From Nonlabens tegetincola (lineage in GTDB: Bacteria > Bacteroidota > Bacteroidia > Flavobacteriales > Flavobacteriaceae): 64,000 nucleotides of DNA. The notes beneath the pieces are model-generated. The model saw only the letters and a program-made list of their open reading frames with translations, ran no database searches and was not told the origin of the DNA. Location: NCBI RefSeq assembly GCF_002954355.1, contig NZ_MQVV01000014.1:124001-188000 (forward strand), given 5' to 3'. Position 1 is the first letter of the stretch. The number at the start of each line of letters is the position of its first letter. The position numbers and the translations under genes were made by a program. This document shows, piece after piece, positions 1-64,000 of the stretch.

Positions 1-30
1 GAAGAAATCTGTTTAACTTCTATCATATTC

Positions 31-1014
31 TTATCCTCTTCCGTCTGGGTTTTGGTTTTCTTCTAGATTAAGCTTGTTTTCCTTGTTTTTCTTTTTGCGT
101 TTGTTCCCACCTTGTGAACCGGATTGTTTTATCTCAGGATCTTTGTGAAAGTCGATTCTATAGGACATTCCTAAATTTACTTGGAACACGGTAGGTGTAT
201 CTTTAAAGTTTACAGTCACACTACTATCGACCTGCCAGTCTTTATTAATCAAGTAAGTAGCACCGCCACGCGCTAGATCGTCACTATAGAAATCTGATTT
301 AAAACCTTGATACTCTCCAAAAAACGCCCATTTGTTGTTGATACTATGTGTCATGGTAATGATCCATTGCCATGAAGGAAAATCAGTTCCTAGACGATCT
401 ACTCCAAAATTTGTAACTAAAACCCATCGACCCCAATTGTTTTGGGTGATTAATTCAATTCTGGGAGAGAAGGTAGGGTCCTTGGGTGGAGTAAGTAAAT
501 TATTATCGCTCAAATCAATATTGGCGCCAGCATATATAGCTAGTGCAGGAATTAGATCTTTCCAATTCAAACGATTATTGGCATGATAGCTATAAAGATT
601 GATTTTCTTTTCACCAAATACACGTTTAGGATCAAAAAACATATACTTTGCACCCAAAGTACTTCTAGAAAAGTTATTAAAACTGAATTGAGAATTTCCA
701 AATCCGGTTATTTGAGTTTGTTCCACACTAGCGAATCTTCCTATATACGAGAATTCTAGTTCTTCAAAAAAGGCACCGTATCGCAATTGAAAATTTAAAC
801 CATAATAGTCACGTTCATAACGTTGAATTACATGTTCTTCAGTACGATAAAATACATTTGCTTCGACTTGCGCTACTCCAGTACCCAAAGCATAAGCACC
901 TTGAGAAAGACCGGGATTATTTGTGTTTATTGTTTCCGTATATTGCGCTTGTGATAGAAAAGGTGTAACAAAAAGCGCCGTAATTATACTTATTCTATAA
1001 ATAATTGCGTTCAT
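31..1014 (-). CDS. Putative outer-membrane beta-barrel protein (MetA-pathway/transporter-like)
   Basis: A 327-residue exported protein. The N-terminus has a hydrophobic signal peptide ending near LSQAQ (about residue 23). The mature start contains the motif NNPGLSQGAYALGTG, followed by alternating aromatic/polar strands typical of an outer-membrane barrel. This pattern matches the Phenol_MetA_deg-like family of flavobacterial transporter barrels as I know it. The C-terminus is a lysine-rich tail (GGNKRKKKNKENK), which is unusual for a barrel that normally ends in an aromatic residue, so the last 30 residues are probably a periplasmic or surface tail. It is transcribed away from the DUF4834 gene. 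The substrate cannot be told from the sequence. Confidence 0.6.
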   Translation of the reverse strand: MNAIIYRISIITALFVTPFLSQAQYTETINTNNPGLSQGAYALGTGVAQVEANVFYRTEEHVIQRYERDYYGLNFQLRYGAFFEELEFSYIGRFASVEQTQITGFGNSQFSFNNFSRSTLGAKYMFFDPKRVFGEKKINLYSYHANNRLNWKDLIPALAIYAGANIDLSDNNLLTPPKDPTFSPRIELITQNNWGRWVLVTNFGVDRLGTDFPSWQWIITMTHSINNKWAFFGEYQGFKSDFYSDDLARGGATYLINKDWQVDSSVTVNFKDTPTVFQVNLGMSYRIDFHKDPEIKQSGSQGGNKRKKKNKENKLNLEENQNPDGRG

Positions 1015-1107
1015 GGATTAATATCTATGAGCCAAATTTAAGATTTATTAAATACTATCTATCTACTGATATTTTATTTTTGATAGAAACATTTCGTTTT
1101 AACTCTA

Positions 1108-1377
1108 ATGAAGACATTTTTAATCATCCTTATGGTCTTAATAGCCTTAAGGATTTTATTTAAGATATTCCGTAAACCTATACTAGCCTGGCTGGGTAAA
1201 AAAGCGATGCAACGTTTTCAAAAATCTTTTGAAAAAAGAGCAGGTTTTAACAATCCATATTCCGCTACCAATAAGTCAGAAAACGCATACCAAACACCTG
1301 ATAAATCATTTAAAAAAGCTCGCTCCAAAGAAAAGAAAAAGGTCGGTGAGTACGTCGACTTTGAGGAAATTGATTAA
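1108..1377 (+). CDS. DUF4834 family small membrane protein
   Basis: An 89-residue protein with one N-terminal membrane segment (about residues 2-16), then a strongly basic stretch and a short acidic C-terminus (EYVDFEEID). This layout fits DUF4834, a flavobacterial family of unknown function usually found just upstream of a YfhO-like gene, as here (30 bp gap). It is probably the first gene of the four-gene glycan cluster that follows. No catalytic motif is seen. Confidence 0.65.
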   Translation: MKTFLIILMVLIALRILFKIFRKPILAWLGKKAMQRFQKSFEKRAGFNNPYSATNKSENAYQTPDKSFKKARSKEKKKVGEYVDFEEID

Positions 1378-1407
1378 TTTCCCACCATTAACCATATAAC
1401 CTTCTTC

Positions 1408-3867
1408 ATGAAGCTTGATTTTAAAAAAATCTGGCCGCACTTTATCGCTATCGCGATTTTTTTAATTGCAGCCTTAGCTTACTTCAGTCCTGTTCTAAGC
1501 GGTAAAAAATTATACCAAAACGATATTGTTCAATATAAAGGTAATGCCAGTCAGTTACTGGATTATAGAGCACAAGGTGAGGATATTTATTGGACCGATT
1601 CCGCTTTTGGTGGTATGCCTACTTATCAGTTAGGAGCAAGATATGATTACGATTTTTTTGATACTATTGATAGGACCATAAGGTTCCTGCCACGTCCGGC
1701 AGATTACCTCTTTCTCTACTTAATTTCCTTTTACATTTTAATGCTGGTAATGCGCATACCATGGAAAATAGGGATCATAGGAGCACTCGCATTTGGATTC
1801 TCCACCTATCTTATTATAATATTAGGCGTTGGTCACAATGCCAAAGCCCATGCGATAGGCTATTTCCCACTTGTTCTATCAGGAATTTTACTAGTCTTTC
1901 AAAAACGCTATTTATGGGGTTTTATGCTCACCGCACTGGCGATGGGACTAGAGTTACAGGCTAACCATCCACAGATGACCTATTACCTAGGGCTTTCAAT
2001 GGTAATTTTAGGAATTGCTTATTTTATTGATGCAATTAGAAAAGGCTTATTGCTACATTTCTTTAAGAGCACAGGTATACTGGTAGTTGCAGTTTTATTG
2101 GCATTTGGTACAAACAGTGCAAATCTCATGGCAACCAGTGAATATTCTAAGGAAAGTACACGTGGACCATCTTCTATTTCTATTAATGCTCAAGGCGAAA
2201 GCGTGGAACCACAACAAGCTTTACCTTACGATTATATCACAGAGTACAGTTATGGTTTAAGTGAAAGCTTAAATCTTATCATTCCAAGTTTTGCCGGTGG
2301 TGGTAGTGGAACAACGCCAGATGCTGACTCAAGAAGTATGAACTATCTTTTGGGGCAAGGAATACCAGCAAATTATGCCCAAGAGTTTCTTAATACTAAT
2401 GTAAGTACTTATTGGGGAGCACAGCCTATAGTTGAAGCGCCTGCCTATCTAGGAGTAAGCGTGGTTTTTCTTGCTGTTATAGCTTTATTTCTGATTAAAG
2501 GAAGATTGAAATGGTGGACATTAGGGTCTATCCTTTTAGCATTATTACTTTCCTATGGAGATAACTTCTCGTTTTTGACTAAATTCTTTATCCAGTACGT
2601 ACCATTTTATGATAAATTCAGAGCAGTTACATCCATACAGGTCATTATAGAATTCTTAGTGCCTTTTCTCGCCGCGGTTGGATTATATCATATATTCAAT
2701 GACAAGACACTAGCTGTTAAACGTAAAAAAGCATTACTCTTTGCTACCGCAGGGTTTGGTGGTTTTTTGTTGATACTAATTCTACTTGGCGGTAAACTAT
2801 TTGATTTTGCTGGTCCGTCAGATGGTTATTTTGCTCAAAATGAACAACTAGGAACCTTATTTGTAGAAGCCCTTAGAAAAGATAGACTTAATATGATGCG
2901 AGCTGATGCTATCAAAGCACTTGTAAGTATTTTGATAATTGCTGCTATAATTTACACGGCACTCGAGAAAAAAGTTACAGAAAAGGTTGCTTTGATCGTT
3001 TGTGCCTTGGTAATACTAATTGACTTAGTAAGTTTTGACTTACAATATGTGAATGAAGAGGACTATGTCTCTGCAAGAGAATATGATAACGCATTACCCT
3101 ACACACAAGCTGATGCTCAAATACAACAAGATCAAGGGCATTTTAAGGTATATGATTTACTGATGAGCCCTTTGACTAGTGCTCGCGCATCAAAATTTCA
3201 TAAAGCTTTGGGTGGTTATCACGGTGCTAAACCTAGAAGATTTTACGATTTGCACAGGTTTTATTTTGAAGATGAAAATACGAGACCTATTGGAGTAACC
3301 GCGCAAAACATTCAATTGTTGAGTATGCTAAATGCTAGGTACGTGATCGATCAAGACAGTACAGGAGTATTGGCCCAGCGCAATCCATTAAATTTAGGTC
3401 CTGCTTGGTTTGTAAAGGATTTAAAAGTAGTTGAAAATCAAAATGAAGAAATACTACAGCTTAAAAATCTGGATGGAGATAATCACGCCTACATCACTAA
3501 AGACCAATATGAAAAGTTAGGCAGTCCTATTATAAAATTAGACTCTGCCGCTACCGTTAAATTGACTTCATATCATCCAGAGAAATTAACCTATACTACT
3601 CAATCTAATGAAGATGGTGTAGTGCTGTTTTCAGAAATGTATTATCCGCATGGATGGCAAGCAACTGTTGATGGTAAAACAGTTCCTATAGTTAGAGCTA
3701 ACTATGCTCTAAGAGCCATTGCTGTTCCTGCAGGAAAACATGAAGTAACAATGAAATTTGAACCTGAAGTTGTTGCAACAGGAACTAAAATTATGCTGGC
3801 AAGTAATGCGCTACTATTACTGTTATTTATCGGTGGATTGTTTTATGAATTTCGCAAGAGTAAATAA
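1408..3867 (+). CDS. YfhO family multi-spanning membrane protein
   Basis: An 819-residue integral membrane protein. The first half is dense in transmembrane helices, with large loops; a soluble domain follows at about residues 540-790, and a last membrane helix lies at about 793-812. In Gram-positive bacteria YfhO-family proteins are GT-C-type membrane proteins linked to sugar decoration of cell-wall polymers; the flavobacterial members are uncharacterised. The stop codon overlaps the start of the next gene (TAATG), so the two are probably translationally coupled. With the glycosyltransferase and flippase downstream, a role in cell-surface glycan assembly is inferred. Confidence 0.75.
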   Translation: MKLDFKKIWPHFIAIAIFLIAALAYFSPVLSGKKLYQNDIVQYKGNASQLLDYRAQGEDIYWTDSAFGGMPTYQLGARYDYDFFDTIDRTIRFLPRPADYLFLYLISFYILMLVMRIPWKIGIIGALAFGFSTYLIIILGVGHNAKAHAIGYFPLVLSGILLVFQKRYLWGFMLTALAMGLELQANHPQMTYYLGLSMVILGIAYFIDAIRKGLLLHFFKSTGILVVAVLLAFGTNSANLMATSEYSKESTRGPSSISINAQGESVEPQQALPYDYITEYSYGLSESLNLIIPSFAGGGSGTTPDADSRSMNYLLGQGIPANYAQEFLNTNVSTYWGAQPIVEAPAYLGVSVVFLAVIALFLIKGRLKWWTLGSILLALLLSYGDNFSFLTKFFIQYVPFYDKFRAVTSIQVIIEFLVPFLAAVGLYHIFNDKTLAVKRKKALLFATAGFGGFLLILILLGGKLFDFAGPSDGYFAQNEQLGTLFVEALRKDRLNMMRADAIKALVSILIIAAIIYTALEKKVTEKVALIVCALVILIDLVSFDLQYVNEEDYVSAREYDNALPYTQADAQIQQDQGHFKVYDLLMSPLTSARASKFHKALGGYHGAKPRRFYDLHRFYFEDENTRPIGVTAQNIQLLSMLNARYVIDQDSTGVLAQRNPLNLGPAWFVKDLKVVENQNEEILQLKNLDGDNHAYITKDQYEKLGSPIIKLDSAATVKLTSYHPEKLTYTTQSNEDGVVLFSEMYYPHGWQATVDGKTVPIVRANYALRAIAVPAGKHEVTMKFEPEVVATGTKIMLASNALLLLLFIGGLFYEFRKSK

Positions 3868-5156
3868 TGAATAAATCCTTAATTCTGGTTACGTATTACT
3901 GGCCACCTGCTGGTGGTCCAGGAGTGCAGCGCTGGCTTAAATTCATAAAATATCTATCGCATTACAACTATGATATAACTGTTGTCATACCTGAGAATCC
4001 AGATTATCCTGTAGTTGATTCTTCATTGAATAGCGATGTTCAAGAAAACATATCTATTATAAAAGTTCCAATAGCGGAACCTAGTAAGTGGTTGGGTAAG
4101 CTTTCGCGAAAGCGTACTAAAAAATTACAACGTGGCATACTTGATAAGCAACCATCCTGGAAGGAAAAAATCGCTTTGTTTATAAGAGGTAATTTCTTTA
4201 TACCAGACGCAAGAATTGGTTGGAAGAATCGCGTGGTCAAGGAACTAAAAGATAGAGTCAATAATTCCAGCATTATCATTACAACAGGACCGCCGCACTC
4301 TGTTCATTTGGTTGGATTAGAACTCAAGAGGATGTTGTCACAGTTGAAGTGGATAGCAGATTTTAGGGATCCATGGACCACGATAGGTTATCACAAATCA
4401 CTACGACTTACTCGTATTGCAAGACGTAAACACGAATCCTTAGAACAAAAGGTACTGGATGCTTGTGATCATTTGTTAGTCACTAGTGAACATACTAAAC
4501 AAGAGTTTGCAACGAAAACTCACACACCTATACGAGTAATTACCAATGGATTTGATAGGGCTGTAAACTCAATGACTCAACAGCCGCCTGGTGAATTTAC
4601 CATGTCTCATATAGGGACCTTGCTTTCTGATCGTAATCCACATGTGTTATGGCAAGTTCTATTAGAATTGACTCAAGAAAACGAGTTGTTTAAATCTCAT
4701 TTCAAGCTAGTACTTGCAGGAAATGTAAGTGATGAAATATTAAAAAGTATTAAGGTTTATAACCTGGATCCTTATCTCGAAAACCATGGTTATGTTAAAC
4801 ATGATGTGGCATACAGCCTAATGAAGGCAACTCAGTTACTATTACTTATTGAAATAGATTCTAAGGACACACAAGCCATAGTACCTGGTAAGTTATTTGA
4901 ATACTTGGCTAGTAGAAGACCTATAATTGCCCTTGGACCTTCTAATGCCGAAATTAAAACTAGGGTAGAGAAGGCAAAAGCTGGTTCTTTTTTCACCTAT
5001 AATGCTAAACAAGATCTTAAAAACTATATTCTTTCTAGATTTAATGATTATTTAGAAAATAAGAATACTGGGATTGATGCAACTGATATCGAGCAGTTCC
5101 ATCGTAAGAATCTTACACATAGATTGAATCAATTGATAAATGAGGTATGGGAATAG
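3867..5156 (+). CDS. Glycosyltransferase, GT-B fold (family 4-like)
   Basis: A 429-residue cytoplasmic glycosyltransferase. The N-terminal Rossmann domain opens with YYWPPAGGPGVQRW, and DFRDPWT is seen near residue 165. The C-terminal donor-binding domain has GKLFEYLASRRPIIALGP near residue 350, the usual position of the nucleotide-sugar contact loop. It starts inside the stop codon of the YfhO gene and overlaps the flippase gene by 10 bp, so it is part of one operon. One copy of the window-wide palindrome lies in frame at 4100-4114, encoding LSRKR in a basic, probably exposed stretch. The donor and acceptor sugars are unknown. Confidence 0.85.
   Translation: MNKSLILVTYYWPPAGGPGVQRWLKFIKYLSHYNYDITVVIPENPDYPVVDSSLNSDVQENISIIKVPIAEPSKWLGKLSRKRTKKLQRGILDKQPSWKEKIALFIRGNFFIPDARIGWKNRVVKELKDRVNNSSIIITTGPPHSVHLVGLELKRMLSQLKWIADFRDPWTTIGYHKSLRLTRIARRKHESLEQKVLDACDHLLVTSEHTKQEFATKTHTPIRVITNGFDRAVNSMTQQPPGEFTMSHIGTLLSDRNPHVLWQVLLELTQENELFKSHFKLVLAGNVSDEILKSIKVYNLDPYLENHGYVKHDVAYSLMKATQLLLLIEIDSKDTQAIVPGKLFEYLASRRPIIALGPSNAEIKTRVEKAKAGSFFTYNAKQDLKNYILSRFNDYLENKNTGIDATDIEQFHRKNLTHRLNQLINEVWE
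4100..4114. repeat. Palindrome copy 1 (GCTTTCGCGAAAGCG)
   Basis: Matches the window-wide 16-mer CGCTTTCGCGAAAGCG except that the first base is A. It lies inside the glycosyltransferase gene and is read in frame as L-S-R-K-R. Confidence 0.9.
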
Positions 5157-6610
5157 TAATTAAACATAGCGCGTGGAATTTTGGCATCACAGGAGCTGGT
5201 TTTTTACTAGGAGCTGTTAATGTATTATTACTAGCCACTACTTATTTAGATGACGAATATTATGGATTATGGGGTTATGTATTATCCATGGCATTCCTGC
5301 TATTTCCACTTATGTCTTTTGGGATTCACAACACAATCGTAAAAAACTTTGCTCATTTTAAAACTAAAAAGGAGAAAGATACTTTTCTTACACAAATGCT
5401 CTTCTGGCCATTATTAATAATTATACCTTTCTTTTTTTTGCTATACTTTAATCAAGACCAAGCAAGGCTTTTCATTTCTAGAGAAAATCAGATAACGGGT
5501 GATTTTCTTTGGACGATTCCTTTAATAGCTGTTTTTCAAGGTTACTTCGAAATTTTTTATGCTTGGTCCAAAGTACATATGAAGACAATAGGTGGCAATT
5601 TCCTTAAAGAAGTTTTTTATAGGTTATCTGCTACTGTCATGCTTATTCTTGTAGCAACCCAAATCATTACGCAAGTTCAATTTATCTATAGTCTAGTTCT
5701 TATTTATGCTTTGAGAGCTTTTCTCATGAAGATTGTGGCTTATAGAATTTATTATCCAAAATGGCGTTGGGGTAAATTACTAGCTACTAAGGAACTAATT
5801 ACTTATTCCTTATTTATGATTATAGCTGGATCGGTAGGGACGGCCATGCTAGATTTAGATAAAGGAATGCTCAATCAATTTAATGAAATTGAGAATATTG
5901 CCTATTATAACGTTGCAATTTTTATAGCTGCGGTTATAGCAGTGCCTGCTCGAGGAATGGCGCAAGTTTTACATCCACTAGTTGCTAGTTATTATGCTGC
6001 TAACAACACCACAGATTTAGAGAAATTATATAAACGTAGTTCTCTTAACTTAAGCATCGTATCTGGTTTTTTGCTTTTAATAATTGTTTGTAATGTAAAT
6101 GAGTTTTACAAACTACTGGAACCTGAATTTAGTATTGCGATACCGGTAGTGTACTTGATAAGTTTGGTTAAATTTTCTGAATCACTTTTAGGAAGTAATA
6201 ATGCTATATTATACAATACTAATCTATATAGAGTGACACTTTGGATGGGTTTGTGTTTGGTACTAGTCGCCGTAGGTTTAAACATATGGCTTATTCCCAT
6301 TTATGGATTGGTAGGTGCTGCCATTGCAACATGTGTTGCCTACTTGAGTTATTCTCTTGCAAAAGTCCTTTACGTTTATCACAGACTTTACATTCATCCC
6401 TGGACACCACAAACCTGGAAATCACTACTGATAGTGATTGTTGGGGTACTTTTATTTGTGTTTTGGGATTTTAGTTTAAATGTATATCTTAACATAGCAC
6501 TTAAAAGCATTTTAATCACAGCTTATTACATACTAGCTATTTTAAAAGGTAAGGTGAGCTATGAACTTACTGGTTTATACCAAAAGTATAGAATAAAAAA
6601 AACTGCCTGA
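5147..6610 (+). CDS. Polysaccharide/oligosaccharide flippase, MOP superfamily (Wzx-like)
   Basis: A 487-residue membrane protein with about 12-14 hydrophobic helices spread over its full length and few charged loops, the usual form of Wzx/MATE-type lipid-linked oligosaccharide flippases. It overlaps the glycosyltransferase gene by 10 bp. Its stop codon lies inside the first arm of a strong terminator. The likely role is moving a lipid-linked glycan built by the upstream enzymes across the inner membrane. A teichoic-type or O-antigen substrate cannot be told apart from sequence alone. Confidence 0.8.
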   Translation: MGIVIKHSAWNFGITGAGFLLGAVNVLLLATTYLDDEYYGLWGYVLSMAFLLFPLMSFGIHNTIVKNFAHFKTKKEKDTFLTQMLFWPLLIIIPFFFLLYFNQDQARLFISRENQITGDFLWTIPLIAVFQGYFEIFYAWSKVHMKTIGGNFLKEVFYRLSATVMLILVATQIITQVQFIYSLVLIYALRAFLMKIVAYRIYYPKWRWGKLLATKELITYSLFMIIAGSVGTAMLDLDKGMLNQFNEIENIAYYNVAIFIAAVIAVPARGMAQVLHPLVASYYAANNTTDLEKLYKRSSLNLSIVSGFLLLIIVCNVNEFYKLLEPEFSIAIPVVYLISLVKFSESLLGSNNAILYNTNLYRVTLWMGLCLVLVAVGLNIWLIPIYGLVGAAIATCVAYLSYSLAKVLYVYHRLYIHPWTPQTWKSLLIVIVGVLLFVFWDFSLNVYLNIALKSILITAYYILAILKGKVSYELTGLYQKYRIKKTA

Positions 6611-6624
6611 TTGCTCAGGCAGTT
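6601..6624. terminator. Bidirectional intrinsic terminator
   Basis: Perfect 10-bp stem AACTGCCTGA / TCAGGCAGTT with loop TTGC, flanked by an A-tract on the left and T-rich DNA on the right. It sits between the convergent flippase gene and the Arg/Ser-rich protein gene and could serve both. Confidence 0.85.
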
Positions 6625-6644
6625 ACAACTTCACTATTTTTTAT

Positions 6645-7871
6645 TTAAGATCTGCGGCCACTACGAGATCTAGAAGAACTAGTATTATTTGATCTTTTTG
6701 ATCTACTGGAGTTAGTGCTCTTTGCTCTCGAGTTTCCACTTGTGCTTCTTGCACTAGTTGGTCTACTAGATCTGTTAGAACTTGTTGCTCTAGTGGATCT
6801 ATTAGATCTTGCAGGAGCTACTCGATTAGTTCGTGTACTTCTAGAGTTTGCGATTCGATCGTTGGACCTGTTTGATCCTGAATTATTCGTGATTCTAGCA
6901 GTTCTATTTGATCTAGATTCTACTCTGGAATTTCTATTAGTTGTACCTAAGGTTGTATTTCTTGAGCTACGAGTTGATCGTGTTGCTCTTTCATTAGACC
7001 TACTAGAACTACGTCCTGTAATGGCAGTATTTCTATTATTATTTGAACTACGAGTAGCATTACTGCGTCGTGTTGATGAGGTAGCAGTACGATTTACGGT
7101 TGTTCTTCCTCTTGAAATTGCAGCTCTTTCGTTACGACCTCGGTTGTTTGAAGCTATTGCGCGACCACGAGAATCTCTTCGACCTCTTTCAAAGCTTCTT
7201 AATCGTACACGATCGTTAGGTCTATAAAAGTTACGTCTTACGTTATTACGTACAAAACAACCGTTATAATAATTCGGACTTCTCCAGTAAGTACGGTGGT
7301 AGTTCCAAGAAAATCTAATAGGATTATAATACAATCTGTAAGGATTGTTCCATACAATACATCTATCAACTATTGGAATAGCATAAAACCTGTGCCATGG
7401 CCTATAAACATAAACGCGATTAAAAGGATTAATAAAGCCAGCTGTTCTTACAATAACTCCTGGACGATTATAGAATACAGATAAGCTTCCTACACGGTTT
7501 ACCCATCCATTACGATAATTTATAAACACATCACCTGCCTGTATAATTCTACCATAGCCATCATAATAAATAGGAACACTTTCTACTTGTATTACCGCTC
7601 CGTAATTATCATATTGTACATAACGGTCGTAGTCATAACCCGTATTAAAGGATATATTAATATTAGGCGTGTTTATATTGACGCTAGATTGAGGACCGTA
7701 GTCTAAAAAATTGAAGTCAAATTGTCCATCTGGGAACACAGCAAATTCAATGCCTCCTTCAACAAAAATAATTCTATCATCAAAGTTGTAACTACGATGA
7801 TCTTCTAGTTTTTCGGCTTGGCTTACACCTGATCCTACTAATAATAGTAGTAAAGTAATGAGCTTGTTCAT
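6645..7871 (-). CDS. Exported protein with an Arg/Ser-rich low-complexity C-terminal tail
   Basis: A 408-residue protein of unknown function. A signal peptide is seen (cleavage probably near VSQA, residue 19). Residues about 25-220 form a Tyr/Asn/Arg-rich beta-like region with recurring short motifs (IYYDGYGRIIQAGD, YRPWHRFYAIPI). Residues about 225-408 are almost only R, S, N, T and A, with dozens of RS/SR/NR pairs and a very high predicted pI. The tail resembles eukaryotic RS domains only in composition. In an exported protein such a tail could bind a polyanion (LPS, polysaccharide, extracellular DNA); that is inference. The gene stands alone and faces the flippase operon. Confidence 0.7.
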   Translation of the reverse strand: MNKLITLLLLLVGSGVSQAEKLEDHRSYNFDDRIIFVEGGIEFAVFPDGQFDFNFLDYGPQSSVNINTPNINISFNTGYDYDRYVQYDNYGAVIQVESVPIYYDGYGRIIQAGDVFINYRNGWVNRVGSLSVFYNRPGVIVRTAGFINPFNRVYVYRPWHRFYAIPIVDRCIVWNNPYRLYYNPIRFSWNYHRTYWRSPNYYNGCFVRNNVRRNFYRPNDRVRLRSFERGRRDSRGRAIASNNRGRNERAAISRGRTTVNRTATSSTRRSNATRSSNNNRNTAITGRSSSRSNERATRSTRSSRNTTLGTTNRNSRVESRSNRTARITNNSGSNRSNDRIANSRSTRTNRVAPARSNRSTRATSSNRSSRPTSARSTSGNSRAKSTNSSRSKRSNNTSSSRSRSGRRS

Positions 7872-7991
7872 AGTTGTAAGTTTAGATGTAGGACTTCATT
7901 GTCAACTACAATTAAGTAATATCAACCAGCGTGCCAAAATAACCTTACGGCCTTGCTAGGGCACTTGATTAAGTTGTTATTGCGTTGAAAT

Positions 7992-9497
7992 CTAGTTACT
8001 TGTATTTAAACCTTCATCTCCATTCCACACCTTACGATTTGGATTGGTGTGTTTCTTTATAATTTTTTGTGAATCCAAATTGGATGCGATAGAGTTTTTG
8101 ATGCCATAAAGGATATCACTTGCACGCTTTCGCGAAAGCTTATCATCAACAATCGGTTTTGGATAAGATTCGCCTAGTTTAAATTCATAAAAAGCCTCGT
8201 CCATGAAAGTCATTTTCCAAGGTTCATGGATAAATCCAATAGGTAAATTTTTCAATTCTGGAACCCATTTTTTAATAAAGGTTGCATTTGGATCATGGTT
8301 TAAACTGTTCTTGATAGGATTGTAGATTCTAATAATATTGATGCCTGTTACTCCTGCTTGCATTTGTAATTGAGGAAAATGAATTCCAGGTTCAAAATCT
8401 AAAAAATGTTGGGCGAGATGTGGGCTCGCATTTTGCCAAGGTTGCCATAGATGAAAAACAAAAAAACTGGTAAGCATGGCTCGCAGTCTAAAATTGATAA
8501 ATCCCGTATCTATAAGACATCTCATGGCAGCATCTACCAGTGGATAGCCTGTTTGACCAGTTTTCCATGCCTTTACTAATCTTTCATCTGTTTCCTTACC
8601 TAAATTTCTATAAGCGGGATGAAGACTACGCCATTGCATTTGAAATTCCATTTCAAATTTCTGGATGAAGTGAGCCTGCCATCTTAATCTTGAAAGAAAT
8701 GAGTTAAGATTACGTAAGTCCTTAATACTATTTTTTTTACTTGCAGCAGTTTGAACTACTATACGCATACTTAGGTTACCCCAAGCTATGTATGGACTTA
8801 ACCTACTACTGTGTAATCTGCTGGTCAATGGTTTTGAATAGTTTTTATTGTAGCCTGTTATACGATCCTTTAAAAAGGAATTAAAATATTTCAAACCGGT
8901 GGTCGTTCCACCTTTTTGAATATTAGCACATTCCTTATAGGTTAAACTGAAAGTATTGAAATGGTTGCTCAATTGGGAAACACTGTCTTTATGTACTACC
9001 ATAGAATTATTAAATACAGGATGTTGTAGATCATCATTCATGTATTCAATCCATTGATCTTTCCAGGTTTTTCTATTTGATATACCTCTTATTACTCCAT
9101 TAGAGATAGATTCATTCCACCGAATACCTTTATCTTTTAATAATTTACCTACTTGTATATCTCGCTCATATGTACTGTAAATTCCAGTTTCTTGATGTGA
9201 GTAAACGGTGGTAATATTAAATAAACTAGATAGCTTATTAAAAGTTAAAATAGCATCACCTTTAATACATAATATCCTCGTATTATAGTTATAAAGGGTA
9301 CGGTTTAAATCTTCAAGACTTTGTTTTATAAAAGTAAAATGACGTTCACTGTAATGAACGTCATTCAATATTATTGGTTCCAAAATATACAGCAGTAGGG
9401 TAGGGACATCTTCTTGAAGTGCATTTTTTAAAGGCAGATGATCTTGTAAACGAAGATCCCGCTTAAACCACACGATATTAATCTTATCAAGCTTCAA
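7992..9497 (-). CDS. Cryptochrome/photolyase family protein, divergent (FAD-binding domain)
   Basis: A 501-residue member of the photolyase/cryptochrome family and the last gene of a four-gene leftward operon. The N-terminal antenna domain begins with [12 protein letters not shown]. The FAD domain contains [26 protein letters not shown] and IRIYNP. It departs from class I photolyases where they have NWQWAAG: here the sequence reads PQLQMQAG, so the Trp closest to FAD (E. coli W382) is Leu by my alignment. HNRVRM is replaced by NFRLRAM. The nearest known group is the bacterial FAD-binding cryptochrome-like proteins. It starts at TTG, 3 bp after the photolyase stop, and no in-frame ATG precedes the conserved domain. 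Repair versus light-sensing function is undetermined. Confidence 0.8.
8125..8140. repeat. Palindrome copy 2
   Basis: CGCTTTCGCGAAAGCT, one base from the 16-mer. It lies within the cryptochrome-like gene and is read on the minus strand as L-S-R-K-R, the same register as copy 1. Confidence 0.9.
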
Positions 9498-9500
9498 TAG

Positions 9501-10823
9501 TTATGATACAGCTTCTTTATAGGTTTTAAGACAACGTTCTCTAGCTTCTTTGTGATCTACCATCATGTCTGGATATTTATCAGTATCGTGTTCAGGTACC
9601 CATTCATTGATATACTCTCGTTGTTTATCAAATTTATCCTTTTGTGTTATTGGATTGAATATTCTAAAGTAAGGAGCAGCATCTACACCGCTACCAGCAG
9701 CCCATTGCCAATTACCTACATTTGAACTCATTTCATAATCTAATAATTTTTCGGCAAAATAGGTCTCGCCCCAGCGCCAGTCTATTAATAGATGTTTACA
9801 CAAGAAACTTGCTACAAGCATACGAACTCTATTATGCATATATCCAGTAGCATTAAGTTCTCTCATTCCTGCGTCAACTAGTTTATATCCTGTTTGACCG
9901 TTTTTCCATTTTTCAAATTCATCTTCATTATTGCGCCATTCGATACGGTCGTACTTTGATTTGAACGCTTCGTCTTTAGTATGTGGAAAATGATACAAAA
10001 TTTGCATGAAGAACTCTCTCCAAATAAGCTCTGATAAAAATGTTTTGTTCTCTACATGATCTGCATTTGCTACCATTTTTCTCACGCTCACCATTCCAAA
10101 TCTTAAATAAGGACCTAACCTAGAAGTACCGTAGTGCTTAGCAGGAAAATTACGAGTAGATTCATATTCAGATAATACTTTTTTAGTCACTCTATAGTCT
10201 GTAACATCGATACTAGATTTTTTAAATCCCATATCTGCCAGGCTCACATTAGGCAATCTACTATGCTCGATACAGTTTTTTAAATAATATCCAGTGTTGT
10301 ATGTGGTGATGTCTTTACCTTGTCCTACGTCTTTTCTAAATTGTTCTAACCATTTGTTTTTATATGGAGTGTAAACCACATAGGGATCACCATCTGCTTT
10401 AACCACTTCATCCTTTTCATATATAACTTGATCCTTGAACGTGTTAAATTCAATATTTTTATTACTCAGGAGCTTTTGAACTTTTTCATCACGCTCTTTG
10501 GCATAGGGTTCGTAATCGCGGTTAGTATAAACAGCATTAACATCAAAATCCTTCAGCAATTCATTCCAAGCACTTTCCGGATCATCGTATAAAATTGCTA
10601 TCGAGCTACCATGCTTTTCTTGAAGCTCATCACGCATGCCTTGTAATTGTTCAAAAATGAAAGTCACTCTGGCATCGTCTTCAGGTAATTTATCAAGAAT
10701 GTTTTTGTCAAAAATAAAGATGGGTAAAACAGGTAGATCGCCCTTCAAAGCCTCAGTAAAACCAGCGTTGTCATCTAGTCTTAAATCCCTGCGAAACCAA
10801 AATACATTTACCTTGCGAGACAT
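9501..10823 (-). CDS. phrB: Deoxyribodipyrimidine photo-lyase (class I CPD photolyase)
   Basis: A 440-residue flavoenzyme that splits cyclobutane pyrimidine dimers using blue light. Motifs seen: FWFRRDLRLDDN at the start of the antenna-binding domain; TSRLGPYLRFGMVS; ELIWREFF; GQTGYKLVDAGMRELNATG; HNRVRM; and NWQWAAGSGVDAAPYFRIFNP-type FAD-domain residues, including the Trp equivalent to E. coli W382 and the Asn four residues before it. Length and motif order are typical. The start ATG overlaps the SDR stop codon (TAATG), so it is cotranscribed with the SDR and SRPBCC genes. Confidence 0.93.
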   Translation of the reverse strand: MSRKVNVFWFRRDLRLDDNAGFTEALKGDLPVLPIFIFDKNILDKLPEDDARVTFIFEQLQGMRDELQEKHGSSIAILYDDPESAWNELLKDFDVNAVYTNRDYEPYAKERDEKVQKLLSNKNIEFNTFKDQVIYEKDEVVKADGDPYVVYTPYKNKWLEQFRKDVGQGKDITTYNTGYYLKNCIEHSRLPNVSLADMGFKKSSIDVTDYRVTKKVLSEYESTRNFPAKHYGTSRLGPYLRFGMVSVRKMVANADHVENKTFLSELIWREFFMQILYHFPHTKDEAFKSKYDRIEWRNNEDEFEKWKNGQTGYKLVDAGMRELNATGYMHNRVRMLVASFLCKHLLIDWRWGETYFAEKLLDYEMSSNVGNWQWAAGSGVDAAPYFRIFNPITQKDKFDKQREYINEWVPEHDTDKYPDMMVDHKEARERCLKTYKEAVS

Positions 10824-11521
10824 TAATTACCTAAATTTAAAGTGGATTTTCCGCCGTCAACTCCTATTACTTGACCTGTGATCCAACCATTATTTTGTTC
10901 TAGTAAAAATTTAGTTATACTGGCAATATCATCAGCAGTTCCTACTCTTTTCAAAGGATGTAAATCACCCATTTTCTCTTTTTTTGCATCGTTATTTAAT
11001 AACCTGCCAGCAAGTGGTGTGTCAACGAGAGATGGTGCTACGACATTAACTCTTACAGTTGGAGCATATTCTGCAGCAAGAGCTTTAGCATATCCTTCTA
11101 TAGCGCCTTTTGCGGCAGCTACACTTGTGTGAAAAGGCATTCCTGTTCCTACTGCAACGGTTGAAAAGTAAACAATACTGCTGTTCCCATCTTTAGTTAA
11201 TAGTGGAAGAACGGTTCTCGTAACTTTAAGAAGTGAAAAGAAATTTATATTCATATCATCTTCAAAATGTTCTTGTTTAAGCATTTTAAATGGCTTAAGG
11301 TTGATACTGCCGGGACAATACACAAATCCGTCTAGACTTTCTGGTAGTTGACTTACATCAAGCTCGTCTGTTGTAGCATCAAATGATATATGTGTGACAT
11401 CGTCTGGTAAATTCTCATTTTCTCTAGATGCTACAAATAGATTATGGTCTTGATGCATGTGTTGTACAATGGCATTTCCTATTCCATGGCTTCCGCCTAT
11501 TAATAATATATTTTTTGACAT
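10823..11521 (-). CDS. SDR-family protein lacking the canonical catalytic Tyr
   Basis: A 232-residue short-chain dehydrogenase/reductase fold protein. The NAD(P)-binding motif GGSHGIG is at residues 9-15 and the active-site Ser is in VYFSTVAVG. Where the family has YxxxK, this protein has VAAAK (in SVAAAKGAIEG): the Lys is kept and the Tyr is Val. The C-terminal GWITGQVIGVDGG is typical of SDRs. It is the second gene of the photolyase operon, with a 1-bp gap after the SRPBCC gene. The missing Tyr suggests altered chemistry or a non-catalytic role. Such SDRs beside photolyases recur in bacteria as I recall, but no substrate is known to me. Confidence 0.85.
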   Translation of the reverse strand: MSKNILLIGGSHGIGNAIVQHMHQDHNLFVASRENENLPDDVTHISFDATTDELDVSQLPESLDGFVYCPGSINLKPFKMLKQEHFEDDMNINFFSLLKVTRTVLPLLTKDGNSSIVYFSTVAVGTGMPFHTSVAAAKGAIEGYAKALAAEYAPTVRVNVVAPSLVDTPLAGRLLNNDAKKEKMGDLHPLKRVGTADDIASITKFLLEQNNGWITGQVIGVDGGKSTLNLGN

Positions 11522-11522
11522 G

Positions 11523-12035
11523 TTAATTTAATATTTGATGTTTACTTACGGATTTGTTCTCAGGTGCGGTCGTTTCTTTGAACGAACCAAAATGGTTAAT
11601 GAGTGCGCTTTCGCGAAAGCGGAATATCTCTTCAAGCTTTTTCTTTACCAATGGAGCTCCTAATTTTCCTAAAATTCCCAATGGTAATCGGTAATGTATA
11701 AGATCCTCCATCAAAATACCACCTGGTATTTCTTTAATGAAATGTACATGGTGCCAGGTAGCATATGGACCATACATTTGTTCATCAACAAAAAATTTTT
11801 TGTGCTCTACTTGAGTAATGTGCGTAACCCAATTAGTTCTATAGAAAGGAAGTGGTTTTACTGAATACTCTATAAGCTGCCCAGGATACATACCGCGATC
11901 AGTCCCGTATAGAACTTTCATTTGTAATTCTGGTGGAGTGAGTAACTTTAAATTATTGGCATCGGTAAGGAATTCCCATGCCTGATCCAAAGTTATCGGT
12001 AGTTTTTGTGTAGCGTGGTGCTGATATAATTTCAA
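11523..12035 (-). CDS. SRPBCC (START-like) ligand-binding protein
   Basis: A 170-residue protein and the first gene of the leftward photolyase operon. It fits the SRPBCC/polyketide-cyclase-like fold: an N-terminal strand, then LDQAWEFLTDANNLKLLTPPEL (split across residues 19-40) forming the helices that close the cavity, then W-rich strands (TNWVTHITQVE, YATWHHVHF). It starts at TTG; the nearby ATG at 12040 is out of frame. A TAnnTTTG promoter box lies 35 bp upstream. The ligand is unknown; the context suggests light or oxidative-damage metabolism. Confidence 0.75.
   Translation of the reverse strand: MKLYQHHATQKLPITLDQAWEFLTDANNLKLLTPPELQMKVLYGTDRGMYPGQLIEYSVKPLPFYRTNWVTHITQVEHKKFFVDEQMYGPYATWHHVHFIKEIPGGILMEDLIHYRLPLGILGKLGAPLVKKKLEEIFRFRESALINHFGSFKETTAPENKSVSKHQILN
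11606..11621. repeat. Palindrome copy 3
   Basis: Perfect CGCTTTCGCGAAAGCG near the 3' end of the SRPBCC gene, read on the minus strand as R-F-R-E-S. Confidence 0.95.
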
Positions 12036-12069
12036 AACATTTGTTTAAGTTATAAAATTAATACTTAAA

Positions 12070-12077
12070 CAAAAATA
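12070..12077 (-). promoter_or_regulatory. Probable -7 box of the photolyase operon
   Basis: The minus strand reads TATTTTTG, an exact match to the Bacteroidota -7 consensus TAnnTTTG. It lies about 35 bp before the TTG start of the SRPBCC gene. A clear -33 TTG is not seen at the usual spacing. Confidence 0.5.
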
Positions 12078-12116
12078 GTTTTGAAAAAGGTTGTTAAATT
12101 TTAAAGTTGATCTTGA

Positions 12117-12635
12117 TTAGAATAGATTGCTTACTTCTTCTCTCACAAAACTTAGCGCTGTAGAACTAGGAGATCGTTTGTCCATAAGATCGTTGAGTAA
12201 CGCACTACGCAACTCTGCCGCCGATGAATTTTTTTCTTTGAGAGCTACTTGTCTTATTTGTTGAATGGTAGTGTTTTTTGCAGCCCTTATGATATTCCAG
12301 CATTCTTCACTCACATAAATTTGCATAGCAATATTGTGTTCAAATTCTTGCTCAATGGTATTTACCAATAACTGCTCGTAATCACTTTTTGATAGATTAC
12401 CAGGTTTTGTGCGTACAACGATATTGGCTGGTTTAATGCGTTCTAGAAAAAGGGTCATTCTTTCATAGGCACTCATGCGAGTAGGTAATGTTTTTCCTTG
12501 CGACTCTCTAACGGTTAAAAACCTGCGACGGCGTTCTTCATTTTTCATAAATGAAGCGATAGATATGTATGCTACAAATCCTACTATGGCAGCTGGTAAT
12601 AAAGATAAAAAGACTTGTGGAAGAATGTTGTCCAT
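12117..12635 (-). CDS. Conserved membrane-anchored protein of unknown function
   Basis: A 172-residue protein that I do not recognise beyond a conserved flavobacterial hypothetical. One N-terminal transmembrane helix (about residues 8-28) is followed by an Arg-rich juxtamembrane stretch (NEERRRRF) and a soluble, mostly helical, charged domain (residues 35-172). It has no catalytic motif. It reads in the same direction as the photolyase operon, but an 82-bp gap with a promoter-like box separates it from the SRPBCC gene. Confidence 0.6.
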   Translation of the reverse strand: MDNILPQVFLSLLPAAIVGFVAYISIASFMKNEERRRRFLTVRESQGKTLPTRMSAYERMTLFLERIKPANIVVRTKPGNLSKSDYEQLLVNTIEQEFEHNIAMQIYVSEECWNIIRAAKNTTIQQIRQVALKEKNSSAAELRSALLNDLMDKRSPSSTALSFVREEVSNLF

Positions 12636-12767
12636 TGAAGTTGTTTTAGTTTTAAAATAGTTCAGGCGAATTTAAAATAAATAACGCACTTGTAGTCCAG
12701 TAATTGTATTCTATTAAACAGATATCTTTATCAAAATTGATTTGATCAAGAACCTATTTGAAAGTAT

Positions 12768-14318
12768 TTATTTGCCTCCTAAATAGGGACAATTTTCCAT
12801 TTTTGATAAACCGATATAATCTACTGGAGTCTTTCTGTATCTATAGGTGTGTTCTAAAGTTTGTGTGAGATTCATATCACCTAGTGAAATATCAACATCT
12901 TCCATGTTAAATTGACAAGGATGCTCATATCCTGAAGCATGGGTAATTTCTAGTAGTTCTTTATTAAACTTAGTAAAGTAACTTGCCAGTCGATCTGCCT
13001 TTTCAGGAACCACGATTCCACGTTGTAACCATTTGTTTTGAGTTGCAATTCCTGTAGGACAGGTGTTGTTATGACATGCCTGTGCTTGTATACATCCTAT
13101 TGCAATCATCGCTTCACGTGCTACGTTAATCACATCGGCACCCATTGAGAATGCCATAGCTGCTTTTGCCGGAAATCCTAATTTACCACTTGCAATAAAG
13201 ACGATGTCATTTGCCATGCCTCGTTTATTAAAGACTTGATATAGATCTGCAAATCCATGCACCCATGGAAGTGAAACATGATCTGCAAAACTAGGAGGCG
13301 CCGCTCCAGTGCCACCTTCACCGCCATCTACAGTTATAAAATCGGGTCCTTTTCCTGTAGCTTGCATGATGTCTGCAAGTTGTTCCCATTGAGCAAGCTT
13401 ACCGATGGCTGCTTTTATACCAACTGGTAGTCCTGTTTCTCGAGCGATATCCTCAACAAATTCAATTAAACCTTCAATACCGTCAAAGGCACTGTGAGTA
13501 GGCGGAGATAATACATCTTTACCCATAGGTACATTACGTATCTCACTTATTTCCTTACTTATTTTTGATCCAGGAAGCACACCGCCTTTTCCAGGTTTGG
13601 CTCCTTGTGATAGCTTGACCTCGATTGCACGTATTTGTGGGTTGTCTGCGACTAATTTTTTCATGTGTTCCATGGAAAAATTACCTTCTTTATCACGTAC
13701 ACCGAAATATCCAGTTCCAAAATGAAAGACTACATCGGCTCCTCTTTTATGATAGGGAGAAAGGCCACCTTCACCAGTGTTGTGATATGCATTAACTTTT
13801 TTTGCACCTTGATTCATGGCGTCAACTGCTTTGGCGCTAAGAGATCCATAACTCATGGCACTGATGTTTATAACGCTTGCTGGTCTATATGGTCTTTTTC
13901 TATTTTTTGAAGCACCTATAACCTTAGCACAAGGAACGAATTCTGGTTTGCGTTTGGAAATATGATCTTCTTCAACTTTAAAAGGCATCATTGCATTATT
14001 AACGAATATGTATTGATGAGAGTGTATATCTCGATCAGTACCGAATCCTTCATAGTTGTTTTCGTTTTTTGCACTAGCATAAATCCAACCTCTTTCAATT
14101 CGATTAAAGGGTAGTTCTTCTCTGTTATTTGCCACTATGTACTGCCTTAATTCTGGACCTATACTTTCTAGCCAGTAGCGTATGTGACCTACCACCGGAA
14201 AATTACGTAGTATAATATGCTTGCGATTGAATAAATCGTAAAGCGCTACTAGGATAATAAATACAACTAGGTACCAATACCACGCTAATTCAGATAAAAA
14301 ATTAATTACATTTTCCAT
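12768..14318 (-). CDS. FMN-binding glutamate synthase family protein
   Basis: A 516-residue protein with an N-terminal membrane helix (about residues 11-27) followed by the FMN/TIM-barrel central domain of glutamate synthase. Visible motifs are INISAMSYGSLSAKAV, GQ/KLSQGAKPGKGG, FITVDGGEGGTGAAPPSF and CHNNTCPTGIATQ; in GltB the Cys residues of the last motif bind the 3Fe-4S cluster. The glutaminase domain and the GXGXG C-terminal domain of full GltB are absent, so this is the stand-alone archaeal-type family member. Its real reaction is not established; a ferredoxin-linked amidotransferase-like role is inferred. Confidence 0.85.
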   Translation of the reverse strand: MENVINFLSELAWYWYLVVFIILVALYDLFNRKHIILRNFPVVGHIRYWLESIGPELRQYIVANNREELPFNRIERGWIYASAKNENNYEGFGTDRDIHSHQYIFVNNAMMPFKVEEDHISKRKPEFVPCAKVIGASKNRKRPYRPASVINISAMSYGSLSAKAVDAMNQGAKKVNAYHNTGEGGLSPYHKRGADVVFHFGTGYFGVRDKEGNFSMEHMKKLVADNPQIRAIEVKLSQGAKPGKGGVLPGSKISKEISEIRNVPMGKDVLSPPTHSAFDGIEGLIEFVEDIARETGLPVGIKAAIGKLAQWEQLADIMQATGKGPDFITVDGGEGGTGAAPPSFADHVSLPWVHGFADLYQVFNKRGMANDIVFIASGKLGFPAKAAMAFSMGADVINVAREAMIAIGCIQAQACHNNTCPTGIATQNKWLQRGIVVPEKADRLASYFTKFNKELLEITHASGYEHPCQFNMEDVDISLGDMNLTQTLEHTYRYRKTPVDYIGLSKMENCPYLGGK

Positions 14319-14445
14319 ATTGAAGTATTAAAGGCCTAAAAGTACAATGATTACTATAAAATAAACATGCAAAACTTGGAGCTTGTGATATTCTAAGATT
14401 ATATAGTGCTCATAGATTAATGTAACGTTAATTTGTATGCTGTTT

Positions 14446-14461
14446 CTAAACGATTGTTTAG
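14446..14461. promoter_or_regulatory. Probable TetR operator (site 1, own promoter)
   Basis: Inverted repeat CTAAACGATTGTTTAG (arms CTAAAC/GTTTAG around GATT), 24 bp before the TetR start codon. Thirteen of 16 bases match the dyad at 15066-15081 in front of the next gene, so the two are probably bound by the same regulator. Confidence 0.7.
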
Positions 14462-14484
14462 TTTTGTATTCAACTTTGTTTAAA

Positions 14485-15048
14485 ATGCCAAGAATTAAAG
14501 AATATAACGAAAGTGATGTGCTAGAGAAGGCGATGAATCTTTTTTGGCGTAATGGTTTTGAAACTACCTCGATGCATATGCTGGAGAAGGAAATGGGAAT
14601 CAATAAATTTTCCATTTATTCAAGCTTTGGCAGTAAACAAGGTCTTTTGTTAGCCAGTATTAAATGTTATCAAGAACAATTGAACAGCTTGTTAATTGAA
14701 ATAGAAAAAGGAAAGAATGGAAAGCAAGCGATTAAAAATTACTTCTATAAATTTCTTTCATTTTCACAAAGAGGTAACAACAAAAATGGTTGTTTGATAA
14801 CCAATACAAAAAACGAATTAAGAGATAAGGCTGCTCCAGAAATAAAGAATGCTTTGGTAAACTTTACCTTAGGAGTGAAAGACATTTTTGCCAATGCGTT
14901 AAGTAAGGATAGTTCAAGAACAGTCGAAACAATTAATCAACAATCAGATTATTTATTGATTGCTATGTTCGGTTTGTCCAGTGCCTCAAGAGTTTTTGAT
15001 AGAGATCAATTAGAAAATTACATCGAACAAATATTTAATTCAATATAA
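14485..15048 (+). CDS. TetR/AcrR family transcriptional regulator
   Basis: A 187-residue repressor-type protein. The N-terminal helix-turn-helix spans about residues 8-55 (LEKAMNLFWRNGFETTSM, then IYSSFGSKQGLL), which is standard TetR. The rest is the helical ligand-binding and dimerisation domain. The ATG at 14485 is chosen because it begins the conserved PRIKEYNESDVL start and because an upstream in-frame extension would run through the operator-like dyad at 14446. The gene is followed, after a second matching dyad, by the AhpD-like and haloacid-dehalogenase genes, which are its likely targets. The inducer is unknown. Confidence 0.88.
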   Translation: MPRIKEYNESDVLEKAMNLFWRNGFETTSMHMLEKEMGINKFSIYSSFGSKQGLLLASIKCYQEQLNSLLIEIEKGKNGKQAIKNYFYKFLSFSQRGNNKNGCLITNTKNELRDKAAPEIKNALVNFTLGVKDIFANALSKDSSRTVETINQQSDYLLIAMFGLSSASRVFDRDQLENYIEQIFNSI

Positions 15049-15060
15049 ATTTTTTTAATC

Positions 15061-15086
15061 TATAACTAACCGATTAGTTAGTTATA
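15061..15086. promoter_or_regulatory. Probable TetR operator (site 2, AhpD-like gene promoter)
   Basis: Perfect inverted repeat with 10-bp arms: TATAACTAAC (15061-15070) and GTTAGTTATA (15077-15086), spacer CGATTA. Its core CTAACCGATTAGTTAG (15066-15081) matches site 1 at 14446. It lies 14 bp before the ATG of the AhpD-like gene, where bound repressor would block transcription. Confidence 0.75.
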
Positions 15087-15099
15087 AAAATTGCAAATT

Positions 15100-15672
15100 A
15101 TGAATACAAGTCAAAAATCAGAAATCTTAGAAATTCACACAATCGAAAGTGCTCCAGAGAAGAGTAAGGCTCTTCTTGAAAAGTCGCAAAAAGCTTATGG
15201 ATACGTTCCAAATTTACATGGCGTACTAGCTGAATCACCTAATCTTTTAGAAGCATATCAAAATCTACATGAACTTTTTGCTTCATCATCATTCAATGAT
15301 GAAGAGTTAACTGTGGTATGGCAAACGATCAATGTAGAGCATGAATGTCATTACTGTGTTCCAGCTCATACAGCAATAGCAAAAGCAATGAAAGTTGATG
15401 ATGAAATCATTGAAGCCCTACGTAATGAATCTGAATTGCCATCTGCTAAATTGGAAACTTTACGCGATACAACTCTTGCAATTGTAAGAAACAGAGGTTT
15501 TATAGATGAAAAAACCTTACAAGATTTTTATGCTGCAGGATATAATCAAAAGAACTTACTGGATATAATCTTAGGTTTATCCCAAAAAGTGATTAGTAAT
15601 TATACTAATCACATTGCAGAAACCAAGCTAGATGAAGGTTTTGCAAAATTTGATTGGAAAAAAAATAAGTAA
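15100..15672 (+). CDS. Carboxymuconolactone decarboxylase / AhpD-like protein
   Basis: A 190-residue protein with the AhpD/CMD core: the redox motif HECHYCVPAHT puts Cys83 and Cys86 as a CxxC pair with the usual following His. In AhpD such residues give alkylhydroperoxidase/disulfide-reductase activity. The ATG at 15100 is preferred over a TTG nine bases upstream. It lies directly behind the second TetR operator, so induction by whatever ligand releases that TetR is likely. A role in detoxifying peroxides or reactive electrophiles is inferred. Confidence 0.85.
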   Translation: MNTSQKSEILEIHTIESAPEKSKALLEKSQKAYGYVPNLHGVLAESPNLLEAYQNLHELFASSSFNDEELTVVWQTINVEHECHYCVPAHTAIAKAMKVDDEIIEALRNESELPSAKLETLRDTTLAIVRNRGFIDEKTLQDFYAAGYNQKNLLDIILGLSQKVISNYTNHIAETKLDEGFAKFDWKKNK

Positions 15673-15680
15673 GCCTATTT

Positions 15681-15712
15681 TAAGTAGGTACACATTGTTG
15701 TGTGCCTACTTA
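15681..15712 (+). terminator. Stem-loop between the AhpD-like and dehalogenase genes
   Basis: A 14-bp stem (arm 1 at 15681-15694, arm 2 at 15699-15712, one G-U pair, loop TTGT) followed by AATTTTATCT. It is only 15 bp from the next start codon, so it may be a terminator or an attenuator lowering dehalogenase expression. Confidence 0.7.
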
Positions 15713-15727
15713 AATTTTATCTAGATT

Positions 15728-16522
15728 ATGACTAACAGAAGAAACTTTATTAAAAATTTGAGTATGATAGGAGCATCATCAATGATGCTACCTAGCTTGA
15801 TAAACTCAGCCCCAAACTGGAATCCTATGAAAACCGAAAATTTAGAACGACCTAAGGTGTTGTTTTTTGATGTTAATGAAACATTACTGGATTTGACACA
15901 AATGAAAACGCAGGTTGGTAAAGCTTTAAATGGAAGAGACGATCTTTTGTCCTTATGGTTCACTACAATGTTACAATACTCCTTAGTAACAACAGCGAGT
16001 GGTCAGTATGAACATTTTGGTTACATAGGCGCTGCAGCCTTACAAATGGTAGCAAAAAATAATGGGATTAATATTACCGAATCGCAAGCGCGTGAAATAA
16101 TAGTTGAAGCTTTAAGAGGTTTACCTGCACATCCTGATGTAAAAAATGCTTTAGCAGATTTAAAAAATGATGGTTACAAATTAGTATCATTTACTAATTC
16201 CTCGAACGCAGGAGTTAAAAAACAATTTGAAAGCGCTGGACTCACTGATTTCTTTGATGAAAGGTTAAGTGTGGAAGATATTGGAAAATTTAAACCATTC
16301 AGAGAGACGTATGAATGGGGAGCGAGGAAGATGGGAACAAAGTCAAATGAGGCGATGCTAATTGCAGCTCACGGATGGGATGTTGCTGGTGCACTTTGGG
16401 CTGGATGGCGTGCTGCATTCATCAGTAGACCTGGGAAACAGATTTTTCCTTTAGCACCAAAAACAGAAATTAATGAAACAGATCTTCAAAAAGTTGCTGA
16501 TATCCTAGTTACTTATAAATAA
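15728..16522 (+). CDS. Haloacid dehalogenase type II-like protein with a twin-arginine signal
   Basis: A 264-residue HAD-superfamily protein. The N-terminus is a Tat-type signal: twin Arg in RRNFIK (residues 4-9), then a hydrophobic stretch ending about residue 28. The HAD core follows: motif I FFDVNETLLDL with nucleophile Asp48, motif II FTNSSNAG, then KPFRETYEWG and AAHGWDVAGALWAGW, the pattern of L-2-haloacid dehalogenases (type II). Such enzymes are normally cytoplasmic, so export by Tat is odd. It lies third behind TetR and the AhpD-like gene, after a stem-loop. Substrate unproven. Confidence 0.85.
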   Translation: MTNRRNFIKNLSMIGASSMMLPSLINSAPNWNPMKTENLERPKVLFFDVNETLLDLTQMKTQVGKALNGRDDLLSLWFTTMLQYSLVTTASGQYEHFGYIGAAALQMVAKNNGINITESQAREIIVEALRGLPAHPDVKNALADLKNDGYKLVSFTNSSNAGVKKQFESAGLTDFFDERLSVEDIGKFKPFRETYEWGARKMGTKSNEAMLIAAHGWDVAGALWAGWRAAFISRPGKQIFPLAPKTEINETDLQKVADILVTYK

Positions 16523-16574
16523 ATAATTTCGTCCTTTCATATAATTCGATTTTATATGGTAGGGCAAAATTTCA

Positions 16575-17174
16575 TCACTCCGTTTTTTTAGGATTATACA
16601 TTACAATTAGTTGTATCACAATAGCAAGGACAACTAGAATACAAATTTCTAATTGAGTAAAAAATTCGACTGTGTCAAGAGCTTTTTTGCTTATTGACAT
16701 TTGTTTTCCACCTTCGTCCAACTGTACTTTAGACAAATCACTCAAATTAGATTTAAGATTATCAATTTTTGCTAGAATCTCATTCTTATTTAAGAGATTC
16801 ATGGAGGTATTCTTGTTTTCTAGAGTTATTAAATCTGCCAGGTTGCTTTTTAAATTTTTATAAATTTTGGATTCTTTTTTGGTGAGCTTCGTTTCATCGT
16901 ACCTGGCAAGTAAAGACTCTATATGTTGATTTACTCTAGAGTTTTGATTTTTGTAAAACAAACTATCCCTTAAAACGATAGCAACCTCTTTTTCATGTAT
17001 GGATTGCTGTAATTCAAAAATCAAATCGCTTGCTATTATTCTGTCTTCATAAATAGTAACCACCGAATCACGAACACGTGTAAAGTTGTTCTTATCAATT
17101 AGATTGGTTGCGATGATTAAAACGAAAACAATAAGTATACCTAGAATCCACTTTAATTTGTTGTATAAAGACAT
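16575..17174 (-). CDS. Membrane protein with a four-helix-bundle sensor-like domain
   Basis: About 199 residues: an N-terminal transmembrane helix, a periplasmic all-helical region of about 140 residues rich in K/E/L with heptad character, and a second membrane helix near the C-terminus ending in a short cytoplasmic tail. This is the layout of the 4HB chemoreceptor ligand-binding domain, but no signalling domain follows. ATG at 17174 (SLYNKLKW) is preferred to an in-frame start 24 bp upstream because it places the membrane helix near the terminus. Function unknown; it neighbours the RamB-like regulator in the same direction. Confidence 0.55.
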   Translation of the reverse strand: MSLYNKLKWILGILIVFVLIIATNLIDKNNFTRVRDSVVTIYEDRIIASDLIFELQQSIHEKEVAIVLRDSLFYKNQNSRVNQHIESLLARYDETKLTKKESKIYKNLKSNLADLITLENKNTSMNLLNKNEILAKIDNLKSNLSDLSKVQLDEGGKQMSISKKALDTVEFFTQLEICILVVLAIVIQLIVMYNPKKTE

Positions 17175-17244
17175 AATAACACTATTCTTAGTTAGCAAGT
17201 TAAAGTAAATATACTAAATTGAAAACTTTAAATGGATATTAAAA

Positions 17245-18720
17245 TCATTCAAATTCGTGCATTAATTCTCTAACAAGATTTGCCACTTGATTGTGTTTTT
17301 CTTGTTTAATAAGATGTTTTGGTGGTGACTTTCGTACGTCACAATCTGTGATACTACAACGTTCACAAGTTACACCTACTTTATAGGAGTTTAAAGAAGG
17401 GTCTTTAATAAATTTGATTTTTCTTTCTAGACTTTTATCTATAAACATACCTATTGTGATACTACGGTAATGACCATCCTTAAAAGGATCCTTGGTGGCA
17501 GACGATAGAATTAAGTATTTCACATCTGGTTCTGGAAACTCTGAAATTTGAATATCCATTTCATGTTCCTTATTTGATGAAGTGATTTTTTTAAAAACTT
17601 TTATGGAAGCCCACCTTCTACAATAGTGTTCATCTGTTTCATTGGCCCTAGGAGAATGTTGATGAGCAAGGTGAAGTTCTTTTTTAAGCCAATAATCATC
17701 TGTACCTACTTGATGCGTATGTCTAAGAAAAAATAAATTTTTAATTCCGAAAGATGCTGGTAAAATATTCGTTAGCCTTTGGTAAAAGGATTCAGGAGAT
17801 GCGTTAAAACTATTTATGAGTTGTAAAAAGGCAGATTTATCAAAAGTGTCCTTTTCAAATATTGCTTTTAGCTTGATATCAAGAATTTGCTTACTTAAAA
17901 TAAGAGCACCTGCTACATAGGACGCGTAAAAATTATTTAAAACAGGATCAAAAGAATCAAAACTAAGCCATGGGAACGTATTGACACGCTGTTCAATTTT
18001 AAGATGTTGGTAGGCTAACTCCTTTGCATATATGAAAGTGCGTTGGGATTCATCCACCTCATGATGTACAAGTAGTGTTTTGCTTTTTGGTACAAAAACA
18101 GATCTTAAGTTTTCTAAACCATGTTGATGTCCTAACGCCTCTGCATTAATCTTATAATGATACTCTTCGATTAAAATTTCTTTTAAATCTTCTGATTTGA
18201 TCGACGAAGACAAATTTATTTGAAACCTATTTGCTATTGCTGTTGCTTCATCCTCAAGATGTTTAAAATAGTTATAATTGGCCTCTTGGTAGGATCTCAA
18301 TGAAGCTAAGTAAAAACTCTCTTTGCTAAAATTATAATGTTGGGCTATTTCAATGATTGTGCTTATAAAAGCACTTACCTTATCAGGAGCGTTGGAAACG
18401 AGTTCTATAAGGTGTCGCTCCTTAATTCCAAAAAGTTCCAAAGGAATTTCCTTAAATACATTAGACTCTAATAATCGACCTATAGGTGCAAGTTTTTTAT
18501 CTAACTTAAGAGATACTAGTTGATCATAAGGAACTTCTAATTTTTCGGCAAGTAGCACAATTTTATCCGGTTTAGGGTACTTTTTACCATTTTCTATCTC
18601 ATTTAAATAAGATTTTGAAAGTCCGCTCAATTTAGATAATCCATAAAGAGATAAATCCTTATCATTCCTTATTTGACGTAGCTTAAGCCCAAAAATCAAT
18701 TTGATATAATCTTCCTTCAT
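17245..18720 (-). CDS. XRE-family regulator, RamB/short-chain fatty acyl regulator type
   Basis: A 491-residue regulator. The N-terminal HTH_3 domain covers about residues 9-65 (LRQIRNDKDLSLYGLSKLSG and LNEIENGKKYPKP). The middle region resembles the IrrE/DUF955 N-terminal part found in RamB- and PrpC-like regulators (FIYAKELAYQHLKIE). The C-terminus carries a cysteine cluster, GVTCERCSITDCDVR, typical of the DUF2083-type domain. It is divergent from aceB with a 116-bp gap to the aceB ATG. RamB-type proteins control acetate and glyoxylate genes in actinobacteria; control of aceBA here is inferred from context. Confidence 0.82.
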   Translation of the reverse strand: MKEDYIKLIFGLKLRQIRNDKDLSLYGLSKLSGLSKSYLNEIENGKKYPKPDKIVLLAEKLEVPYDQLVSLKLDKKLAPIGRLLESNVFKEIPLELFGIKERHLIELVSNAPDKVSAFISTIIEIAQHYNFSKESFYLASLRSYQEANYNYFKHLEDEATAIANRFQINLSSSIKSEDLKEILIEEYHYKINAEALGHQHGLENLRSVFVPKSKTLLVHHEVDESQRTFIYAKELAYQHLKIEQRVNTFPWLSFDSFDPVLNNFYASYVAGALILSKQILDIKLKAIFEKDTFDKSAFLQLINSFNASPESFYQRLTNILPASFGIKNLFFLRHTHQVGTDDYWLKKELHLAHQHSPRANETDEHYCRRWASIKVFKKITSSNKEHEMDIQISEFPEPDVKYLILSSATKDPFKDGHYRSITIGMFIDKSLERKIKFIKDPSLNSYKVGVTCERCSITDCDVRKSPPKHLIKQEKHNQVANLVRELMHEFE

Positions 18721-18774
18721 ATGTCAAAAATAATCATTTTGAGAATAAGATGTTAATAGAAAATATTCATATTT

Positions 18775-18788
18775 AGCGAACGTTCGCT
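18775..18788. promoter_or_regulatory. Palindromic operator candidate upstream of aceB
   Basis: Perfect 14-bp palindrome AGCGAACGTTCGCT in the regulator-aceB intergenic region, touching the aceB -33 TTG (18788-18790). It is the best candidate site for the RamB-like regulator. A weaker dyad, TCAAAA/TTTTGA, lies at 18724-18742 next to the regulator start. Confidence 0.6.
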
Positions 18789-18818
18789 TGTTTTATAAAA
18801 TTCTTTGATATAGTTTTG
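18788..18818 (+). promoter_or_regulatory. aceB promoter (-33 TTG, -7 TAGTTTTG)
   Basis: TTG at 18788-18790 and TAGTTTTG at 18811-18818, separated by 20 bp, match the Bacteroidota consensus TTG-N(about 19-21)-TAnnTTTG. The expected transcript start is just before the ATG at 18837, which argues against an upstream TTG start at 18816 that would lie inside the -7 box. Confidence 0.75.
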
Positions 18819-18836
18819 GAATCAAATCTACAAGAC

Positions 18837-20428
18837 ATGACAAATTTAATAGCTCAAGCTCCGGCAGTATCTTTTGATCCTCAGGTTACTAATCATTATA
18901 ATGATGTTTTAACCGATGAAGCTTTAGATTTCTTATCGGTGCTTCATCACCGATTCAATGAAAGACGTATAGAACTGCTTGATAAAAGAAAAGCCACACA
19001 GGAATATTTTAATAAAGGTAATTTTCCATCCTTTCCTCAGGAAACTTCCCACATTAGAAATTCTGACTGGAGAGCAGGAACTATTCCCAGTGATTTAAGA
19101 GATAGACGTGTGGAGATTACAGGTCCTGTGGATAGAAAAATGATTATAAATGCTCTTAATTCTGGAGCGCGCACCTTTATGGCAGATTTAGAGGACAGTA
19201 ATTCTCCTACATGGGACAACAACATGCAAGGACAACAAAATCTTAGGGATGCCAATCAAAGGACTATTTCATACACACATCCTAAAACTGGTAAATCTTA
19301 TAACCTCAATGAATGTCCCGCAGTTCTTCTTGTACGTCCGCGTGGACTGCACCTAGAGGAGCGTAATTTGATGTTTGGAGATCAGATTTCATCTGGTAGT
19401 CTTATTGATTTTGGCCTATACGTTTTTCACAATACGCAAGTGCTTCTGAAAATGGGTAGTGCACCTTATTTCTATTTACCTAAACTTGAGCATTATGAAG
19501 AGGCCACATGGTGGAATGATGTGTTCGCTTTCGCGGAAGCGTACCTAGAAGTACCACTTGGAACTTTTAAAGCTACAGTGTTGGTAGAGACTATTACGGC
19601 GAGCTTTCAATTAGATGAAATTATTTACGAATTACGTGATCATATAGTAGGATTGAATTGTGGTCGATGGGATTATATTTTTTCATATATCAAAAATTTA
19701 GAAATCATAAAGACTTTATAGTTCCAAATCGCGATCAGGTTACCATGACATCTCCATTAATGGATGCCTATTCAAAATTAGTTATTCAAAGATGTCATAA
19801 ACGAGGTATTCTAGCTATAGGTGGTATGGCTGCTCAAATTCCTATTAAGAATGATGACGAGGCAAATGCAGCTGCACTAGAAAAGGTGCGTAAGGATAAG
19901 GAACGCGAGGTTAAAAACGGTCATGATGGTACCTGGGTTGCACATCCTGCGCTAGTACAAATAGCAATGGATGAGTTTGATAAGCACATGCCTAAGGAAA
20001 ATCAATTAGATCGCCTACTTGAAGACCTTACGATAAATGAAGCAGACTTAGTTGAGTTGCCTAAAGGATCAGTAACAGAAAAAGGAGTGCGTAAAAACAT
20101 CAATGTAGGTATTCTATATACTGAGGCATGGTTGAGAGGTCACGGCGCAGTAGCACTTTATAATCTAATGGAAGATGCTGCAACTGCCGAAATTTCAAGG
20201 ACACAATTGTGGCAATGGCTTAAAAATGAAGTTCGATTAGATGATCATCGTGTTTTAAATAAAACATTGTATACCGAGCTTTTTGGTGATGAGGTAAATA
20301 AACTCAAAGAGATATTCAGTAAAATACCGAATAACCGATTAGATAAAGCAATCGAAATTTATACACAGCTGGTGGAGAATCCAGATTTTGAAGAGTTTTT
20401 GACTTTACCAGCATATCAATTTATATAA
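18837..20428 (+). CDS. aceB: Malate synthase A, interrupted by an apparent one-base deletion
   Basis: Joins acetyl-CoA and glyoxylate to malate in the glyoxylate shunt. The N-terminal part has GPVDRKMIINALNSGA, ADLEDSNSPTWDN and VRPRGLHLEERN. The C-terminal part has QVTMTSPLMDAYSKLV, HKRGILAIGGMAAQIP and NGHDGTWVAHP. The two parts are in different frames. Reading IFSYIK then breaks into NLEIIKTL and a stop at 19721; adding one base in the A5/T3 run at 19692-19699 restores the family sequence (K-F-R-N-H-K-D-F). The total length, about 530 residues, is normal for form A. Probably a sequencing error, otherwise a pseudogene. It carries a one-mismatch copy of the palindrome. First gene of aceB-aceA. 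Confidence 0.88.
19526..19541. repeat. Palindrome copy 4 (one mismatch)
   Basis: CGCTTTCGCGGAAGCG, one base from the consensus and so no longer a perfect palindrome. It lies in aceB and is read as A-F-A-E-A. Confidence 0.75.
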
Positions 20429-20430
20429 AA

Positions 20431-20464
20431 AAATCCTGCGATTGCGGCAACAATCTACAGGATT
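20431..20464 (+). other. Stem-loop between aceB and aceA
   Basis: Outer stem AATCCTG/CAGGATT with an inner stem GATTG/CAATC. No T-run follows, so it is more likely a partial terminator, a processing site or an mRNA-stability element between the two shunt genes than a full terminator. Confidence 0.5.
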
Positions 20465-20496
20465 CAAGCAAAATTAATTTACTAATAGCAAAATTA

Positions 20497-22120
20497 TGAA
20501 AACTAGCGCACAAAGTACCTACACAACTGTATTAGAAAAAGTGCAACAATTAAAAAACAATACGGTAACTCTTGGGATCAAATTCAACCAGAATATGCTG
20601 CAAGAATGAGTGTACAAAATCGTTTTAAAACTGGATTGGATATTGCAAAATATACTGCTGCGATTATGAGAAAAGACATGGCAGAATATGATGAAAATCC
20701 AGAAAAGTATACCCAGTCATTAGGTTGCTGGCACGGATTTGTGGCGCAACAAAAAATGATCGCCGTAAAAAAGCATCATCAAACAACTCAAAAACGCTAT
20801 TTGTATTTATCAGGTTGGATGGTCGCGGCATTAAGGTCAGAATTTGGACCATTGCCTGATCAATCCATGCATGAAAAAACAGCAGTTCCTGCACTCATTG
20901 AAGAAATATATGATTTTCTCAAACAGGCTGATGCCGTTGAACTTAATGATCTATTCAAAAGATTAGAAAATGGAGAAGATGTTATAAACAAGATAGAAAA
21001 TTTTGAATCTCACGTGGTTCCTATTATTGCTGATGTTGATGCTGGTTTTGGAAATGAGGAAGCTACATACTTATTGGCAAAAAAAATGATACAAGCTGGT
21101 GCCTGTGCTATTCAAATTGAAAACCAAGTTTCTGACGCTAAACAATGTGGTCATCAGGATGGTAAGGTAACTGTTCCTCATGAGGACTTTGTGGCAAAAT
21201 TACAAGCAATACGTTATGCGTTTTTAGAACTAGGTGTAGATCAAGGAGTAATCGTTGCTCGTACAGATTCAGAAGGAGCAGGACTTACTCAAAAATTACC
21301 AGTTTCTCAACAACCTGGTGATCTTGCTTCTCAATACTTATCATTTGTAGATACTGAAGAAGTAACCCTAGATGAAGCAAATAACGACGATGTGTTGCTT
21401 AAGCGAGATGGTAAATTAGTACGCCCTATTAGACTTGCAAATGGCCTGTATAAGTTCAAGGATGGGACTAATATTGATAGAGTAGTATTAGACTGTATCA
21501 CGAGTTTACAAAACGGTGCAGATTTGTTATGGATTGAAACACCTACACCTAACGTGAAGCAAATAGCCCATATGGTACAGCGTGTGCGTGAGGTTGTACC
21601 AAATGCAAAATTGGTTTATAACAATTCGCCATCTTTCAACTGGACATTGAATTTCAGGCAACAAGCTTATGACCAAATGCTGGCCAATGGTGAAAATATA
21701 ACACTATACAATCGTGATTATCTTATGGATGAACGATATGATAATACGGAATTGGCCGAGATAGCAGATCAAAATATTAAAACCTTCCAACGTGATGCTG
21801 CATTACAAGCGGGAATTTTTCACCATCTCATAACTTTGCCTACCTATCATACCACTGCGTTACACATGAATGATCTCGCTCGAGATTATTTTGGTTCTCA
21901 AGGAATGCTTGCCTATGTTGAAAATGTTCAACGTCAAGAAATTAGAAAAGGGGTAAGTTGTGTGAAGCATCAACGTATGGCAGGATCTGATCTTGGAGAT
22001 GATCATAAAACATTTTTTGCTGGAGATAAGGCTCTTAAGGCTAGTGGAGAAAAAAATACCAGTAATCAATTTGAGTCGCCACAAGTAGATGTTGAGGTAA
22101 TTAAAATGGTAACTGGATAA
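20497..22120 (+). CDS. aceA: Isocitrate lyase, N-terminal frame interrupted by an apparent one-base deletion
   Basis: Splits isocitrate to glyoxylate and succinate. The body shows SLGCWHGFVAQQK, IADVDAGFGNEEATY, the catalytic-loop equivalent KQCGHQDGK, VARTDSEGAG and YNNSPSFNW. The likely ATG is at 20497 (KTSAQSTYTTVLEKVQQLK), but that frame reaches a stop at about 20606. Adding one A to the A6 run at 20552-20557 continues into KQYGNSWDQIQPEYAARM and on into the main frame. Without that base, translation could begin only at an internal ATG at 20606, losing about 36 residues. Length about 540, as in the longer bacterial type. Second gene of the glyoxylate pair. Confidence 0.9.
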
Positions 22121-22150
22121 TTAAGTTTTAGTAATAGTAATGTAATGTTG

Positions 22151-22182
22151 AAAGACCGCTCTTTTCTTAGAGCGGTTTTTTT
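22151..22182 (+). terminator. aceA terminator
   Basis: Stem ACCGCTCT/AGAGCGGT (22155-22162 and 22169-22176), loop TTTCTT, followed by a run of T residues. It lies 30 bp after the aceA stop. Confidence 0.85.
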
Positions 22183-22358
22183 ATAATACCCTTTCTCATG
22201 AATTAGTATCTTCAATTTGATGCAGTAAGTTATTATTAAAAAAGAATTCAAAAAGCTACTCTGATTTTACAGTTGTTAACGTGTATAAAATTTTAAAAGA
22301 TAGGTTTTAAAATCAACCTTCAACTCGTATCTTGAACCGTTCTAGAAAAAGATACTAA

Positions 22359-24689
22359 GTGGAGGATTATATATCACAACTCAATGATGCACAGCGATTA
22401 CCAGTTTTGCAAAAAGATGGTCCTATGATCGTAATTGCTGGTGCAGGTTCAGGAAAAACGCGTGTACTTACTTTACGAATAGCCTATCTTATGCAGCAAG
22501 GTGTTGACGCATTTAATATTCTGGCTTTAACCTTTACTAATAAGGCAGCACGAGAAATGAAAACTCGTATCGCTGATATAGTTGGACAAAGTGAGGCAAA
22601 AAACTTGTGGATGGGTACTTTTCACTCTGTATTTGCTCGACTGCTTAGAATGGAAGCAGATAAATTAGGATATCCATCAAATTTTACCATATACGATTCT
22701 CAAGACTCTCAAAGATTAGTAAGTGCTATCATTAAAGAGATGGGACTGGATAAGGAGGTTTATAAATACAAACAAATTCAAAATAGAATTTCTTCACTTA
22801 AAAACAGCCTTATAACTGTAAGAGCTTATTTTAATGACGCCGATCTTCAAGAGGCCGATGCGATGGCACGTCGACCTAGGTTTGGAGATATTTATAAAGA
22901 ATATGTTGAGCGCTGTTTTAAAGCAGGAGCCATGGACTTTGATGATCTGTTACTTAAGACAAATGAATTATTGAATAGGTTTCCACAAGTCTTAGCCAAA
23001 TATCAAGAACGATTTAAATATATTCTGGTAGACGAGTATCAAGATACCAACCATTCACAGTACTTGATAGTAAAGGCCCTTTCTGATAAGTATCAAAATA
23101 TTTGTGTAGTTGGTGATGACGCTCAATCCATCTATGCCTTTAGAGGTGCAAATATTAATAACATTCTGAATTTTCAACGTGATTATGATGATGTAAAAGC
23201 TTATCGACTTGAACAAAATTATCGTTCAACTAAGAATATTGTGGAAGCTGCAAACTCGGTAATTGAACACAATAAAACGAAATTGGATAAGGTGGTATGG
23301 ACCGCAAATTCAGATGGTCCTAAAATCATCGTACACCGATTAATGAGTGATGCCGAAGAAGGTCGTTACGTTGCGAGTTCCATCTTTGAAAACAAGATGC
23401 AACATCAATTAGATAACGATCAATTTGCAATTCTATATAGGACAAATGCTCAATCTAGAGCAATAGAAGATGCACTGCGTAAAAAAGATATTCCTTATAG
23501 AATCTATGGAGGTTTAAGCTTCTATCAACGTAAAGAAGTTAAGGACGTACTAGCTTATTTACGAGTAATCGTTAATCCAAAAGATGAAGAAGCTCTTAAA
23601 CGCATAATCAATTATCCTGCTCGAGGTATAGGAGCAACTACAATGGATAAAATTGTAGTTGCTGCAAAAAATTATGGTCGCAGTCTCTTTGAAATTATAG
23701 AAAATATTGATCAAATAGGAGCTGGTATTCATACAGGAACTAGAACCAAGTTAAAAAACTTTGCTACCATGATTAAAAGTTTCCAAGTAATGGAAGAGAC
23801 GAGCAATGTTTTTGAATTAACCGAACATGTTATTAAAAAAAGTGCCTATCTGACCGAGCTTAAGAAAGATGGTACTCAAGAAGGTATTTCTAGGATAGAA
23901 AATATAGAAGAATTGCTTAATGGTATGCGTGATTTTGTCGAAGGACAAAAAGAAGTCGATGAAGCGCGTGGATCTCTTGCAGAATTTCTAGAAGATGTGG
24001 CGCTGGCAACAGACCTGGATAATGATAAAGGTGATACAAATAGAGTATCTCTTATGACGATTCACTTATCAAAAGGTTTAGAGTTTCCCTATTTATACAT
24101 CGTTGGTATGGAAGAAGATCTATTCCCTAGTGCTATGAGTATGAATACCAGAGAAGAATTAGAGGAAGAACGACGCTTATTCTATGTAGCTTTAACTCGT
24201 GCCGAACATCAAGCTTACCTCACATACACATTAAGTAGATATAGATGGGGAAAATTAGTTGATGCAGAACCTAGTCGTTTTCTAACCGACATTGATGATA
24301 AATATTTAGAATACACCACACCACCTGATGATTATCGTTTTAAAAGTGCACTTAGCGATCATCTGTGGGATGAACCAGATAAGTCAAAATTACGTCAATC
24401 AAAACCCAAAAACGGTACGCCACCTAGTGTTAACAATCCTAGTCCAGAACAATTAAGAAAGTTGAGAAAACTGCGTCCAGTTGCTAGCGCATCTAATAAA
24501 GCAGTGCCTATTAATGATCTAGGCGCTCTACAACCAGGAGTTTTAGTGGAGCACGCCCGATTTGGTCGTGGTGAGATTTTAAACATTGAAGGAGCTGGTG
24601 GCGAGAAAAAAGCTGAAATTAATTTTAAAATAGGTGGTATTAAAAAGTTACTCCTAAGATTTGCTAAATTAGAAGTGGTTAAAGATTAA
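22359..24689 (+). CDS. UvrD/PcrA-type ATP-dependent DNA helicase
   Basis: A 776-residue SF1A 3'-5' helicase. Motifs in order: Q-motif region LNDAQR, Walker A GAGSGKT (residues 28-34), ALTFTNKAAREM, Walker B DEYQDTN, GDDAQSIYAFRGA, LEQNYRS, and VSLMTIHLSKGLEFPYL, ending with YVALTRAEHQAYL. The C-terminal tail (residues about 715-776) contains GVLVEHARFGRGEI, a feature of PcrA-like proteins. It starts at GTG, with no ATG before the Walker A region. It acts in nucleotide excision and mismatch repair and in clearing recombination intermediates, by family knowledge. Single gene. Confidence 0.92.
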   Translation: MEDYISQLNDAQRLPVLQKDGPMIVIAGAGSGKTRVLTLRIAYLMQQGVDAFNILALTFTNKAAREMKTRIADIVGQSEAKNLWMGTFHSVFARLLRMEADKLGYPSNFTIYDSQDSQRLVSAIIKEMGLDKEVYKYKQIQNRISSLKNSLITVRAYFNDADLQEADAMARRPRFGDIYKEYVERCFKAGAMDFDDLLLKTNELLNRFPQVLAKYQERFKYILVDEYQDTNHSQYLIVKALSDKYQNICVVGDDAQSIYAFRGANINNILNFQRDYDDVKAYRLEQNYRSTKNIVEAANSVIEHNKTKLDKVVWTANSDGPKIIVHRLMSDAEEGRYVASSIFENKMQHQLDNDQFAILYRTNAQSRAIEDALRKKDIPYRIYGGLSFYQRKEVKDVLAYLRVIVNPKDEEALKRIINYPARGIGATTMDKIVVAAKNYGRSLFEIIENIDQIGAGIHTGTRTKLKNFATMIKSFQVMEETSNVFELTEHVIKKSAYLTELKKDGTQEGISRIENIEELLNGMRDFVEGQKEVDEARGSLAEFLEDVALATDLDNDKGDTNRVSLMTIHLSKGLEFPYLYIVGMEEDLFPSAMSMNTREELEEERRLFYVALTRAEHQAYLTYTLSRYRWGKLVDAEPSRFLTDIDDKYLEYTTPPDDYRFKSALSDHLWDEPDKSKLRQSKPKNGTPPSVNNPSPEQLRKLRKLRPVASASNKAVPINDLGALQPGVLVEHARFGRGEILNIEGAGGEKKAEINFKIGGIKKLLLRFAKLEVVKD

Positions 24690-24735
24690 TTAGAAAGTTA
24701 ATCAAAAAACTCAATCACAATCAAAAAACCAGATC

Positions 24736-25335
24736 ATGCAGAACATCCAATTCCCTATAAATTTTAAGTTCAAAATCTCGACCATAAGTAATGATTTTGT
24801 CGCTACAGATGCTACTGGCAAAACAGTCGCTTATGTAAGACAAAAAATGTTTAAGCTCAAAGAATCGGTCAATGTTTATACCGATGAGAGTAGAACGCAA
24901 ATTCTTTATAACATAAAGGCAGACAAATGGTTGGATTGGAGTACAGCTTATTCCATGATTGATCCCAACGGTAGGGTAATTGGTAAGGTTGCTCGTAAAG
25001 GCTGGCGTTCAATGTGGAAGGCAGAGTATCATATCGTAGATCAAAATAACCAACCACAGTATATAATAAAAGAGCGCAGTGCAATAACACGCTTCTTAGA
25101 TGGCTTGCTAGGAGAGGTTCCTGTACTTGGTTTTTTTACAGGATATTTGTTTAATCCAGCTTATGATGTAACGGTCGTATCAAATGGAAGTCCAGTAGTA
25201 GAGCTAGTGAAAGAACCTTCTTTTTTTGGTCGCAAGTTTAGTTTAAACAAAATAGCAGAGATCGATCAAGATGACAAAATAAGAGTCATGCTCAGTTTAA
25301 TGATGATGATATTATTAGAGCGACGTAGAGGTTAA
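24736..25335 (+). CDS. LURP-one-related / tubby-like fold protein
   Basis: A 199-residue protein made of repeated short beta strands with a basic, aromatic-rich surface (WLDWSTAYSMIDPNGRVIGKVARKGWRSMWKAEY), which resembles the LOR/scramblase-like 12-stranded fold. A hydrophobic segment lies at about residues 125-140 (VPVLGFFTGYLFNP). Function unknown in bacteria. It ends 4 bp inside the convergent RNase Z gene. Confidence 0.6.
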   Translation: MQNIQFPINFKFKISTISNDFVATDATGKTVAYVRQKMFKLKESVNVYTDESRTQILYNIKADKWLDWSTAYSMIDPNGRVIGKVARKGWRSMWKAEYHIVDQNNQPQYIIKERSAITRFLDGLLGEVPVLGFFTGYLFNPAYDVTVVSNGSPVVELVKEPSFFGRKFSLNKIAEIDQDDKIRVMLSLMMMILLERRRG

Positions 25336-26237
25336 AATTGGAAAACCTTGCCATCTAGAGCAAGCTCACTATTCTTAAAAACAGTTTGAGCCTCTTCTTT
25401 AAACAAATTGTAGTCACCATATCTTGATGAATAATGTCCCAGTATAAGGGTTCCTACATTTGCTTTGAGAGCTATAGTTGCAGCTTCTTCGGCGGTAGAG
25501 TGTTTTGTTTTGTCACATAAATGAGCATGAGATTTTAAAAAAGTACTCTCATGGTATAAGGCTGTTACTCCTTGTATTTGTGGAACAATATCTTCTTTAT
25601 AAACTGTATCACTGCAAAAAGCATAGCTCTTTGGCTCATCACCATCAGTAGTAAGTTCAACATTAGGTATCACCTCACCATTATCAAGCACAAAATCAAA
25701 ACCTTGTTTTATCTTTCGATAATAAGCTTGATCGATACCATAGCTTTCACAGGCTGCGACATCTAATTTTCTATCGCCTGGTTTTTCTTGAAATAAGAAT
25801 CCTTGCGTAAAAACTCTATGATCTAGTGGTATGGTGTGTATAGCTAGTTGGTCATCTTCGTATAGTAAAGTTTCTTTGTTTTCTACGCTTTCGCGAAAGC
25901 GTAAATCAAAACTAGTATACACCTTAGCAAGTCGCAATTGTAGTAGAATAAGTTCCTTAATTCCTTTAGGTCCATAAATCGTCAAATCAGACTCGCGCCC
26001 TAAAAGACAAAATGTAGAAATTAAACCTATAAGACCGTAGACATGATCACCATGCAAATGAGAGATAAAAATGTGCTTAATACGAGCAAACTTTATTCGG
26101 TTTTTACGCAAGGCCATTTGAGTTCCTTCTCCACAATCGATTAAAAAAAGATGGCCTCGTAATTCCAATACTTGTGCAGTAGGTCGTGCGTTATCTCTAG
26201 GTGTAGCGCTGTGACATCCTAAAATGGTAAGTTTCAT
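25332..26237 (-). CDS. rnz: Ribonuclease Z (tRNA 3'-processing endonuclease)
   Basis: A 301-residue metallo-beta-lactamase-fold nuclease that trims tRNA 3' trailers. The zinc motif HLHGDH is at residues 60-65, and DCGEGTQ (34-40) and the later GHYSSRYGD are as in RNase Z. ATG at 26237 (KLTILGCHSATPRDNARPTA) is preferred over an in-frame start 33 bp upstream, because a TAnnTTTG box lies at 26254-26261, inside the longer version. Copy 5 of the palindrome is in frame at 25886, giving R-F-R-E-S in a region that is variable among relatives. It is convergent with the LOR gene. Confidence 0.93.
   Translation of the reverse strand: MKLTILGCHSATPRDNARPTAQVLELRGHLFLIDCGEGTQMALRKNRIKFARIKHIFISHLHGDHVYGLIGLISTFCLLGRESDLTIYGPKGIKELILLQLRLAKVYTSFDLRFRESVENKETLLYEDDQLAIHTIPLDHRVFTQGFLFQEKPGDRKLDVAACESYGIDQAYYRKIKQGFDFVLDNGEVIPNVELTTDGDEPKSYAFCSDTVYKEDIVPQIQGVTALYHESTFLKSHAHLCDKTKHSTAEEAATIALKANVGTLILGHYSSRYGDYNLFKEEAQTVFKNSELALDGKVFQF
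25886..25901. repeat. Palindrome copy 5
   Basis: Perfect CGCTTTCGCGAAAGCG inside rnz, extended to a 20-bp palindrome by TA on each side. Read on the minus strand as R-F-R-E-S. Confidence 0.95.
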
Positions 26238-26253
26238 ATCTAATAGTGTAGGG

Positions 26254-26261
26254 CAAAGGTA
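26254..26261 (-). promoter_or_regulatory. rnz -7 box
   Basis: The minus strand reads TACCTTTG, an exact TAnnTTTG match, 17 bp before the chosen ATG of rnz. Confidence 0.6.
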
Positions 26262-26341
26262 TGAAAGCACAATAAGTTAAATATAAAATCCTTCTTAATA
26301 GTTAAATATCAATAAGTGTGCGTAATAGTAATTTAAAACAC

Positions 26342-26349
26342 TACTTTTG
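26342..26349 (+). promoter_or_regulatory. -7 box of the DEAD-box helicase gene
   Basis: TACTTTTG matches TAnnTTTG exactly. Transcription would begin near 26356, downstream of the GTG at 26318, which makes that GTG an unlikely start and favours TTG at 26372. Confidence 0.6.
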
Positions 26350-26371
26350 CAAAATATTTAAAACAAGTTAT

Positions 26372-28243
26372 TTGAAAAATTTTGAAGCCTTAGGGCTATC
26401 ACAGCCGTTATTAGACGGCCTTGCTGAAATGGGGTTTGAGAATCCAACAGAGATTCAACAGCAAGCGATTCCCATCTTGTTACAACATGATGGAGATTTT
26501 ATAGGTCTGGCGCAGACCGGTACAGGGAAAACAGCAGCTTTTGGTATTCCATTACTAGAGCTCATGGACACATCGTCAGACGATACACAGGCGCTTATTC
26601 TAGCACCTACTCGTGAACTAGCACAACAAATTTGTAAGCAGTTAGACTTAATGTCTTCCAAATTGGGTAAGTTGAAAATTGTACCCGTGTTTGGAGGAGC
26701 TAATATCATGGGTCAAATCAAGGATTTGAGAAGAGGAGCACAAGTAATTGTTGCTACTCCAGGTCGTTTGATGGACTTAATGAAACGTAAGGAAGTACGC
26801 CTAGATTCCTTAAGATTCATGGTGCTTGATGAAGCCGATGAAATGCTTAACATGGGGTTCAAGGAAGATATCGATTACATCCTTTCTAAGAGTGATATGG
26901 GTAGAAATATTTGGTTGTTCAGTGCTACTATGGCACGTGAGATCAAGCAAATCGTTAATACCTACATGAACAATCCACAGGAAGTTAAGGTTAATCGTGA
27001 GAATATTGTAAATACAAATATTTCTCATGAATACGTACAACTTAAAGCAAGTGACAAGATTGAAGGATTGCGTCGTATGTTAGATTATGATCAAGATATG
27101 TTTGGTGTAGTGTTTTGTAGAACAAAACGCGATACGCAAAATGTAGCCGATCAGTTAAATAATAACGGTTACTCAACCGAAGCTTTACACGGTGATATGT
27201 CGCAACATCAACGAGATGCAGCGATGAAGCGCTTTAGAGATAAAAATATAAACCTTCTTATTGCTACCGATGTTGCTGCAAGAGGAATTGATGTTGATGA
27301 CATTACTCATGTAATTCACCTTGCTCTACCAGACGATCCAGAATTTTACACACACCGATCTGGTCGTACCGCACGTGCTGGTAAAAAGGGTGTTTCCATG
27401 GCCTTTGTTACCAAAGGAGATACTCGTAAACTTAAATTTCTAGAACGTAAATTGGGAATAAACTTTGAGAAGGGTGAAATTCCAAAGATTGAAGACATAG
27501 CCGATAAGCGTATTAATCGTTGGACAGAACAGCTTATTGTTCAAGATCTACACAAGAAACTGAATGTTGAAACAGTAGATGGCGTTATGGCAGCCCTTGA
27601 AGGTATTACCAAAGAACAATTGGTAATGAAATTCTTGAGCCGTGAATTTGAAAGTATTTACAAGCGCTCTTCTATTACTGATGTAAATGATCGCAGCAAG
27701 GGACGTGATAGAGATTCTGGTAAGGATAGAGGTTATAAAACTAATGGTAAGGAAGAAGGGATGAAAACATTCTTCTTAAACCTAGGTCGTAAAGACGACG
27801 TTAATAAAGGTGCTATTCTTGGTTTTATTTGTGATGTTACTGGAATAAAAGGAAAAGAAGTAGGCAGAATCCTAGTTGAAGGTGCACATTCATTTATTGA
27901 CGTAAGTGAAGAAGTTGCTCCACTTATGAAAGTTCTAGATGGAGCACAACGCGATGGACGTGAATTACGATGCAATGAACACAAAGGTGAGGTAAGAAGA
28001 TCTAGAGATAGAGGTCGTAGCGGTGGTCGTGATAGAAATCGCGGTCGCGGTGGGAAGAAGCGTGAAAACGATAATGGTTCTTTTAAAGGACGCTCAAAGA
28101 GATCAGACTTTGAAAAGTCAGGATCTAGACCCAATAAAGATGATAAGGTAGTTGAATTCCCAAGTAAAAGAAAAGGAAATGGTAGTAAAGGAAAATCAAA
28201 GAAAAAGGGGCGATCAAATTTCTTTGGATCTAAGTGGGATTAA
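26372..28243 (+). CDS. DEAD-box RNA helicase with a C-terminal DbpA-like RNA-binding domain
   Basis: About 623 residues. Q motif and motif I AQTGTGKT (about residues 47-54), PTRELAQQ, TPGRL, DEAD (about 153-156), SAT, and HRSGRTARAG are all present in order. After the helicase core come a DbpA-type RNA-binding fold (about residues 445-530, from MKTFFLNLGRKDDVNKG) and a highly basic R/G/S/K tail. It likely acts in ribosome assembly or RNA turnover in the cold. The TTG at 26372 (KNFEALGLSQPLL) is chosen: the conserved family start begins here and the -7 box lies between it and the only upstream start. Confidence 0.88.
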   Translation: MKNFEALGLSQPLLDGLAEMGFENPTEIQQQAIPILLQHDGDFIGLAQTGTGKTAAFGIPLLELMDTSSDDTQALILAPTRELAQQICKQLDLMSSKLGKLKIVPVFGGANIMGQIKDLRRGAQVIVATPGRLMDLMKRKEVRLDSLRFMVLDEADEMLNMGFKEDIDYILSKSDMGRNIWLFSATMAREIKQIVNTYMNNPQEVKVNRENIVNTNISHEYVQLKASDKIEGLRRMLDYDQDMFGVVFCRTKRDTQNVADQLNNNGYSTEALHGDMSQHQRDAAMKRFRDKNINLLIATDVAARGIDVDDITHVIHLALPDDPEFYTHRSGRTARAGKKGVSMAFVTKGDTRKLKFLERKLGINFEKGEIPKIEDIADKRINRWTEQLIVQDLHKKLNVETVDGVMAALEGITKEQLVMKFLSREFESIYKRSSITDVNDRSKGRDRDSGKDRGYKTNGKEEGMKTFFLNLGRKDDVNKGAILGFICDVTGIKGKEVGRILVEGAHSFIDVSEEVAPLMKVLDGAQRDGRELRCNEHKGEVRRSRDRGRSGGRDRNRGRGGKKRENDNGSFKGRSKRSDFEKSGSRPNKDDKVVEFPSKRKGNGSKGKSKKKGRSNFFGSKWD

Positions 28244-28265
28244 TAATTCCATTTAAACTGATATT

Positions 28266-28297
28266 AAAAAGGCTCTTGATCATTCAAGAGCCTTTTT
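28266..28297. terminator. Bidirectional terminator
   Basis: Stem of up to 14 bp (arms 28266-28279 and 28284-28297, core GGCTCTTGA/TCAAGAGCC), loop TCAT, with A-tract and T-tract on the two sides. It separates the convergent helicase and endonuclease genes. Confidence 0.88.
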
Positions 28298-28318
28298 ATC
28301 TTATAACCTAAGATTAGT

Positions 28319-30286
28319 CTATTTTACTATGTGTTTAATAGTGCTGGTGTTTCCTTGGGTAGATGTGATTTTTAAATAATAAACTCCAGCTTGTAAGTTA
28401 TGATTAATAGTAGAATTGTTGTCTACAGTTTTATTTTGTATCCATCTTCCAGTACCATCATAAATAGCAACTTCCTTAATAGGTGTAGTAGTTTGAATTA
28501 GGAAACTATTTTGTGATGGATTAGGATAAATAATGTACTCATTAAAACTGACCTCATCCTCGCTCAATAAATACGTTTGACCAGATTGATTACCCCATAT
28601 GTATTCAACTAGATCGGGTAAATCTATAAACGGATTACGATTGAATTGCCAGTTGTAGACTATGTTATTTCTGTTCATTTCAAAATCATCTGGTGGATCA
28701 TTACGATGCCACTGCAGTAAAGTTGCAAGATCGCCTATTTGACCACTGGTAGAATTACTAGGATTTCCATTTACTACGTCTAACCCATTATAACGTAGCG
28801 TCATGTAGAAAATGGCTCTAGCTACATCACCATGCCAACTGCCTTGTGAACCGCTAGGACCATCATATTCAGGATAGTCTTTATTACCACGTTGACTGTT
28901 CTCTGGTCCGTCTGTAGCTCTTAAATGGTGAGCGTCGCTTTGACCATGTCTTAAACTGTCCGCATTAGTAGGAGTCCAGGCAGACATACCGTCGATGGTC
29001 TCATCATACTCAATTTCAAAAAAGCCGCCTCTAGATCTTGGGTAAATATGTTCTCTATTCCACCTACCTACATTACTACTTCCTGTTTGAAACAAAATAT
29101 CACTGCGATCCTCTTCAGAATATAGTAACCACACTTTATTAGAATTAAGTGGAGAAACATCCGCTTGTTTTAAAATTTCTATGGTGTCATCGTAAGTGTG
29201 AATACGTACGGTATTCTCATCTGCGATTAAATTAGTAATAGCTGTTTCAAGAGTGTTTCCTGATAAATTATTTAAACTATCATAATAATTTGAAGGTGCG
29301 GTGCTATTAACTATACCATATGTAGGTTGAAGTGGTGTACCGTAATTTGCTATTTGAAAATCATTGTCAACTATCAATACAGTTTCATTATCCTTCAACC
29401 TTTTGAAACCTACAGGCAGACTATTTTGAATATTAATACGCATGAATTCATCACCTTCATCAACAACATCATCTATTATGGTAAAACTTTCTGTTATAGA
29501 AGTTACACCAGGCGCAAAGGTTACTTGTGTAACTCCTGTATAATCGCTGGTATCAAAACCTGCGTTATTTAAACTATAATTAAGAGTAAATGAGGTACTC
29601 GATGCTTGAGTAAGAGTAAAAGTGATATCAACAGACGAACCTTCATCGACAGATGCACTACTAGTGGTATAACTTACACCAGTATAACTAGGTGTGGTCG
29701 TATCATTAAGGGAATGAGGTGTGCTAGTTTTTACTTCAAAGGTTCCATCGGCTTTACGTTGAATAGATTCTGACAGCTTATTACCATTCTCATTTTCATT
29801 ATACTGCACGGTTTCACCCAGTAAATTAAGTAAATTCTGATTAAGAGCATCATCTGTTTCATAAACTAATGCGTCTATCAAATTGGTCTGATTGGCAAAA
29901 GTACGATCTGGCCAATCCGTGTCATCACCAAGATAAATAGCCACTGCATCAGCTCCATTTTGTATGTTTGATTCTGCTAGTAATCTATCTGGAACTGGTG
30001 ATACTTGAGAACTACCTAGAACTATTAATCCATTGTTGTCGGTAGTTAATCCATCTAGATCAACGGTATAATAACTTCTTCCTTGACCGCTAGAGGTGCT
30101 AGTACTTCCGTTAAAAAACACCAATACATAACCATTTAATGATTGAAATGGATTGTCTGTTTTAAGCTCCACAAACTCCATGTTATCTGTGCCTGGAGTA
30201 TCTGTATCAAGTTCATTGATAACTACTTGTGAGTACGCTTTCGCGAAAGCGAAACAAAACACAAACAGTGTGTATATATATTTCAT
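28319..30286 (-). CDS. Secreted endonuclease I with lamin-tail, Calx-beta and T9SS sorting domains
   Basis: About 655 residues, multidomain. A signal peptide ends at AYSQ. Next come a lamin-tail-like domain (VVINELDTDTPGTDNMEFVEL), a Calx-beta-like domain (about 205-310, SASVDEGSSVDITFTL), and an endonuclease I domain (about 330-565) with WNREHIYPRSRGG, SDAHHLRATDG and NSQRGNKDYPEY, the His-metal nuclease pattern. It ends in a T9SS type A domain (about 580-655, YIIYPNPSQNSF to YYLKI). ATG at 30286 (KYIYTLFVF) begins the signal peptide. The signal peptide itself contains palindrome copy 6 (A-F-A-K-A). Probably degrades extracellular DNA or RNA for nutrients. Confidence 0.88.
   Translation of the reverse strand: MKYIYTLFVFCFAFAKAYSQVVINELDTDTPGTDNMEFVELKTDNPFQSLNGYVLVFFNGSTSTSSGQGRSYYTVDLDGLTTDNNGLIVLGSSQVSPVPDRLLAESNIQNGADAVAIYLGDDTDWPDRTFANQTNLIDALVYETDDALNQNLLNLLGETVQYNENENGNKLSESIQRKADGTFEVKTSTPHSLNDTTTPSYTGVSYTTSSASVDEGSSVDITFTLTQASSTSFTLNYSLNNAGFDTSDYTGVTQVTFAPGVTSITESFTIIDDVVDEGDEFMRINIQNSLPVGFKRLKDNETVLIVDNDFQIANYGTPLQPTYGIVNSTAPSNYYDSLNNLSGNTLETAITNLIADENTVRIHTYDDTIEILKQADVSPLNSNKVWLLYSEEDRSDILFQTGSSNVGRWNREHIYPRSRGGFFEIEYDETIDGMSAWTPTNADSLRHGQSDAHHLRATDGPENSQRGNKDYPEYDGPSGSQGSWHGDVARAIFYMTLRYNGLDVVNGNPSNSTSGQIGDLATLLQWHRNDPPDDFEMNRNNIVYNWQFNRNPFIDLPDLVEYIWGNQSGQTYLLSEDEVSFNEYIIYPNPSQNSFLIQTTTPIKEVAIYDGTGRWIQNKTVDNNSTINHNLQAGVYYLKITSTQGNTSTIKHIVK
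30236..30251. repeat. Palindrome copy 6
   Basis: Perfect CGCTTTCGCGAAAGCG. It encodes A-F-A-K-A in the signal peptide of the secreted endonuclease, right at the predicted cleavage region. Confidence 0.95.
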
Positions 30287-30304
30287 AAAGAGGGAATTAT
30301 GCTG

Positions 30305-30312
30305 CAAAGGTA
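30305..30312 (-). promoter_or_regulatory. -7 box of the endonuclease gene
   Basis: The minus strand reads TACCTTTG (TAnnTTTG), 19 bp before the chosen ATG. It supports the start at 30286 over an in-frame upstream one. Confidence 0.6.
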
Positions 30313-30441
30313 AAATCCTTAGTATGAAGTTATTGTTAAGAATAGCTTTGTGAGTAGTTCTTTTATCAACAACGGTATGTATCCAGTCGCTTTTATCATG
30401 TTTTTTAATTTCATTTTAGAGAAAAAGAGTTAGGTTTGATT

Positions 30442-31587
30442 ATGGCTGATGTTGATTTTTATAAAAATCTATATGTTTATTATGACGCTGTTCATGATGT
30501 GCTGGCAGATGAATCTTTATTTGAGATTGTGCCAGAAAGCTGGCATATTATAGTGACTGATGTCCAAAACTCATCGGCAGCCGTAGCAGCCGGAAAACAT
30601 CAATTGGTTAACCTAGCCGCCACTGGTTGCATTGTGGCATGCCTTAATATTTCTAGAGAGCGTGAAATTTCAATTCCCTTTTTCTTTGGCGGCGATGGTG
30701 CTACTATTATGGTTCCCGAGCCATTACTAGACGAATGTTTGCATGCGCTTGTTTTACACCAACAGAATTGTAAGGACAATTTTGATTTCTTTCTAAGAGT
30801 TGATTCTAGGCCGCTTAAAGAATTATATAATCAAGGAGCAGTTCTTAAGATTACTAAAGTAAGATTGAATGAGTTGCATGTTTCTCCAATTGTCCTAGGA
30901 GATGCTCTTCAAATCGCAGAGAAAAGTATTAAGAAGGATAACCGTGAAATCCAATTATCTTCATTTCCCTTTAATCTTAATCTTAACGGGATGGAATGTA
31001 AATGGGATAAAATTGAGCCACCACAAACCAATAATGAGATTTTAACTTTAATCATTAATGCTACCAAAACTGAGTGGCAAAGTGACATATACAGTAACGT
31101 ATTACGATTACTAGACGAAATTTATGGTGAATATGGTATGAGGCATCCTATTATTCCAGAAAGACTTAATATGGTAGACAATCTTAAACAATTGAAAGAT
31201 GAAGTTTTGATGAAGTTTTCTTCGATGAGTTGGTTAGAAATGACAAAGTCTATCATGAGAATTTTGATAGGCAAATTTTATTTAAAAAATAGTAAAGAAG
31301 GACAACGGTATTTAAATGAACTATCCCTACATACCGAATCATTGATGATTGATGGTTCAATTAATACTGTTATTACTGGAAGCTCTATCCAGCGTGAGAA
31401 ACTATTAAAAAAACTGGAACAACTAAAAGAAAGTGGACAAATTACTTTTGGTTATCATGTAAGTAATACAAGTGTACTTTCTTGTTTTGTAACTGCGCTT
31501 GATGATTATCATGTGCATTTTGTCGATGGCGATCAAGGTGGTTATACCAGAGCAGCTCAGATATTTAAAAGCAAAAAGCCCAACTAA
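30442..31587 (+). CDS. DUF3095 family protein (nucleotidyl-cyclase-like fold)
   Basis: A 381-residue cytoplasmic protein. WHIIVTDVQNSSAAVAAGKH and PFFFGGDGATIMVP resemble the metal-binding beta strands of class III cyclase/GGDEF-type folds, and match DUF3095 as I know it. The C-terminal part is helical and basic. ATG at 30442 is preferred to a TTG 6 bp earlier. Whether it makes or senses a nucleotide is unknown. It is a monocistron ending in its own terminator. Confidence 0.78.
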   Translation: MADVDFYKNLYVYYDAVHDVLADESLFEIVPESWHIIVTDVQNSSAAVAAGKHQLVNLAATGCIVACLNISREREISIPFFFGGDGATIMVPEPLLDECLHALVLHQQNCKDNFDFFLRVDSRPLKELYNQGAVLKITKVRLNELHVSPIVLGDALQIAEKSIKKDNREIQLSSFPFNLNLNGMECKWDKIEPPQTNNEILTLIINATKTEWQSDIYSNVLRLLDEIYGEYGMRHPIIPERLNMVDNLKQLKDEVLMKFSSMSWLEMTKSIMRILIGKFYLKNSKEGQRYLNELSLHTESLMIDGSINTVITGSSIQREKLLKKLEQLKESGQITFGYHVSNTSVLSCFVTALDDYHVHFVDGDQGGYTRAAQIFKSKKPN

Positions 31588-31600
31588 TAAGTTGGGCTTT
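31575..31600 (+). terminator. Terminator overlapping the DUF3095 stop codon
   Basis: Perfect 11-bp stem AAAGCCCAACT/AGTTGGGCTTT with loop AATA; the TAA stop (31585-31587) straddles the stem-loop junction. Confidence 0.85.
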
Positions 31601-31622
31601 ATTCATAATAGCTTCTAATCTA

Positions 31623-33071
31623 CTAATAGTAAGTAAATCTTCTAACTTTTGCAATGTATTTAGCCAGTCTTATAACTTGGTGACTATATCCATATTCATT
31701 GTCATACCATACGTATAGAACAGCATTCTTCCCAGAATCATCAACTATTGTTGCGTTTGAATCATAAATAGAAGGAGCATTTGAACCAATTATATCACTA
31801 GATACTAATTCGTTGTCAATACTGTATTTTATTTGTTCAACAAGATCACCTTCTAATGCATATTTCTTCATGGTTGCGTTTAAGGCCTCTTTGCTTGTAG
31901 AATTCTCTAGTTGTAAATTAAGGATAGCAAGGGAACCATTAGGAACAGGAACTCGAATGGCGTTTGATGTTAATTTACCTTCAAAACTAGGTAATGCCTT
32001 ACTTACTGCTTTACCAGCACCAGTTTCAGTAATTACCATATTGAGTGCAGCAGCTCTACCACGACGGTATTTCTTGTGCATATTATCTACAAGGTTTTGA
32101 TCGTTAGTATAAGCATGAATGGTTTCAAGGTGTCCTTTTACAACTCCAAAGCTATCTTCCACTGCTTTTAAAACAGGTGTAATAGAATTTGTTGTACAAC
32201 TTGCCGCTGAGAAAATGTCTATTTCATCAGGATTGTTTTCTAGGTGATTCACACCATGAACAATATTTGGTATTCCTTTACCTGGAGCAGTAAGTAAAAC
32301 TTTGTGAGCTCCTTTTGCCTTTAGATGACGTGCTAAGGCTTCATCATCTCTGAAAGCTCCTGTGTTGTCAATTATTAAAGCATCGTTTATACCGTATTCT
32401 GTATAATCAATATCTTCTGGAGCATTGGCACTTATCATGTTAACGGTTGTTCCATTAATGATAAGAGCTTTATTTTCTACACTATAACTTACCGTACCAG
32501 AAAAATCACCATGCACACTGTCTTGTGCAAGAAGAGAGGCTCTTTTTTCTAGAACACTTTGAGATATTTCTCCACGAGTAACAATAGCTCTAAGGCGCAA
32601 CTGGCTTCCTTTACCTGCTTTGGTCATTAATTCACGGGCAAGTAATCTACCTATTCTACCAAAACCGTAAAGAACAACATCTTTTGGTGTGATGTTATCT
32701 TGATTTTGAGCGTCTCCTAATTTTTTTGCAACAAAACTAGTAGCATCTTGTATTTCATTATCTTCAAGATGATACTCGTAGGTAAGCTTGCCTATATCTA
32801 CTTTGGCAGGTGGTAAATTAAGCTGTAAAATTGCTTGCGCAATTTCAACACTATCAAATACCGAGATAGGTTTTTGAACAAATTCACCAGCATACTCATG
32901 TAAGTTGATGATTTCGCTCACGTTACGATCGATTAGTTGATTACGGAAAAGTACTAACTCAATTGATTTGTCATACCATAAATCACTAACAGCTTTAATG
33001 AAGGCTACAGCGGCACGACGTCGGTCTGTTTGAAAAGCAATTTCTTTCTCGTAGGTGTCCATTTGGCTCAT
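31623..33071 (-). CDS. Glyceraldehyde-3-phosphate dehydrogenase, long form with an N-terminal extension
   Basis: A 482-residue enzyme of glycolysis/gluconeogenesis. A helical N-terminal region of about 130 residues precedes the GAPDH core. The NAD(P)-binding motif GFGRIGR is at 136-142, the catalytic Cys292 is in SAASCTTNS, and WYDNEYGYSHQV is near the C-terminus. Usual GAPDH is about 335 residues; this long type is a known separate group in Bacteroidota and some Proteobacteria. ATG at 33071 (SQMDTYEKEIAFQ) is supported by a TATTTTTG box at 33099-33106. Monocistronic. Confidence 0.92.
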   Translation of the reverse strand: MSQMDTYEKEIAFQTDRRRAAVAFIKAVSDLWYDKSIELVLFRNQLIDRNVSEIINLHEYAGEFVQKPISVFDSVEIAQAILQLNLPPAKVDIGKLTYEYHLEDNEIQDATSFVAKKLGDAQNQDNITPKDVVLYGFGRIGRLLARELMTKAGKGSQLRLRAIVTRGEISQSVLEKRASLLAQDSVHGDFSGTVSYSVENKALIINGTTVNMISANAPEDIDYTEYGINDALIIDNTGAFRDDEALARHLKAKGAHKVLLTAPGKGIPNIVHGVNHLENNPDEIDIFSAASCTTNSITPVLKAVEDSFGVVKGHLETIHAYTNDQNLVDNMHKKYRRGRAAALNMVITETGAGKAVSKALPSFEGKLTSNAIRVPVPNGSLAILNLQLENSTSKEALNATMKKYALEGDLVEQIKYSIDNELVSSDIIGSNAPSIYDSNATIVDDSGKNAVLYVWYDNEYGYSHQVIRLAKYIAKVRRFTYY

Positions 33072-33396
33072 GGAAAAAAGGTTTAGTTTTAATTTTTGCA
33101 AAAATAAGACAACTACAACGTTTGCGATAATGGTTTGTGAATAAATTTATTTTGTTTTTTACAGGAATCTTTTTCAGTGTAAAATTCTACACATTAATTC
33201 ATTGAAATGTTGGGAAACTACTGATAACACTGAATGTAAGGGCTATAAATATGATGTAAATACTTGCTTTTATTAACAATAAGTAACACACTTAAAAATC
33301 TGTTTATGAAGTATTTAACTTTTAATCTAAATATAGTCGTAAATTTGTACCGCGAAATAGGTAAGGGGTGACAGTAACATACCGAAATCAAATTTT
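33072..33396. other. 325-bp intergenic region with divergent promoters
   Basis: No coding capacity is seen. It holds the leftward -7 box TATTTTTG (33099-33106) of the GAPDH gene and a rightward box TAAATTTG (33340-33347) for the LysM-type gene. A small inverted repeat GTGTA/TACAC (33177-33192) lies between them. The rest is AT-rich without clear structure. Confidence 0.6.
33340..33347 (+). promoter_or_regulatory. -7 box of the lysozyme-fold gene
   Basis: TAAATTTG, an exact TAnnTTTG match, about 50 bp before the start codon at 33397. Confidence 0.55.
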
Positions 33397-34044
33397 ATGA
33401 ATACACGTTTATTAAATGTGTTAATGTATTCCTTAATAATAGGAATATCACTCATGACAATGAGTAATGTAGGAGCAAACCTACTGGATAAAGAAACCAA
33501 AATTGCAGTCAATCGAGAGCCGCAACAATTTATAGCTTATGGTTTTCATACCATGGGACCTAAGCATTCTGTAAAAAAAGCAAAGGTGACTTCTTTCCCA
33601 ATTGAGAGTGAAAGAGGATTTGATGCATTCAGAACTGCGCTGGCATTTAAAGAGTCACAAGGTAAATATCATAAGGTAAATTCCTTAGGGTACTTAGGTA
33701 AATATCAATTTGGAAAATCTACACTCGAGCAATTAGGTGTGAATGATACTTTATACTTTTTGAACTCACCATCTCTTCAAGAAAAAATATTTGTCAAGAA
33801 TCTAAACTATAACTATAAAGTTTTGAAAGATTTTCTTGAGGAATATGAAGGTAAAGAGATCGCTGGAGTAAAGGTTACAACAAGTGGAGCACTGGCCGCA
33901 GCGCATTTATCTGGACCTGGTGGAGTAAAGCGTTTTTTTAGAACTAAAGGTAGACGTAATAATAAAGACGCCTATGGAAGTTCAGTTAAGGCTTACATGA
34001 AAAAATTTGCTGATTACGACTTAAGAACTGTATTGAAATCTTAA
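33397..34044 (+). CDS. Lytic-transglycosylase/lysozyme-fold exported protein
   Basis: A 215-residue protein with an N-terminal membrane or signal segment (about residues 8-26). The core has FRTALAFKESQGKYHKVNSLGYLGKYQFG, in which the Glu of KES is placed like the catalytic acid of SLT-type lysozyme folds, and later GALAAAHLSGPGGVKRF. Flavobacterial relatives are often labelled peptidoglycan-binding LysM proteins, though no LysM repeat is visible here. It likely acts on peptidoglycan. Its last bases overlap the convergent phoH gene by 4 bp. Confidence 0.7.
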   Translation: MNTRLLNVLMYSLIIGISLMTMSNVGANLLDKETKIAVNREPQQFIAYGFHTMGPKHSVKKAKVTSFPIESERGFDAFRTALAFKESQGKYHKVNSLGYLGKYQFGKSTLEQLGVNDTLYFLNSPSLQEKIFVKNLNYNYKVLKDFLEEYEGKEIAGVKVTTSGALAAAHLSGPGGVKRFFRTKGRRNNKDAYGSSVKAYMKKFADYDLRTVLKS

Positions 34045-34991
34045 TTGCGATTTTCAATATGTTTATAAGCTTCAATCACCTTTTTCACTAATCGGTGCCT
34101 TACGACATCTTTATCGTCCAGATACATCATTCCTACTCCTTCAGTTTCTTTAAGAATTAATAATGCTTCTTTAAGACCTGATATGACACGTCTAGGTAAA
34201 TCAATCTGTCCAGGATCACCAGTCACAAAGAATTTTGCGTTTTTACCCATTCTAGTTAAAAACATTTTCATTTGTGCATGAGTTGTATTTTGAGCTTCGT
34301 CTAGGATAACATATGCATTGTCCAAAGTTCTACCTCGCATGAAAGCTAACGGTGCAATTTGAATGGTTCCTTTTTCAATAAGTGAACCTAATTTTTCATT
34401 AGGAATCATATCGCGTAACGCATCATAGATAGGCTGCATATAGGGATCTAACTTCTCTTTGAGATCACCAGGTAAGAAACCTAAATTCTCTCCAGCCTCA
34501 ACGGCTGGTCTTGTTATAATAATGCGCTTTACTTGTTTTTCTTTTAAAGCTTTGACAGCCATTGCAACACCTATATATGTTTTTCCAGTTCCCGCTGGAC
34601 CAATTGCAAAAACTAGATCGTTCTTTTTACATAGATCAACAAGCTTTCTTTGATTATCTGTTTTTGGTTTAATTAGTAATCCACGATTACCGTGAACCAA
34701 CACATCATCAATTTTTTCTGACTTATAATCGCTAGCGCCATCAGTCATTAGTAATCTTTCAATCACATTTTCATCAATCGCATTATATCTGGAAAAATGA
34801 GTTAACAACATCTCCATGCGCTTGTCAAACTCCTCTAACTGTTCTTCGTCACCATAAACTTTCATAGTGCCGCCACGTGCAACTATTTTAAGTTTTGGAA
34901 AATGCCTTTTTAAAAAAGAAAGATTCTTGTTTTTGACACCAAAAAAGTCAGATGGATTAGTTTCGGAGAGATCAATTATAAGTTCGTTCAA
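34041..34991 (-). CDS. PhoH family ATPase
   Basis: A 316-residue cytoplasmic P-loop protein. Walker A GPAGTGKT is at residues 131-138, and Walker B is in YVILDEAQNTTHAQMKMFLTR. IITRPAVEAGENLGFLPGDL and VTGDPGQIDLP are hallmarks of PhoH. The N-terminal about 100 residues resemble the KH-like part usual in PhoH proteins of this length. Members are linked to RNA metabolism under stress. Single gene, convergent with its neighbour. Confidence 0.92.
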   Translation of the reverse strand: MNELIIDLSETNPSDFFGVKNKNLSFLKRHFPKLKIVARGGTMKVYGDEEQLEEFDKRMEMLLTHFSRYNAIDENVIERLLMTDGASDYKSEKIDDVLVHGNRGLLIKPKTDNQRKLVDLCKKNDLVFAIGPAGTGKTYIGVAMAVKALKEKQVKRIIITRPAVEAGENLGFLPGDLKEKLDPYMQPIYDALRDMIPNEKLGSLIEKGTIQIAPLAFMRGRTLDNAYVILDEAQNTTHAQMKMFLTRMGKNAKFFVTGDPGQIDLPRRVISGLKEALLILKETEGVGMMYLDDKDVVRHRLVKKVIEAYKHIENRN

Positions 34992-35140
34992 ATGTATTCA
35001 GTTTTATAAGCTATTGCGTGATTAATTTTATAGCTTTGTTATTGAATTAAGCTTTAGGAAAATTACACATATTTCTTGAAACTGACCTTAGTTTAAGTTT
35101 AAAATATTATCAATTAAACGCAGCTACATCTCACTAACCT

Positions 35141-35973
35141 ATGCCCATTATAACCTTGACTACAGATTTCGGATATAAAGATCCTTATGCAGGAGCTGTT
35201 AAAGGGGCTATTTATTCTCAATTTCCTGATGCACGTATTGTAGATATATCCCACGATGTTACTCCATTTAGTGTTGACGAGGCTGCATTTATGATTTATA
35301 CGAGTTACTCACAGTTCCCAAAAGGTACTGTACATGTAATTGGAGTAGATGCAGAGCATACTCCTGAGAGTCCTCACATCGCAGCTCTATTAGATGATCA
35401 TTATTTCGTATGTGCAGACAATGGGGTTCTATCGTTCATCTTACAGAAGTTTAGACCAACAAAAGCGGTAGTAATAAATATTCACGATAGAATTTATTCC
35501 AATTTTACGGTTTTGGATGCCTTTGTTCAGGTAGCCTGTCACATTAAACGAGGTGGTACTTTGGAAGTAATAGGAGAACCAATAACTGAGCTTAAAAGCT
35601 TACCTGGAATTCTTCCTATTCTATCTAATGATAGTACAAGTATAAGGGCAAAGTGATATTTATAGATAATTACGGTAATGCCATCACAAACATATCTCGT
35701 GACGTATTTGAAAGTTATGGAAAGGGTAGGAACTTTATTCTACAAGCACGCGATCAAAAATTTATTAGAATTTATAATCGATACTCTGAAATCGTCAAAT
35801 ATGATGAGAACGGAAAATCGAATAAACCAGATGGTAAAGGGCTAGCGCTCTTTAATAATTCAGGATACCTAGAACTAGCTACCTATAAAAGTAATCCGCT
35901 CACAGTAGGTAGTGCTAGCAGTCTTTTTGGTTTAGAAATTAACGCACCAGTAACAATACAATTTGAATCATGA
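35141..35973 (+). CDS. SAM hydrolase/chlorinase-fluorinase-like enzyme (DUF62), with an apparent one-base deletion
   Basis: The DUF62 family hydrolyses S-adenosylmethionine to adenosine and methionine. The N-terminal domain begins LTTDFGYKDPYAGAVKG and has IVDISHDV and VHVIGVDAEHTP. The C-terminal domain begins FIDNYGNAITNI. The first frame ends at 35656 just after SIRAK, and the second continues from 35653. Adding one G to the GGG run at 35646-35648 joins them as SIRGKVIFIDNYGNA, the expected family sequence, for a total of about 277 residues. Probably a sequencing error. Its end overlaps the ABM gene by 4 bp, so it leads an operon into gldF-gldG. Confidence 0.87.
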
Positions 35974-36266
35974 TAGTACGCATCGTTCAGATGGTTTTTG
36001 AAGAAAAACATATTTCTAGCTTCCAAACCATGTTTGATCATTATAAAGAACAAATATGTAATCAAGAAGGTTGTACCTTTTTAGAATTATATCAGGATAT
36101 AAATGAGCCTGAAAGATTTTTTACTTACAGTTATTGGGATTCAGAAGAGTGTTTAAATAAATACAGGAAATCTACGTTATTTAAGGAAGTTTGGCCTAAA
36201 ACAAAAGAAATGTTTGCCCAGCCTCCAACTGCATATTCAGTGCTTAAAAAAGTAAGTTTGTCATGA
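35970..36266 (+). CDS. Antibiotic biosynthesis monooxygenase (ABM) domain protein
   Basis: A 98-residue single-domain protein of the dimeric alpha-beta-barrel type. IVRIVQMVFEEKH, FLELYQDINEPERFFTYSYW and KEVWPKTKEMFAQPP match the ABM/YgiN-like pattern (beta strand, helix, beta strand, with W in the strand). Members are quinol monooxygenases or heme-degrading enzymes; the function here is unknown. It overlaps both neighbours by 4 bp and so is translationally coupled to gldF. Confidence 0.8.
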   Translation: MIVRIVQMVFEEKHISSFQTMFDHYKEQICNQEGCTFLELYQDINEPERFFTYSYWDSEECLNKYRKSTLFKEVWPKTKEMFAQPPTAYSVLKKVSLS

Positions 36267-36991
36267 GAGCTATCTTTATAAAGGAATGGAATGGATACTT
36301 TTCGTCCATCACTGGTTACTTGATAATAGGGTTGTTTTTATTGATCTTAGGATTGGTATTATTCGTATTTCGAGGAGAGTTTAATTTGTTGGACTACGGA
36401 TTTGCTGATGCTTCACCATTTTTTAGTTTATTACCTTGGTTGTTTTTGTTTTTAATTCCAGCCATAACTATGCGCAGTTTTACAACTGAGCTTCAATTAG
36501 GAACAATGGAAATGCTATATACTAGTCCATTAAGCATGCGAGCAATAATCGGTGGTAAGTTTATGGCTTCCTTTCTAATGATTTTAGTAGCGCTTGTTCC
36601 TACCATTTTGTATATCCTAAGTTTAGGATGGTTAGGTAATCCGCAATTTAATATTGATTTAGGAAGTGTTTTAGGTAGCTATCTAGGAGCTTTACTATTA
36701 GCAGCTAGCTATGTTTCGATAGGATTATTTGCAAGTAGTTTAACCAGTAATCAAATAATAGCATTTCTTCTAGCTGCAGTATTAAGTTTTGTTATGTATT
36801 TCGGATTTGAAGGATTAGCTAGTCAGTTATCTAGTAATGATTTTGTAGAGTCATTAGGTATGAAATATCATTATTCTAGCCTTTCCAGAGGCGTTCTAGA
36901 CACTCGAGATGTAACTTACTTCATAGTAATTTGTGTGTTCTTTTTCGCTTTAAGCGAAAACATATTAACCCTAAAACGTAAGAGGAAGTAA
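36263..36991 (+). CDS. gldF: Gliding motility ABC transporter permease GldF
   Basis: A 242-residue ABC-2 type permease with six hydrophobic segments. FKEWNGYFSSITGYLIIG-like start, PAITMRSFTTELQLGTMEMLYTSPLS and the overall length match GldF. Together with GldG and an ATPase (GldA, not in the window) it forms the transporter needed for gliding in Flavobacterium johnsoniae. It overlaps the ABM gene by 4 bp and is followed 1 bp later by gldG. Confidence 0.92.
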   Translation: MRAIFIKEWNGYFSSITGYLIIGLFLLILGLVLFVFRGEFNLLDYGFADASPFFSLLPWLFLFLIPAITMRSFTTELQLGTMEMLYTSPLSMRAIIGGKFMASFLMILVALVPTILYILSLGWLGNPQFNIDLGSVLGSYLGALLLAASYVSIGLFASSLTSNQIIAFLLAAVLSFVMYFGFEGLASQLSSNDFVESLGMKYHYSSLSRGVLDTRDVTYFIVICVFFFALSENILTLKRKRK

Positions 36992-36992
36992 T

Positions 36993-38693
36993 ATGAAATC
37001 CAGATTAAAACATATACTGTGGCCTAGTTTGATAATAGTAGGATTAATAATACTAAATTCTTTATATCATGAAAGGTTAGACCTTACTAAAGATAAAAGA
37101 TTTACTTTATCAAAGCAATCCAAAGAGCTGCTTACAAGAATTGACCAAGCTATGTATGTTCAAGTTCTTTTAGATGGTGATCTACCGGCTGAATTTAGAA
37201 AATTGAAATTAGAAACCAGGCAATTACTAGAAGAATTGTCTAACATCAATTCAAATGTAAAATTCGAGTTTATTAATCCGATAGCCGACTTGAATCAAAA
37301 TGAAACAGATAGAGTTGCGGCCCAACTAGCACAAGAAGGTATGAAACCAGCAGTTGCAAGTGTGCAGGAAGCTGGTAAAAATACCAAAGTACTTTTATTT
37401 CCTTATGCCAAGTTTTATTATAATGAAAAACAAGTGGTAACTCCATTATTAAAATCGGTAGCTGGTGCAAGTGCAGAAGATCGTGTAAACTCCAGTATTC
37501 AACAGTTAGAATATCAATTGATAGATGCCCTTAAAAGAGTTTCAACCAAAAAGTCAAAAACGATAGCCGTTTTACGTGATAGTGGTAATCTAACTGACAG
37601 GCAACTACAAGATTTTTTACAGTCTATTCAATCGTACTACAAGGCAGCACCTTATGCTATTGAATTTTTAAATGACAATGATAGTGTCCAACCACAAAAG
37701 GTATTAAATAGTCTTAAAAAATTCGATCTGGTGGTTGCTCCTAAACCTACTAAACCTTACAGTGAAATAAAAAAATATATACTAGATCAATATTTAATAG
37801 ATGGCGGAAAAATGCTTATGGCTGTAGACCCGATCATTATGGAGGATGACAGCCTAAGCAATTCACAAGCTAAAGCGTATGCTCTTCCTAGGTCTCTCAA
37901 TATTGACGAAATGCTATTTAGTTATGGATTGCGATTAAAAACTGGGTTAGTTCGTGATGAAAAGTTTGCACCTATAGCGCTAGCAGTAGGTCAAGGTAGA
38001 AATACTCAGTATGAAGCGTTCCCATGGCCTTATTATCCTGTTTCAAATTCTACGACAGATACGACTCAAACAGCTCAATCAATTATAAAAAATCTTGAGG
38101 ATGTAAAGTTTGAATATGCTGGAACTATTGATACCCTAAAAAATGATATCGAGAAAACGGTTTTATTAACCACTTCAAAAGCTACTCAACTAGTCACGCT
38201 ACCTGCTGCTGTGAGTTTAAATGAAATAGAAAAGCCTATTAATTCCCAGGCATTCAATTCAACTCAACAGCCGCTAGCAGTTCTAGCTCAAGGAAATTTC
38301 AAAAGTGCTTATAAAAATAGAGTGAAACCTATTATGTTGAAAGAACATTTGGACTATGGGAGATCTGGTGCATTAGTTCTTATCTCTGACGGTGATATAA
38401 TGAAAAATCAAATAATTGCTGGACAGGTTCAAGAATTAGGATATGATATAAAAACGGGAATGAGTTTTGGTAATAAGGAGTTTTTAATGAATACTATTAA
38501 TTACTTGTTGGATGATTCAGGTTTGATTTCCTTAAGGAATAAGGATATCATTATTCCATTTTTAGATGTCCAAAAAACGTATAATGATCGATTACAATGG
38601 CAATTAATCAATGTAATGATACCATTAGTTTTTGTTGCTCTACTAGCAGCTATCTTCTTGTTATTACGAAAACGTAAATATTCTAAAAAATAA
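36993..38693 (+). CDS. gldG: Gliding motility ABC transporter substrate-binding protein GldG
   Basis: A 566-residue protein with an N-terminal membrane helix (about residues 8-25) and a C-terminal one (about 540-560), flanking a large extracytoplasmic domain. LDLTKDKRFTLSKQSKELL-like sequence near residues 30-50 and SGALVLISDGDIMKNQ near 455 are typical of GldG. Adjacent to gldF in the usual order. A strong terminator follows its stop codon. Confidence 0.93.
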   Translation: MKSRLKHILWPSLIIVGLIILNSLYHERLDLTKDKRFTLSKQSKELLTRIDQAMYVQVLLDGDLPAEFRKLKLETRQLLEELSNINSNVKFEFINPIADLNQNETDRVAAQLAQEGMKPAVASVQEAGKNTKVLLFPYAKFYYNEKQVVTPLLKSVAGASAEDRVNSSIQQLEYQLIDALKRVSTKKSKTIAVLRDSGNLTDRQLQDFLQSIQSYYKAAPYAIEFLNDNDSVQPQKVLNSLKKFDLVVAPKPTKPYSEIKKYILDQYLIDGGKMLMAVDPIIMEDDSLSNSQAKAYALPRSLNIDEMLFSYGLRLKTGLVRDEKFAPIALAVGQGRNTQYEAFPWPYYPVSNSTTDTTQTAQSIIKNLEDVKFEYAGTIDTLKNDIEKTVLLTTSKATQLVTLPAAVSLNEIEKPINSQAFNSTQQPLAVLAQGNFKSAYKNRVKPIMLKEHLDYGRSGALVLISDGDIMKNQIIAGQVQELGYDIKTGMSFGNKEFLMNTINYLLDDSGLISLRNKDIIIPFLDVQKTYNDRLQWQLINVMIPLVFVALLAAIFLLLRKRKYSKK

Positions 38694-38729
38694 AAGGTAA
38701 TTACTGAATGAGCATCAGTAATTACCTTT
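38693..38729 (+). terminator. gldG operon terminator
   Basis: Perfect 15-bp stem (38693-38707 with 38715-38729, core GGTAATTACTGA/TCAGTAATTACC), loop ATGAGCA. It also faces the convergent ychF gene. Confidence 0.85.
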
Positions 38730-38750
38730 CAATATATGATTAATAAAGAT

Positions 38751-39845
38751 TTATACGTTGAATAGGAAATGCATTACATCACCGTCTTGAACGATGTATT
38801 CCTTACCTTCAACTTTAAGTTTACCAGCTTCTTTCACTTTTTGTTCTGAGCCGTATTCTACGTAAGTGTCATATTTGATTACTTCGGCTCTAATGAATCC
38901 TTTTTCAAAATCGGTATGGATAACTCCAGCAGCTTGTGGCGCAGTAGCTCCTATATTGACGGTCCATGCTCTTACTTCTTTTACACCAGCTGTAAAATAA
39001 GTTTGTTGATTGAGTAATTTATAAGCAGATCTTATCAATTTTGCACTTCCTGGCTCTTCAAGACCAATATCAGCTAAGAACATTTGACGTTCTTCATAAT
39101 CATCCAACTCGTTTATATCAGCCTCGGTTCCAACAGCAAGTACAAGTACTTCAGCATTTTCATTTTTCACGGCTTCTTTAACTTGTTCTACATAGTCGTT
39201 ACCCGAAACAGCAGCATCGTCATTTACATTGCATAAATAAAGTACAGGTTTATCAGTGATAAGTTGCAACGGTTTTACAAATTCATCACGATCGTCTTGA
39301 TCAATTTCAACAGCTCTTACGCTTGTGCCGCTTTCTAAAGCTTCTTTAAGCTGTTCTAGTATTGCAAGTTCTTTTTGAGCTTCTTTATTACCAGTCTTTG
39401 CAGCCCTTTTAACTTTTTCTAGCTTTTTTTCTACAGTTTCTAGGTCTTTTAATTGAAGTTCAATATCAATCGTTTCCTTATCTCTTATAGGGTCTACACT
39501 ACCATCTACATGAACAATGTTATCGTTTTCAAAACATCTTAAAACATGAATAATAGCATCGGTCTCTCTAATATTCCCTAAAAATTGATTACCTAAACCT
39601 TCACCTTTACTGGCTCCTTTTACTAAACCTGCAATGTCAACTATTTCTACAGTAGCAGGAATTACCTTTTCTGGTTGTACAAGTTCTTCAAGTTTTGATA
39701 ATCTAGGATCTGGTACATTAACAACACCTACATTAGGTTCTATTGTACAAAATGGGAAGTTGGCACTTTGTGCCTTGGCATTTGATAAACAATTGAATAA
39801 GGTTGATTTTCCAACATTAGGTAATCCTACAATTCCTGCTTTCAT
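38751..39845 (-). CDS. ychF: Redox-regulated ATPase YchF (Obg-family)
   Basis: A 364-residue universal P-loop NTPase, the bacterial OLA1 homologue, which prefers ATP and binds ribosomes. Walker A GLPNVGKS is at residues 7-14. NFPFCTIEPNVG (switch), DIAGLVKGASKGEGLGNQFL, and the C-terminal TGS-like domain ending in YIVQDGDVMHFLFNV are all present. A TATATTTG box about 100 bp upstream is its likely promoter. Single gene. Confidence 0.95.
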   Translation of the reverse strand: MKAGIVGLPNVGKSTLFNCLSNAKAQSANFPFCTIEPNVGVVNVPDPRLSKLEELVQPEKVIPATVEIVDIAGLVKGASKGEGLGNQFLGNIRETDAIIHVLRCFENDNIVHVDGSVDPIRDKETIDIELQLKDLETVEKKLEKVKRAAKTGNKEAQKELAILEQLKEALESGTSVRAVEIDQDDRDEFVKPLQLITDKPVLYLCNVNDDAAVSGNDYVEQVKEAVKNENAEVLVLAVGTEADINELDDYEERQMFLADIGLEEPGSAKLIRSAYKLLNQQTYFTAGVKEVRAWTVNIGATAPQAAGVIHTDFEKGFIRAEVIKYDTYVEYGSEQKVKEAGKLKVEGKEYIVQDGDVMHFLFNV

Positions 39846-39942
39846 TACTAAACAATTTTATGAGATTCACATATCTTCCAAATTTTCTTTTGCATCGTCC
39901 TGATCAATTATGAAAAGATATGTTGTTTGTTTTTAAAGGCTG

Positions 39943-39950
39943 CAAATATA
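39943..39950 (-). promoter_or_regulatory. Probable ychF -7 box
   Basis: The minus strand reads TATATTTG (TAnnTTTG), leaving a leader of about 90 bases before the ychF ATG. Confidence 0.5.
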
Positions 39951-39998
39951 CAAGTAAAGCATCTTTAATTAGTTAGTTTCAAAAAGTAGAGCGTAAAA

Positions 39999-40026
39999 AA
40001 AATCCTCTTTTATCGAAGAGGATTTT
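39999..40026 (-). terminator. Terminator of the ECF/DUF4252 module
   Basis: Stem AAAATCCTCTT/AAGAGGATTTT with loop TTATCG, followed on the minus strand by a T-run. It lies 20 bp past the stop of the second DUF4252 gene. Confidence 0.85.
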
Positions 40027-40046
40027 ATAAGTGAATTATTTCTAAT

Positions 40047-40664
40047 CTACTGAATATTAATACCACTGTTTTCTAGGGCTTCTTTAATACTATCTTCATC
40101 AATGTTGTTATCGCTATCGGTTTTAATCCCAAACCCTTCAAGCATATTCTTTACCTTTTGTTCGTCAAGATCACTGTTTTCTAACTCTTTCATCATTTTC
40201 ATGATATCATTAAGATTCATATTGTCACCTGTGATTCGGGCAAGTCCCATTCCTACTTTTGGCATATTTGCATACACTAGAACCTCATCGATAGCATCCT
40301 TTTCTCCTTCATACACTAGATGAACTTTCATATCATCAGAACTATGTCTCATCAATGTTTTATAAGAATCACTTTTAAGAATTTTATCTAAGCGTTCTCT
40401 TTCTTCTTCAAAATTTACTTTTTTAGCATCCTTAGGTAGTGCTACCAGATTAATTTTGTTAATGGATTCATAGGCTTTTTGTGAATCTTCACTCATGTTA
40501 TCCATTTTAAAACCTACGATACCCTTAGGTACACTGGTGGACAGATATCCATCCTTTTCCTGAGTATCAACAAGAAATTTTTGTAAGCTATCCTCTTTTT
40601 CACAGGAAACCAAGGCAAGAGCAAGGAATAAACTAGTTCCTATAAGTTTGATTAAATTTTTCAT
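40047..40664 (-). CDS. DUF4252 lipoprotein
   Basis: About 205 residues. The start KNLIKLIGTSLFLALALVSCEKED is a lipoprotein signal with the lipobox ending at Cys. The mature part is charged, mixed alpha/beta, with VHLVYEGEKDAIDEVLVYANMP, in the style of DUF4252. ATG at 40664 is preferred to an in-frame start 51 bp upstream because it gives a proper signal peptide. Last gene of the sigma/anti-sigma/DUF4252 module. Function unknown; probably a cell-envelope stress product. Confidence 0.78.
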   Translation of the reverse strand: MKNLIKLIGTSLFLALALVSCEKEDSLQKFLVDTQEKDGYLSTSVPKGIVGFKMDNMSEDSQKAYESINKINLVALPKDAKKVNFEEERERLDKILKSDSYKTLMRHSSDDMKVHLVYEGEKDAIDEVLVYANMPKVGMGLARITGDNMNLNDIMKMMKELENSDLDEQKVKNMLEGFGIKTDSDNNIDEDSIKEALENSGINIQ

Positions 40665-40692
40665 AGTAGTTTGATTTAATGGTTTATAAATT

Positions 40693-40722
40693 ACACCTCT
40701 TGTAATTTTATACAAGAGGTGT
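40693..40722 (-). terminator. Stem-loop between the two DUF4252 genes
   Basis: Perfect 12-bp stem ACACCTCTTGTA/TACAAGAGGTGT with a six-base A/T loop. On the minus strand it lies 10 bp after the first DUF4252 stop; the weak T-run suggests partial termination, which would lower the second gene's expression. Confidence 0.65.
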
Positions 40723-40732
40723 TAATTGTGTT

Positions 40733-41256
40733 TTACTCCTGAGTGGCTTGTTCAATCTGTTTTTGTCCAGGAACATTAAGCTTTTCAGTGATTTTTGAAA
40801 CTTGATCTAGATCTAGGTCACCGGTGATAACAAGAAATACGGCATTAGGTTCATCGCTATTTACGTTATTGATAAGCATTACCAATTCGCGTATTTTTTT
40901 ATCAGAGCTACCCTTGCGCATGTGGAATGTAAATAATTGACCATCCTCTTTAACATGCATCAACTTAACTAGCTTTTTTGATTCGATATACTTATTTGCC
41001 ATTGCGGCCATACGAGTAGCACTTTCTGGATTATCGGTAGCATACACACGTAATTCAGTAAGCTTATCTATCATCTTTTTCATCTCCTTAACCTCTTCAT
41101 CTTGGGAATTAAAGTCAATGTTTGCAATAAGGCCAAACATTTCACTCGTTACCACTGTTTCTGATGTGTTTTTAAGATTGCCCATGGCATCTAGGTTTTG
41201 AGCAGTTGTGTAGGTTACACTTAGAATAAATACTGCTAGGTATAATAACTTTTCAT
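40733..41256 (-). CDS. DUF4252 exported protein, start region with an apparent one-base deletion
   Basis: About 173 residues expected. An open frame of 150 residues (from MGNLKNTSE at 41185) has the DUF4252 pattern (MKKMIDKLTELRVYATDN, KIRELVMLINNVNSDEPNAVFLVITGDL). In-frame sequence upstream reads LLYLAVFILSVTYTTAQNLDA, a signal peptide, but the ATG at 41254-41256 is one base out of frame with it. Adding one A to the AAAA run just after the ATG (plus strand TTTT, 41250-41253) gives a start M-K-K-L-L-Y-L followed by that signal peptide. Probably a sequencing error. Third gene of the ECF module. Confidence 0.78.
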
Positions 41257-41287
41257 TGTTGTACTTTTTTGTGATTGTGATTGTTTT

Positions 41288-41749
41288 CTATTTTACTAAT
41301 TGTATAATGGGTTCTGTTTTTTGATTAACATGTTTAACAGGTGCCAGTTTACTTTTTCCTTTATTAAATTTCTCACTGACTAATTTCAGTGCATCCATTG
41401 TTGCAGCATAGGCTTCTTCTGGAGATTCGTAAGTTCCTAAATCTGCTTTTTGATTATAAGAATAAAACCCAGCGCCAACTGCTATTAGAAATGAGAATCC
41501 TGCGGCGATTGCTAGACCTTTCCAATTAGAAAAGCCTGTTTCATTACTAGTGGAATGTGCTGGTATCGCTTTCGCGAAAGCGTCAAATTCAATATCCTCT
41601 TCTACAGCATCATCTTCAAAAGTTTTGAACATGGCAGAATACATTTTGTGTTCTGGAGCTATATCATTTGAATTGAAATAGTCTCTCAATTGCTGCTCCT
41701 CGGTTAAAGAGGTATTGCCTTCCCAATATTTTTGTAATAATTCATTCAT
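41288..41749 (-). CDS. Small membrane protein, probable anti-sigma factor
   Basis: A 153-residue protein: an N-terminal cytoplasmic part of about 75 residues (LLQKYWEGNTSLTEEQQLRDYF, the start often seen in Bacteroidota anti-sigma partners), one transmembrane helix (about residues 82-100, GLAIAAGFSFLIAVGAGFY), and a short periplasmic tail. It overlaps the sigma gene by 4 bp. Position and layout suggest it holds the sigma factor at the membrane. Palindrome copy 7 lies in frame as A-F-A-K-A in the cytoplasmic part. Confidence 0.72.
   Translation of the reverse strand: MNELLQKYWEGNTSLTEEQQLRDYFNSNDIAPEHKMYSAMFKTFEDDAVEEDIEFDAFAKAIPAHSTSNETGFSNWKGLAIAAGFSFLIAVGAGFYSYNQKADLGTYESPEEAYAATMDALKLVSEKFNKGKSKLAPVKHVNQKTEPIIQLVK
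41567..41582. repeat. Palindrome copy 7
   Basis: Perfect CGCTTTCGCGAAAGCG inside the anti-sigma-like gene, read on the minus strand as A-F-A-K-A. Confidence 0.95.
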
Positions 41750-42255
41750 GCTATGTCTGCTTTAAAATGAGACTCTAATTTTTCTTTGAGCATTTTACGA
41801 GCTCTACTCAAACTTACTCGAACAGCTGTTGATTTCATTCCCATTATTTGTTCAATGGATTCAAAATCATACTGTTTAATATCTCTTAATTCCAGAATCG
41901 TTTTATACTGTTCTGGTAGTTCTTTAATCATTTTTTGTACCAGTTTAACTTGTGCCCGTCGTTCTAATTCTTCTTGAGCATTACGTTCATCATACTCATA
42001 ATTGTTGTGAACAATTTTAAGATGACTGGCCTGTTTACTTTTAAGTCTATCTAATGAATAATTACGAGTCATTTGCATGGCATAAGCCTCTTTATTATTG
42101 ATAGAACTCAAGCTGTCTTTTTTCTCCCAAAGCTTTACCATTACTTCTTGTACGGCATCTGCTGCCTCATCAGAAGAACTTAAAAGTCTTTTAGCGAGAA
42201 AGTACATTTTGTTTTGTACTTCTTTAAAAGTATTTACAAAAGTTGTTTGGTTCAT
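41746..42255 (-). CDS. ECF-type RNA polymerase sigma factor
   Basis: A 169-residue sigma-70 family protein with only regions 2 and 4. Region 2 has FLAKRLLSSSDEAADAVQEVMVKLW and NKEAYAMQMTRNYSLDRLK. Region 4 has LPEQYKTILELRDIKQYDFESI then MKSTAVRVSLSRARKMLKE. ATG at 42255 (NQTTFVNTFKEVQ) is the natural family start; an in-frame extension 39 bp longer is less likely. Heads the operon sigma, anti-sigma, DUF4252, DUF4252, a recurring set in Flavobacteriia. The signal sensed is unknown. Confidence 0.88.
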   Translation of the reverse strand: MNQTTFVNTFKEVQNKMYFLAKRLLSSSDEAADAVQEVMVKLWEKKDSLSSINNKEAYAMQMTRNYSLDRLKSKQASHLKIVHNNYEYDERNAQEELERRAQVKLVQKMIKELPEQYKTILELRDIKQYDFESIEQIMGMKSTAVRVSLSRARKMLKEKLESHFKADIA

Positions 42256-42456
42256 TGTTGTGGTTCTATTATCATGACGAGGACCTTCAAACATTGTTAC
42301 AAAATGAAAATAAAAAATCGTAAATTATTGTAAGATAGATTGTTGCTTTTGTAATGATAGGTGGTTTCAAGTAAAATTAGGTGAAATATACAGGTTCAAG
42401 GGGAAATTTATGGCAATGTTTTTGTGATTACTTTTACTTACATTTACTACAAATTG

Positions 42457-43872
42457 ATGAGAATGAATATTAAAAAGCTTTTGATAATACTGGTATTGGC
42501 AGTATCGGTAACAGCGTGTTTTGATGACAACGATGATGTTTTTGCCAGTGGCAATACGGTTAAAAATTTTGTTTATCGAGGTATGAACGCTTTCTATTTA
42601 TACAAAGCCGATGTGCCTGTTTTAGATAACGATCGATTTGCGACGGTAGCAGACCTAGAAGAATATCATGCACAATTTCCATCACCAGAATCCTTTTTTA
42701 GTTCCTTGATTTTTGAACCAGAAAATGTAGATAAATTTAGTGTCATTTTTGAAGATTACGTAGTCCTACAAAATGTGTTATCAGGTCAAAATTTAAGCAA
42801 TGGAATGGAATTTGGTCTCGTGGCCGAGGATGGAAGTGCATCCGACATCTTTGGTTATGTAAGATACGTTCAGCCTAATTCTGATGCCGATTTGCAAGGT
42901 GTGACCAGAGGAATGGTTTTTAACGGGATTAATGGCATACGACTTACACGAAATAACTTTCAAACCTTATTGTCGCAAGATTCTTACAGTATTGATCTGG
43001 CTACACTATCGGGTAGAACGACAACATCAACTGGAAATTCAATCGCATTAAATAAACAGGTGCTTCAAGAGAATCCTATTTTATTATCTAAGGTCATAGA
43101 TCAAGGTTCTCAAAAGATAGGCTACTTGATGTATACTAGTTTTCTATCCCAATTTGATGAGGATTTAAATAATGTATTTGCTAATTTCCAAGCTCAAGGT
43201 GTTACACATTTAGTATTGGACTTGCGATATAATGGTGGCGGATCGGTCAATAGTGCGATCACTCTTGCCAGTATGATATCTGGTAACCCAACTAGTGATG
43301 TTTTCTCAACCGAAGAATGGAATCCAGATGTACAACAATTTTTTCTAGATAATAATCCAGAAAGACTTACTAATTTCTTTAGACGTACAACTATTAATAA
43401 CAATGCATTAAATACACTTAATCTAGACAAGGTACATATTATTACCACAGGTAGCAGTGCTAGTGCGAGTGAACTTGTCATAAATGGATTAGACCCTTAT
43501 ATAGATGTAGTTCAAGTAGGTGACCATACAGCAGGTAAATTTCAAGCCAGTATTACTCTATACGACAGCCCAGATTTTTCATTTAATAATGTTAATCCTT
43601 CTCACAGGTATGCTATGCAACCTTTAGTTTTAAAAAGTGTTAATAGTGCAGGAGTTACAGATTATTTTGATGGTCTTGCTCCTGATATCAGAATACTTGA
43701 GGATTTTGAAAATTTAGGTGAGTTAGGTGATGAAAACGAGCCTTTATTAAAAGCATGTTTAGATGATATAGCTTTAAATGGAAGATTACAAAATAGAACT
43801 AGTCAACCTGAATTCCAACTTATAAGTGATAGTAAGGACTTTAAGCTACTAGGTAATGATATGTGGAAATAA
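42457..43872 (+). CDS. S41 family C-terminal-processing-like peptidase, lipoprotein
   Basis: About 471 residues. The lipoprotein signal ends in LAVSVTAC. A degenerate PDZ-like region (about 140-190) precedes the tail-specific protease fold, with YLMYTSFLSQF, VLDLRYNGGGSVNSAI, the catalytic Ser in GSSASASELV and the Lys in DHTAGKFQAS. ATG at 42457 is preferred to the upstream in-frame ATT/ATG region because it starts the signal peptide directly. The next gene begins 1 bp after its stop. It is divergent from the ECF sigma gene. Confidence 0.85.
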   Translation: MRMNIKKLLIILVLAVSVTACFDDNDDVFASGNTVKNFVYRGMNAFYLYKADVPVLDNDRFATVADLEEYHAQFPSPESFFSSLIFEPENVDKFSVIFEDYVVLQNVLSGQNLSNGMEFGLVAEDGSASDIFGYVRYVQPNSDADLQGVTRGMVFNGINGIRLTRNNFQTLLSQDSYSIDLATLSGRTTTSTGNSIALNKQVLQENPILLSKVIDQGSQKIGYLMYTSFLSQFDEDLNNVFANFQAQGVTHLVLDLRYNGGGSVNSAITLASMISGNPTSDVFSTEEWNPDVQQFFLDNNPERLTNFFRRTTINNNALNTLNLDKVHIITTGSSASASELVINGLDPYIDVVQVGDHTAGKFQASITLYDSPDFSFNNVNPSHRYAMQPLVLKSVNSAGVTDYFDGLAPDIRILEDFENLGELGDENEPLLKACLDDIALNGRLQNRTSQPEFQLISDSKDFKLLGNDMWK

Positions 43873-43873
43873 A

Positions 43874-45184
43874 ATGAATAGCATTGTGAATTTTACCAAA
43901 TTTCCAGCATACGTAATTATAATCGTTACACTTTTCTCTTCACAGATTAATGCTCAAAAGCAATACTTCGATCAGTTTGGTGAGGCGTTGACAAAAAAAG
44001 AGTTTAGGAAATTAAAGCGTAAGGGTAGTGATAGCTTACTTGAAATAACCAGTATGGATAATCAAGTGAATGAATTACGCCTGAGACGTAAAATTGTAGA
44101 GGTCTCAAATTCTAACGAAGAAATTAATACTATAAATCAAATCACAGGAAATAGTTTTGATACTGAGCAGCCTTTACTAATTCTTTATTATCCAACTATT
44201 GAAGAGGCAACTTTAGTAAGGGATGAATTACTAATTTCTAAACATTGGTACACACGAGAATATGCTATTATACTCAGAGAAATAAATAAATCCTTGGGTA
44301 ATATTCTAATTGTTGCTGGGCCTAATCCATTTAATATAAAACTACCAGGAATATATAATGATGATTTAAATTACTTTAAGTACACTTACTTCAATTCTAA
44401 AATAAGTACTGCGTCATTTTTTTATCTATCAGAAGAAAACTCGTTTATTGAACCTATAGATTTTATGATTACTTATGCTTCTCTTAATCAAAGGAAATGG
44501 ATAAGTATTAAAGATTATGAACCAGTAAAAAATGATTCTGTGACCGAGGAGATTGTAACAGTAAATAACTTGTTACAGCCTACAAAAGTCCCTAAAACTA
44601 ATCAATTGGTAAAAAAGATTGAATACTTTACACTCAATCAATCTAAAGTATTTAAAGTGATACATGAAATGGATGAAGTAAAAACCATTGATACGGTATT
44701 GCGTAATAATCTGGCAGATTATTTATTTGATATCTCAGGCCAAGTAGTAGAACGTAATGATACTATAGTAATTGATTTTAATAAATACTATACGTACCAG
44801 GATTACAGTTTAATTTATGAGATAAAACGCCGATTAAAAAGAACGGTAGAACGAGAGGATAATCAAAAATATTTTCATGTAGTAGAACCAGGTTCTCTAT
44901 ACATACCAGAAGAAGGATATTATGATTTTGAGGATAATATTAGAAAAACTTTTTTACCAGAATATTCTAATCATTTAGGTAGTTTAATAGTCATTTTCCC
45001 AGATGGTAAAATGACCTTAAGTAATAGTGAGGAATTTGAATTTGACATCTATGATCTTTTAGATTACGAGAAATTTAAACGAACTAGAGAAAGATGGTAT
45101 AAAAATAATACGTCAATGGGAATCGTTACTCCTAGTGTACAAGAACCTCGAAAACAATTCAATCCTGCTTTATTAAATCAGTAG
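43874..45184 (+). CDS. Exported protein of unknown function
   Basis: A 436-residue protein that I do not recognise. The N-terminus has a signal peptide ending near INAQ (about residue 28). The rest is soluble, charged, without Cys clusters or repeats; LLILYYPTIEEATLVRDELL suggests a thioredoxin-like strand-helix but lacks the CxxC. The chosen ATG at 43874 follows the S41 peptidase stop by 1 bp, so it is probably cotranscribed with the protease and could be its partner or substrate. Confidence 0.6.
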   Translation: MNSIVNFTKFPAYVIIIVTLFSSQINAQKQYFDQFGEALTKKEFRKLKRKGSDSLLEITSMDNQVNELRLRRKIVEVSNSNEEINTINQITGNSFDTEQPLLILYYPTIEEATLVRDELLISKHWYTREYAIILREINKSLGNILIVAGPNPFNIKLPGIYNDDLNYFKYTYFNSKISTASFFYLSEENSFIEPIDFMITYASLNQRKWISIKDYEPVKNDSVTEEIVTVNNLLQPTKVPKTNQLVKKIEYFTLNQSKVFKVIHEMDEVKTIDTVLRNNLADYLFDISGQVVERNDTIVIDFNKYYTYQDYSLIYEIKRRLKRTVEREDNQKYFHVVEPGSLYIPEEGYYDFEDNIRKTFLPEYSNHLGSLIVIFPDGKMTLSNSEEFEFDIYDLLDYEKFKRTRERWYKNNTSMGIVTPSVQEPRKQFNPALLNQ

Positions 45185-45254
45185 CGTTAACAAGTTTTTA
45201 ATGATTTCTTTTTGTCATTCGTTTGTATTTTAGTGCTCTTAACTAAAATAACTC

Positions 45255-48200
45255 ATGAAACGTATTCTTTTATTTTGCTTTTTGGCATCGGTTATGATTA
45301 CCAATGCACAAGAAGTAAACCTTGATTTATTCAAAGATTTAAAACCTAGAAATATTGGCCCAGGTGGAATGTCTGGTCGTGTAACATCCATTGATGTTGT
45401 TGAAAATCAACCTGAAATAATTTATGCAGGTACCGCTAGCGGTGGCTTATGGAAAAGTGAAAACGGTGGTGTAGCCTGGAATCCTATATTCGATAATGAA
45501 AAAACAGCCTCCATAGGAGCTGTTGCTGTACAACAAAGCAATCCTAGTGTAATATGGGTAGGTACTGGTGAAGGTAATCCTCGTAATAGTTTGAACGGTG
45601 GTTATGGTATTTACAAATCATTAGATGGTGGTAAAAGCTGGACTTGTATGGGACTTGAAAAAACTCGCCACATCCATCGTGTGATCATAGATCCCACAAA
45701 TCCAGATGTTGTATATGCAGCTGCGATAGGTTCACCTTGGGGTGTTCATAAGGAGCGAGGAGTTTATAAAACTACCGATGGTGGTAAAAATTGGGAAAAA
45801 GTTTTATTTACCAATGAGTCATCTGGTGCTGCAGATTTAGTAATGGATCCTACTAATCCTAATAAACTAATTGCTGCTATGTGGGAACACAAAAGAGATC
45901 CGTGGTTTTTTAAATCTGGTGGATCTGGTTCAGGCTTGTACATCACACATGACGCTGGAAAAAATTGGAAAAAGATAACCGAAAAAGATGGATTGCCTAA
46001 AGGCGACTTGGGTAGAATCGGTGTCGCTATAGCTCCTAGTGAACCTAATATAGTATATGCACTAGTTGAATCTAAAAAGAATGCTTTGTACAAGTCTACT
46101 GATGGAGGATTTAACTGGAAAAAAATAAATGATAAAAGCGATATAGGGAATAGACCTTTTTACTATTCTGAGATTTATGTAGATCCACAAAATGAGAATA
46201 GAGTATATTCTATTTTCACTTACGTAAACGTATCTGAAGATGGTGGAAAAAACTTTACCCAATTAATGCCAGCTTACGGTGCAAACAATGGCGTTCATCC
46301 CGATCATCACGCTTGGTATATTCATCCAAAAAATGGAAAATTTATGCTTGATGGGAATGATGGTGGACTTAATATCACTTATGATAGAGGTAAAACATGG
46401 AGATTTATTGGTAATTTACCAGTAGCGCAATTTTACCATATTAATGTAGATAATGAATTCCCTTATAACGTATATGGAGGAATGCAAGATAACGGTAGCT
46501 GGCGTGGTCCAGCATATGTTTGGAGAGCTCAGGGAATTCGTAATAGTTATTGGCAGGAAATTAGTTTTGGTGATGGATTTGACGTTGTTCCAGATCCTGA
46601 TAACAATCAATTCGGTTATAGTATGAGTCAACAAGGTTTTGTAAGTCGTTACGACTGGAAAACTGGAAATAATTACAGTGTAAGACCTACTCATCCTGAT
46701 CCAGACGTTCAATTGAGATTCAATTGGAATGCAGCCATTAATATTGATCCATTTGATAGCAAAACTTTATATTTCGGAAGCCAATTTGTACACAAATCAA
46801 CCGATAAAGGCTTGACCTGGAAGGTAATATCTCCCGATCTTACCACAAACGATCCAGAGAAACAAAAACAATCTGAATCAGGTGGTTTAACAATGGATGC
46901 AACAGGTGCCGAAAATCACACAACCATTTTAGTAATCGAACCTAGTGATGTTGAAAAGGATGTCCTTTATGTAGGAACAGATGATGGTCGAGTACACGTT
47001 ACTAAAAATGGAGGAGATAGTTGGACTGATATTTCAAAAGGACTAAAAGGTTTACCACAAGGTAGCTGGATTGCACAAATCAAAGCAAGTAAATCTAAAA
47101 AAGGACACGCCTTACTTATTGCAAACGATTACCGTCGTTTTAATTACGAGCCATACGCATACCGTACTACAAATTATGGTAAAAGCTGGGAACGTATTGT
47201 TGATAAAGACGATGTAGTAAGCTATACTTTAAGCATCATAGAGCATCCTGAAGAAAATAATTTGATGTTCCTTGGTACAGACGATGGTCTTTATGTGAGT
47301 TTTGATGCTGGTGAAAACTGGCAAAAATACACACATGGTTTCCCAACAGTTTCGGTTAAGGATATGGTAATCCATCCTCGAGAAAATGATTTGGTAATAG
47401 GAACCTTTGGTAGAGCAGCTTGGGTTTTAGATGATTTAGCTCCATTTATCGCTTTCGCGAAAGCGAACTCACAATCAAACATAGCTCTATTTGAACCACC
47501 AGTTGCTTATATGGCAAGATTTCAACAGCCTACTGGTAGTAGATTTGGTGCAGATGCGATGTTCCATGGAGAGAATAGAGATACTGGCGGTAGGTTTAAA
47601 TACTACTTTAAAAAGGATCCAACCGTAGCAAAGGATTCCACAAAAACAGACTCCTTAATGCTTAAAATTTACAGAGGTGAAGAACTTATACGCACCTTGA
47701 AAAGAAAAGCTCCAAAAGAAGAAGGTATTTATTCATGGAGATGGAATCTTACAGAAAAAGGAGTTAATAGACCTTCAAAATCAGTAAGAAAGAGTACGAG
47801 AGAACCATCAGGATTAAGAGTTTTGCCAGGAGACTACAAGGCGCAACTAGTCTATAATGACGTTATAAGTACAACCATGATAAAAGTCCAAGACGATCCT
47901 AGAATTACTGAATATACAGATGTTCATGCCAAGGAAAAGTATGATGCTCTAAAAAAACTCGAACAATTAACGGTTAAAATTTCTGAGGTTACCGATAAAT
48001 TGGCAGAGAATATTGAGAAAGCCAGCAACTTTAAATCCTATTTATCAAAATTAGATAAGGAGTCTTATAAGAACGAAATTGAGGCAACTGAGAAAATGGT
48101 AGATACATTGAAGAAGGAGCAAGAAAAATACTTTGGTAAGGTAGATAAACGCCAAGGAATTACTAGGAATCCCGAAATTACTGTTCTTAATAGACTGTAT

Positions 48201-48386
48201 GCAGCTCAAAGTTATATAGGTAGTCGTCAAAGTTCTCAAACAGCTACAGAAGCTCAACTGTATGAACATGCAGAAAATGCAGTTGATAAAGCAGTTAAGG
48301 AGACTAAATCTCTACTTAATACTCATTGGCAACCTTACGTTCAAAAAATGAAGCAAGTGTCTATCGATACCTTTAAAAATGAGTAG
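45255..48386 (+). CDS. Large exported BNR/sortilin-like beta-propeller protein
   Basis: A 1043-residue protein with a signal peptide ending at TNAQ. Residues about 30-750 hold many BNR/Asp-box-type repeats (for example YKSLDGGKSW, YKTTDGGKNW, YKSTDGGFNW, HVTKNGGDSW, YVSFDAGENW), forming one or two sortilin/VPS10-like beta-propellers. A coiled helical segment follows at about 890-960. The family is often called glycosyl hydrolase in annotation, but no catalytic acid pair is evident. Palindrome copy 8 gives A-F-A-K-A near residue 735, just after the propeller. The stop overlaps the next small gene by 8 bp. Confidence 0.82.
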   Translation: MKRILLFCFLASVMITNAQEVNLDLFKDLKPRNIGPGGMSGRVTSIDVVENQPEIIYAGTASGGLWKSENGGVAWNPIFDNEKTASIGAVAVQQSNPSVIWVGTGEGNPRNSLNGGYGIYKSLDGGKSWTCMGLEKTRHIHRVIIDPTNPDVVYAAAIGSPWGVHKERGVYKTTDGGKNWEKVLFTNESSGAADLVMDPTNPNKLIAAMWEHKRDPWFFKSGGSGSGLYITHDAGKNWKKITEKDGLPKGDLGRIGVAIAPSEPNIVYALVESKKNALYKSTDGGFNWKKINDKSDIGNRPFYYSEIYVDPQNENRVYSIFTYVNVSEDGGKNFTQLMPAYGANNGVHPDHHAWYIHPKNGKFMLDGNDGGLNITYDRGKTWRFIGNLPVAQFYHINVDNEFPYNVYGGMQDNGSWRGPAYVWRAQGIRNSYWQEISFGDGFDVVPDPDNNQFGYSMSQQGFVSRYDWKTGNNYSVRPTHPDPDVQLRFNWNAAINIDPFDSKTLYFGSQFVHKSTDKGLTWKVISPDLTTNDPEKQKQSESGGLTMDATGAENHTTILVIEPSDVEKDVLYVGTDDGRVHVTKNGGDSWTDISKGLKGLPQGSWIAQIKASKSKKGHALLIANDYRRFNYEPYAYRTTNYGKSWERIVDKDDVVSYTLSIIEHPEENNLMFLGTDDGLYVSFDAGENWQKYTHGFPTVSVKDMVIHPRENDLVIGTFGRAAWVLDDLAPFIAFAKANSQSNIALFEPPVAYMARFQQPTGSRFGADAMFHGENRDTGGRFKYYFKKDPTVAKDSTKTDSLMLKIYRGEELIRTLKRKAPKEEGIYSWRWNLTEKGVNRPSKSVRKSTREPSGLRVLPGDYKAQLVYNDVISTTMIKVQDDPRITEYTDVHAKEKYDALKKLEQLTVKISEVTDKLAENIEKASNFKSYLSKLDKESYKNEIEATEKMVDTLKKEQEKYFGKVDKRQGITRNPEITVLNRLYAAQSYIGSRQSSQTATEAQLYEHAENAVDKAVKETKSLLNTHWQPYVQKMKQVSIDTFKNE
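47450..47465. repeat. Palindrome copy 8
   Basis: Perfect CGCTTTCGCGAAAGCG inside the BNR-repeat gene, read as A-F-A-K-A at the end of the propeller domain. Confidence 0.95.
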
Positions 48387-48612
48387 TAGAAAAAATGTTA
48401 CCTACTTTCTCGTAGCTTTAATAGGTAGCCTCACCTTAGGATTAGCTCCTTTTATACCAGAACCTCATGTGGTTGGGAAATGGCGCTGGCTTTTAGGAGG
48501 AGCAAAGGGTATGAAGTTTATGGATTATTTCGATCTATTTTTACACAGCTTACCTTTCATTTTGTTATTGTTTATGACAATTAAATTGTTACCTATAAGA
48601 AGGAGAGACTAG
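48379..48612 (+). CDS. Small two-helix membrane protein
   Basis: A 77-residue protein with two hydrophobic helices (about residues 8-26 and 53-69) and a basic C-terminus (IRRRD). GKWRWLLGGAKGMKFMDYFDLFLH lies between them. It overlaps the BNR-repeat gene by 8 bp, so it is coupled to it. I recognise it only as a conserved flavobacterial hypothetical; function unknown. Confidence 0.65.
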   Translation: MSSRKNVTYFLVALIGSLTLGLAPFIPEPHVVGKWRWLLGGAKGMKFMDYFDLFLHSLPFILLLFMTIKLLPIRRRD

Positions 48613-48618
48613 AGAAAT

Positions 48619-48656
48619 AAAAAAGCCGGTTTACAATTTGTAAACCGGCTTTTTTA
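48619..48656 (+). terminator. Terminator after the BNR-protein operon
   Basis: Stem GCCGGTTTACA/TGTAAACCGGC (48625-48635 and 48639-48649), A-tract before and T-run after. Confidence 0.88.
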
Positions 48657-48701
48657 TTTGGTAGGTGATAAAAACCACAACCCTTATTTAGGGTATAATA
48701 A

Positions 48702-48730
48702 AAAAGGCTGCCTTCAAAAGGCAGCCTTTT
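48702..48730 (-). terminator. Terminator of the M43 metalloprotease gene
   Basis: Stem AAAAGGCTGCCTT/AAGGCAGCCTTTT with loop CAA, 20 bp past the protease stop on the minus strand. Confidence 0.85.
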
Positions 48731-48748
48731 CTTAATTAATTAAATCAA

Positions 48749-51154
48749 TTACTTTTTAACAAACTTACGCGAAACTGTTGTTCCATTTGCTTGAAGTTGT
48801 ATGATATAAACATTAGGATTTAAATCACCTACGATTATTCCTTCCTTCATCACAGCACCGCTTGCTACCTTGCGTCCTGTCAAATCGTATATTACAAACG
48901 TAGATTGTTGTTCTATACCGGTAGTGAATAGAATATCTCTTACAGGATTAGGGTAAACACTGATAGCATTTACAGGAATAGATACTTGTGAATTATTAGA
49001 ATCTCTTGCTGTACCACATTCACCTAGATTTACCCATTGTCCAGGTTGTAATTCAAATAGGAAGTTTTGATAAACAACCTGATCGCCTACTGAGTAGGAA
49101 TTATTACTGTTGTAAGCAGGAACTCCATCACATTTGTCTGTTGACGCTGTGGCAGTTGTTATTCTTAAGTCATCAACAGCAATGTCACCTTGCCAAGATG
49201 AAGTTGTATTAACCACAAGTCGCAATTGTACATCCTGTCCTGCATAACTAGCTAGATCAATATTTGCTTGTCTCCATGCTGCTCCTTGATCTCCTTGAAC
49301 GCTGAATATAGTGGAGTAAGCACCACCATTACTAGCATCCACTCTTAATGAACCTACAGCATTACCAGTCATTTGATATTGGAAAGAAAGTGTGGCATTT
49401 GATGTTGAAGTAAGATCAAAACATGGAGAGTCTAAAGCTGCTACTTTATTAAAATTAGGATTAGATGCTTCTACATAAATATAGAAAGATCCTTGAGCAG
49501 CACCGCTAGGTCCTGTACTACTTGAAGGAGTTCCACCAGATCGTAAAGTCCAATCTAAAGAATCTGTATTATTTTGAGACCATTGTCCTAGAGTATTTTC
49601 AAACCCTTCTGAATATGGGAAATTTGAAACACCATTTGCACATCCAGAACCACCACCAGATGAACCACCTTCAGAAATAGATATAGCATCGACAGCAATG
49701 TCTCCTTGCCATGAATTTGTTGTATTAACTACAAGCCTTAACTGTTCTACATTAGAACTTAGTGTTACATTAGCCGTTTTCCATGAAGCTCCTTGATCTC
49801 CAGATTGTGTAAAAAGAGTAGACCAGGATGAACTACTTGTATTCCTAGATTGTAATTCAAGAGTACCTACTGCATTACCAGTCATTTGATATCTAAAGCT
49901 AACATCTGGTGAAGAACCAGCAGCAAAATCTAAACAAGGTGAATTTAAAATTGCAGTTTTATTAAAATTAGGGTCTGATGCCTCTACGTATACGTAGAAA
50001 GATCCTTCATCAGCACCGTTAGGTCCTGTGCTACTTGATGGAGTTGTGCCAGATCTACGAGTCCAATCAAGAGAATCACCAGTATCTTGAGTCCATCCAC
50101 CAAGTGAATTCTCAAATCCATTTGAATAAGGGAAACTATCAATTGTACTGCTACATCCTGTATCACCACCACCAGATGGCGGCGTACATTTTGTAGACTG
50201 CGCTAGCGCAGCATGAAAACCTCCATTTAATAAATTGGCTCTCATACGTGCTTTTTGTCCAGCGGTAAACAAGTTCATACAAGCATCATCAGAATAATCC
50301 ATGTAATTTTGGACCATATCTACAGATCCACAAGAAACACTACCTATTTGACAACCACCATTAGAGGCGTCAGACTCTGGTGTGTCTGCAACAAAATCAT
50401 CGGCACCACAAGGTCCATCACCCCAAATGTGGCGCAAACCTAAAAAGTGACCTACCTCGTGAGTAGTTGTTCTTCCACCATCAAATGGTGCCGAAACAGC
50501 GCCTACACGCCCAAAATAATTGTATCCCATAACAACGCCATCAGTTGCACGGTTTCCACCAGGAAATTGAGCATATCCTAAAATACCTGGTCTACCATTG
50601 CTGTTAAGAGCAGAAACAGTCCACATATTTAAATATTGAGTGGTATCCCAAGGGTCGGTACCACCAGTTGCACTACTTTTCATTCTATTTTGCGTGGTAT
50701 TCCAAGATGTAACACTAGAAGCTTTACGGGTGATACCATTGGTAGGGTTACCATTAGGATCAACTTGCGCTAGACAGAATTCTATTTGCATGTCTGCTGC
50801 TTGTGACCATGTGTTATCTCGATCGCTATTAGTTCTTCTAAAATCCTCGTTGAGCACATCAATTTGAGATTGAATTTGAGCTTGACTTATATTTTGAGTA
50901 GCATTGCTATAAATCACATGAACAACAACAGGAATGGTTATAACAGCCCCATTCACGGCTTTTTGTTGAATTAAATCATTGGCTTTCTGTTGAATGTATC
51001 GTTCTTCTTTTGCGATTTTTTGGGCAAGGCTAGGGTCTTGTGCCATGGCGTATTCCATATCATCATGTGTAGAGCAGTCACGTTGTTGGGCCATGGCTAA
51101 AGTAGAGATTAGCATAAACAGAGCTAATACTCCAATTGAGTACATTTTCTTCAT
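48749..51154 (-). CDS. Secreted M43 (pappalysin/cytophagalysin-type) zinc metalloprotease with tandem MAM-like domains and a T9SS signal
   Basis: An 801-residue protein. The signal peptide ends at AMAQ. The catalytic domain (about residues 70-325) has the zinc motif HEVGHFLGLRH and a Met-turn-like YMDYSDD. Two near-identical MAM-like domains follow (about 335-505 and 510-670, each starting FPYSxGFENxLGxW), then a chitin-binding-like segment (NSYSVGDQVVYQNFLFELQPGQW) and a T9SS type A domain (about 725-801, ISVYPNPVRDILF). Expected at the cell surface or secreted, degrading proteins. Single gene with its own terminator. Confidence 0.92.
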   Translation of the reverse strand: MKKMYSIGVLALFMLISTLAMAQQRDCSTHDDMEYAMAQDPSLAQKIAKEERYIQQKANDLIQQKAVNGAVITIPVVVHVIYSNATQNISQAQIQSQIDVLNEDFRRTNSDRDNTWSQAADMQIEFCLAQVDPNGNPTNGITRKASSVTSWNTTQNRMKSSATGGTDPWDTTQYLNMWTVSALNSNGRPGILGYAQFPGGNRATDGVVMGYNYFGRVGAVSAPFDGGRTTTHEVGHFLGLRHIWGDGPCGADDFVADTPESDASNGGCQIGSVSCGSVDMVQNYMDYSDDACMNLFTAGQKARMRANLLNGGFHAALAQSTKCTPPSGGGDTGCSSTIDSFPYSNGFENSLGGWTQDTGDSLDWTRRSGTTPSSSTGPNGADEGSFYVYVEASDPNFNKTAILNSPCLDFAAGSSPDVSFRYQMTGNAVGTLELQSRNTSSSSWSTLFTQSGDQGASWKTANVTLSSNVEQLRLVVNTTNSWQGDIAVDAISISEGGSSGGGSGCANGVSNFPYSEGFENTLGQWSQNNTDSLDWTLRSGGTPSSSTGPSGAAQGSFYIYVEASNPNFNKVAALDSPCFDLTSTSNATLSFQYQMTGNAVGSLRVDASNGGAYSTIFSVQGDQGAAWRQANIDLASYAGQDVQLRLVVNTTSSWQGDIAVDDLRITTATASTDKCDGVPAYNSNNSYSVGDQVVYQNFLFELQPGQWVNLGECGTARDSNNSQVSIPVNAISVYPNPVRDILFTTGIEQQSTFVIYDLTGRKVASGAVMKEGIIVGDLNPNVYIIQLQANGTTVSRKFVKK
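49179..49632 (-). repeat. Tandem domain repeat, unit B (MAM-like domain 2)
   Basis: Coding repeat about 512 bp out of phase with unit A at about 49692-50145; long near-identical stretches such as CATTACCAGTCATTTGATAT occur in both. Boundaries are approximate. Confidence 0.7.
49692..50145 (-). repeat. Tandem domain repeat, unit A (MAM-like domain 1)
   Basis: Partner of unit B at about 49179-49632. High similarity at both DNA and protein level suggests a fairly recent internal duplication. Boundaries are approximate. Confidence 0.7.
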
Positions 51155-51536
51155 GTATAAATATTTAGGGTTAACATTTGAGCTCTGAATATAGGGATAA
51201 ACTAATTATTTTATCAAAAAATTAACTATTCATAGCATAATATATATTTTTTTTATGTAAACCTAAGAATATGATAAATATGGGTTAGTAGGTCGATAAA
51301 CTGTATATGAAAAACTTAATAGACTTAATAACAGCTCGATAAGATTAGTGGTGTTAACAAAGTAATTTTAACTTCGGTTACATTTAGTCTCCTTCTACCG
51401 ATAATAATGGGTTTAATTATTGTAAAAGATTTTTATTCACAATAAAAGATAAAACTCTGTTAATTAATTACGCTTTCGCGAAAGCGTAATAAGCATTACA
51501 ATTAGTATATTTCAAGCTACTACAGATAGATGGGAT
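51155..51536. other. 382-bp intergenic region upstream of parE
   Basis: No gene is seen. It carries palindrome copy 9 (51467-51490) and, 16 bp after it, TATATTTC (51506-51513), one base from the -7 consensus and 24 bp before the parE ATG. The left half is AT-rich and likely holds the leftward promoter of the M43 protease gene, but no exact TAnnTTTG box was found there. Confidence 0.5.
51467..51490. repeat. Palindrome copy 9, extended to 24 bp
   Basis: CGCTTTCGCGAAAGCG (51471-51486) flanked by ATTA and TAAT, giving a perfect 24-bp palindrome. It lies between genes, in the parE promoter region. Confidence 0.95.
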
Positions 51537-53390
51537 ATGGCAGAAAACGTACAATATACTGAGGATAATATCAGGTCATTAGACTGGAAGGAACACATAA
51601 GAATGCGTCCTGGGATGTATATCGGTAAACTGGGTGATGGATCTAGTGCCGACGATGGAATCTACATCCTACTGAAAGAAGTTATTGACAACTCGATTGA
51701 TGAGTATGTGATGGGTGCAGGAAAAACTATCGAGGTGTCCATTCAAGGTGAACGTGTTATCGTACGTGATTATGGACGTGGGATCCCACTAGGAAAAGTG
51801 GTTGATGTTGTCTCAAAAATGAACACTGGTGGAAAATACGATAGTAAAGCCTTTAAAAAATCTGTAGGATTAAACGGTGTAGGTACTAAGGCCGTGAACG
51901 CTCTTTCCACTTATTTTAGAGTAGAATCTACACGTGATGGGAAAAGTGCAAGTGCCGAGTTTGAAAGAGGTGAACTTACCGACAAGGATTTTCTTGAAGA
52001 GACATCAAGACGTCGAGGTACCAAAATGACATTTGTTCCCGATGGTGAAATCTTTAAAAATTTTAAATTTAGGCCTGAGTATGTCTCTCGCATGCTTAAG
52101 AACTACGTGTACTTAAATCCAGGTTTAACCATTATCTACAACGGAGAAAAATATTTTTCTGAACATGGTCTAAAGGATTTATTAAGTGAAAAAATTACCG
52201 AATCCGATAGGCTGTATCCAATAATACACTTGCGAGGTGATGATATTGAGGTGGCTATTACTCACAGTAAAACACAGTACAGTGAAGAGTATCATTCCTT
52301 TGCAAACGGTCAAAATACCACCCAAGGTGGAACGCATCAAGCTGCTTTTAGAGAGAGTGTAGTAAAAACGGTGCGTGAGTTTTATGGAAAAAACTATGAT
52401 GCGAGCGATGTTAGAAAATCCATTGTAAGCGCTGTGGCTATTAAGGTGATGGATCCTGTTTTTGAATCTCAAACTAAAACTAAATTGGGTTCTACAGAAA
52501 TGGGTGGAGACTTACCAACTGTAAGAACTTTCATTAACGATTTTATTAAAACATATCTAGATAATTACCTACACAAGCATCCAGAAACTGCTGACGCTCT
52601 TCAAAAGAAAATTATACAAGCAGAAAGAGAACGCAAGGAGCTTTCTGGTATTCGTAAGCTAGCTAGGGATAGAGCCAAAAAAGCTAGTTTGCACAATAAA
52701 AAACTAAGGGATTGTAGAGTACATCTAGGAGATACTAAAAAAGAGAACAATCTAGATAGTACTTTATTTATAACGGAAGGAGATTCTGCAAGTGGATCTA
52801 TAACAAAATCACGTAACGTAAACACACAAGCGGTATTCTCATTACGCGGGAAACCATTGAATTCCTATAACATGAGCAAAAAAATTGTTTATGAAAACGA
52901 AGAGTTCAACTTGCTACAAGCTGCTCTCAATATTGAGGATAGTATGGAGGATTTGCGTTACAACAAGATTGTCATTGCAACTGATGCCGACGTGGATGGT
53001 ATGCATATACGTTTGTTATTGATTACTTTTTTCCTGCAATTTTTTCCTGAATTAATTAAAAAGGGGCACTTGTATATTTTACAAACACCCTTATTTAGAG
53101 TTCGTAACAAAAAAGAAACAAGGTATTGTTATACACCAGAAGAACGAGCTGCCGCACTTATGGAATTAGGTAAAAATCCAGAAATAACTCGATTTAAAGG
53201 ATTAGGTGAAATCAGTCCAGATGAGTTTGTTCATTTCATTGGCGAGGACATGCGATTGGATCCAGTGATGTTGGACGATGGTATGAGTATCGATGATTTA
53301 TTGAAGTTCTATATGGGTAAAAACACTCCAGATCGTCAAGAATTTATTATTGACAATCTTAAGGTAGAAATGGATGTGATAGAGGAGTAG
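51537..53390 (+). CDS. parE: DNA topoisomerase IV subunit B
   Basis: A 617-residue GHKL ATPase subunit that, with ParC, unlinks replicated chromosomes. [12 protein letters not shown] and [13 protein letters not shown] belong to the ATP-binding domain, [14 protein letters not shown] to the ATP lid. [10 protein letters not shown] and [12 protein letters not shown] are the TOPRIM metal-binding motifs. The length (about 620, without the extra insertion of E. coli-type GyrB) and the pairing with a ParC-like gene favour topoisomerase IV over gyrase. One base separates it from the GldL-like small gene. Confidence 0.93.
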
Positions 53391-53391
53391 T

Positions 53392-53616
53392 ATGATTAAA
53401 TACAAACATGTGATAATTGTAGCTGTGATAGCCGTTCTACTTTTTTTGATAGGTAGCACGTTTAAAATATTACACTGGGCGTTTCCTTATGGAAATGGTA
53501 ATTATTTAGGTGGTGAAGACTTAATTGTACTATCAACTGTTATGTGGATCATATCGGGTACTTTATTAATAATAAAAGCCTATAAATCTAAAGGTGATCA
53601 CTTTTTCAATAGATGA
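53392..53616 (+). CDS. Small membrane protein resembling the GldL N-terminal domain
   Basis: A 74-residue protein with two membrane helices (about residues 7-24 and 46-63). Between them FKILHWAFPYGNGNYL strongly resembles the first helix hairpin of GldL, the inner-membrane motor part of the gliding/T9SS machine, but the long cytoplasmic domain of GldL is missing. It sits between parE and parC, 1 bp after parE, so it is probably cotranscribed with topoisomerase IV. Function unknown. Confidence 0.7.
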   Translation: MIKYKHVIIVAVIAVLLFLIGSTFKILHWAFPYGNGNYLGGEDLIVLSTVMWIISGTLLIIKAYKSKGDHFFNR

Positions 53617-53690
53617 GGATGTATTGAATTTTGAGTGAGAACATACAAATAAAACACAGTTAACTAATAGCAGATAACTGAAACGAGTAA

Positions 53691-56374
53691 ATGAGCGAAG
53701 AACACGAAGAACTAGAGCATTTAAACAGTAGCGATCAAGAACAGCATTCTACTGAAACTATAACCAGAGTTACAGGAATGTACAAGGAGTGGTTTCTTGA
53801 TTATGCAAGCTACGTGATATTGGAACGCGCTGTACCAGCGATAGAGGATGGTTTTAAACCAGTACAGCGACGTATCATGCAATCGATGAAGGATTTAGAC
53901 GATGGTAGGTACAACAAAGTAGCCAATATTGTAGGACATTGTATGCAGTACCATCCTCATGGTGATGCCAGTATAGGTGATGCTATGGTGCAAATTGGTC
54001 AAAAGGATCTTCTTATAGATATGCAAGGTAACTGGGGTAATATTTTAACTGGTGATCCTGCAGCAGCTTCTCGTTATATTGAAGCTAGACTCTCAAAATT
54101 TGCTCTTGAGGTATTGTATAATCCTAAAATTACGGAATGGCAATCTAGCTATGATGGTAGGAGAAAAGAACCTATAAATTTACCAGTAAAATTTCCATTA
54201 TTACTTGCACAAGGCGCTGAAGGTATTGCGGTAGGTTTGAGCACCAAAGTATTACCTCACAATTTTAATGAGCTCATTGATGCTAGTATCAAGCATTTAC
54301 AAGGAAAAAGATTTAAAATTTATCCTGACTTTCCAACAGGCGGCGAGGCAGATATTTCAAATTATAACGATGGTTTAAGAGGCGGTAAAGTGAGAGTGCG
54401 TGCCAAGATGCACTCGCCTGAAAAAAACACCATCGTAATTACAGAGATACCATACTCAACAACTACAAGTTCCCTTATTGATTCTATTTTAAAGGCAAAT
54501 GAAAAGGGAAAATTAAAATTAAACGTATAGAAGACAACACTGCTGCACAAGTAGAAATCGTCGTTCATTTGCCTAGTGGTTTATCACCAGATAAAACCAT
54601 GGATGCTCTTTATGCCTTTACAAATTGTGAGGTAAGTATTTCACCATTAGGCTGTGTAATTGAGGATAATAAACCACTATTTATTGGTGTTTCTGAGATG
54701 TTGCGTCGTAGTGCAGATCATACTGTTCAATTACTTAAGTCAGAACTTGAGATATTATTGCATGAGGTTGAAGAACAATGGCACTTTGCTTCTCTAGAAA
54801 GAATATTTATTGAAAATAGAATTTATAGAGATATAGAAGAGGAAGAAACTTGGGAAGGAGTAATTAGTGCAATCGATAAAGGACTTAAACCACATATTAA
54901 GCACCTGAAGCGTGCAATAACCGAAGAGGATATTGTTAGGTTAACTGAAATTAGAATCAAGAGAATTTCAAAATTTGATATTGATAAAGCACAACAAAAG
55001 ATTCAAGCTCTAGAAGATCGCATTGCAGAACTTAAACATCATCTAGAACATTTAATTGAATTTGCCATAGATTATTTTACTAAACTCAAGAAGGATTATG
55101 GTCAAGGTAGAGAACGCAAGACTGAGCTGAAAAACTTTGAGGATATAGTAGCAAGTAAAGTAGTTATTAGAAACACAAAACTATATGTTAATAGGGAAGA
55201 AGGTTTTATAGGTACAGCTCTTAAACGAGATGAGTATGTATGTGATTGTGCAGATATTGATGACATCATAGTATTTACAAAAGATGGTACGATGATGGTG
55301 ACAAAGGTGGATTCCAAAACCTTTATAGGAAAAAACATAATCCATGTCGCTGTATTTAAGAAAAAAGACAAACGTACCATTTACAACGTTATCTATAAGG
55401 ATGGTAAGTCAGGACCTAGTTATATAAAAAGATTTGCTGTGACTAGTGTGACACGAGATAGGGCTTACCCTATGGGTAAATCAGATAAAGGTTCTGTAGT
55501 TCATTATTTCAGTGCAAATCCTAATGGTGAAGCTGAAGTTGTTACAGTAAACTTAAGACAGCAAGGCAGTATTAAAAAGCTTAAATGGGATATAGATTTT
55601 AGTGAAATCCTCATTAAAGGAAGAGCATCTAAAGGAAATCTCGTAACGAAGTATAACATTAAGAAGGTTGAGCTTAAAGAAGAAGGTGTAAGTACACTTA
55701 AACCTAGAAAAATTTGGTTTGATGATACAGTACAGCGTCTTAATGTAGACGGTCGTGGTGAATTACTAGGTGAATTTAAGGGAGAAGATCGTTTACTTAT
55801 TATCAATCAAAAAGGTATCGCAAAGACTATTATTCCTGAGGTAACTGCTAGATTTGATGATGATATGGTAGTCCTTGAAAAATGGGAGCCTAAAAAACCT
55901 ATCAGTGTTATCTATTATCACGGTGAGAAGGAATTATTTTATATCAAAAGGTTTTTTATAGAAAACCCAGAACGAGAAGAAGGTTTTATTCCAGATGTAC
56001 AAGGATCCTATCTCGAGGTTATATCTACTGATTATCGCCCTATGGCAGAGCTGGTTTTTAATAAACCTAGAGGTAAAGAACAGCCGCCTAATGAAGAGGT
56101 TAATATTGAGGAATTTATCGCTGTAAAAGGCATAGGTGCTCAGGGTAATATGCTTACTAAATCCAAAGTGAAACAAATTAACTTATTAGATGCGTTACCA
56201 TATGAGGTACAGGAGGAAAATGAAAGTGAAAATGATGAAATAACCACCTCAAAAGAACATCTTGAAACGTCACAACAAACTGATGCTAAAGATGAACCTA
56301 CGACCAATAAGTCTGAAGATAGTAATCTTCCAGAACCACCGGTGGATGATACGGGACAAAGTAGTCTGTTTTAA
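53691..56374 (+). CDS. parC: DNA topoisomerase IV subunit A, interrupted by an apparent one-base deletion
   Basis: The DNA-cleaving subunit. EDGFKPVQRRIMQSMKDLDDGR and HPHGDASIGDAMV are canonical, and Tyr129 in AASRYIEARLS is the active-site residue. The first frame stops at 54530 after EKGKLKLNV, and the second carries the rest (from about IEDNTAAQVEIVVHLPSG to the C-terminal beta-pinwheel and acidic tail). Adding one A to the AAAA run at 54515-54518 joins them as KGKLKIKRIEDNTAA. Total about 894 residues, fitting Bacteroidota ParC. Because the enzyme is essential, sequencing error is far likelier than inactivation. Confidence 0.9.
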
Positions 56375-56375
56375 A

Positions 56376-56397
56376 TTACGCTTTCGCGAAAGCGTAA
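56376..56397. repeat. Palindrome copy 10, extended to 22 bp
   Basis: CGCTTTCGCGAAAGCG (56379-56394) flanked by TTA and TAA. It begins 2 bp after the parC stop, between convergent genes, and could fold as a terminator hairpin. Its 22 bp are identical to the centre of copy 9. Confidence 0.95.
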
Positions 56398-56410
56398 CAA
56401 AAAATATTAT

Positions 56411-56710
56411 TTATTTACTAGGAACGTCTATAGTTGGTTTTTGATCTGATTTGTTAAATACGTAAGTAAATAACCACGTAAGTGTAAAGGTAGGAATGAT
56501 ATCCATACCAGGAACCAGTTCTTCTATTGTAGTAATGATACCAGCTGCAACACCTGTTTTTCCTGGGTAGAGTAGGGTCATGAGGTAACCTGCTATGGGT
56601 GCCCAAAATAAATCTGTCGTCTCTCCTAAAAATGGAAGGATGTAAGATGACATACCTACTAAATCTAAGGCTATACTGGCAAAAAGTTTTGATTTTTTAG
56701 ATTGAAACAT
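56411..56710 (-). CDS. Small conserved membrane protein of unknown function
   Basis: A 99-residue protein with two or three hydrophobic segments (about 12-28, 34-50 and 70-90) and the motif VPGMDIIPTFTLTWLFTY. I know similar flavobacterial hypotheticals with IPGTDFIPTFTLTW but no function. It is convergent with parC, with palindrome copy 10 between them. Confidence 0.65.
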   Translation of the reverse strand: MFQSKKSKLFASIALDLVGMSSYILPFLGETTDLFWAPIAGYLMTLLYPGKTGVAAGIITTIEELVPGMDIIPTFTLTWLFTYVFNKSDQKPTIDVPSK

Positions 56711-56814
56711 ATTCAGTTTTTTAAACTGTTTAGTTCAAATAACGTTCCAAACTTATTTTTTAGTATCTCAAAAAGGATTAATGCTTTGTATTTTAATGTT
56801 TTAGAAAGGTAGGT

Positions 56815-57690
56815 TTAAAAGTTTAATGTTAGGCCTACCGTATTTGGAGTCGCACTAAAACTGAGAGAGTAGGAACGTTGTTTAGGTTTTTTAGTTCCAT
56901 AACGCTGCTCGCCATATCCATTTCTAGTATCTAAATATCTATCTACGGCTTCTACGGTTGCAATAGTAATAGCAAGACTTAGAATTACATCGGTTAAGTA
57001 GTGAGCTCCTTTCCAAACACGTGAAGCAGGTGAAACTAAACCTAGGGTATAAATACCTGCTTTTACCCAGGGATTATCAAAATGTTTTGCGAGCGCATAG
57101 GCTGTGGTGAATGACAAAATGGTATGACCAGATGGGAATGATCTATAACCGGACTCGCCAGAAAACGGTCTAAATTCAGATTTTCCTACACCAGTTTCTG
57201 GTCTACCACGTCCAGTAACAGATTTTAAAAACTGTTGTAGAAGACCACCAGCGGTTGCGCTGCTTATCATCAATACACCTGTTCGCCTCCATTCAGGGCT
57301 TTTGGTAAATAGTCCGTACAAATAGATACCACCAGTTACACCATAATTGTTTTGAGGACTTCCAAAGTACCATCCAAAATCACTAATTACAGTTGGAATA
57401 TCGTCTTGTTGTCTGCGTGCCCAATCGCTTGTTTGTTCATCAACTAAATACAAACCACCAACAAGACCAGCAGTAGCACCTGCACGCAACCAATCTCTTT
57501 GTTGCCAGTGAAAAGGCCTTGAATAGGTGTAGGCTACACCATTAAACGCATTTTTTCCATCATAAGCTAGTAGCTGCCAGGTATTCATTTCTTCAACTTG
57601 TAAAGATGTGAATTTATCTGATTTGAAGTTTTGACTAAAAGATAAACTGTTGGTTAAAAGTAGAATAAGAATGATTACTAGTCGCCTCAT
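56815..57690 (-). CDS. PAP2-family phosphatase
   Basis: A 291-residue exported or membrane-associated phosphatase. After a signal segment (about 1-19) the three catalytic signatures are present: KSVTGRGRPE (motif 1), FPSGHTILSF (motif 2) and SRVWKGAHYLTDV (motif 3, with the nucleophilic His). Typical PAP2 enzymes act on lipid phosphates such as undecaprenyl pyrophosphate. A TATCTTTG box at 57708-57715 is its probable promoter. Single gene. Confidence 0.88.
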   Translation of the reverse strand: MRRLVIILILLLTNSLSFSQNFKSDKFTSLQVEEMNTWQLLAYDGKNAFNGVAYTYSRPFHWQQRDWLRAGATAGLVGGLYLVDEQTSDWARRQQDDIPTVISDFGWYFGSPQNNYGVTGGIYLYGLFTKSPEWRRTGVLMISSATAGGLLQQFLKSVTGRGRPETGVGKSEFRPFSGESGYRSFPSGHTILSFTTAYALAKHFDNPWVKAGIYTLGLVSPASRVWKGAHYLTDVILSLAITIATVEAVDRYLDTRNGYGEQRYGTKKPKQRSYSLSFSATPNTVGLTLNF

Positions 57691-57707
57691 AGGTAAATGA
57701 TAATTTG

Positions 57708-57715
57708 CAAAGATA
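57708..57715 (-). promoter_or_regulatory. PAP2 gene -7 box
   Basis: The minus strand reads TATCTTTG (TAnnTTTG), 18 bp before the start codon. Confidence 0.55.
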
Positions 57716-57820
57716 CACTTAGAAGTTGTTTTGATACGCTGATTAACAATAGTCTATGAAATAAGTGTAATATTTCTACTCAAAAATCTAATTTTAATTT
57801 TTAACAAAACAAAATAATAG

Positions 57821-57828
57821 TATATTTG
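57821..57828 (+). promoter_or_regulatory. tRNA-Arg -7 box
   Basis: TATATTTG, an exact TAnnTTTG match, about 40 bp before the tRNA. Confidence 0.6.
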
Positions 57829-57869
57829 CAACCGCTTTTCACAATAGCGCTTGATTATTGTACAAGCAT

Positions 57870-57943
57870 GGTCGCGTAGCTCAGCTGGATAGAGCATCTG
57901 CCTTCTAAGCAGACGGTCACAGGTTCGAATCCTGTCGCGATCA
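57870..57943 (+). tRNA. tRNA-Arg (anticodon TCT)
   Basis: A 74-base cloverleaf. Acceptor stem GGTCGCG/CGCGATC (one G-U), D-arm with GCTCAGCTGGATAGAGC, anticodon stem TCTGC/GCAGA with loop CTTCTAA (TCT at 57904-57906), T-arm ACAGGTTCGAATCCTGT, discriminator A. CCA is not encoded (the next bases are CAA). It reads AGA/AGG codons. Confidence 0.97.
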
Positions 57944-57950
57944 CAAAATA

Positions 57951-57980
57951 AAAAAACCACGCTGATAAGCGTGGTTTTTT
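57951..57980. terminator. Terminator downstream of tRNA-Arg
   Basis: Stem AACCACGC/GCGTGGTT within A- and T-tracts, loop TGATAA. It can also end the leftward crcB transcript. Confidence 0.88.
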
Positions 57981-58026
57981 TATTTAAGGAGATATCCTTT
58001 TTTAATATCTTGATTAATGGACTGGA

Positions 58027-58398
58027 TTAGATAAATGATTTAAAAATGCTATATCCAAGGTACAGCATAATCATTCCTAGTATCATACTTCCGAAAAAAT
58101 AAAGACCTGCATTTAAAAAATCTCCATTTTTAATAAATTTTACTAATTCTAATGAAAAGGTTGAGAAGGTGGTAAGGCCACCACAAAATCCTATTCCTAA
58201 TAATAAATATCTAGGATGTGATATACTATCTGTACGCTCAGTCAACTGCCATAAGATTCCCAATAAGAAACAACCTAGAACATTTACGATCAAGGTAGGT
58301 AACCATTTTATTGTACCAGAATTCAAATATATGGAAACGGCATACCTTAGGTAACTACCTATGCCACCACCAATAAAAACTAAAAAGAAGCTTTTCAT
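58027..58398 (-). CDS. crcB: Fluoride efflux channel CrcB/Fluc
   Basis: A 123-residue protein with four membrane helices. GGGIGSYLRY near residue 10, NVLGCFLLGILWQLTER near 39 and GFCGGLTTFSTFSLE near 73 are the conserved Fluc signatures (pore Asn and Phe-box residues). It exports fluoride by passive flow as a dual-topology dimer. No fluoride riboswitch is seen upstream. The start overlaps the stop of the SRPBCC/GyrI-like gene (ATGA), so the two are coupled. Confidence 0.93.
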   Translation of the reverse strand: MKSFFLVFIGGGIGSYLRYAVSIYLNSGTIKWLPTLIVNVLGCFLLGILWQLTERTDSISHPRYLLLGIGFCGGLTTFSTFSLELVKFIKNGDFLNAGLYFFGSMILGMIMLYLGYSIFKSFI

Positions 58399-59420
58399 TC
58401 TTGAATAGGTAAATAAATTTCTGTTAGATATGCTGCTGGATTTACCGTTTCATCTTTAGAAATTCTATAAACGATATAAGGAGAAATATCAGAGGCATCT
58501 AAATTATTCGAGACTCTATAAGCTGTTGCCTCTTCCCAGGCTTTATTTAAAAATTCATGTTTTCCTTTTAAGGTTGCTTTAATGGCCTGAGTTGCAGGTG
58601 TAAAACCACATAAAACATTGCTGCCTGTTTCAGTTTCTATTCTATCTTTAACAGGAATGGCAGCAGAAAATATTAACTGACCTAAAGTAGGATCGTTTTT
58701 TTCAAAAATGATCATAGGATTTCCAAATGGCTTTATATCATGAATATTCATGTACTTTTTTATGTTTTGAAACATACTTTCTTGCAAGGTTTCCATGGTT
58801 TTTGTTGTTGCACTTGTCGACATGTATAAGTAGTAACTGCCGCCTGTATCAAGAACTCCATCCACTGATACTGTATATTTATTCAATTCCTGTCGTACAA
58901 CACTGTTCAAATTCTTAAGGCCTTGTTGATACATAGGTCTTATTTCCTTTTCTAAATCAATTCCAAAAATCGCGTTGAGCATTTTTTCTTTCAGGCTATT
59001 CTCACCTTTAATATTCCAAATAACTTTATTTGCTTTTTCCTCAGGCATTATCATCATACTTACCTCACTATTGGAAACAGCAAATCCACTATCGTACTGC
59101 ATATCAAAGACTATTTTCTTATTTGGGTCTACGTTTGTGATAGTCATTTTACCATTACCATATTCATCTGTAAAGGTGTAATAGCCACCTACACCGCTTG
59201 TTTGTTCTCCCATTGTCGAGTTTATACCATCTTGCATGGTCCATGGATTCCAATTATTCCAACTTTCAAAATCATCTATTTGCTCATAGATAACTTGTGT
59301 AGGTGCTTCGATAGTATATTCTTCAGTAATACTGTATGTTCCGTCTTGAAGGGAGAAATACACTACGCTGGCTATAATACCAATTACTAATAAGATGATG
59401 AAGTACTTTAATGCTTTCAT
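58395..59420 (-). CDS. SRPBCC domain plus GyrI-like effector-binding domain protein, membrane-anchored
   Basis: About 341 residues. One N-terminal transmembrane helix (about residues 5-24) is followed by an SRPBCC/polyketide-cyclase-like domain (about 30-175, IYEQIDDFESWNNWNPWTMQ), then a GyrI/AraC-type effector-binding domain (about 190-341, IFEKNDPTLGQLIFSAAIPV). This pairing recurs in Bacteroidota. Ligand unknown. ATG at 59420 (KALKYFIILL) starts directly at the membrane helix, preferred to an in-frame start 24 bp upstream. First gene of the crcB operon. Confidence 0.8.
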   Translation of the reverse strand: MKALKYFIILLVIGIIASVVYFSLQDGTYSITEEYTIEAPTQVIYEQIDDFESWNNWNPWTMQDGINSTMGEQTSGVGGYYTFTDEYGNGKMTITNVDPNKKIVFDMQYDSGFAVSNSEVSMMIMPEEKANKVIWNIKGENSLKEKMLNAIFGIDLEKEIRPMYQQGLKNLNSVVRQELNKYTVSVDGVLDTGGSYYLYMSTSATTKTMETLQESMFQNIKKYMNIHDIKPFGNPMIIFEKNDPTLGQLIFSAAIPVKDRIETETGSNVLCGFTPATQAIKATLKGKHEFLNKAWEEATAYRVSNNLDASDISPYIVYRISKDETVNPAAYLTEIYLPIQE

Positions 59421-59473
59421 AGCGTTGATAGAATTAATGGCCAAAAAGGTATGACAAATCTATATAAAATAAA

Positions 59474-59498
59474 ACTGCCAGCTGTATAAGCCGGCAGT
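59474..59498 (-). terminator. Probable terminator of the two-component operon
   Basis: Stem ACTGCCAGCT/AGCCGGCAGT (one mismatch), loop GTATA, with a T-rich run after it on the minus strand. It lies about 180 bp after the response-regulator stop. An interrupted 18-bp palindrome GAAAGTCT-AG-AGACTTTC lies at 59504-59521 just before it. Confidence 0.65.
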
Positions 59499-59617
59499 CT
59501 GATGAAAGTCTAGAGACTTTCTTCCCCCTAAAATTCAGTTAATAAAAGAAGTATTGGTCGATTGTGAAAATCCTCTTATTACTTATCCAAATATATTAGC
59601 ATCTAAGCGGGAAGAAG

Positions 59618-59633
59618 TACCCCTAAATGGGTA
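59618..59633. promoter_or_regulatory. NarL-like 7-2-7 inverted heptamer site, A
   Basis: TACCCCT-AA-ATGGGTA. Both heptamers fit the enterobacterial NarL/NarP consensus TACYYMT in the 7-2-7 inverted arrangement. It lies downstream of the NarL-type response regulator and about 200 bp upstream of the SRPBCC/GyrI-crcB start. Confidence 0.55.
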
Positions 59634-59680
59634 TTTTTAAAATAATTTATATATAAAAACACGATTTTAATTAACAAATG

Positions 59681-60301
59681 TTAATTGTAGTGTTTGTGTA
59701 CCGATAAAGCGTATCTCATGAGTTCTCCTTTTCCTTTGAGCCCCAACTTCTGAATCATGTTTTTACGATGCTTTATAATAGTACCTACTGCGGTATGTCT
59801 GATCTCTGCAATTTCTGAACTTTGTTTCCCTTGCGCTATTAATTTAAGTATAACTCTTTCAGTAGGAGACAATTTAGGTTTAATATCCGCTTTTGTGTAA
59901 ATTTCTTCAACAGCAATATTTTTATCAAAATAACTTTTACCTCTTGAAACTTCAATAATAGCTTTTCTGATTTCTTCTAGTGGCCTACGTTTCAATAGGT
60001 ACCCAGATGCACCGGCTTTTATAGCATCGTTTATAGCATCATCATGCTCAAACATAGAGAAAAAAATCACCTTAATTTTTGGATGCGTTTTCTTGATTGT
60101 TTTACACATTTCAATACCATTCATACGAGGCATACTTATATCTGATAGAATAATATCGGGATTACGGTGCTTGATGTTTTCTAACAATTCTTTACCGTCG
60201 TGGGCAGTTCCTATCACGGTAATTTCTGGATCATTTTCAAGTAATAATTTAGTTGCATCTACAATGGATACATGGTCGTCTGCAATTAGTAGGTTGATCA
60301 T
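59681..60301 (-). CDS. NarL/FixJ-family response regulator
   Basis: A 206-residue two-domain regulator. The receiver domain (1-120) has the phospho-acceptor Asp54 in ILSDISMPRMNG, acidic residues DD at 8-9 and Lys in YLLKRRP. The LuxR-type HTH is at about 143-200 (LSPTERVILKLIAQGKQSSEIAEI). Its start overlaps the kinase stop by 4 bp (ATGA), so they form one two-component unit. Candidate binding sites of NarL-type geometry flank the operon at 59618 and 62648. Confidence 0.92.
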   Translation of the reverse strand: MINLLIADDHVSIVDATKLLLENDPEITVIGTAHDGKELLENIKHRNPDIILSDISMPRMNGIEMCKTIKKTHPKIKVIFFSMFEHDDAINDAIKAGASGYLLKRRPLEEIRKAIIEVSRGKSYFDKNIAVEEIYTKADIKPKLSPTERVILKLIAQGKQSSEIAEIRHTAVGTIIKHRKNMIQKLGLKGKGELMRYALSVHKHYN

Positions 60302-62055
60302 AACGGTATATCGATGGTTATTGTGGTTCCAAAACCAGGTTGCGAGTCTATTTCAAATGTTCCTCCTGTATTTTCTACCTTTTTCTCTATACTATATAGT
60401 CCCATTCCATCAGTTGGTTTAATTGATACAACATTCATCCCTATACCGTTGTCTTCAATCATGATGTTTAAATGGTCTTCATAAGCAGTTAGATTAATAA
60501 AGGCCTCGCTGGCTTGTGCGTGTTTTATAATATTATTTAATAATTCTTGTATTATTCTAAAAATCAATAGTTCTAGACTGTTTTCTAATGTCGTGTCTAG
60601 CCCATAGTGGATCACTTCGACATCTAACTCTTTACTTTGACTGATTTTTTGAGCTAGACTCTCTACACTAGGTATTAAACCTTTACTAGCTAGAACACCT
60701 GTAAAGCGTTTATGCGACATTTGACGAATTTTTTCATAAGTATCGTTAAGCAGTTGTTCTGTTCTATCAAAATAAATCTTATTGTCTTGTTGGGCTGCTT
60801 GCCGTTTTAAATTTTCAAAATGCAGTTTCATAGTGGTAAGAGAACTGCCTAGGTCATCATGTAATTCGGTGGCTATTTCCTTTCGTTCTTTTTCTTGACC
60901 AGCAATCATAGCATCGATAGTAGATAACTCTTGCTCTTTCAGTATTTTATCTTTTTGGGCCATGATGAGTTTCTTCTCTTTTTCTACTAAAAGCTTTTTC
61001 TTACGCTGGTTGTTAAAAAACCACAAACCAATAACGCTTATAAGGACTGCTGTTGCTATAAGCGCGATAATAACCTTTTGATTTTGTTCGTTTTTAGCTT
61101 CTTGTTCTGCTATTTTTTTCTCTTTCTCAGCAGTTTCATATTTTGCCTCAAGCTCTTGTATTTTATTCTCACTTTGTCTAGCATTAATGGTGTCAATGTT
61201 ATCAAGTACATCAACAAATAATTCGCTGCTCAGCTTATATTTGTTGTTATAGTGGTAGGCTTCAGCAAGATTTCTCTTATTATTAATAAGGTTAAGTAGG
61301 TCTAGGTTATCAGGAGCGAGTTCTTGAGCTTTCAACGTATACTCAAGAAACTTCTCATAATTCTCCATTCTTTTATAGACCTGTCCAGTATTGTTGTAGT
61401 TACCATATAGTCCAGTAGTATCCTTAATTTTAGAATAGTACTTTTCTATTTTTTTTTGAAAAATTAAAGCAGAATCTAACAATCCTTGACGCTGATAAAC
61501 TACTGAAAGATTACTTTCAACAGTAAAAATATCTTCAGTTTTGTTGTATTCCTTTGCTATTTCTCTAGCCTTCCACAATTCATTTTTTGCTTGGTTATAT
61601 TGATTATTGTGGATTAAGTACCCTGTTGAATATAGGTAGCTAGTAATCTCAAGATCGGGATCCTCTAATTTTTTAGCAATTTTTTTATTGACCTCTATAA
61701 GATCCATAAAACCATCAGGCACCTCGCTTACATAAAAATAGGTATAGATTAATTCATCATTAATATAGAATAGACTTTTTAAATCTTGTGGATCACATGA
61801 TTTTTTAAGTTCAAGAAGCCTATTATAATGAGCAGGAGCATCGTGATTTATTCCATATTGAGCAGCACTTTCTGCAATTTTAATGCGGTACTGCTCATAT
61901 ATTGAATAGTCATCAAGGTTCAATGTATCTACAATAGCTAGAGTAGTTTCATATTCATTATCATAATTATTGATGAGTAAGTCTACATATGAAAATTCCT
62001 GAGCTACAATCCATTGAGAAATAAATAAAAATAAGAGGCTGGCTACTGTTCTCAA
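60298..62055 (-). CDS. TPR-containing sensor histidine kinase (HisKA_3, NarX-like)
   Basis: A 585-residue kinase. A signal peptide (about 1-18, ending IVAQ) precedes a periplasmic tetratricopeptide-like region (about 30-270), a coiled coil, and a transmembrane helix (about 328-348). The HisKA_3 dimerisation domain follows with the phospho-His in ATELHDDLGSSLTTMKL (about residue 398), then a HATPase_c domain with IIQELLNNIIKHA and DNGIGM. It starts at TTG, 7 bp after the lipoprotein gene stop. It partners the downstream NarL-type regulator. The signal is probably peptide- or protein-based given the TPRs, but that is inference. Confidence 0.9.
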   Translation of the reverse strand: MRTVASLLFLFISQWIVAQEFSYVDLLINNYDNEYETTLAIVDTLNLDDYSIYEQYRIKIAESAAQYGINHDAPAHYNRLLELKKSCDPQDLKSLFYINDELIYTYFYVSEVPDGFMDLIEVNKKIAKKLEDPDLEITSYLYSTGYLIHNNQYNQAKNELWKAREIAKEYNKTEDIFTVESNLSVVYQRQGLLDSALIFQKKIEKYYSKIKDTTGLYGNYNNTGQVYKRMENYEKFLEYTLKAQELAPDNLDLLNLINNKRNLAEAYHYNNKYKLSSELFVDVLDNIDTINARQSENKIQELEAKYETAEKEKKIAEQEAKNEQNQKVIIALIATAVLISVIGLWFFNNQRKKKLLVEKEKKLIMAQKDKILKEQELSTIDAMIAGQEKERKEIATELHDDLGSSLTTMKLHFENLKRQAAQQDNKIYFDRTEQLLNDTYEKIRQMSHKRFTGVLASKGLIPSVESLAQKISQSKELDVEVIHYGLDTTLENSLELLIFRIIQELLNNIIKHAQASEAFINLTAYEDHLNIMIEDNGIGMNVVSIKPTDGMGLYSIEKKVENTGGTFEIDSQPGFGTTITIDIPL

Positions 62056-62062
62056 GAAGGTC

Positions 62063-62593
62063 TTATTTTATTTTTCTTTTCATCATATTACCAATTAGGA
62101 TAGGTTTAGAAACTTCTTCGGCGTCCTCACAGTAATCAATATCTAAAGAAGTATCCATGATAAAATCACCACTAAAACTTTGGTTAAATTCAATCGTTTT
62201 ATTGTCGGGAGCGCCTTGTTCAAAAACGATTACCATTTTATACTTATCATCTTCGTTTATAATTTGAGCATCGGTAACGTATCCTATATCATTAGCAATG
62301 GTATGAAACGTACCACTTACTAAAGTTACAGTTTCATCGTTGGTCCCACTAGGTTCCCAGGTAAAATCTGCTTTTACGATAGGAGCATTTTCTTTTGAGG
62401 CAAGAATTACATTTTCATCTTCGTAATAAAAGTCTACCGTTATAGCAGGATCGATAGTGTAATTGCATTCCATTGATGCTGCTTTCTTCTCAATTGTGGT
62501 TTCCATTTCCTGCATATTTTCTGGCTTTTTTTCTTCTTTACAGGCGGTCATTAAAGTTGCAACGGCGATTAATGCAAGTGAAATTCTTTTCAT
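62063..62593 (-). CDS. Lipoprotein of unknown function, first gene of the two-component operon
   Basis: A 176-residue protein. The signal MKRISLALIAVATLMTAC carries a lipobox ending at Cys18. The mature part is acidic at first (KEEKKPENMQEMETTIEKK) and then beta-rich (VDFYYEDENVIL, VKADFTWEPSG, VTLVSGTFHTIAND). I do not recognise the family; a YceI-like barrel was considered but not supported. It sits 7 bp before the histidine kinase gene, so it may be a sensor accessory or an output of the system. Confidence 0.65.
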   Translation of the reverse strand: MKRISLALIAVATLMTACKEEKKPENMQEMETTIEKKAASMECNYTIDPAITVDFYYEDENVILASKENAPIVKADFTWEPSGTNDETVTLVSGTFHTIANDIGYVTDAQIINEDDKYKMVIVFEQGAPDNKTIEFNQSFSGDFIMDTSLDIDYCEDAEEVSKPILIGNMMKRKIK

Positions 62594-62647
62594 AATTAAT
62601 TGGTTTATAGAATGAGTAAATTAAGTTAAATGGCTAGCATTATTCAA

Positions 62648-62663
62648 TACCCTTTATGGGGTA
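62648..62663. promoter_or_regulatory. NarL-like 7-2-7 inverted heptamer site, B
   Basis: TACCCTT-TA-TGGGGTA, 55 bp upstream of the lipoprotein start. It has the same TACCC-N6-GGGTA dyad as site A; each heptamer differs from TACYYMT by one base. Probably autoregulation of the two-component operon. Confidence 0.5.
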
Positions 62664-62795
62664 CGTCTAGCTATGTAAATGTAAAAATTCTTTACAATAT
62701 GAATATTCCTACAACTAGCAGTCGTCTCAAATGGATTACAGATTATTCAACTTAATTAAATAATTGATAATTAATTATTTGAAGGTGAGATGGTG

Positions 62796-62819
62796 TTTTC
62801 GCTTTCGCGAAAGCGAAAA
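62796..62819. repeat. Palindrome copy 11, extended to 24 bp
   Basis: CGCTTTCGCGAAAGCG (62800-62815) flanked by TTTT and AAAA. It lies 25 bp after the stop of the LpxH-like gene and, with those tracts, could act as a terminator in either direction. Confidence 0.95.
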
Positions 62820-62843
62820 TCATTAAATAAAAGTAAGTAAGAT

Positions 62844-63698
62844 TTATTTAAGGAATTCCTGAAGAATATATTGATAAAGTTGTTTTTGATTCATGTCTAC
62901 TAAGCTCATTGAATCATCGAGTAGTTCACTCTCTATAGCATTTACAAGATTATTATTATTCAAATCATGTTTATGAAGTTTCCACTTGTCATCATGATAT
63001 TCCAAGGCTGTGCAATGTTCAACCCAGTCACCACTATTTAAATATCGTATTGACGAGCCATTTTTAAAATCTATCGTTTTGTCGGTAGGTTGGTGAATGT
63101 GACCGCAAATCACATAGTCATAACCTTGTTGACGAGCCATTTCTATAGCAGTTTGCTCAAAGTTGCTGATAAATTTTACTGCACCTTTTACACTGGTTTT
63201 TATTTTACGAGATAGTGAAACTTTACCTTTACCTAGTTTTCTAGACAAATAATTAATAGCGGTGTTTACTAAAATCAAGCTATCATAGCTCATCGCACCT
63301 ATTTTTGCCAACCATTTACTATTTTGAATGGAAACATCAAAAATATCACCGTGAAAAAACAGGGCAGTTTTTCCGTTACAATTCCATTCTAGCTTATTTA
63401 CAATTTTGATATTACCCAGTTCAAGGCCATTGAATTTTCTGAGCATTTCATCGTGATTACCAGTGATATAATAAATTAGAGTTCCTTTGGATGCTAGTTG
63501 AAATAGTTGTTTTACTACTTTCATGTGACTTTTGGGCCAGTAGCGTTTTGAGAACTGCCACATATCAATAATATCGCCGTTAAGAACTAAAGTGTCTGGT
63601 TTTATACTTTTTAAATAGCTATAGATTTCTTTTGATTGACAACCATAGGTTCCCAAATGTACATCGCTTATTACTACAAGATCCACTTTTCGTTTCAT
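62844..63698 (-). CDS. Metallophosphoesterase, UDP-2,3-diacylglucosamine diphosphatase (LpxH)-like
   Basis: A 284-residue cytoplasmic calcineurin-like phosphoesterase. Metal-binding motifs in order: DVHLG, NGDIIDMW, TGNHDEMLR, FFHGDIFD and CGHIHQPT. The pattern and length suit LpxH-like enzymes that cleave UDP-2,3-diacylglucosamine in lipid A synthesis, an expected function in this Gram-negative host; other family members act on other substrates. Single gene. Confidence 0.8.
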   Translation of the reverse strand: MKRKVDLVVISDVHLGTYGCQSKEIYSYLKSIKPDTLVLNGDIIDMWQFSKRYWPKSHMKVVKQLFQLASKGTLIYYITGNHDEMLRKFNGLELGNIKIVNKLEWNCNGKTALFFHGDIFDVSIQNSKWLAKIGAMSYDSLILVNTAINYLSRKLGKGKVSLSRKIKTSVKGAVKFISNFEQTAIEMARQQGYDYVICGHIHQPTDKTIDFKNGSSIRYLNSGDWVEHCTALEYHDDKWKLHKHDLNNNNLVNAIESELLDDSMSLVDMNQKQLYQYILQEFLK

Positions 63699-64000
63699 AT
63701 AACCCTTTAATAATGATGTTTATAAAACTAATTGAAAGGGTTGATTACTAGGTTATAAGAATTTTATGTGTTCTTTATTTAAAGGCTATCACTTAATGAA
63801 ATAATTGTAAAAAAGCCGTCATTAAAATGACGGCCTAGCATAACATTGAATTTAGTTTAATTATCTTATTTCAAACTGAGAATCAATAGTTAACCATTTA
63901 TTTATGTTAGAATTATTATACAATCTTTAACCAAACCTAATCTCGCTTAAGCTTACTTAACTTTTTGACTAATCAACAAATATTGAATTAGTTGAAATGA
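63699..64000. other. 302-bp right-edge intergenic region
   Basis: No coding sequence is seen on either strand: each frame of the last 160 bases has early stops. It holds the terminator at 63808-63834 and probably the leftward promoter of the LpxH-like gene; no exact TAnnTTTG box was found. Confidence 0.5.
63808..63834 (-). terminator. Leftward terminator near the right edge
   Basis: Stem GCCGTCAT/ATGACGGC with loop TAAA. Only the minus strand has a T-run after the stem, so it ends transcription entering from the right, implying a leftward gene beyond the window. Confidence 0.75.

Follow-up and report, generated by a model that had tools for sequence, protein, structure and literature searches.

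The window, the whole 64-kb stretch of Nonlabens DNA analysed here, has a GC content of 0.32-0.37 (4-kb windows) and carries a 16-bp perfect palindrome within and between genes (Table 1). A scan at up to three mismatches detected 11 sites in the window, eight perfect and three with one mismatch, against a mean of 0.03 over dinucleotide shuffles. The earlier note had reported this same count, which the rescan bore out; its coordinates held for ten copies, whereas the first copy starts at 4099 and not at 4100. The ORF listing likewise agreed with its placement of eight copies within ORFs and three between them.

Table 1. Copies of the palindrome in the window, the features that contain or adjoin them, and the state of the orthologous position in other genomes.
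Position	Copy	Context	Orthologous position
4099..4114	one mismatch (AGCTTTCGCGAAAGCG)	ORF 3867-5156 (+), glycosyltransferase-like (weak match)	exact motif in G006 codons
8125..8140	one mismatch (CGCTTTCGCGAAAGCT)	ORF 7992-9497 (-), photolyase family	exact motif in G006 codons
11606..11621	perfect	ORF 11523-12035 (-), polyketide cyclase/lipid transport-like (weak match)	exact in G006 codons
19526..19541	one mismatch (CGCTTTCGCGGAAGCG)	malate synthase ORF 18816-19721 (+)	
25886..25901	perfect	tRNase Z-like gene 25332-26270 (-)	see text
30236..30251	perfect	ORF 28319-30307 (-), Endonuclease I with type IX secretion tail	exact in G012 codons
41567..41582	perfect	ORF 41288-41749 (-), without Pfam match	not retained in G017 (6 mismatches in codons)
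47450..47465	perfect	ORF 45255-48386 (+), sortilin/BNR repeat protein	0-1 mismatch in G017, G008 and G006
51471..51486	perfect, intergenic	upstream of type II topoisomerase B subunit 51537-53390 (+)	
56379..56394	perfect, intergenic	directly 3' of ORF 54569-56374 (+), topoisomerase A-subunit domain	
62800..62815	perfect, intergenic	between ORF 62063-62593 (-) and phosphoesterase ORF 62844-63698 (-)	

Flanking bases lengthen the consensus to about TTA-CGCTTTCGCGAAAGCG-TAA (~22 bp), with dyad symmetry spanning 16-22 bp, T-rich sequence before the palindrome and A-rich sequence after it. Perfect dyad symmetry usually points to a DNA-binding protein that acts as a dimer. Many changes in the deviant copies listed fall at the outer bases and others at inner positions. 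When folded as RNA, the bare 16-mer was unexceptional (z -0.79); strong folds came from a flanked consensus assembled by hand (z -4.37) and from the interrupted form (z -4.06), as is usual for palindromes. An intrinsic terminator is disfavoured by the order of the T-rich and A-rich flanks and by the mostly intra-ORF location of the copies. In some species a different 21-bp palindrome is inserted into the motif.

The 3.03-Mb genome from which the window comes holds 600 copies at up to one mismatch, compared with 0 for a reversed-pattern control, and 644 sites at up to three mismatches, compared with 37; the motif is therefore neither at background frequency nor confined to the window. All 22 other Nonlabens genomes examined contained 362-897 copies each. 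Within the family, one Dokdonia MAG and two other genomes were also motif-rich, and the remaining genomes of the 397-genome sample had 0-27 copies each; among the low counts from other genera are single copies with one mismatch that recur, perhaps by coincidence. In the phylum sample, the motif-rich genomes were represented by a single Nonlabens genome. An analogous repeated palindrome was sought in 71 non-Nonlabens loci (L100 left aside; ~9-21 kb each, too little DNA for exclusion), and the 10-14-mers that recurred did so in isolated pairs or, once, as a triple. Our literature search turned up no published description of the motif. Its limitation to a few genera and its presence in phages go beyond what a single window could show.

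Exact sites were fully identical in sister species in 82-96% of cases, compared with 16-50% for random 16-mers, and conservation exceeded random in five of five comparisons among related, and hence mutually non-independent, species; the identity of the DNA flanking the sites equalled that at random positions. The copy in the tRNase Z-like gene was examined in an alignment that took in 22 of 80 loci. All 16 bases are identical in eight Nonlabens sequences (the window and L023-L029), among which local DNA identity is 64-79%, and the motif is absent from L030. The site encodes RFRES, and the other genera shown have forms such as YFHEL; the 14 outgroup loci shown have no gap here, and three amino acids are changed. 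In this case silent positions are frozen and amino acids altered. The constraint is at the DNA level: the same 16 bases occur in every reading frame and in intergenic DNA. Coding positions are slightly under-represented among the sites (81 of 102, compared with 90% of 2,000 random positions). At the protein level, 78 queries from the window's genome gave 12 aligned site-group pairs, of which 9 were kept. Between G262, a motif-rich genome of another genus, and Nonlabens, one site was shared among eight alignable (70 tried). Site positions are inherited within the genus and, in this small sample, mostly differ in another motif-rich genus.

Wherever comparison with an empty site was possible, copies arose by base substitution at constant length, with an amino acid cost, and not by insertion. 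A dispersed inserted palindrome (a REP, MITE or Rickettsia-type palindromic element) could account for the motif lying within ORFs, and the 21-bp palindrome offers an example of insertion at the motif itself. However, the motif itself shows no insertion in the sites compared: the 14 tRNase Z outgroup sequences have no gap at its position, the only two gapped cases in the block comparison are both the 21-bp insert, and the copies are evenly spaced, so that we consider this origin extremely improbable.

The likeness to HIP1 of cyanobacteria (GCGATCGC) drawn in the earlier note holds in kind: both are highly iterated, group-specific palindromes dispersed in varied contexts. The Nonlabens motif, however, is twice as long and its core is not enriched. 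Elhai has put forward a model for HIP1 (PMC4390886), and a similar by-product would form here if methylation of TCGCGA, the methylatable core of the palindrome, biased mismatch repair so that the palindrome grew outwards. Several results argue against such growth. TCGCGA outside the motif was not enriched (137 observed, 147 expected) and TTCGCGAA occurred only 4 times against 2.4, so that there is no ladder of intermediates. The two methyltransferase families tested are sporadic, PF00145 (C5) being absent from 9 of 23 Nonlabens genomes and PF01555 from 11 of 23; G007, G008 and G010 (99% completeness) lack both, yet hold 601-803 sites. The spacing of ~5 kb is five times that of HIP1, the density being about a fifth of the figure of ~1 per kb given by Elhai (PMC4390886). 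The orphan methyltransferase proposed earlier thus found no support in these two families, and we regard a HIP1-like by-product as very improbable.

Earlier described as forming no cluster, the copies are indeed dispersed, but this understates their regularity, on which the earlier note was silent, as it was on the TTA...TAA flanks. Mean spacing is ~5 kb, about one copy per five thousand letters. At up to one mismatch, the coefficient of variation (CV) of the gaps was 0.40 in the window, where 0.18% of 10,000 random placements were as regular, and 0.43 over 400 kb of contig C10, where none were (random placement, 0.99); at up to two mismatches, gaps in this 400-kb stretch were 0.8-9.3 kb. The CV in G262 was 0.59 compared with 0.99. 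Both the window's genome and G262 thus show self-avoiding spacing. Elsewhere blocks were less regular (a 200-kb block of G008, CV 1.16; G004 and G012 blocks, 0.81-0.82), and the irregular blocks of other species contain motif-free stretches. A redundancy-limited simulation with a reach of 5 kb gave a mean of 4.0-5.6 kb and a CV of 0.38-0.42, the CV being similar at every reach tried and the reach fixed by the mean spacing. Five motif-free gaps of 17-36 kb were found, four with a GC content of 0.32-0.33 and at most 22% sister coverage; a 19.5-kb motif-free gap of G008 was 48% covered in its sister. Several unshared AT-rich islands thus lack the motif. DNA unaligned to the sister species was motif-poor in G008, G012 and G017 but not in G004 (2.05 vs 2.84 per 10 kb) or G003 (2.53 vs 2.30), the results for these two perhaps being partly due to counterparts lying outside the fetched blocks.

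An even array of palindromes would suit a chromosome-organising site, bound every ~5 kb by a dimeric protein of nucleoid or segregation type, dedicated to the site and outside the ParB family, that anchors, loops or marks the chromosome, with selection maintaining at least one site per few kilobases. The dyad symmetry with its TTA/TAA flanks and the conservation of sites between sister species are consistent with this. In the 3.19-Mb contig of G004, moreover, all 20 sampled 20-kb stretches held 2-7 copies without evident regional bias, a distribution that, for this sampled genome, also speaks against a site limited to ori or ter. The parS, Noc (NBS), matS and SlmA sites are likewise 12-16-bp palindromes scattered on a chromosome; they number about ten to some seventy each and are regional, whereas copies of the Nonlabens motif run into the hundreds and cover the entire chromosome. 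The parS/Noc-type role suggested in the earlier note was not supported: ParB_N matched once in each of 20 of the 23 Nonlabens genomes (three have more matches), leaving no second ParB in most, and canonical parS is present separately from the motif, which disfavours a parS/Noc site. Tolerance of 17-36 kb motif-free gaps and the conserved sites in phage genomes, which are not obviously explained, also count against an organising site, and we hold this reading to be a substantial but minority possibility.

Some phages carry the motif. The viral contigs were chosen for holding it, so that their motif density is biased upward. When 41 viral stretches were compared by blastn with the fetched Nonlabens and G262 DNA, no match was obtained at 1e-10. 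One phage site is exact and at the same position in two phages ~60% identical. Such conservation, together with the ~5 kb spacing, would fit a self-recognition mark that makes a nuclease, repair or defence complex spare the DNA or change its action, as Chi does with RecBCD, the motif then being kept by the chromosome and some phages. Chi (8 bp, non-palindromic, oriented) resembles the motif in density and in the idea of marking self-DNA. However, a 16-bp dsDNA palindrome is unlike the short, single-strand-read Chi, the Nonlabens phages P12024S and P12024L (host as recorded) lack the motif, and those that bear it have no established host; we judge such a mark improbable.

Tentatively, and with somewhat less than even confidence, we prefer a signal of the uptake-sequence kind, propagated by molecular drive, to a site for an architectural protein. 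The motif may be a genome-wide dsDNA recognition sequence for a trans-acting machine of Nonlabens and a few other family members, an assignment that falls a little short of an even chance. This machine would be the DNA uptake and recombination apparatus. Fragments with the motif would be preferentially taken up or recombined, so that molecular drive would spread and maintain the motif until each incoming fragment (~5 kb) carried about one copy, as proposed for DUS and USS in Neisseria and Haemophilus. In this specific form, the biased repair or gene conversion offered in the earlier note survives.

The motif is dense in every Nonlabens genome examined, in favour of an uptake signal. The regular spacing and its match in the simulation, the gap-free tRNase Z site, the identity of sites in sister species, the shortfall of coding sites, the AT-rich gaps with little sister coverage, the single site shared among the eight aligned for G262 and the presence of ComEC count on the same side. 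Like DUS (Neisseriaceae) and USS (Pasteurellaceae), it is a short fixed sequence present about once per 1-5 kb, genic and intergenic, whose frequency greatly exceeds expectation all through the genome; it is conserved, its spacing is non-random, and related taxa share it. The scarcity of DUS and USS in recent acquisitions has a parallel in the motif-poor unaligned DNA of G008, G012 and G017, though not in that of G004 and G003. According to one account of DUS (PMC2397512), their spacing is tied to the size of conversion fragments, they are conserved and absent from recently acquired genes, and many arise with too many changes for point mutation; it also describes DUS-proximal regions in Neisseria as slightly more divergent, whereas the flanks of our motif equal random positions. 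Uptake sequences have been judged less even than a role in compaction needs (PMC1939737); the Nonlabens motif is even. The same source describes Pasteurellaceae and Neisseriaceae uptake sequences as non-palindromic, and in this the Nonlabens motif, which belongs to Bacteroidota, differs, its 16 bp forming a perfect palindrome within a consensus of ~22 bp. This difference counts against the uptake reading, as do the evenness, the flank identity equal to random, the less regular blocks of G008, G004 and G012, the half-covered G008 gap and the unaligned DNA of G004 and G003; nor was a receptor found. A receptor for a sequence of this symmetry would be expected to bind as a dimer, in contrast to known DUS/USS systems. 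The ComEC family was present in 23 of 23 Nonlabens genomes and nearly as common in motif-free relatives (54 of 59 genomes in all). Our literature search found no report of natural transformation or sequence-specific DNA uptake in Nonlabens; in Riemerella columbina, of the same family, own DNA is described as preferred in transformation (PMC7965970).

It is conceivable, although we lean against it, that Flavobacteriaceae possess a chromosome-wide addressing system in which a dedicated protein dimer recognises palindromes of ~22 bp placed ~5 kb apart, which some phages also retain, the lattice being written by multi-base conversion and not by stepwise mutation. If so, it would be, to our knowledge, either an uptake signal without palindromic precedent or an array of architectural anchor sites denser than any other. 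The motif is an unusually clear short DNA word imposed genome-wide against protein constraint, and for the phylum our search found no such word described. As an architectural site it would be far denser than known ones; as an uptake signal it would give the Flavobacteriaceae a DUS system, in the family of Riemerella, for which pilus homologues were reported as not found and novel uptake machinery was proposed (PMC8459023). Under either reading the motif is a ready bait for its protein, and it may be usable as a watermark for DNA moved between these bacteria.

The eleven copies of the palindrome CGCTTTCGCGAAAGCG that the earlier note had claimed for the window were recovered in a search allowing up to three mismatches, eight of them perfect and three with one altered base, against 0.03 expected; as it had said, eight lie within ORFs and three between ORFs. 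Its coordinates needed adjustment at the first copy, which it had placed at 4100 (see the table). The genome-wide count that it had proposed as a check returned 644 sites at ≤3 mismatches in the 3,028,293-bp assembly, in which the window occupies C14:124001-188000, compared with 37 for the reversed pattern, and 600 and 0, respectively, at ≤1 mismatch. The word is sharply defined, because sites fell off steeply with mismatches: in a 400-kb stretch of contig C10, 67 sites were perfect, and 19, 5, 1, and 1 had one, two, three, and four mismatches, respectively. At 0-based offsets counted from the motif start, T was present at -2 in 70 of 86 sites and at -3 in 61, A at -1 in 45, and A at +17 and +18 in 63 and 57, respectively. 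Similar preferences were detected in G262, a motif-rich genome of another genus in the family. The extended consensus is about TTA-CGCTTTCGCGAAAGCG-TAA. A terminator was rejected, since flanks that are T-rich before the palindrome and A-rich after it reverse the terminator layout.

Judged by the tRNase Z-like protein in a scan of named genomes, the nearest relatives were Nonlabens (eight loci, 84-69% identity, seven titled Nonlabens and one BBFL7). At ≤1 mismatch, 362-897 sites were found in each of the 22 other genomes of the genus, none in 12 of 13 genomes from other genera of the family (the thirteenth had eight, all on a single contig), and none in 23 of 23 genomes from other families of the order. 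A family-wide sample of 397 genomes, four of them Nonlabens, contained at least one site in 90; the only rich genomes outside Nonlabens were G262 (879) and G246 (377), the remainder having at most 27. Twelve further genomes reached via loci were counted at ≤2 mismatches (reversed controls 0-6): a Dokdonia MAG had 1010 sites, four Nonlabens-type genomes 658-776, two Leeuwenhoekiella genomes 29 and 61, and five others 0-17. The exact 14-mer core occurred in 22 of 395 genomes of a phylum sample, with 577 copies in genome G000 and at most 6 in every other. Separately, loci of four motif-poor genomes from different genera (L148, L149, L151, and L152) had a common island in which two copies, separated by 933 bp, had 0-1 mismatch in every genome, the islands themselves being 77-94% identical. 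Two further sites of L149, whose island includes genes for heavy-metal efflux, P-type ATPase, and multicopper oxidase, were not kept. The island may have originated in a motif-rich donor.

The motif copy in the tRNase Z-like gene is translated as RFRES. This site was exact in the window and in seven of eight other Nonlabens loci, all 16 bases being the same in these eight sequences, whose surrounding DNA was only 64-79% identical. N. antarcticus lacked it (LYFTEL), as did 14 of 14 aligned outgroup loci (e.g., LYFHEL), in an alignment of 22 of 80 loci that was ungapped there. Another site, which carries one fixed mismatch, was common to four loci (L023, L026, L028, and L030) and had six mismatches in L027. 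Coding sequence held 81 of 102 sites, compared with 90% of random positions.

Seven directed comparisons between species with 87-90% identity at the test locus took in 231 sites of ≤1 mismatch, from which 61 unaligned sites were left out. One of the 170 aligned sites was lost (5 mismatches) and all others remained within two mismatches of the motif, although these comparisons were not independent. The pair at 96% identity kept 30 of 31 aligned sites in one direction and 31 of 32 in the other, with one site per direction interrupted by a 21-bp insert; 17 and 5 sites did not align. Of the exact sites, which numbered 22-24 per comparison, 82-96% were unchanged in the sister, compared with 16-50% of random 16-mers, and the divergence of the site flanks was equal to random. 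Of 70 clade A queries against clade B, 31 could be aligned, and 27 of these were kept at ≤2 mismatches, some where local amino-acid identity was about 50%; three of the remainder resembled the interrupted form, two with a gap and the third read as 7 mismatches, and one was lost (8 mismatches). Aligned sites were also kept from clade B to A (14 of 20), from clade A to the window's genome (4 of 5), from either clade to G006, a more distant Nonlabens (2 of 2 each), and from the window's genome to relatives (9 of 12 pairs); at the tRNase Z-scan loci, 0 of 2 were kept from clade A and 4 of 6 from clade B. A comparison with G006 aligned 3 of 59 sites. Eight of 70 queries aligned between Nonlabens and G262, with one site common to both, which suggests that the same word was written mostly at different places in the two genera.

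The 21-bp palindrome CCTGCCTGCCGGACAGGCAGG and its variants sit inside the motif after the tenth base in blocks of two Nonlabens genomes, G004 and G008 (L236-L255), and also in G022. For G004 and G008, one interrupted site in each was found intact in the other. Interrupted patterns at ≤1 mismatch numbered 43 in G004, 42 in G008, 16 in G022, and 1-3 in five others. This palindrome looks like a small mobile repeat targeting the motif.

On C10 (400 kb, ≤1 mismatch), the mean gap was 4647 bp with a CV of 0.43, whereas 10,000 runs of random placement gave a mean CV of 0.99 and never below 0.69; at ≤2 mismatches, gaps ranged from 845 to 9251 bp. The CV in G262 (440 kb, ≤2 mismatches) was 0.59, compared with 0.99 for random placement. 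In other Nonlabens, the CVs of seven blocks 90-200 kb long were 0.39-1.16: four were clearly regular (0.39-0.67), G004 and G012 weakly so (0.81-0.82), and the G008 block was irregular (1.16) because of long stretches without the motif. Five motif-free gaps of 17-36 kb were found in five blocks; four had a GC of 0.32-0.33 and were 0-22% covered by the sister, and the fifth (19.5 kb, G008) had a GC of 0.37 and 48% coverage. Sister coverage of 10-13 kb gaps was 10-71%. Each of 20 sampled 20-kb stretches of a 3.19-Mb contig held 2-7 sites. A model in which a site is useful only if alone on its 5-kb stretch roughly reproduced the mean, CV, and range. In contrast to the even Nonlabens spacing, three copies were clustered within ~330 bp in the Dokdonia MAG, two of them with near-identical flanks.

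Coordinates of individual features
Feature	Sequence	Position	Strand	Detail
First motif copy	Window	begins 4099		
Malate synthase	Window	18816-20428		two overlapping ORFs in different frames
T run in malate synthase	Window	~19677		
Motif cluster	L100 (Dokdonia MAG)	11320-11650		three copies, 0-2 mismatches, within ~330 bp
Exact site common to two related phages	L206	8198		same aligned position
Extra ParB-type frame	G033:C18	76088		close to G033 motif cluster

These findings call for a reader of double-stranded DNA that acts in trans, is common to a few genera, and needs no more than one site per ~5 kb. ParB was present in 23 of 23 Nonlabens, with a single match in 20; canonical parS is separate from the motif, with an exact copy in at least 16 Nonlabens genomes. 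C5 methyltransferases were missing from 9 of 23 Nonlabens and PF01555 from 11, three genomes (G007, G008, and G010) having neither, and TCGCGA outside the motif was observed 137 times against 147 expected. ComEC was found in 23 of 23 Nonlabens and in 54 of 59 of all genomes searched. By analogy, the motif might be an uptake signal, a reading that we hold tentatively. Neisseria DUS behave in the same manner, according to the accessible part of PMC2397512, and Riemerella columbina, another member of Flavobacteriaceae, is transformed preferentially by its own DNA, though the accessible part of PMC7965970 reports no established uptake sequence. Known DUS and USS, however, are without dyad symmetry, whereas the Nonlabens motif has it. 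This symmetry suits a cytoplasmic dimeric protein, as in an architectural role, a reading that we consider somewhat less likely than uptake. Nothing here decides between the uptake and architectural readings. Literature searches, with most subscription papers outside their reach, found only the 10-mer of the motif and not its 16-, 14-, or 12-mer; searches on Nonlabens palindromes and on over-represented palindromes in Flavobacteria or Dokdonia, covering mostly non-subscription papers, found no description of it. Nothing was found on sequence-specific uptake in Nonlabens, and on uptake sequences in Flavobacteriaceae only PMC7965970, the accessible part of which does not describe the motif.

Across 71 kb, the recorded Nonlabens phages P12024S and P12024L lacked the motif at ≤3 mismatches. 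The exact motif was present in 41 IMG/VR stretches on 30 contigs, and none of the 41 stretches matched the Nonlabens or G262 DNA examined at 1e-10. Fifteen of 20 proteins scanned from three of these contigs matched phage portal, terminase, head, connector, tail, or baseplate families, and contig 3300040781_000495 had six exact copies and one near copy in the 27.9 kb examined. The two phages sharing a site were ~60% identical; another site of one, L223, was absent from the other, L206.

Extra ParB-type frames of 602-616 aa were observed in three Nonlabens genomes (G015, G018, and G019) and in G033, which suggests a shared plasmid or integrative element. In the window, malate synthase is split near the T run into halves that cover TIM-barrel positions 1-126 and 123-247, reflecting either a frameshift or a sequencing error.
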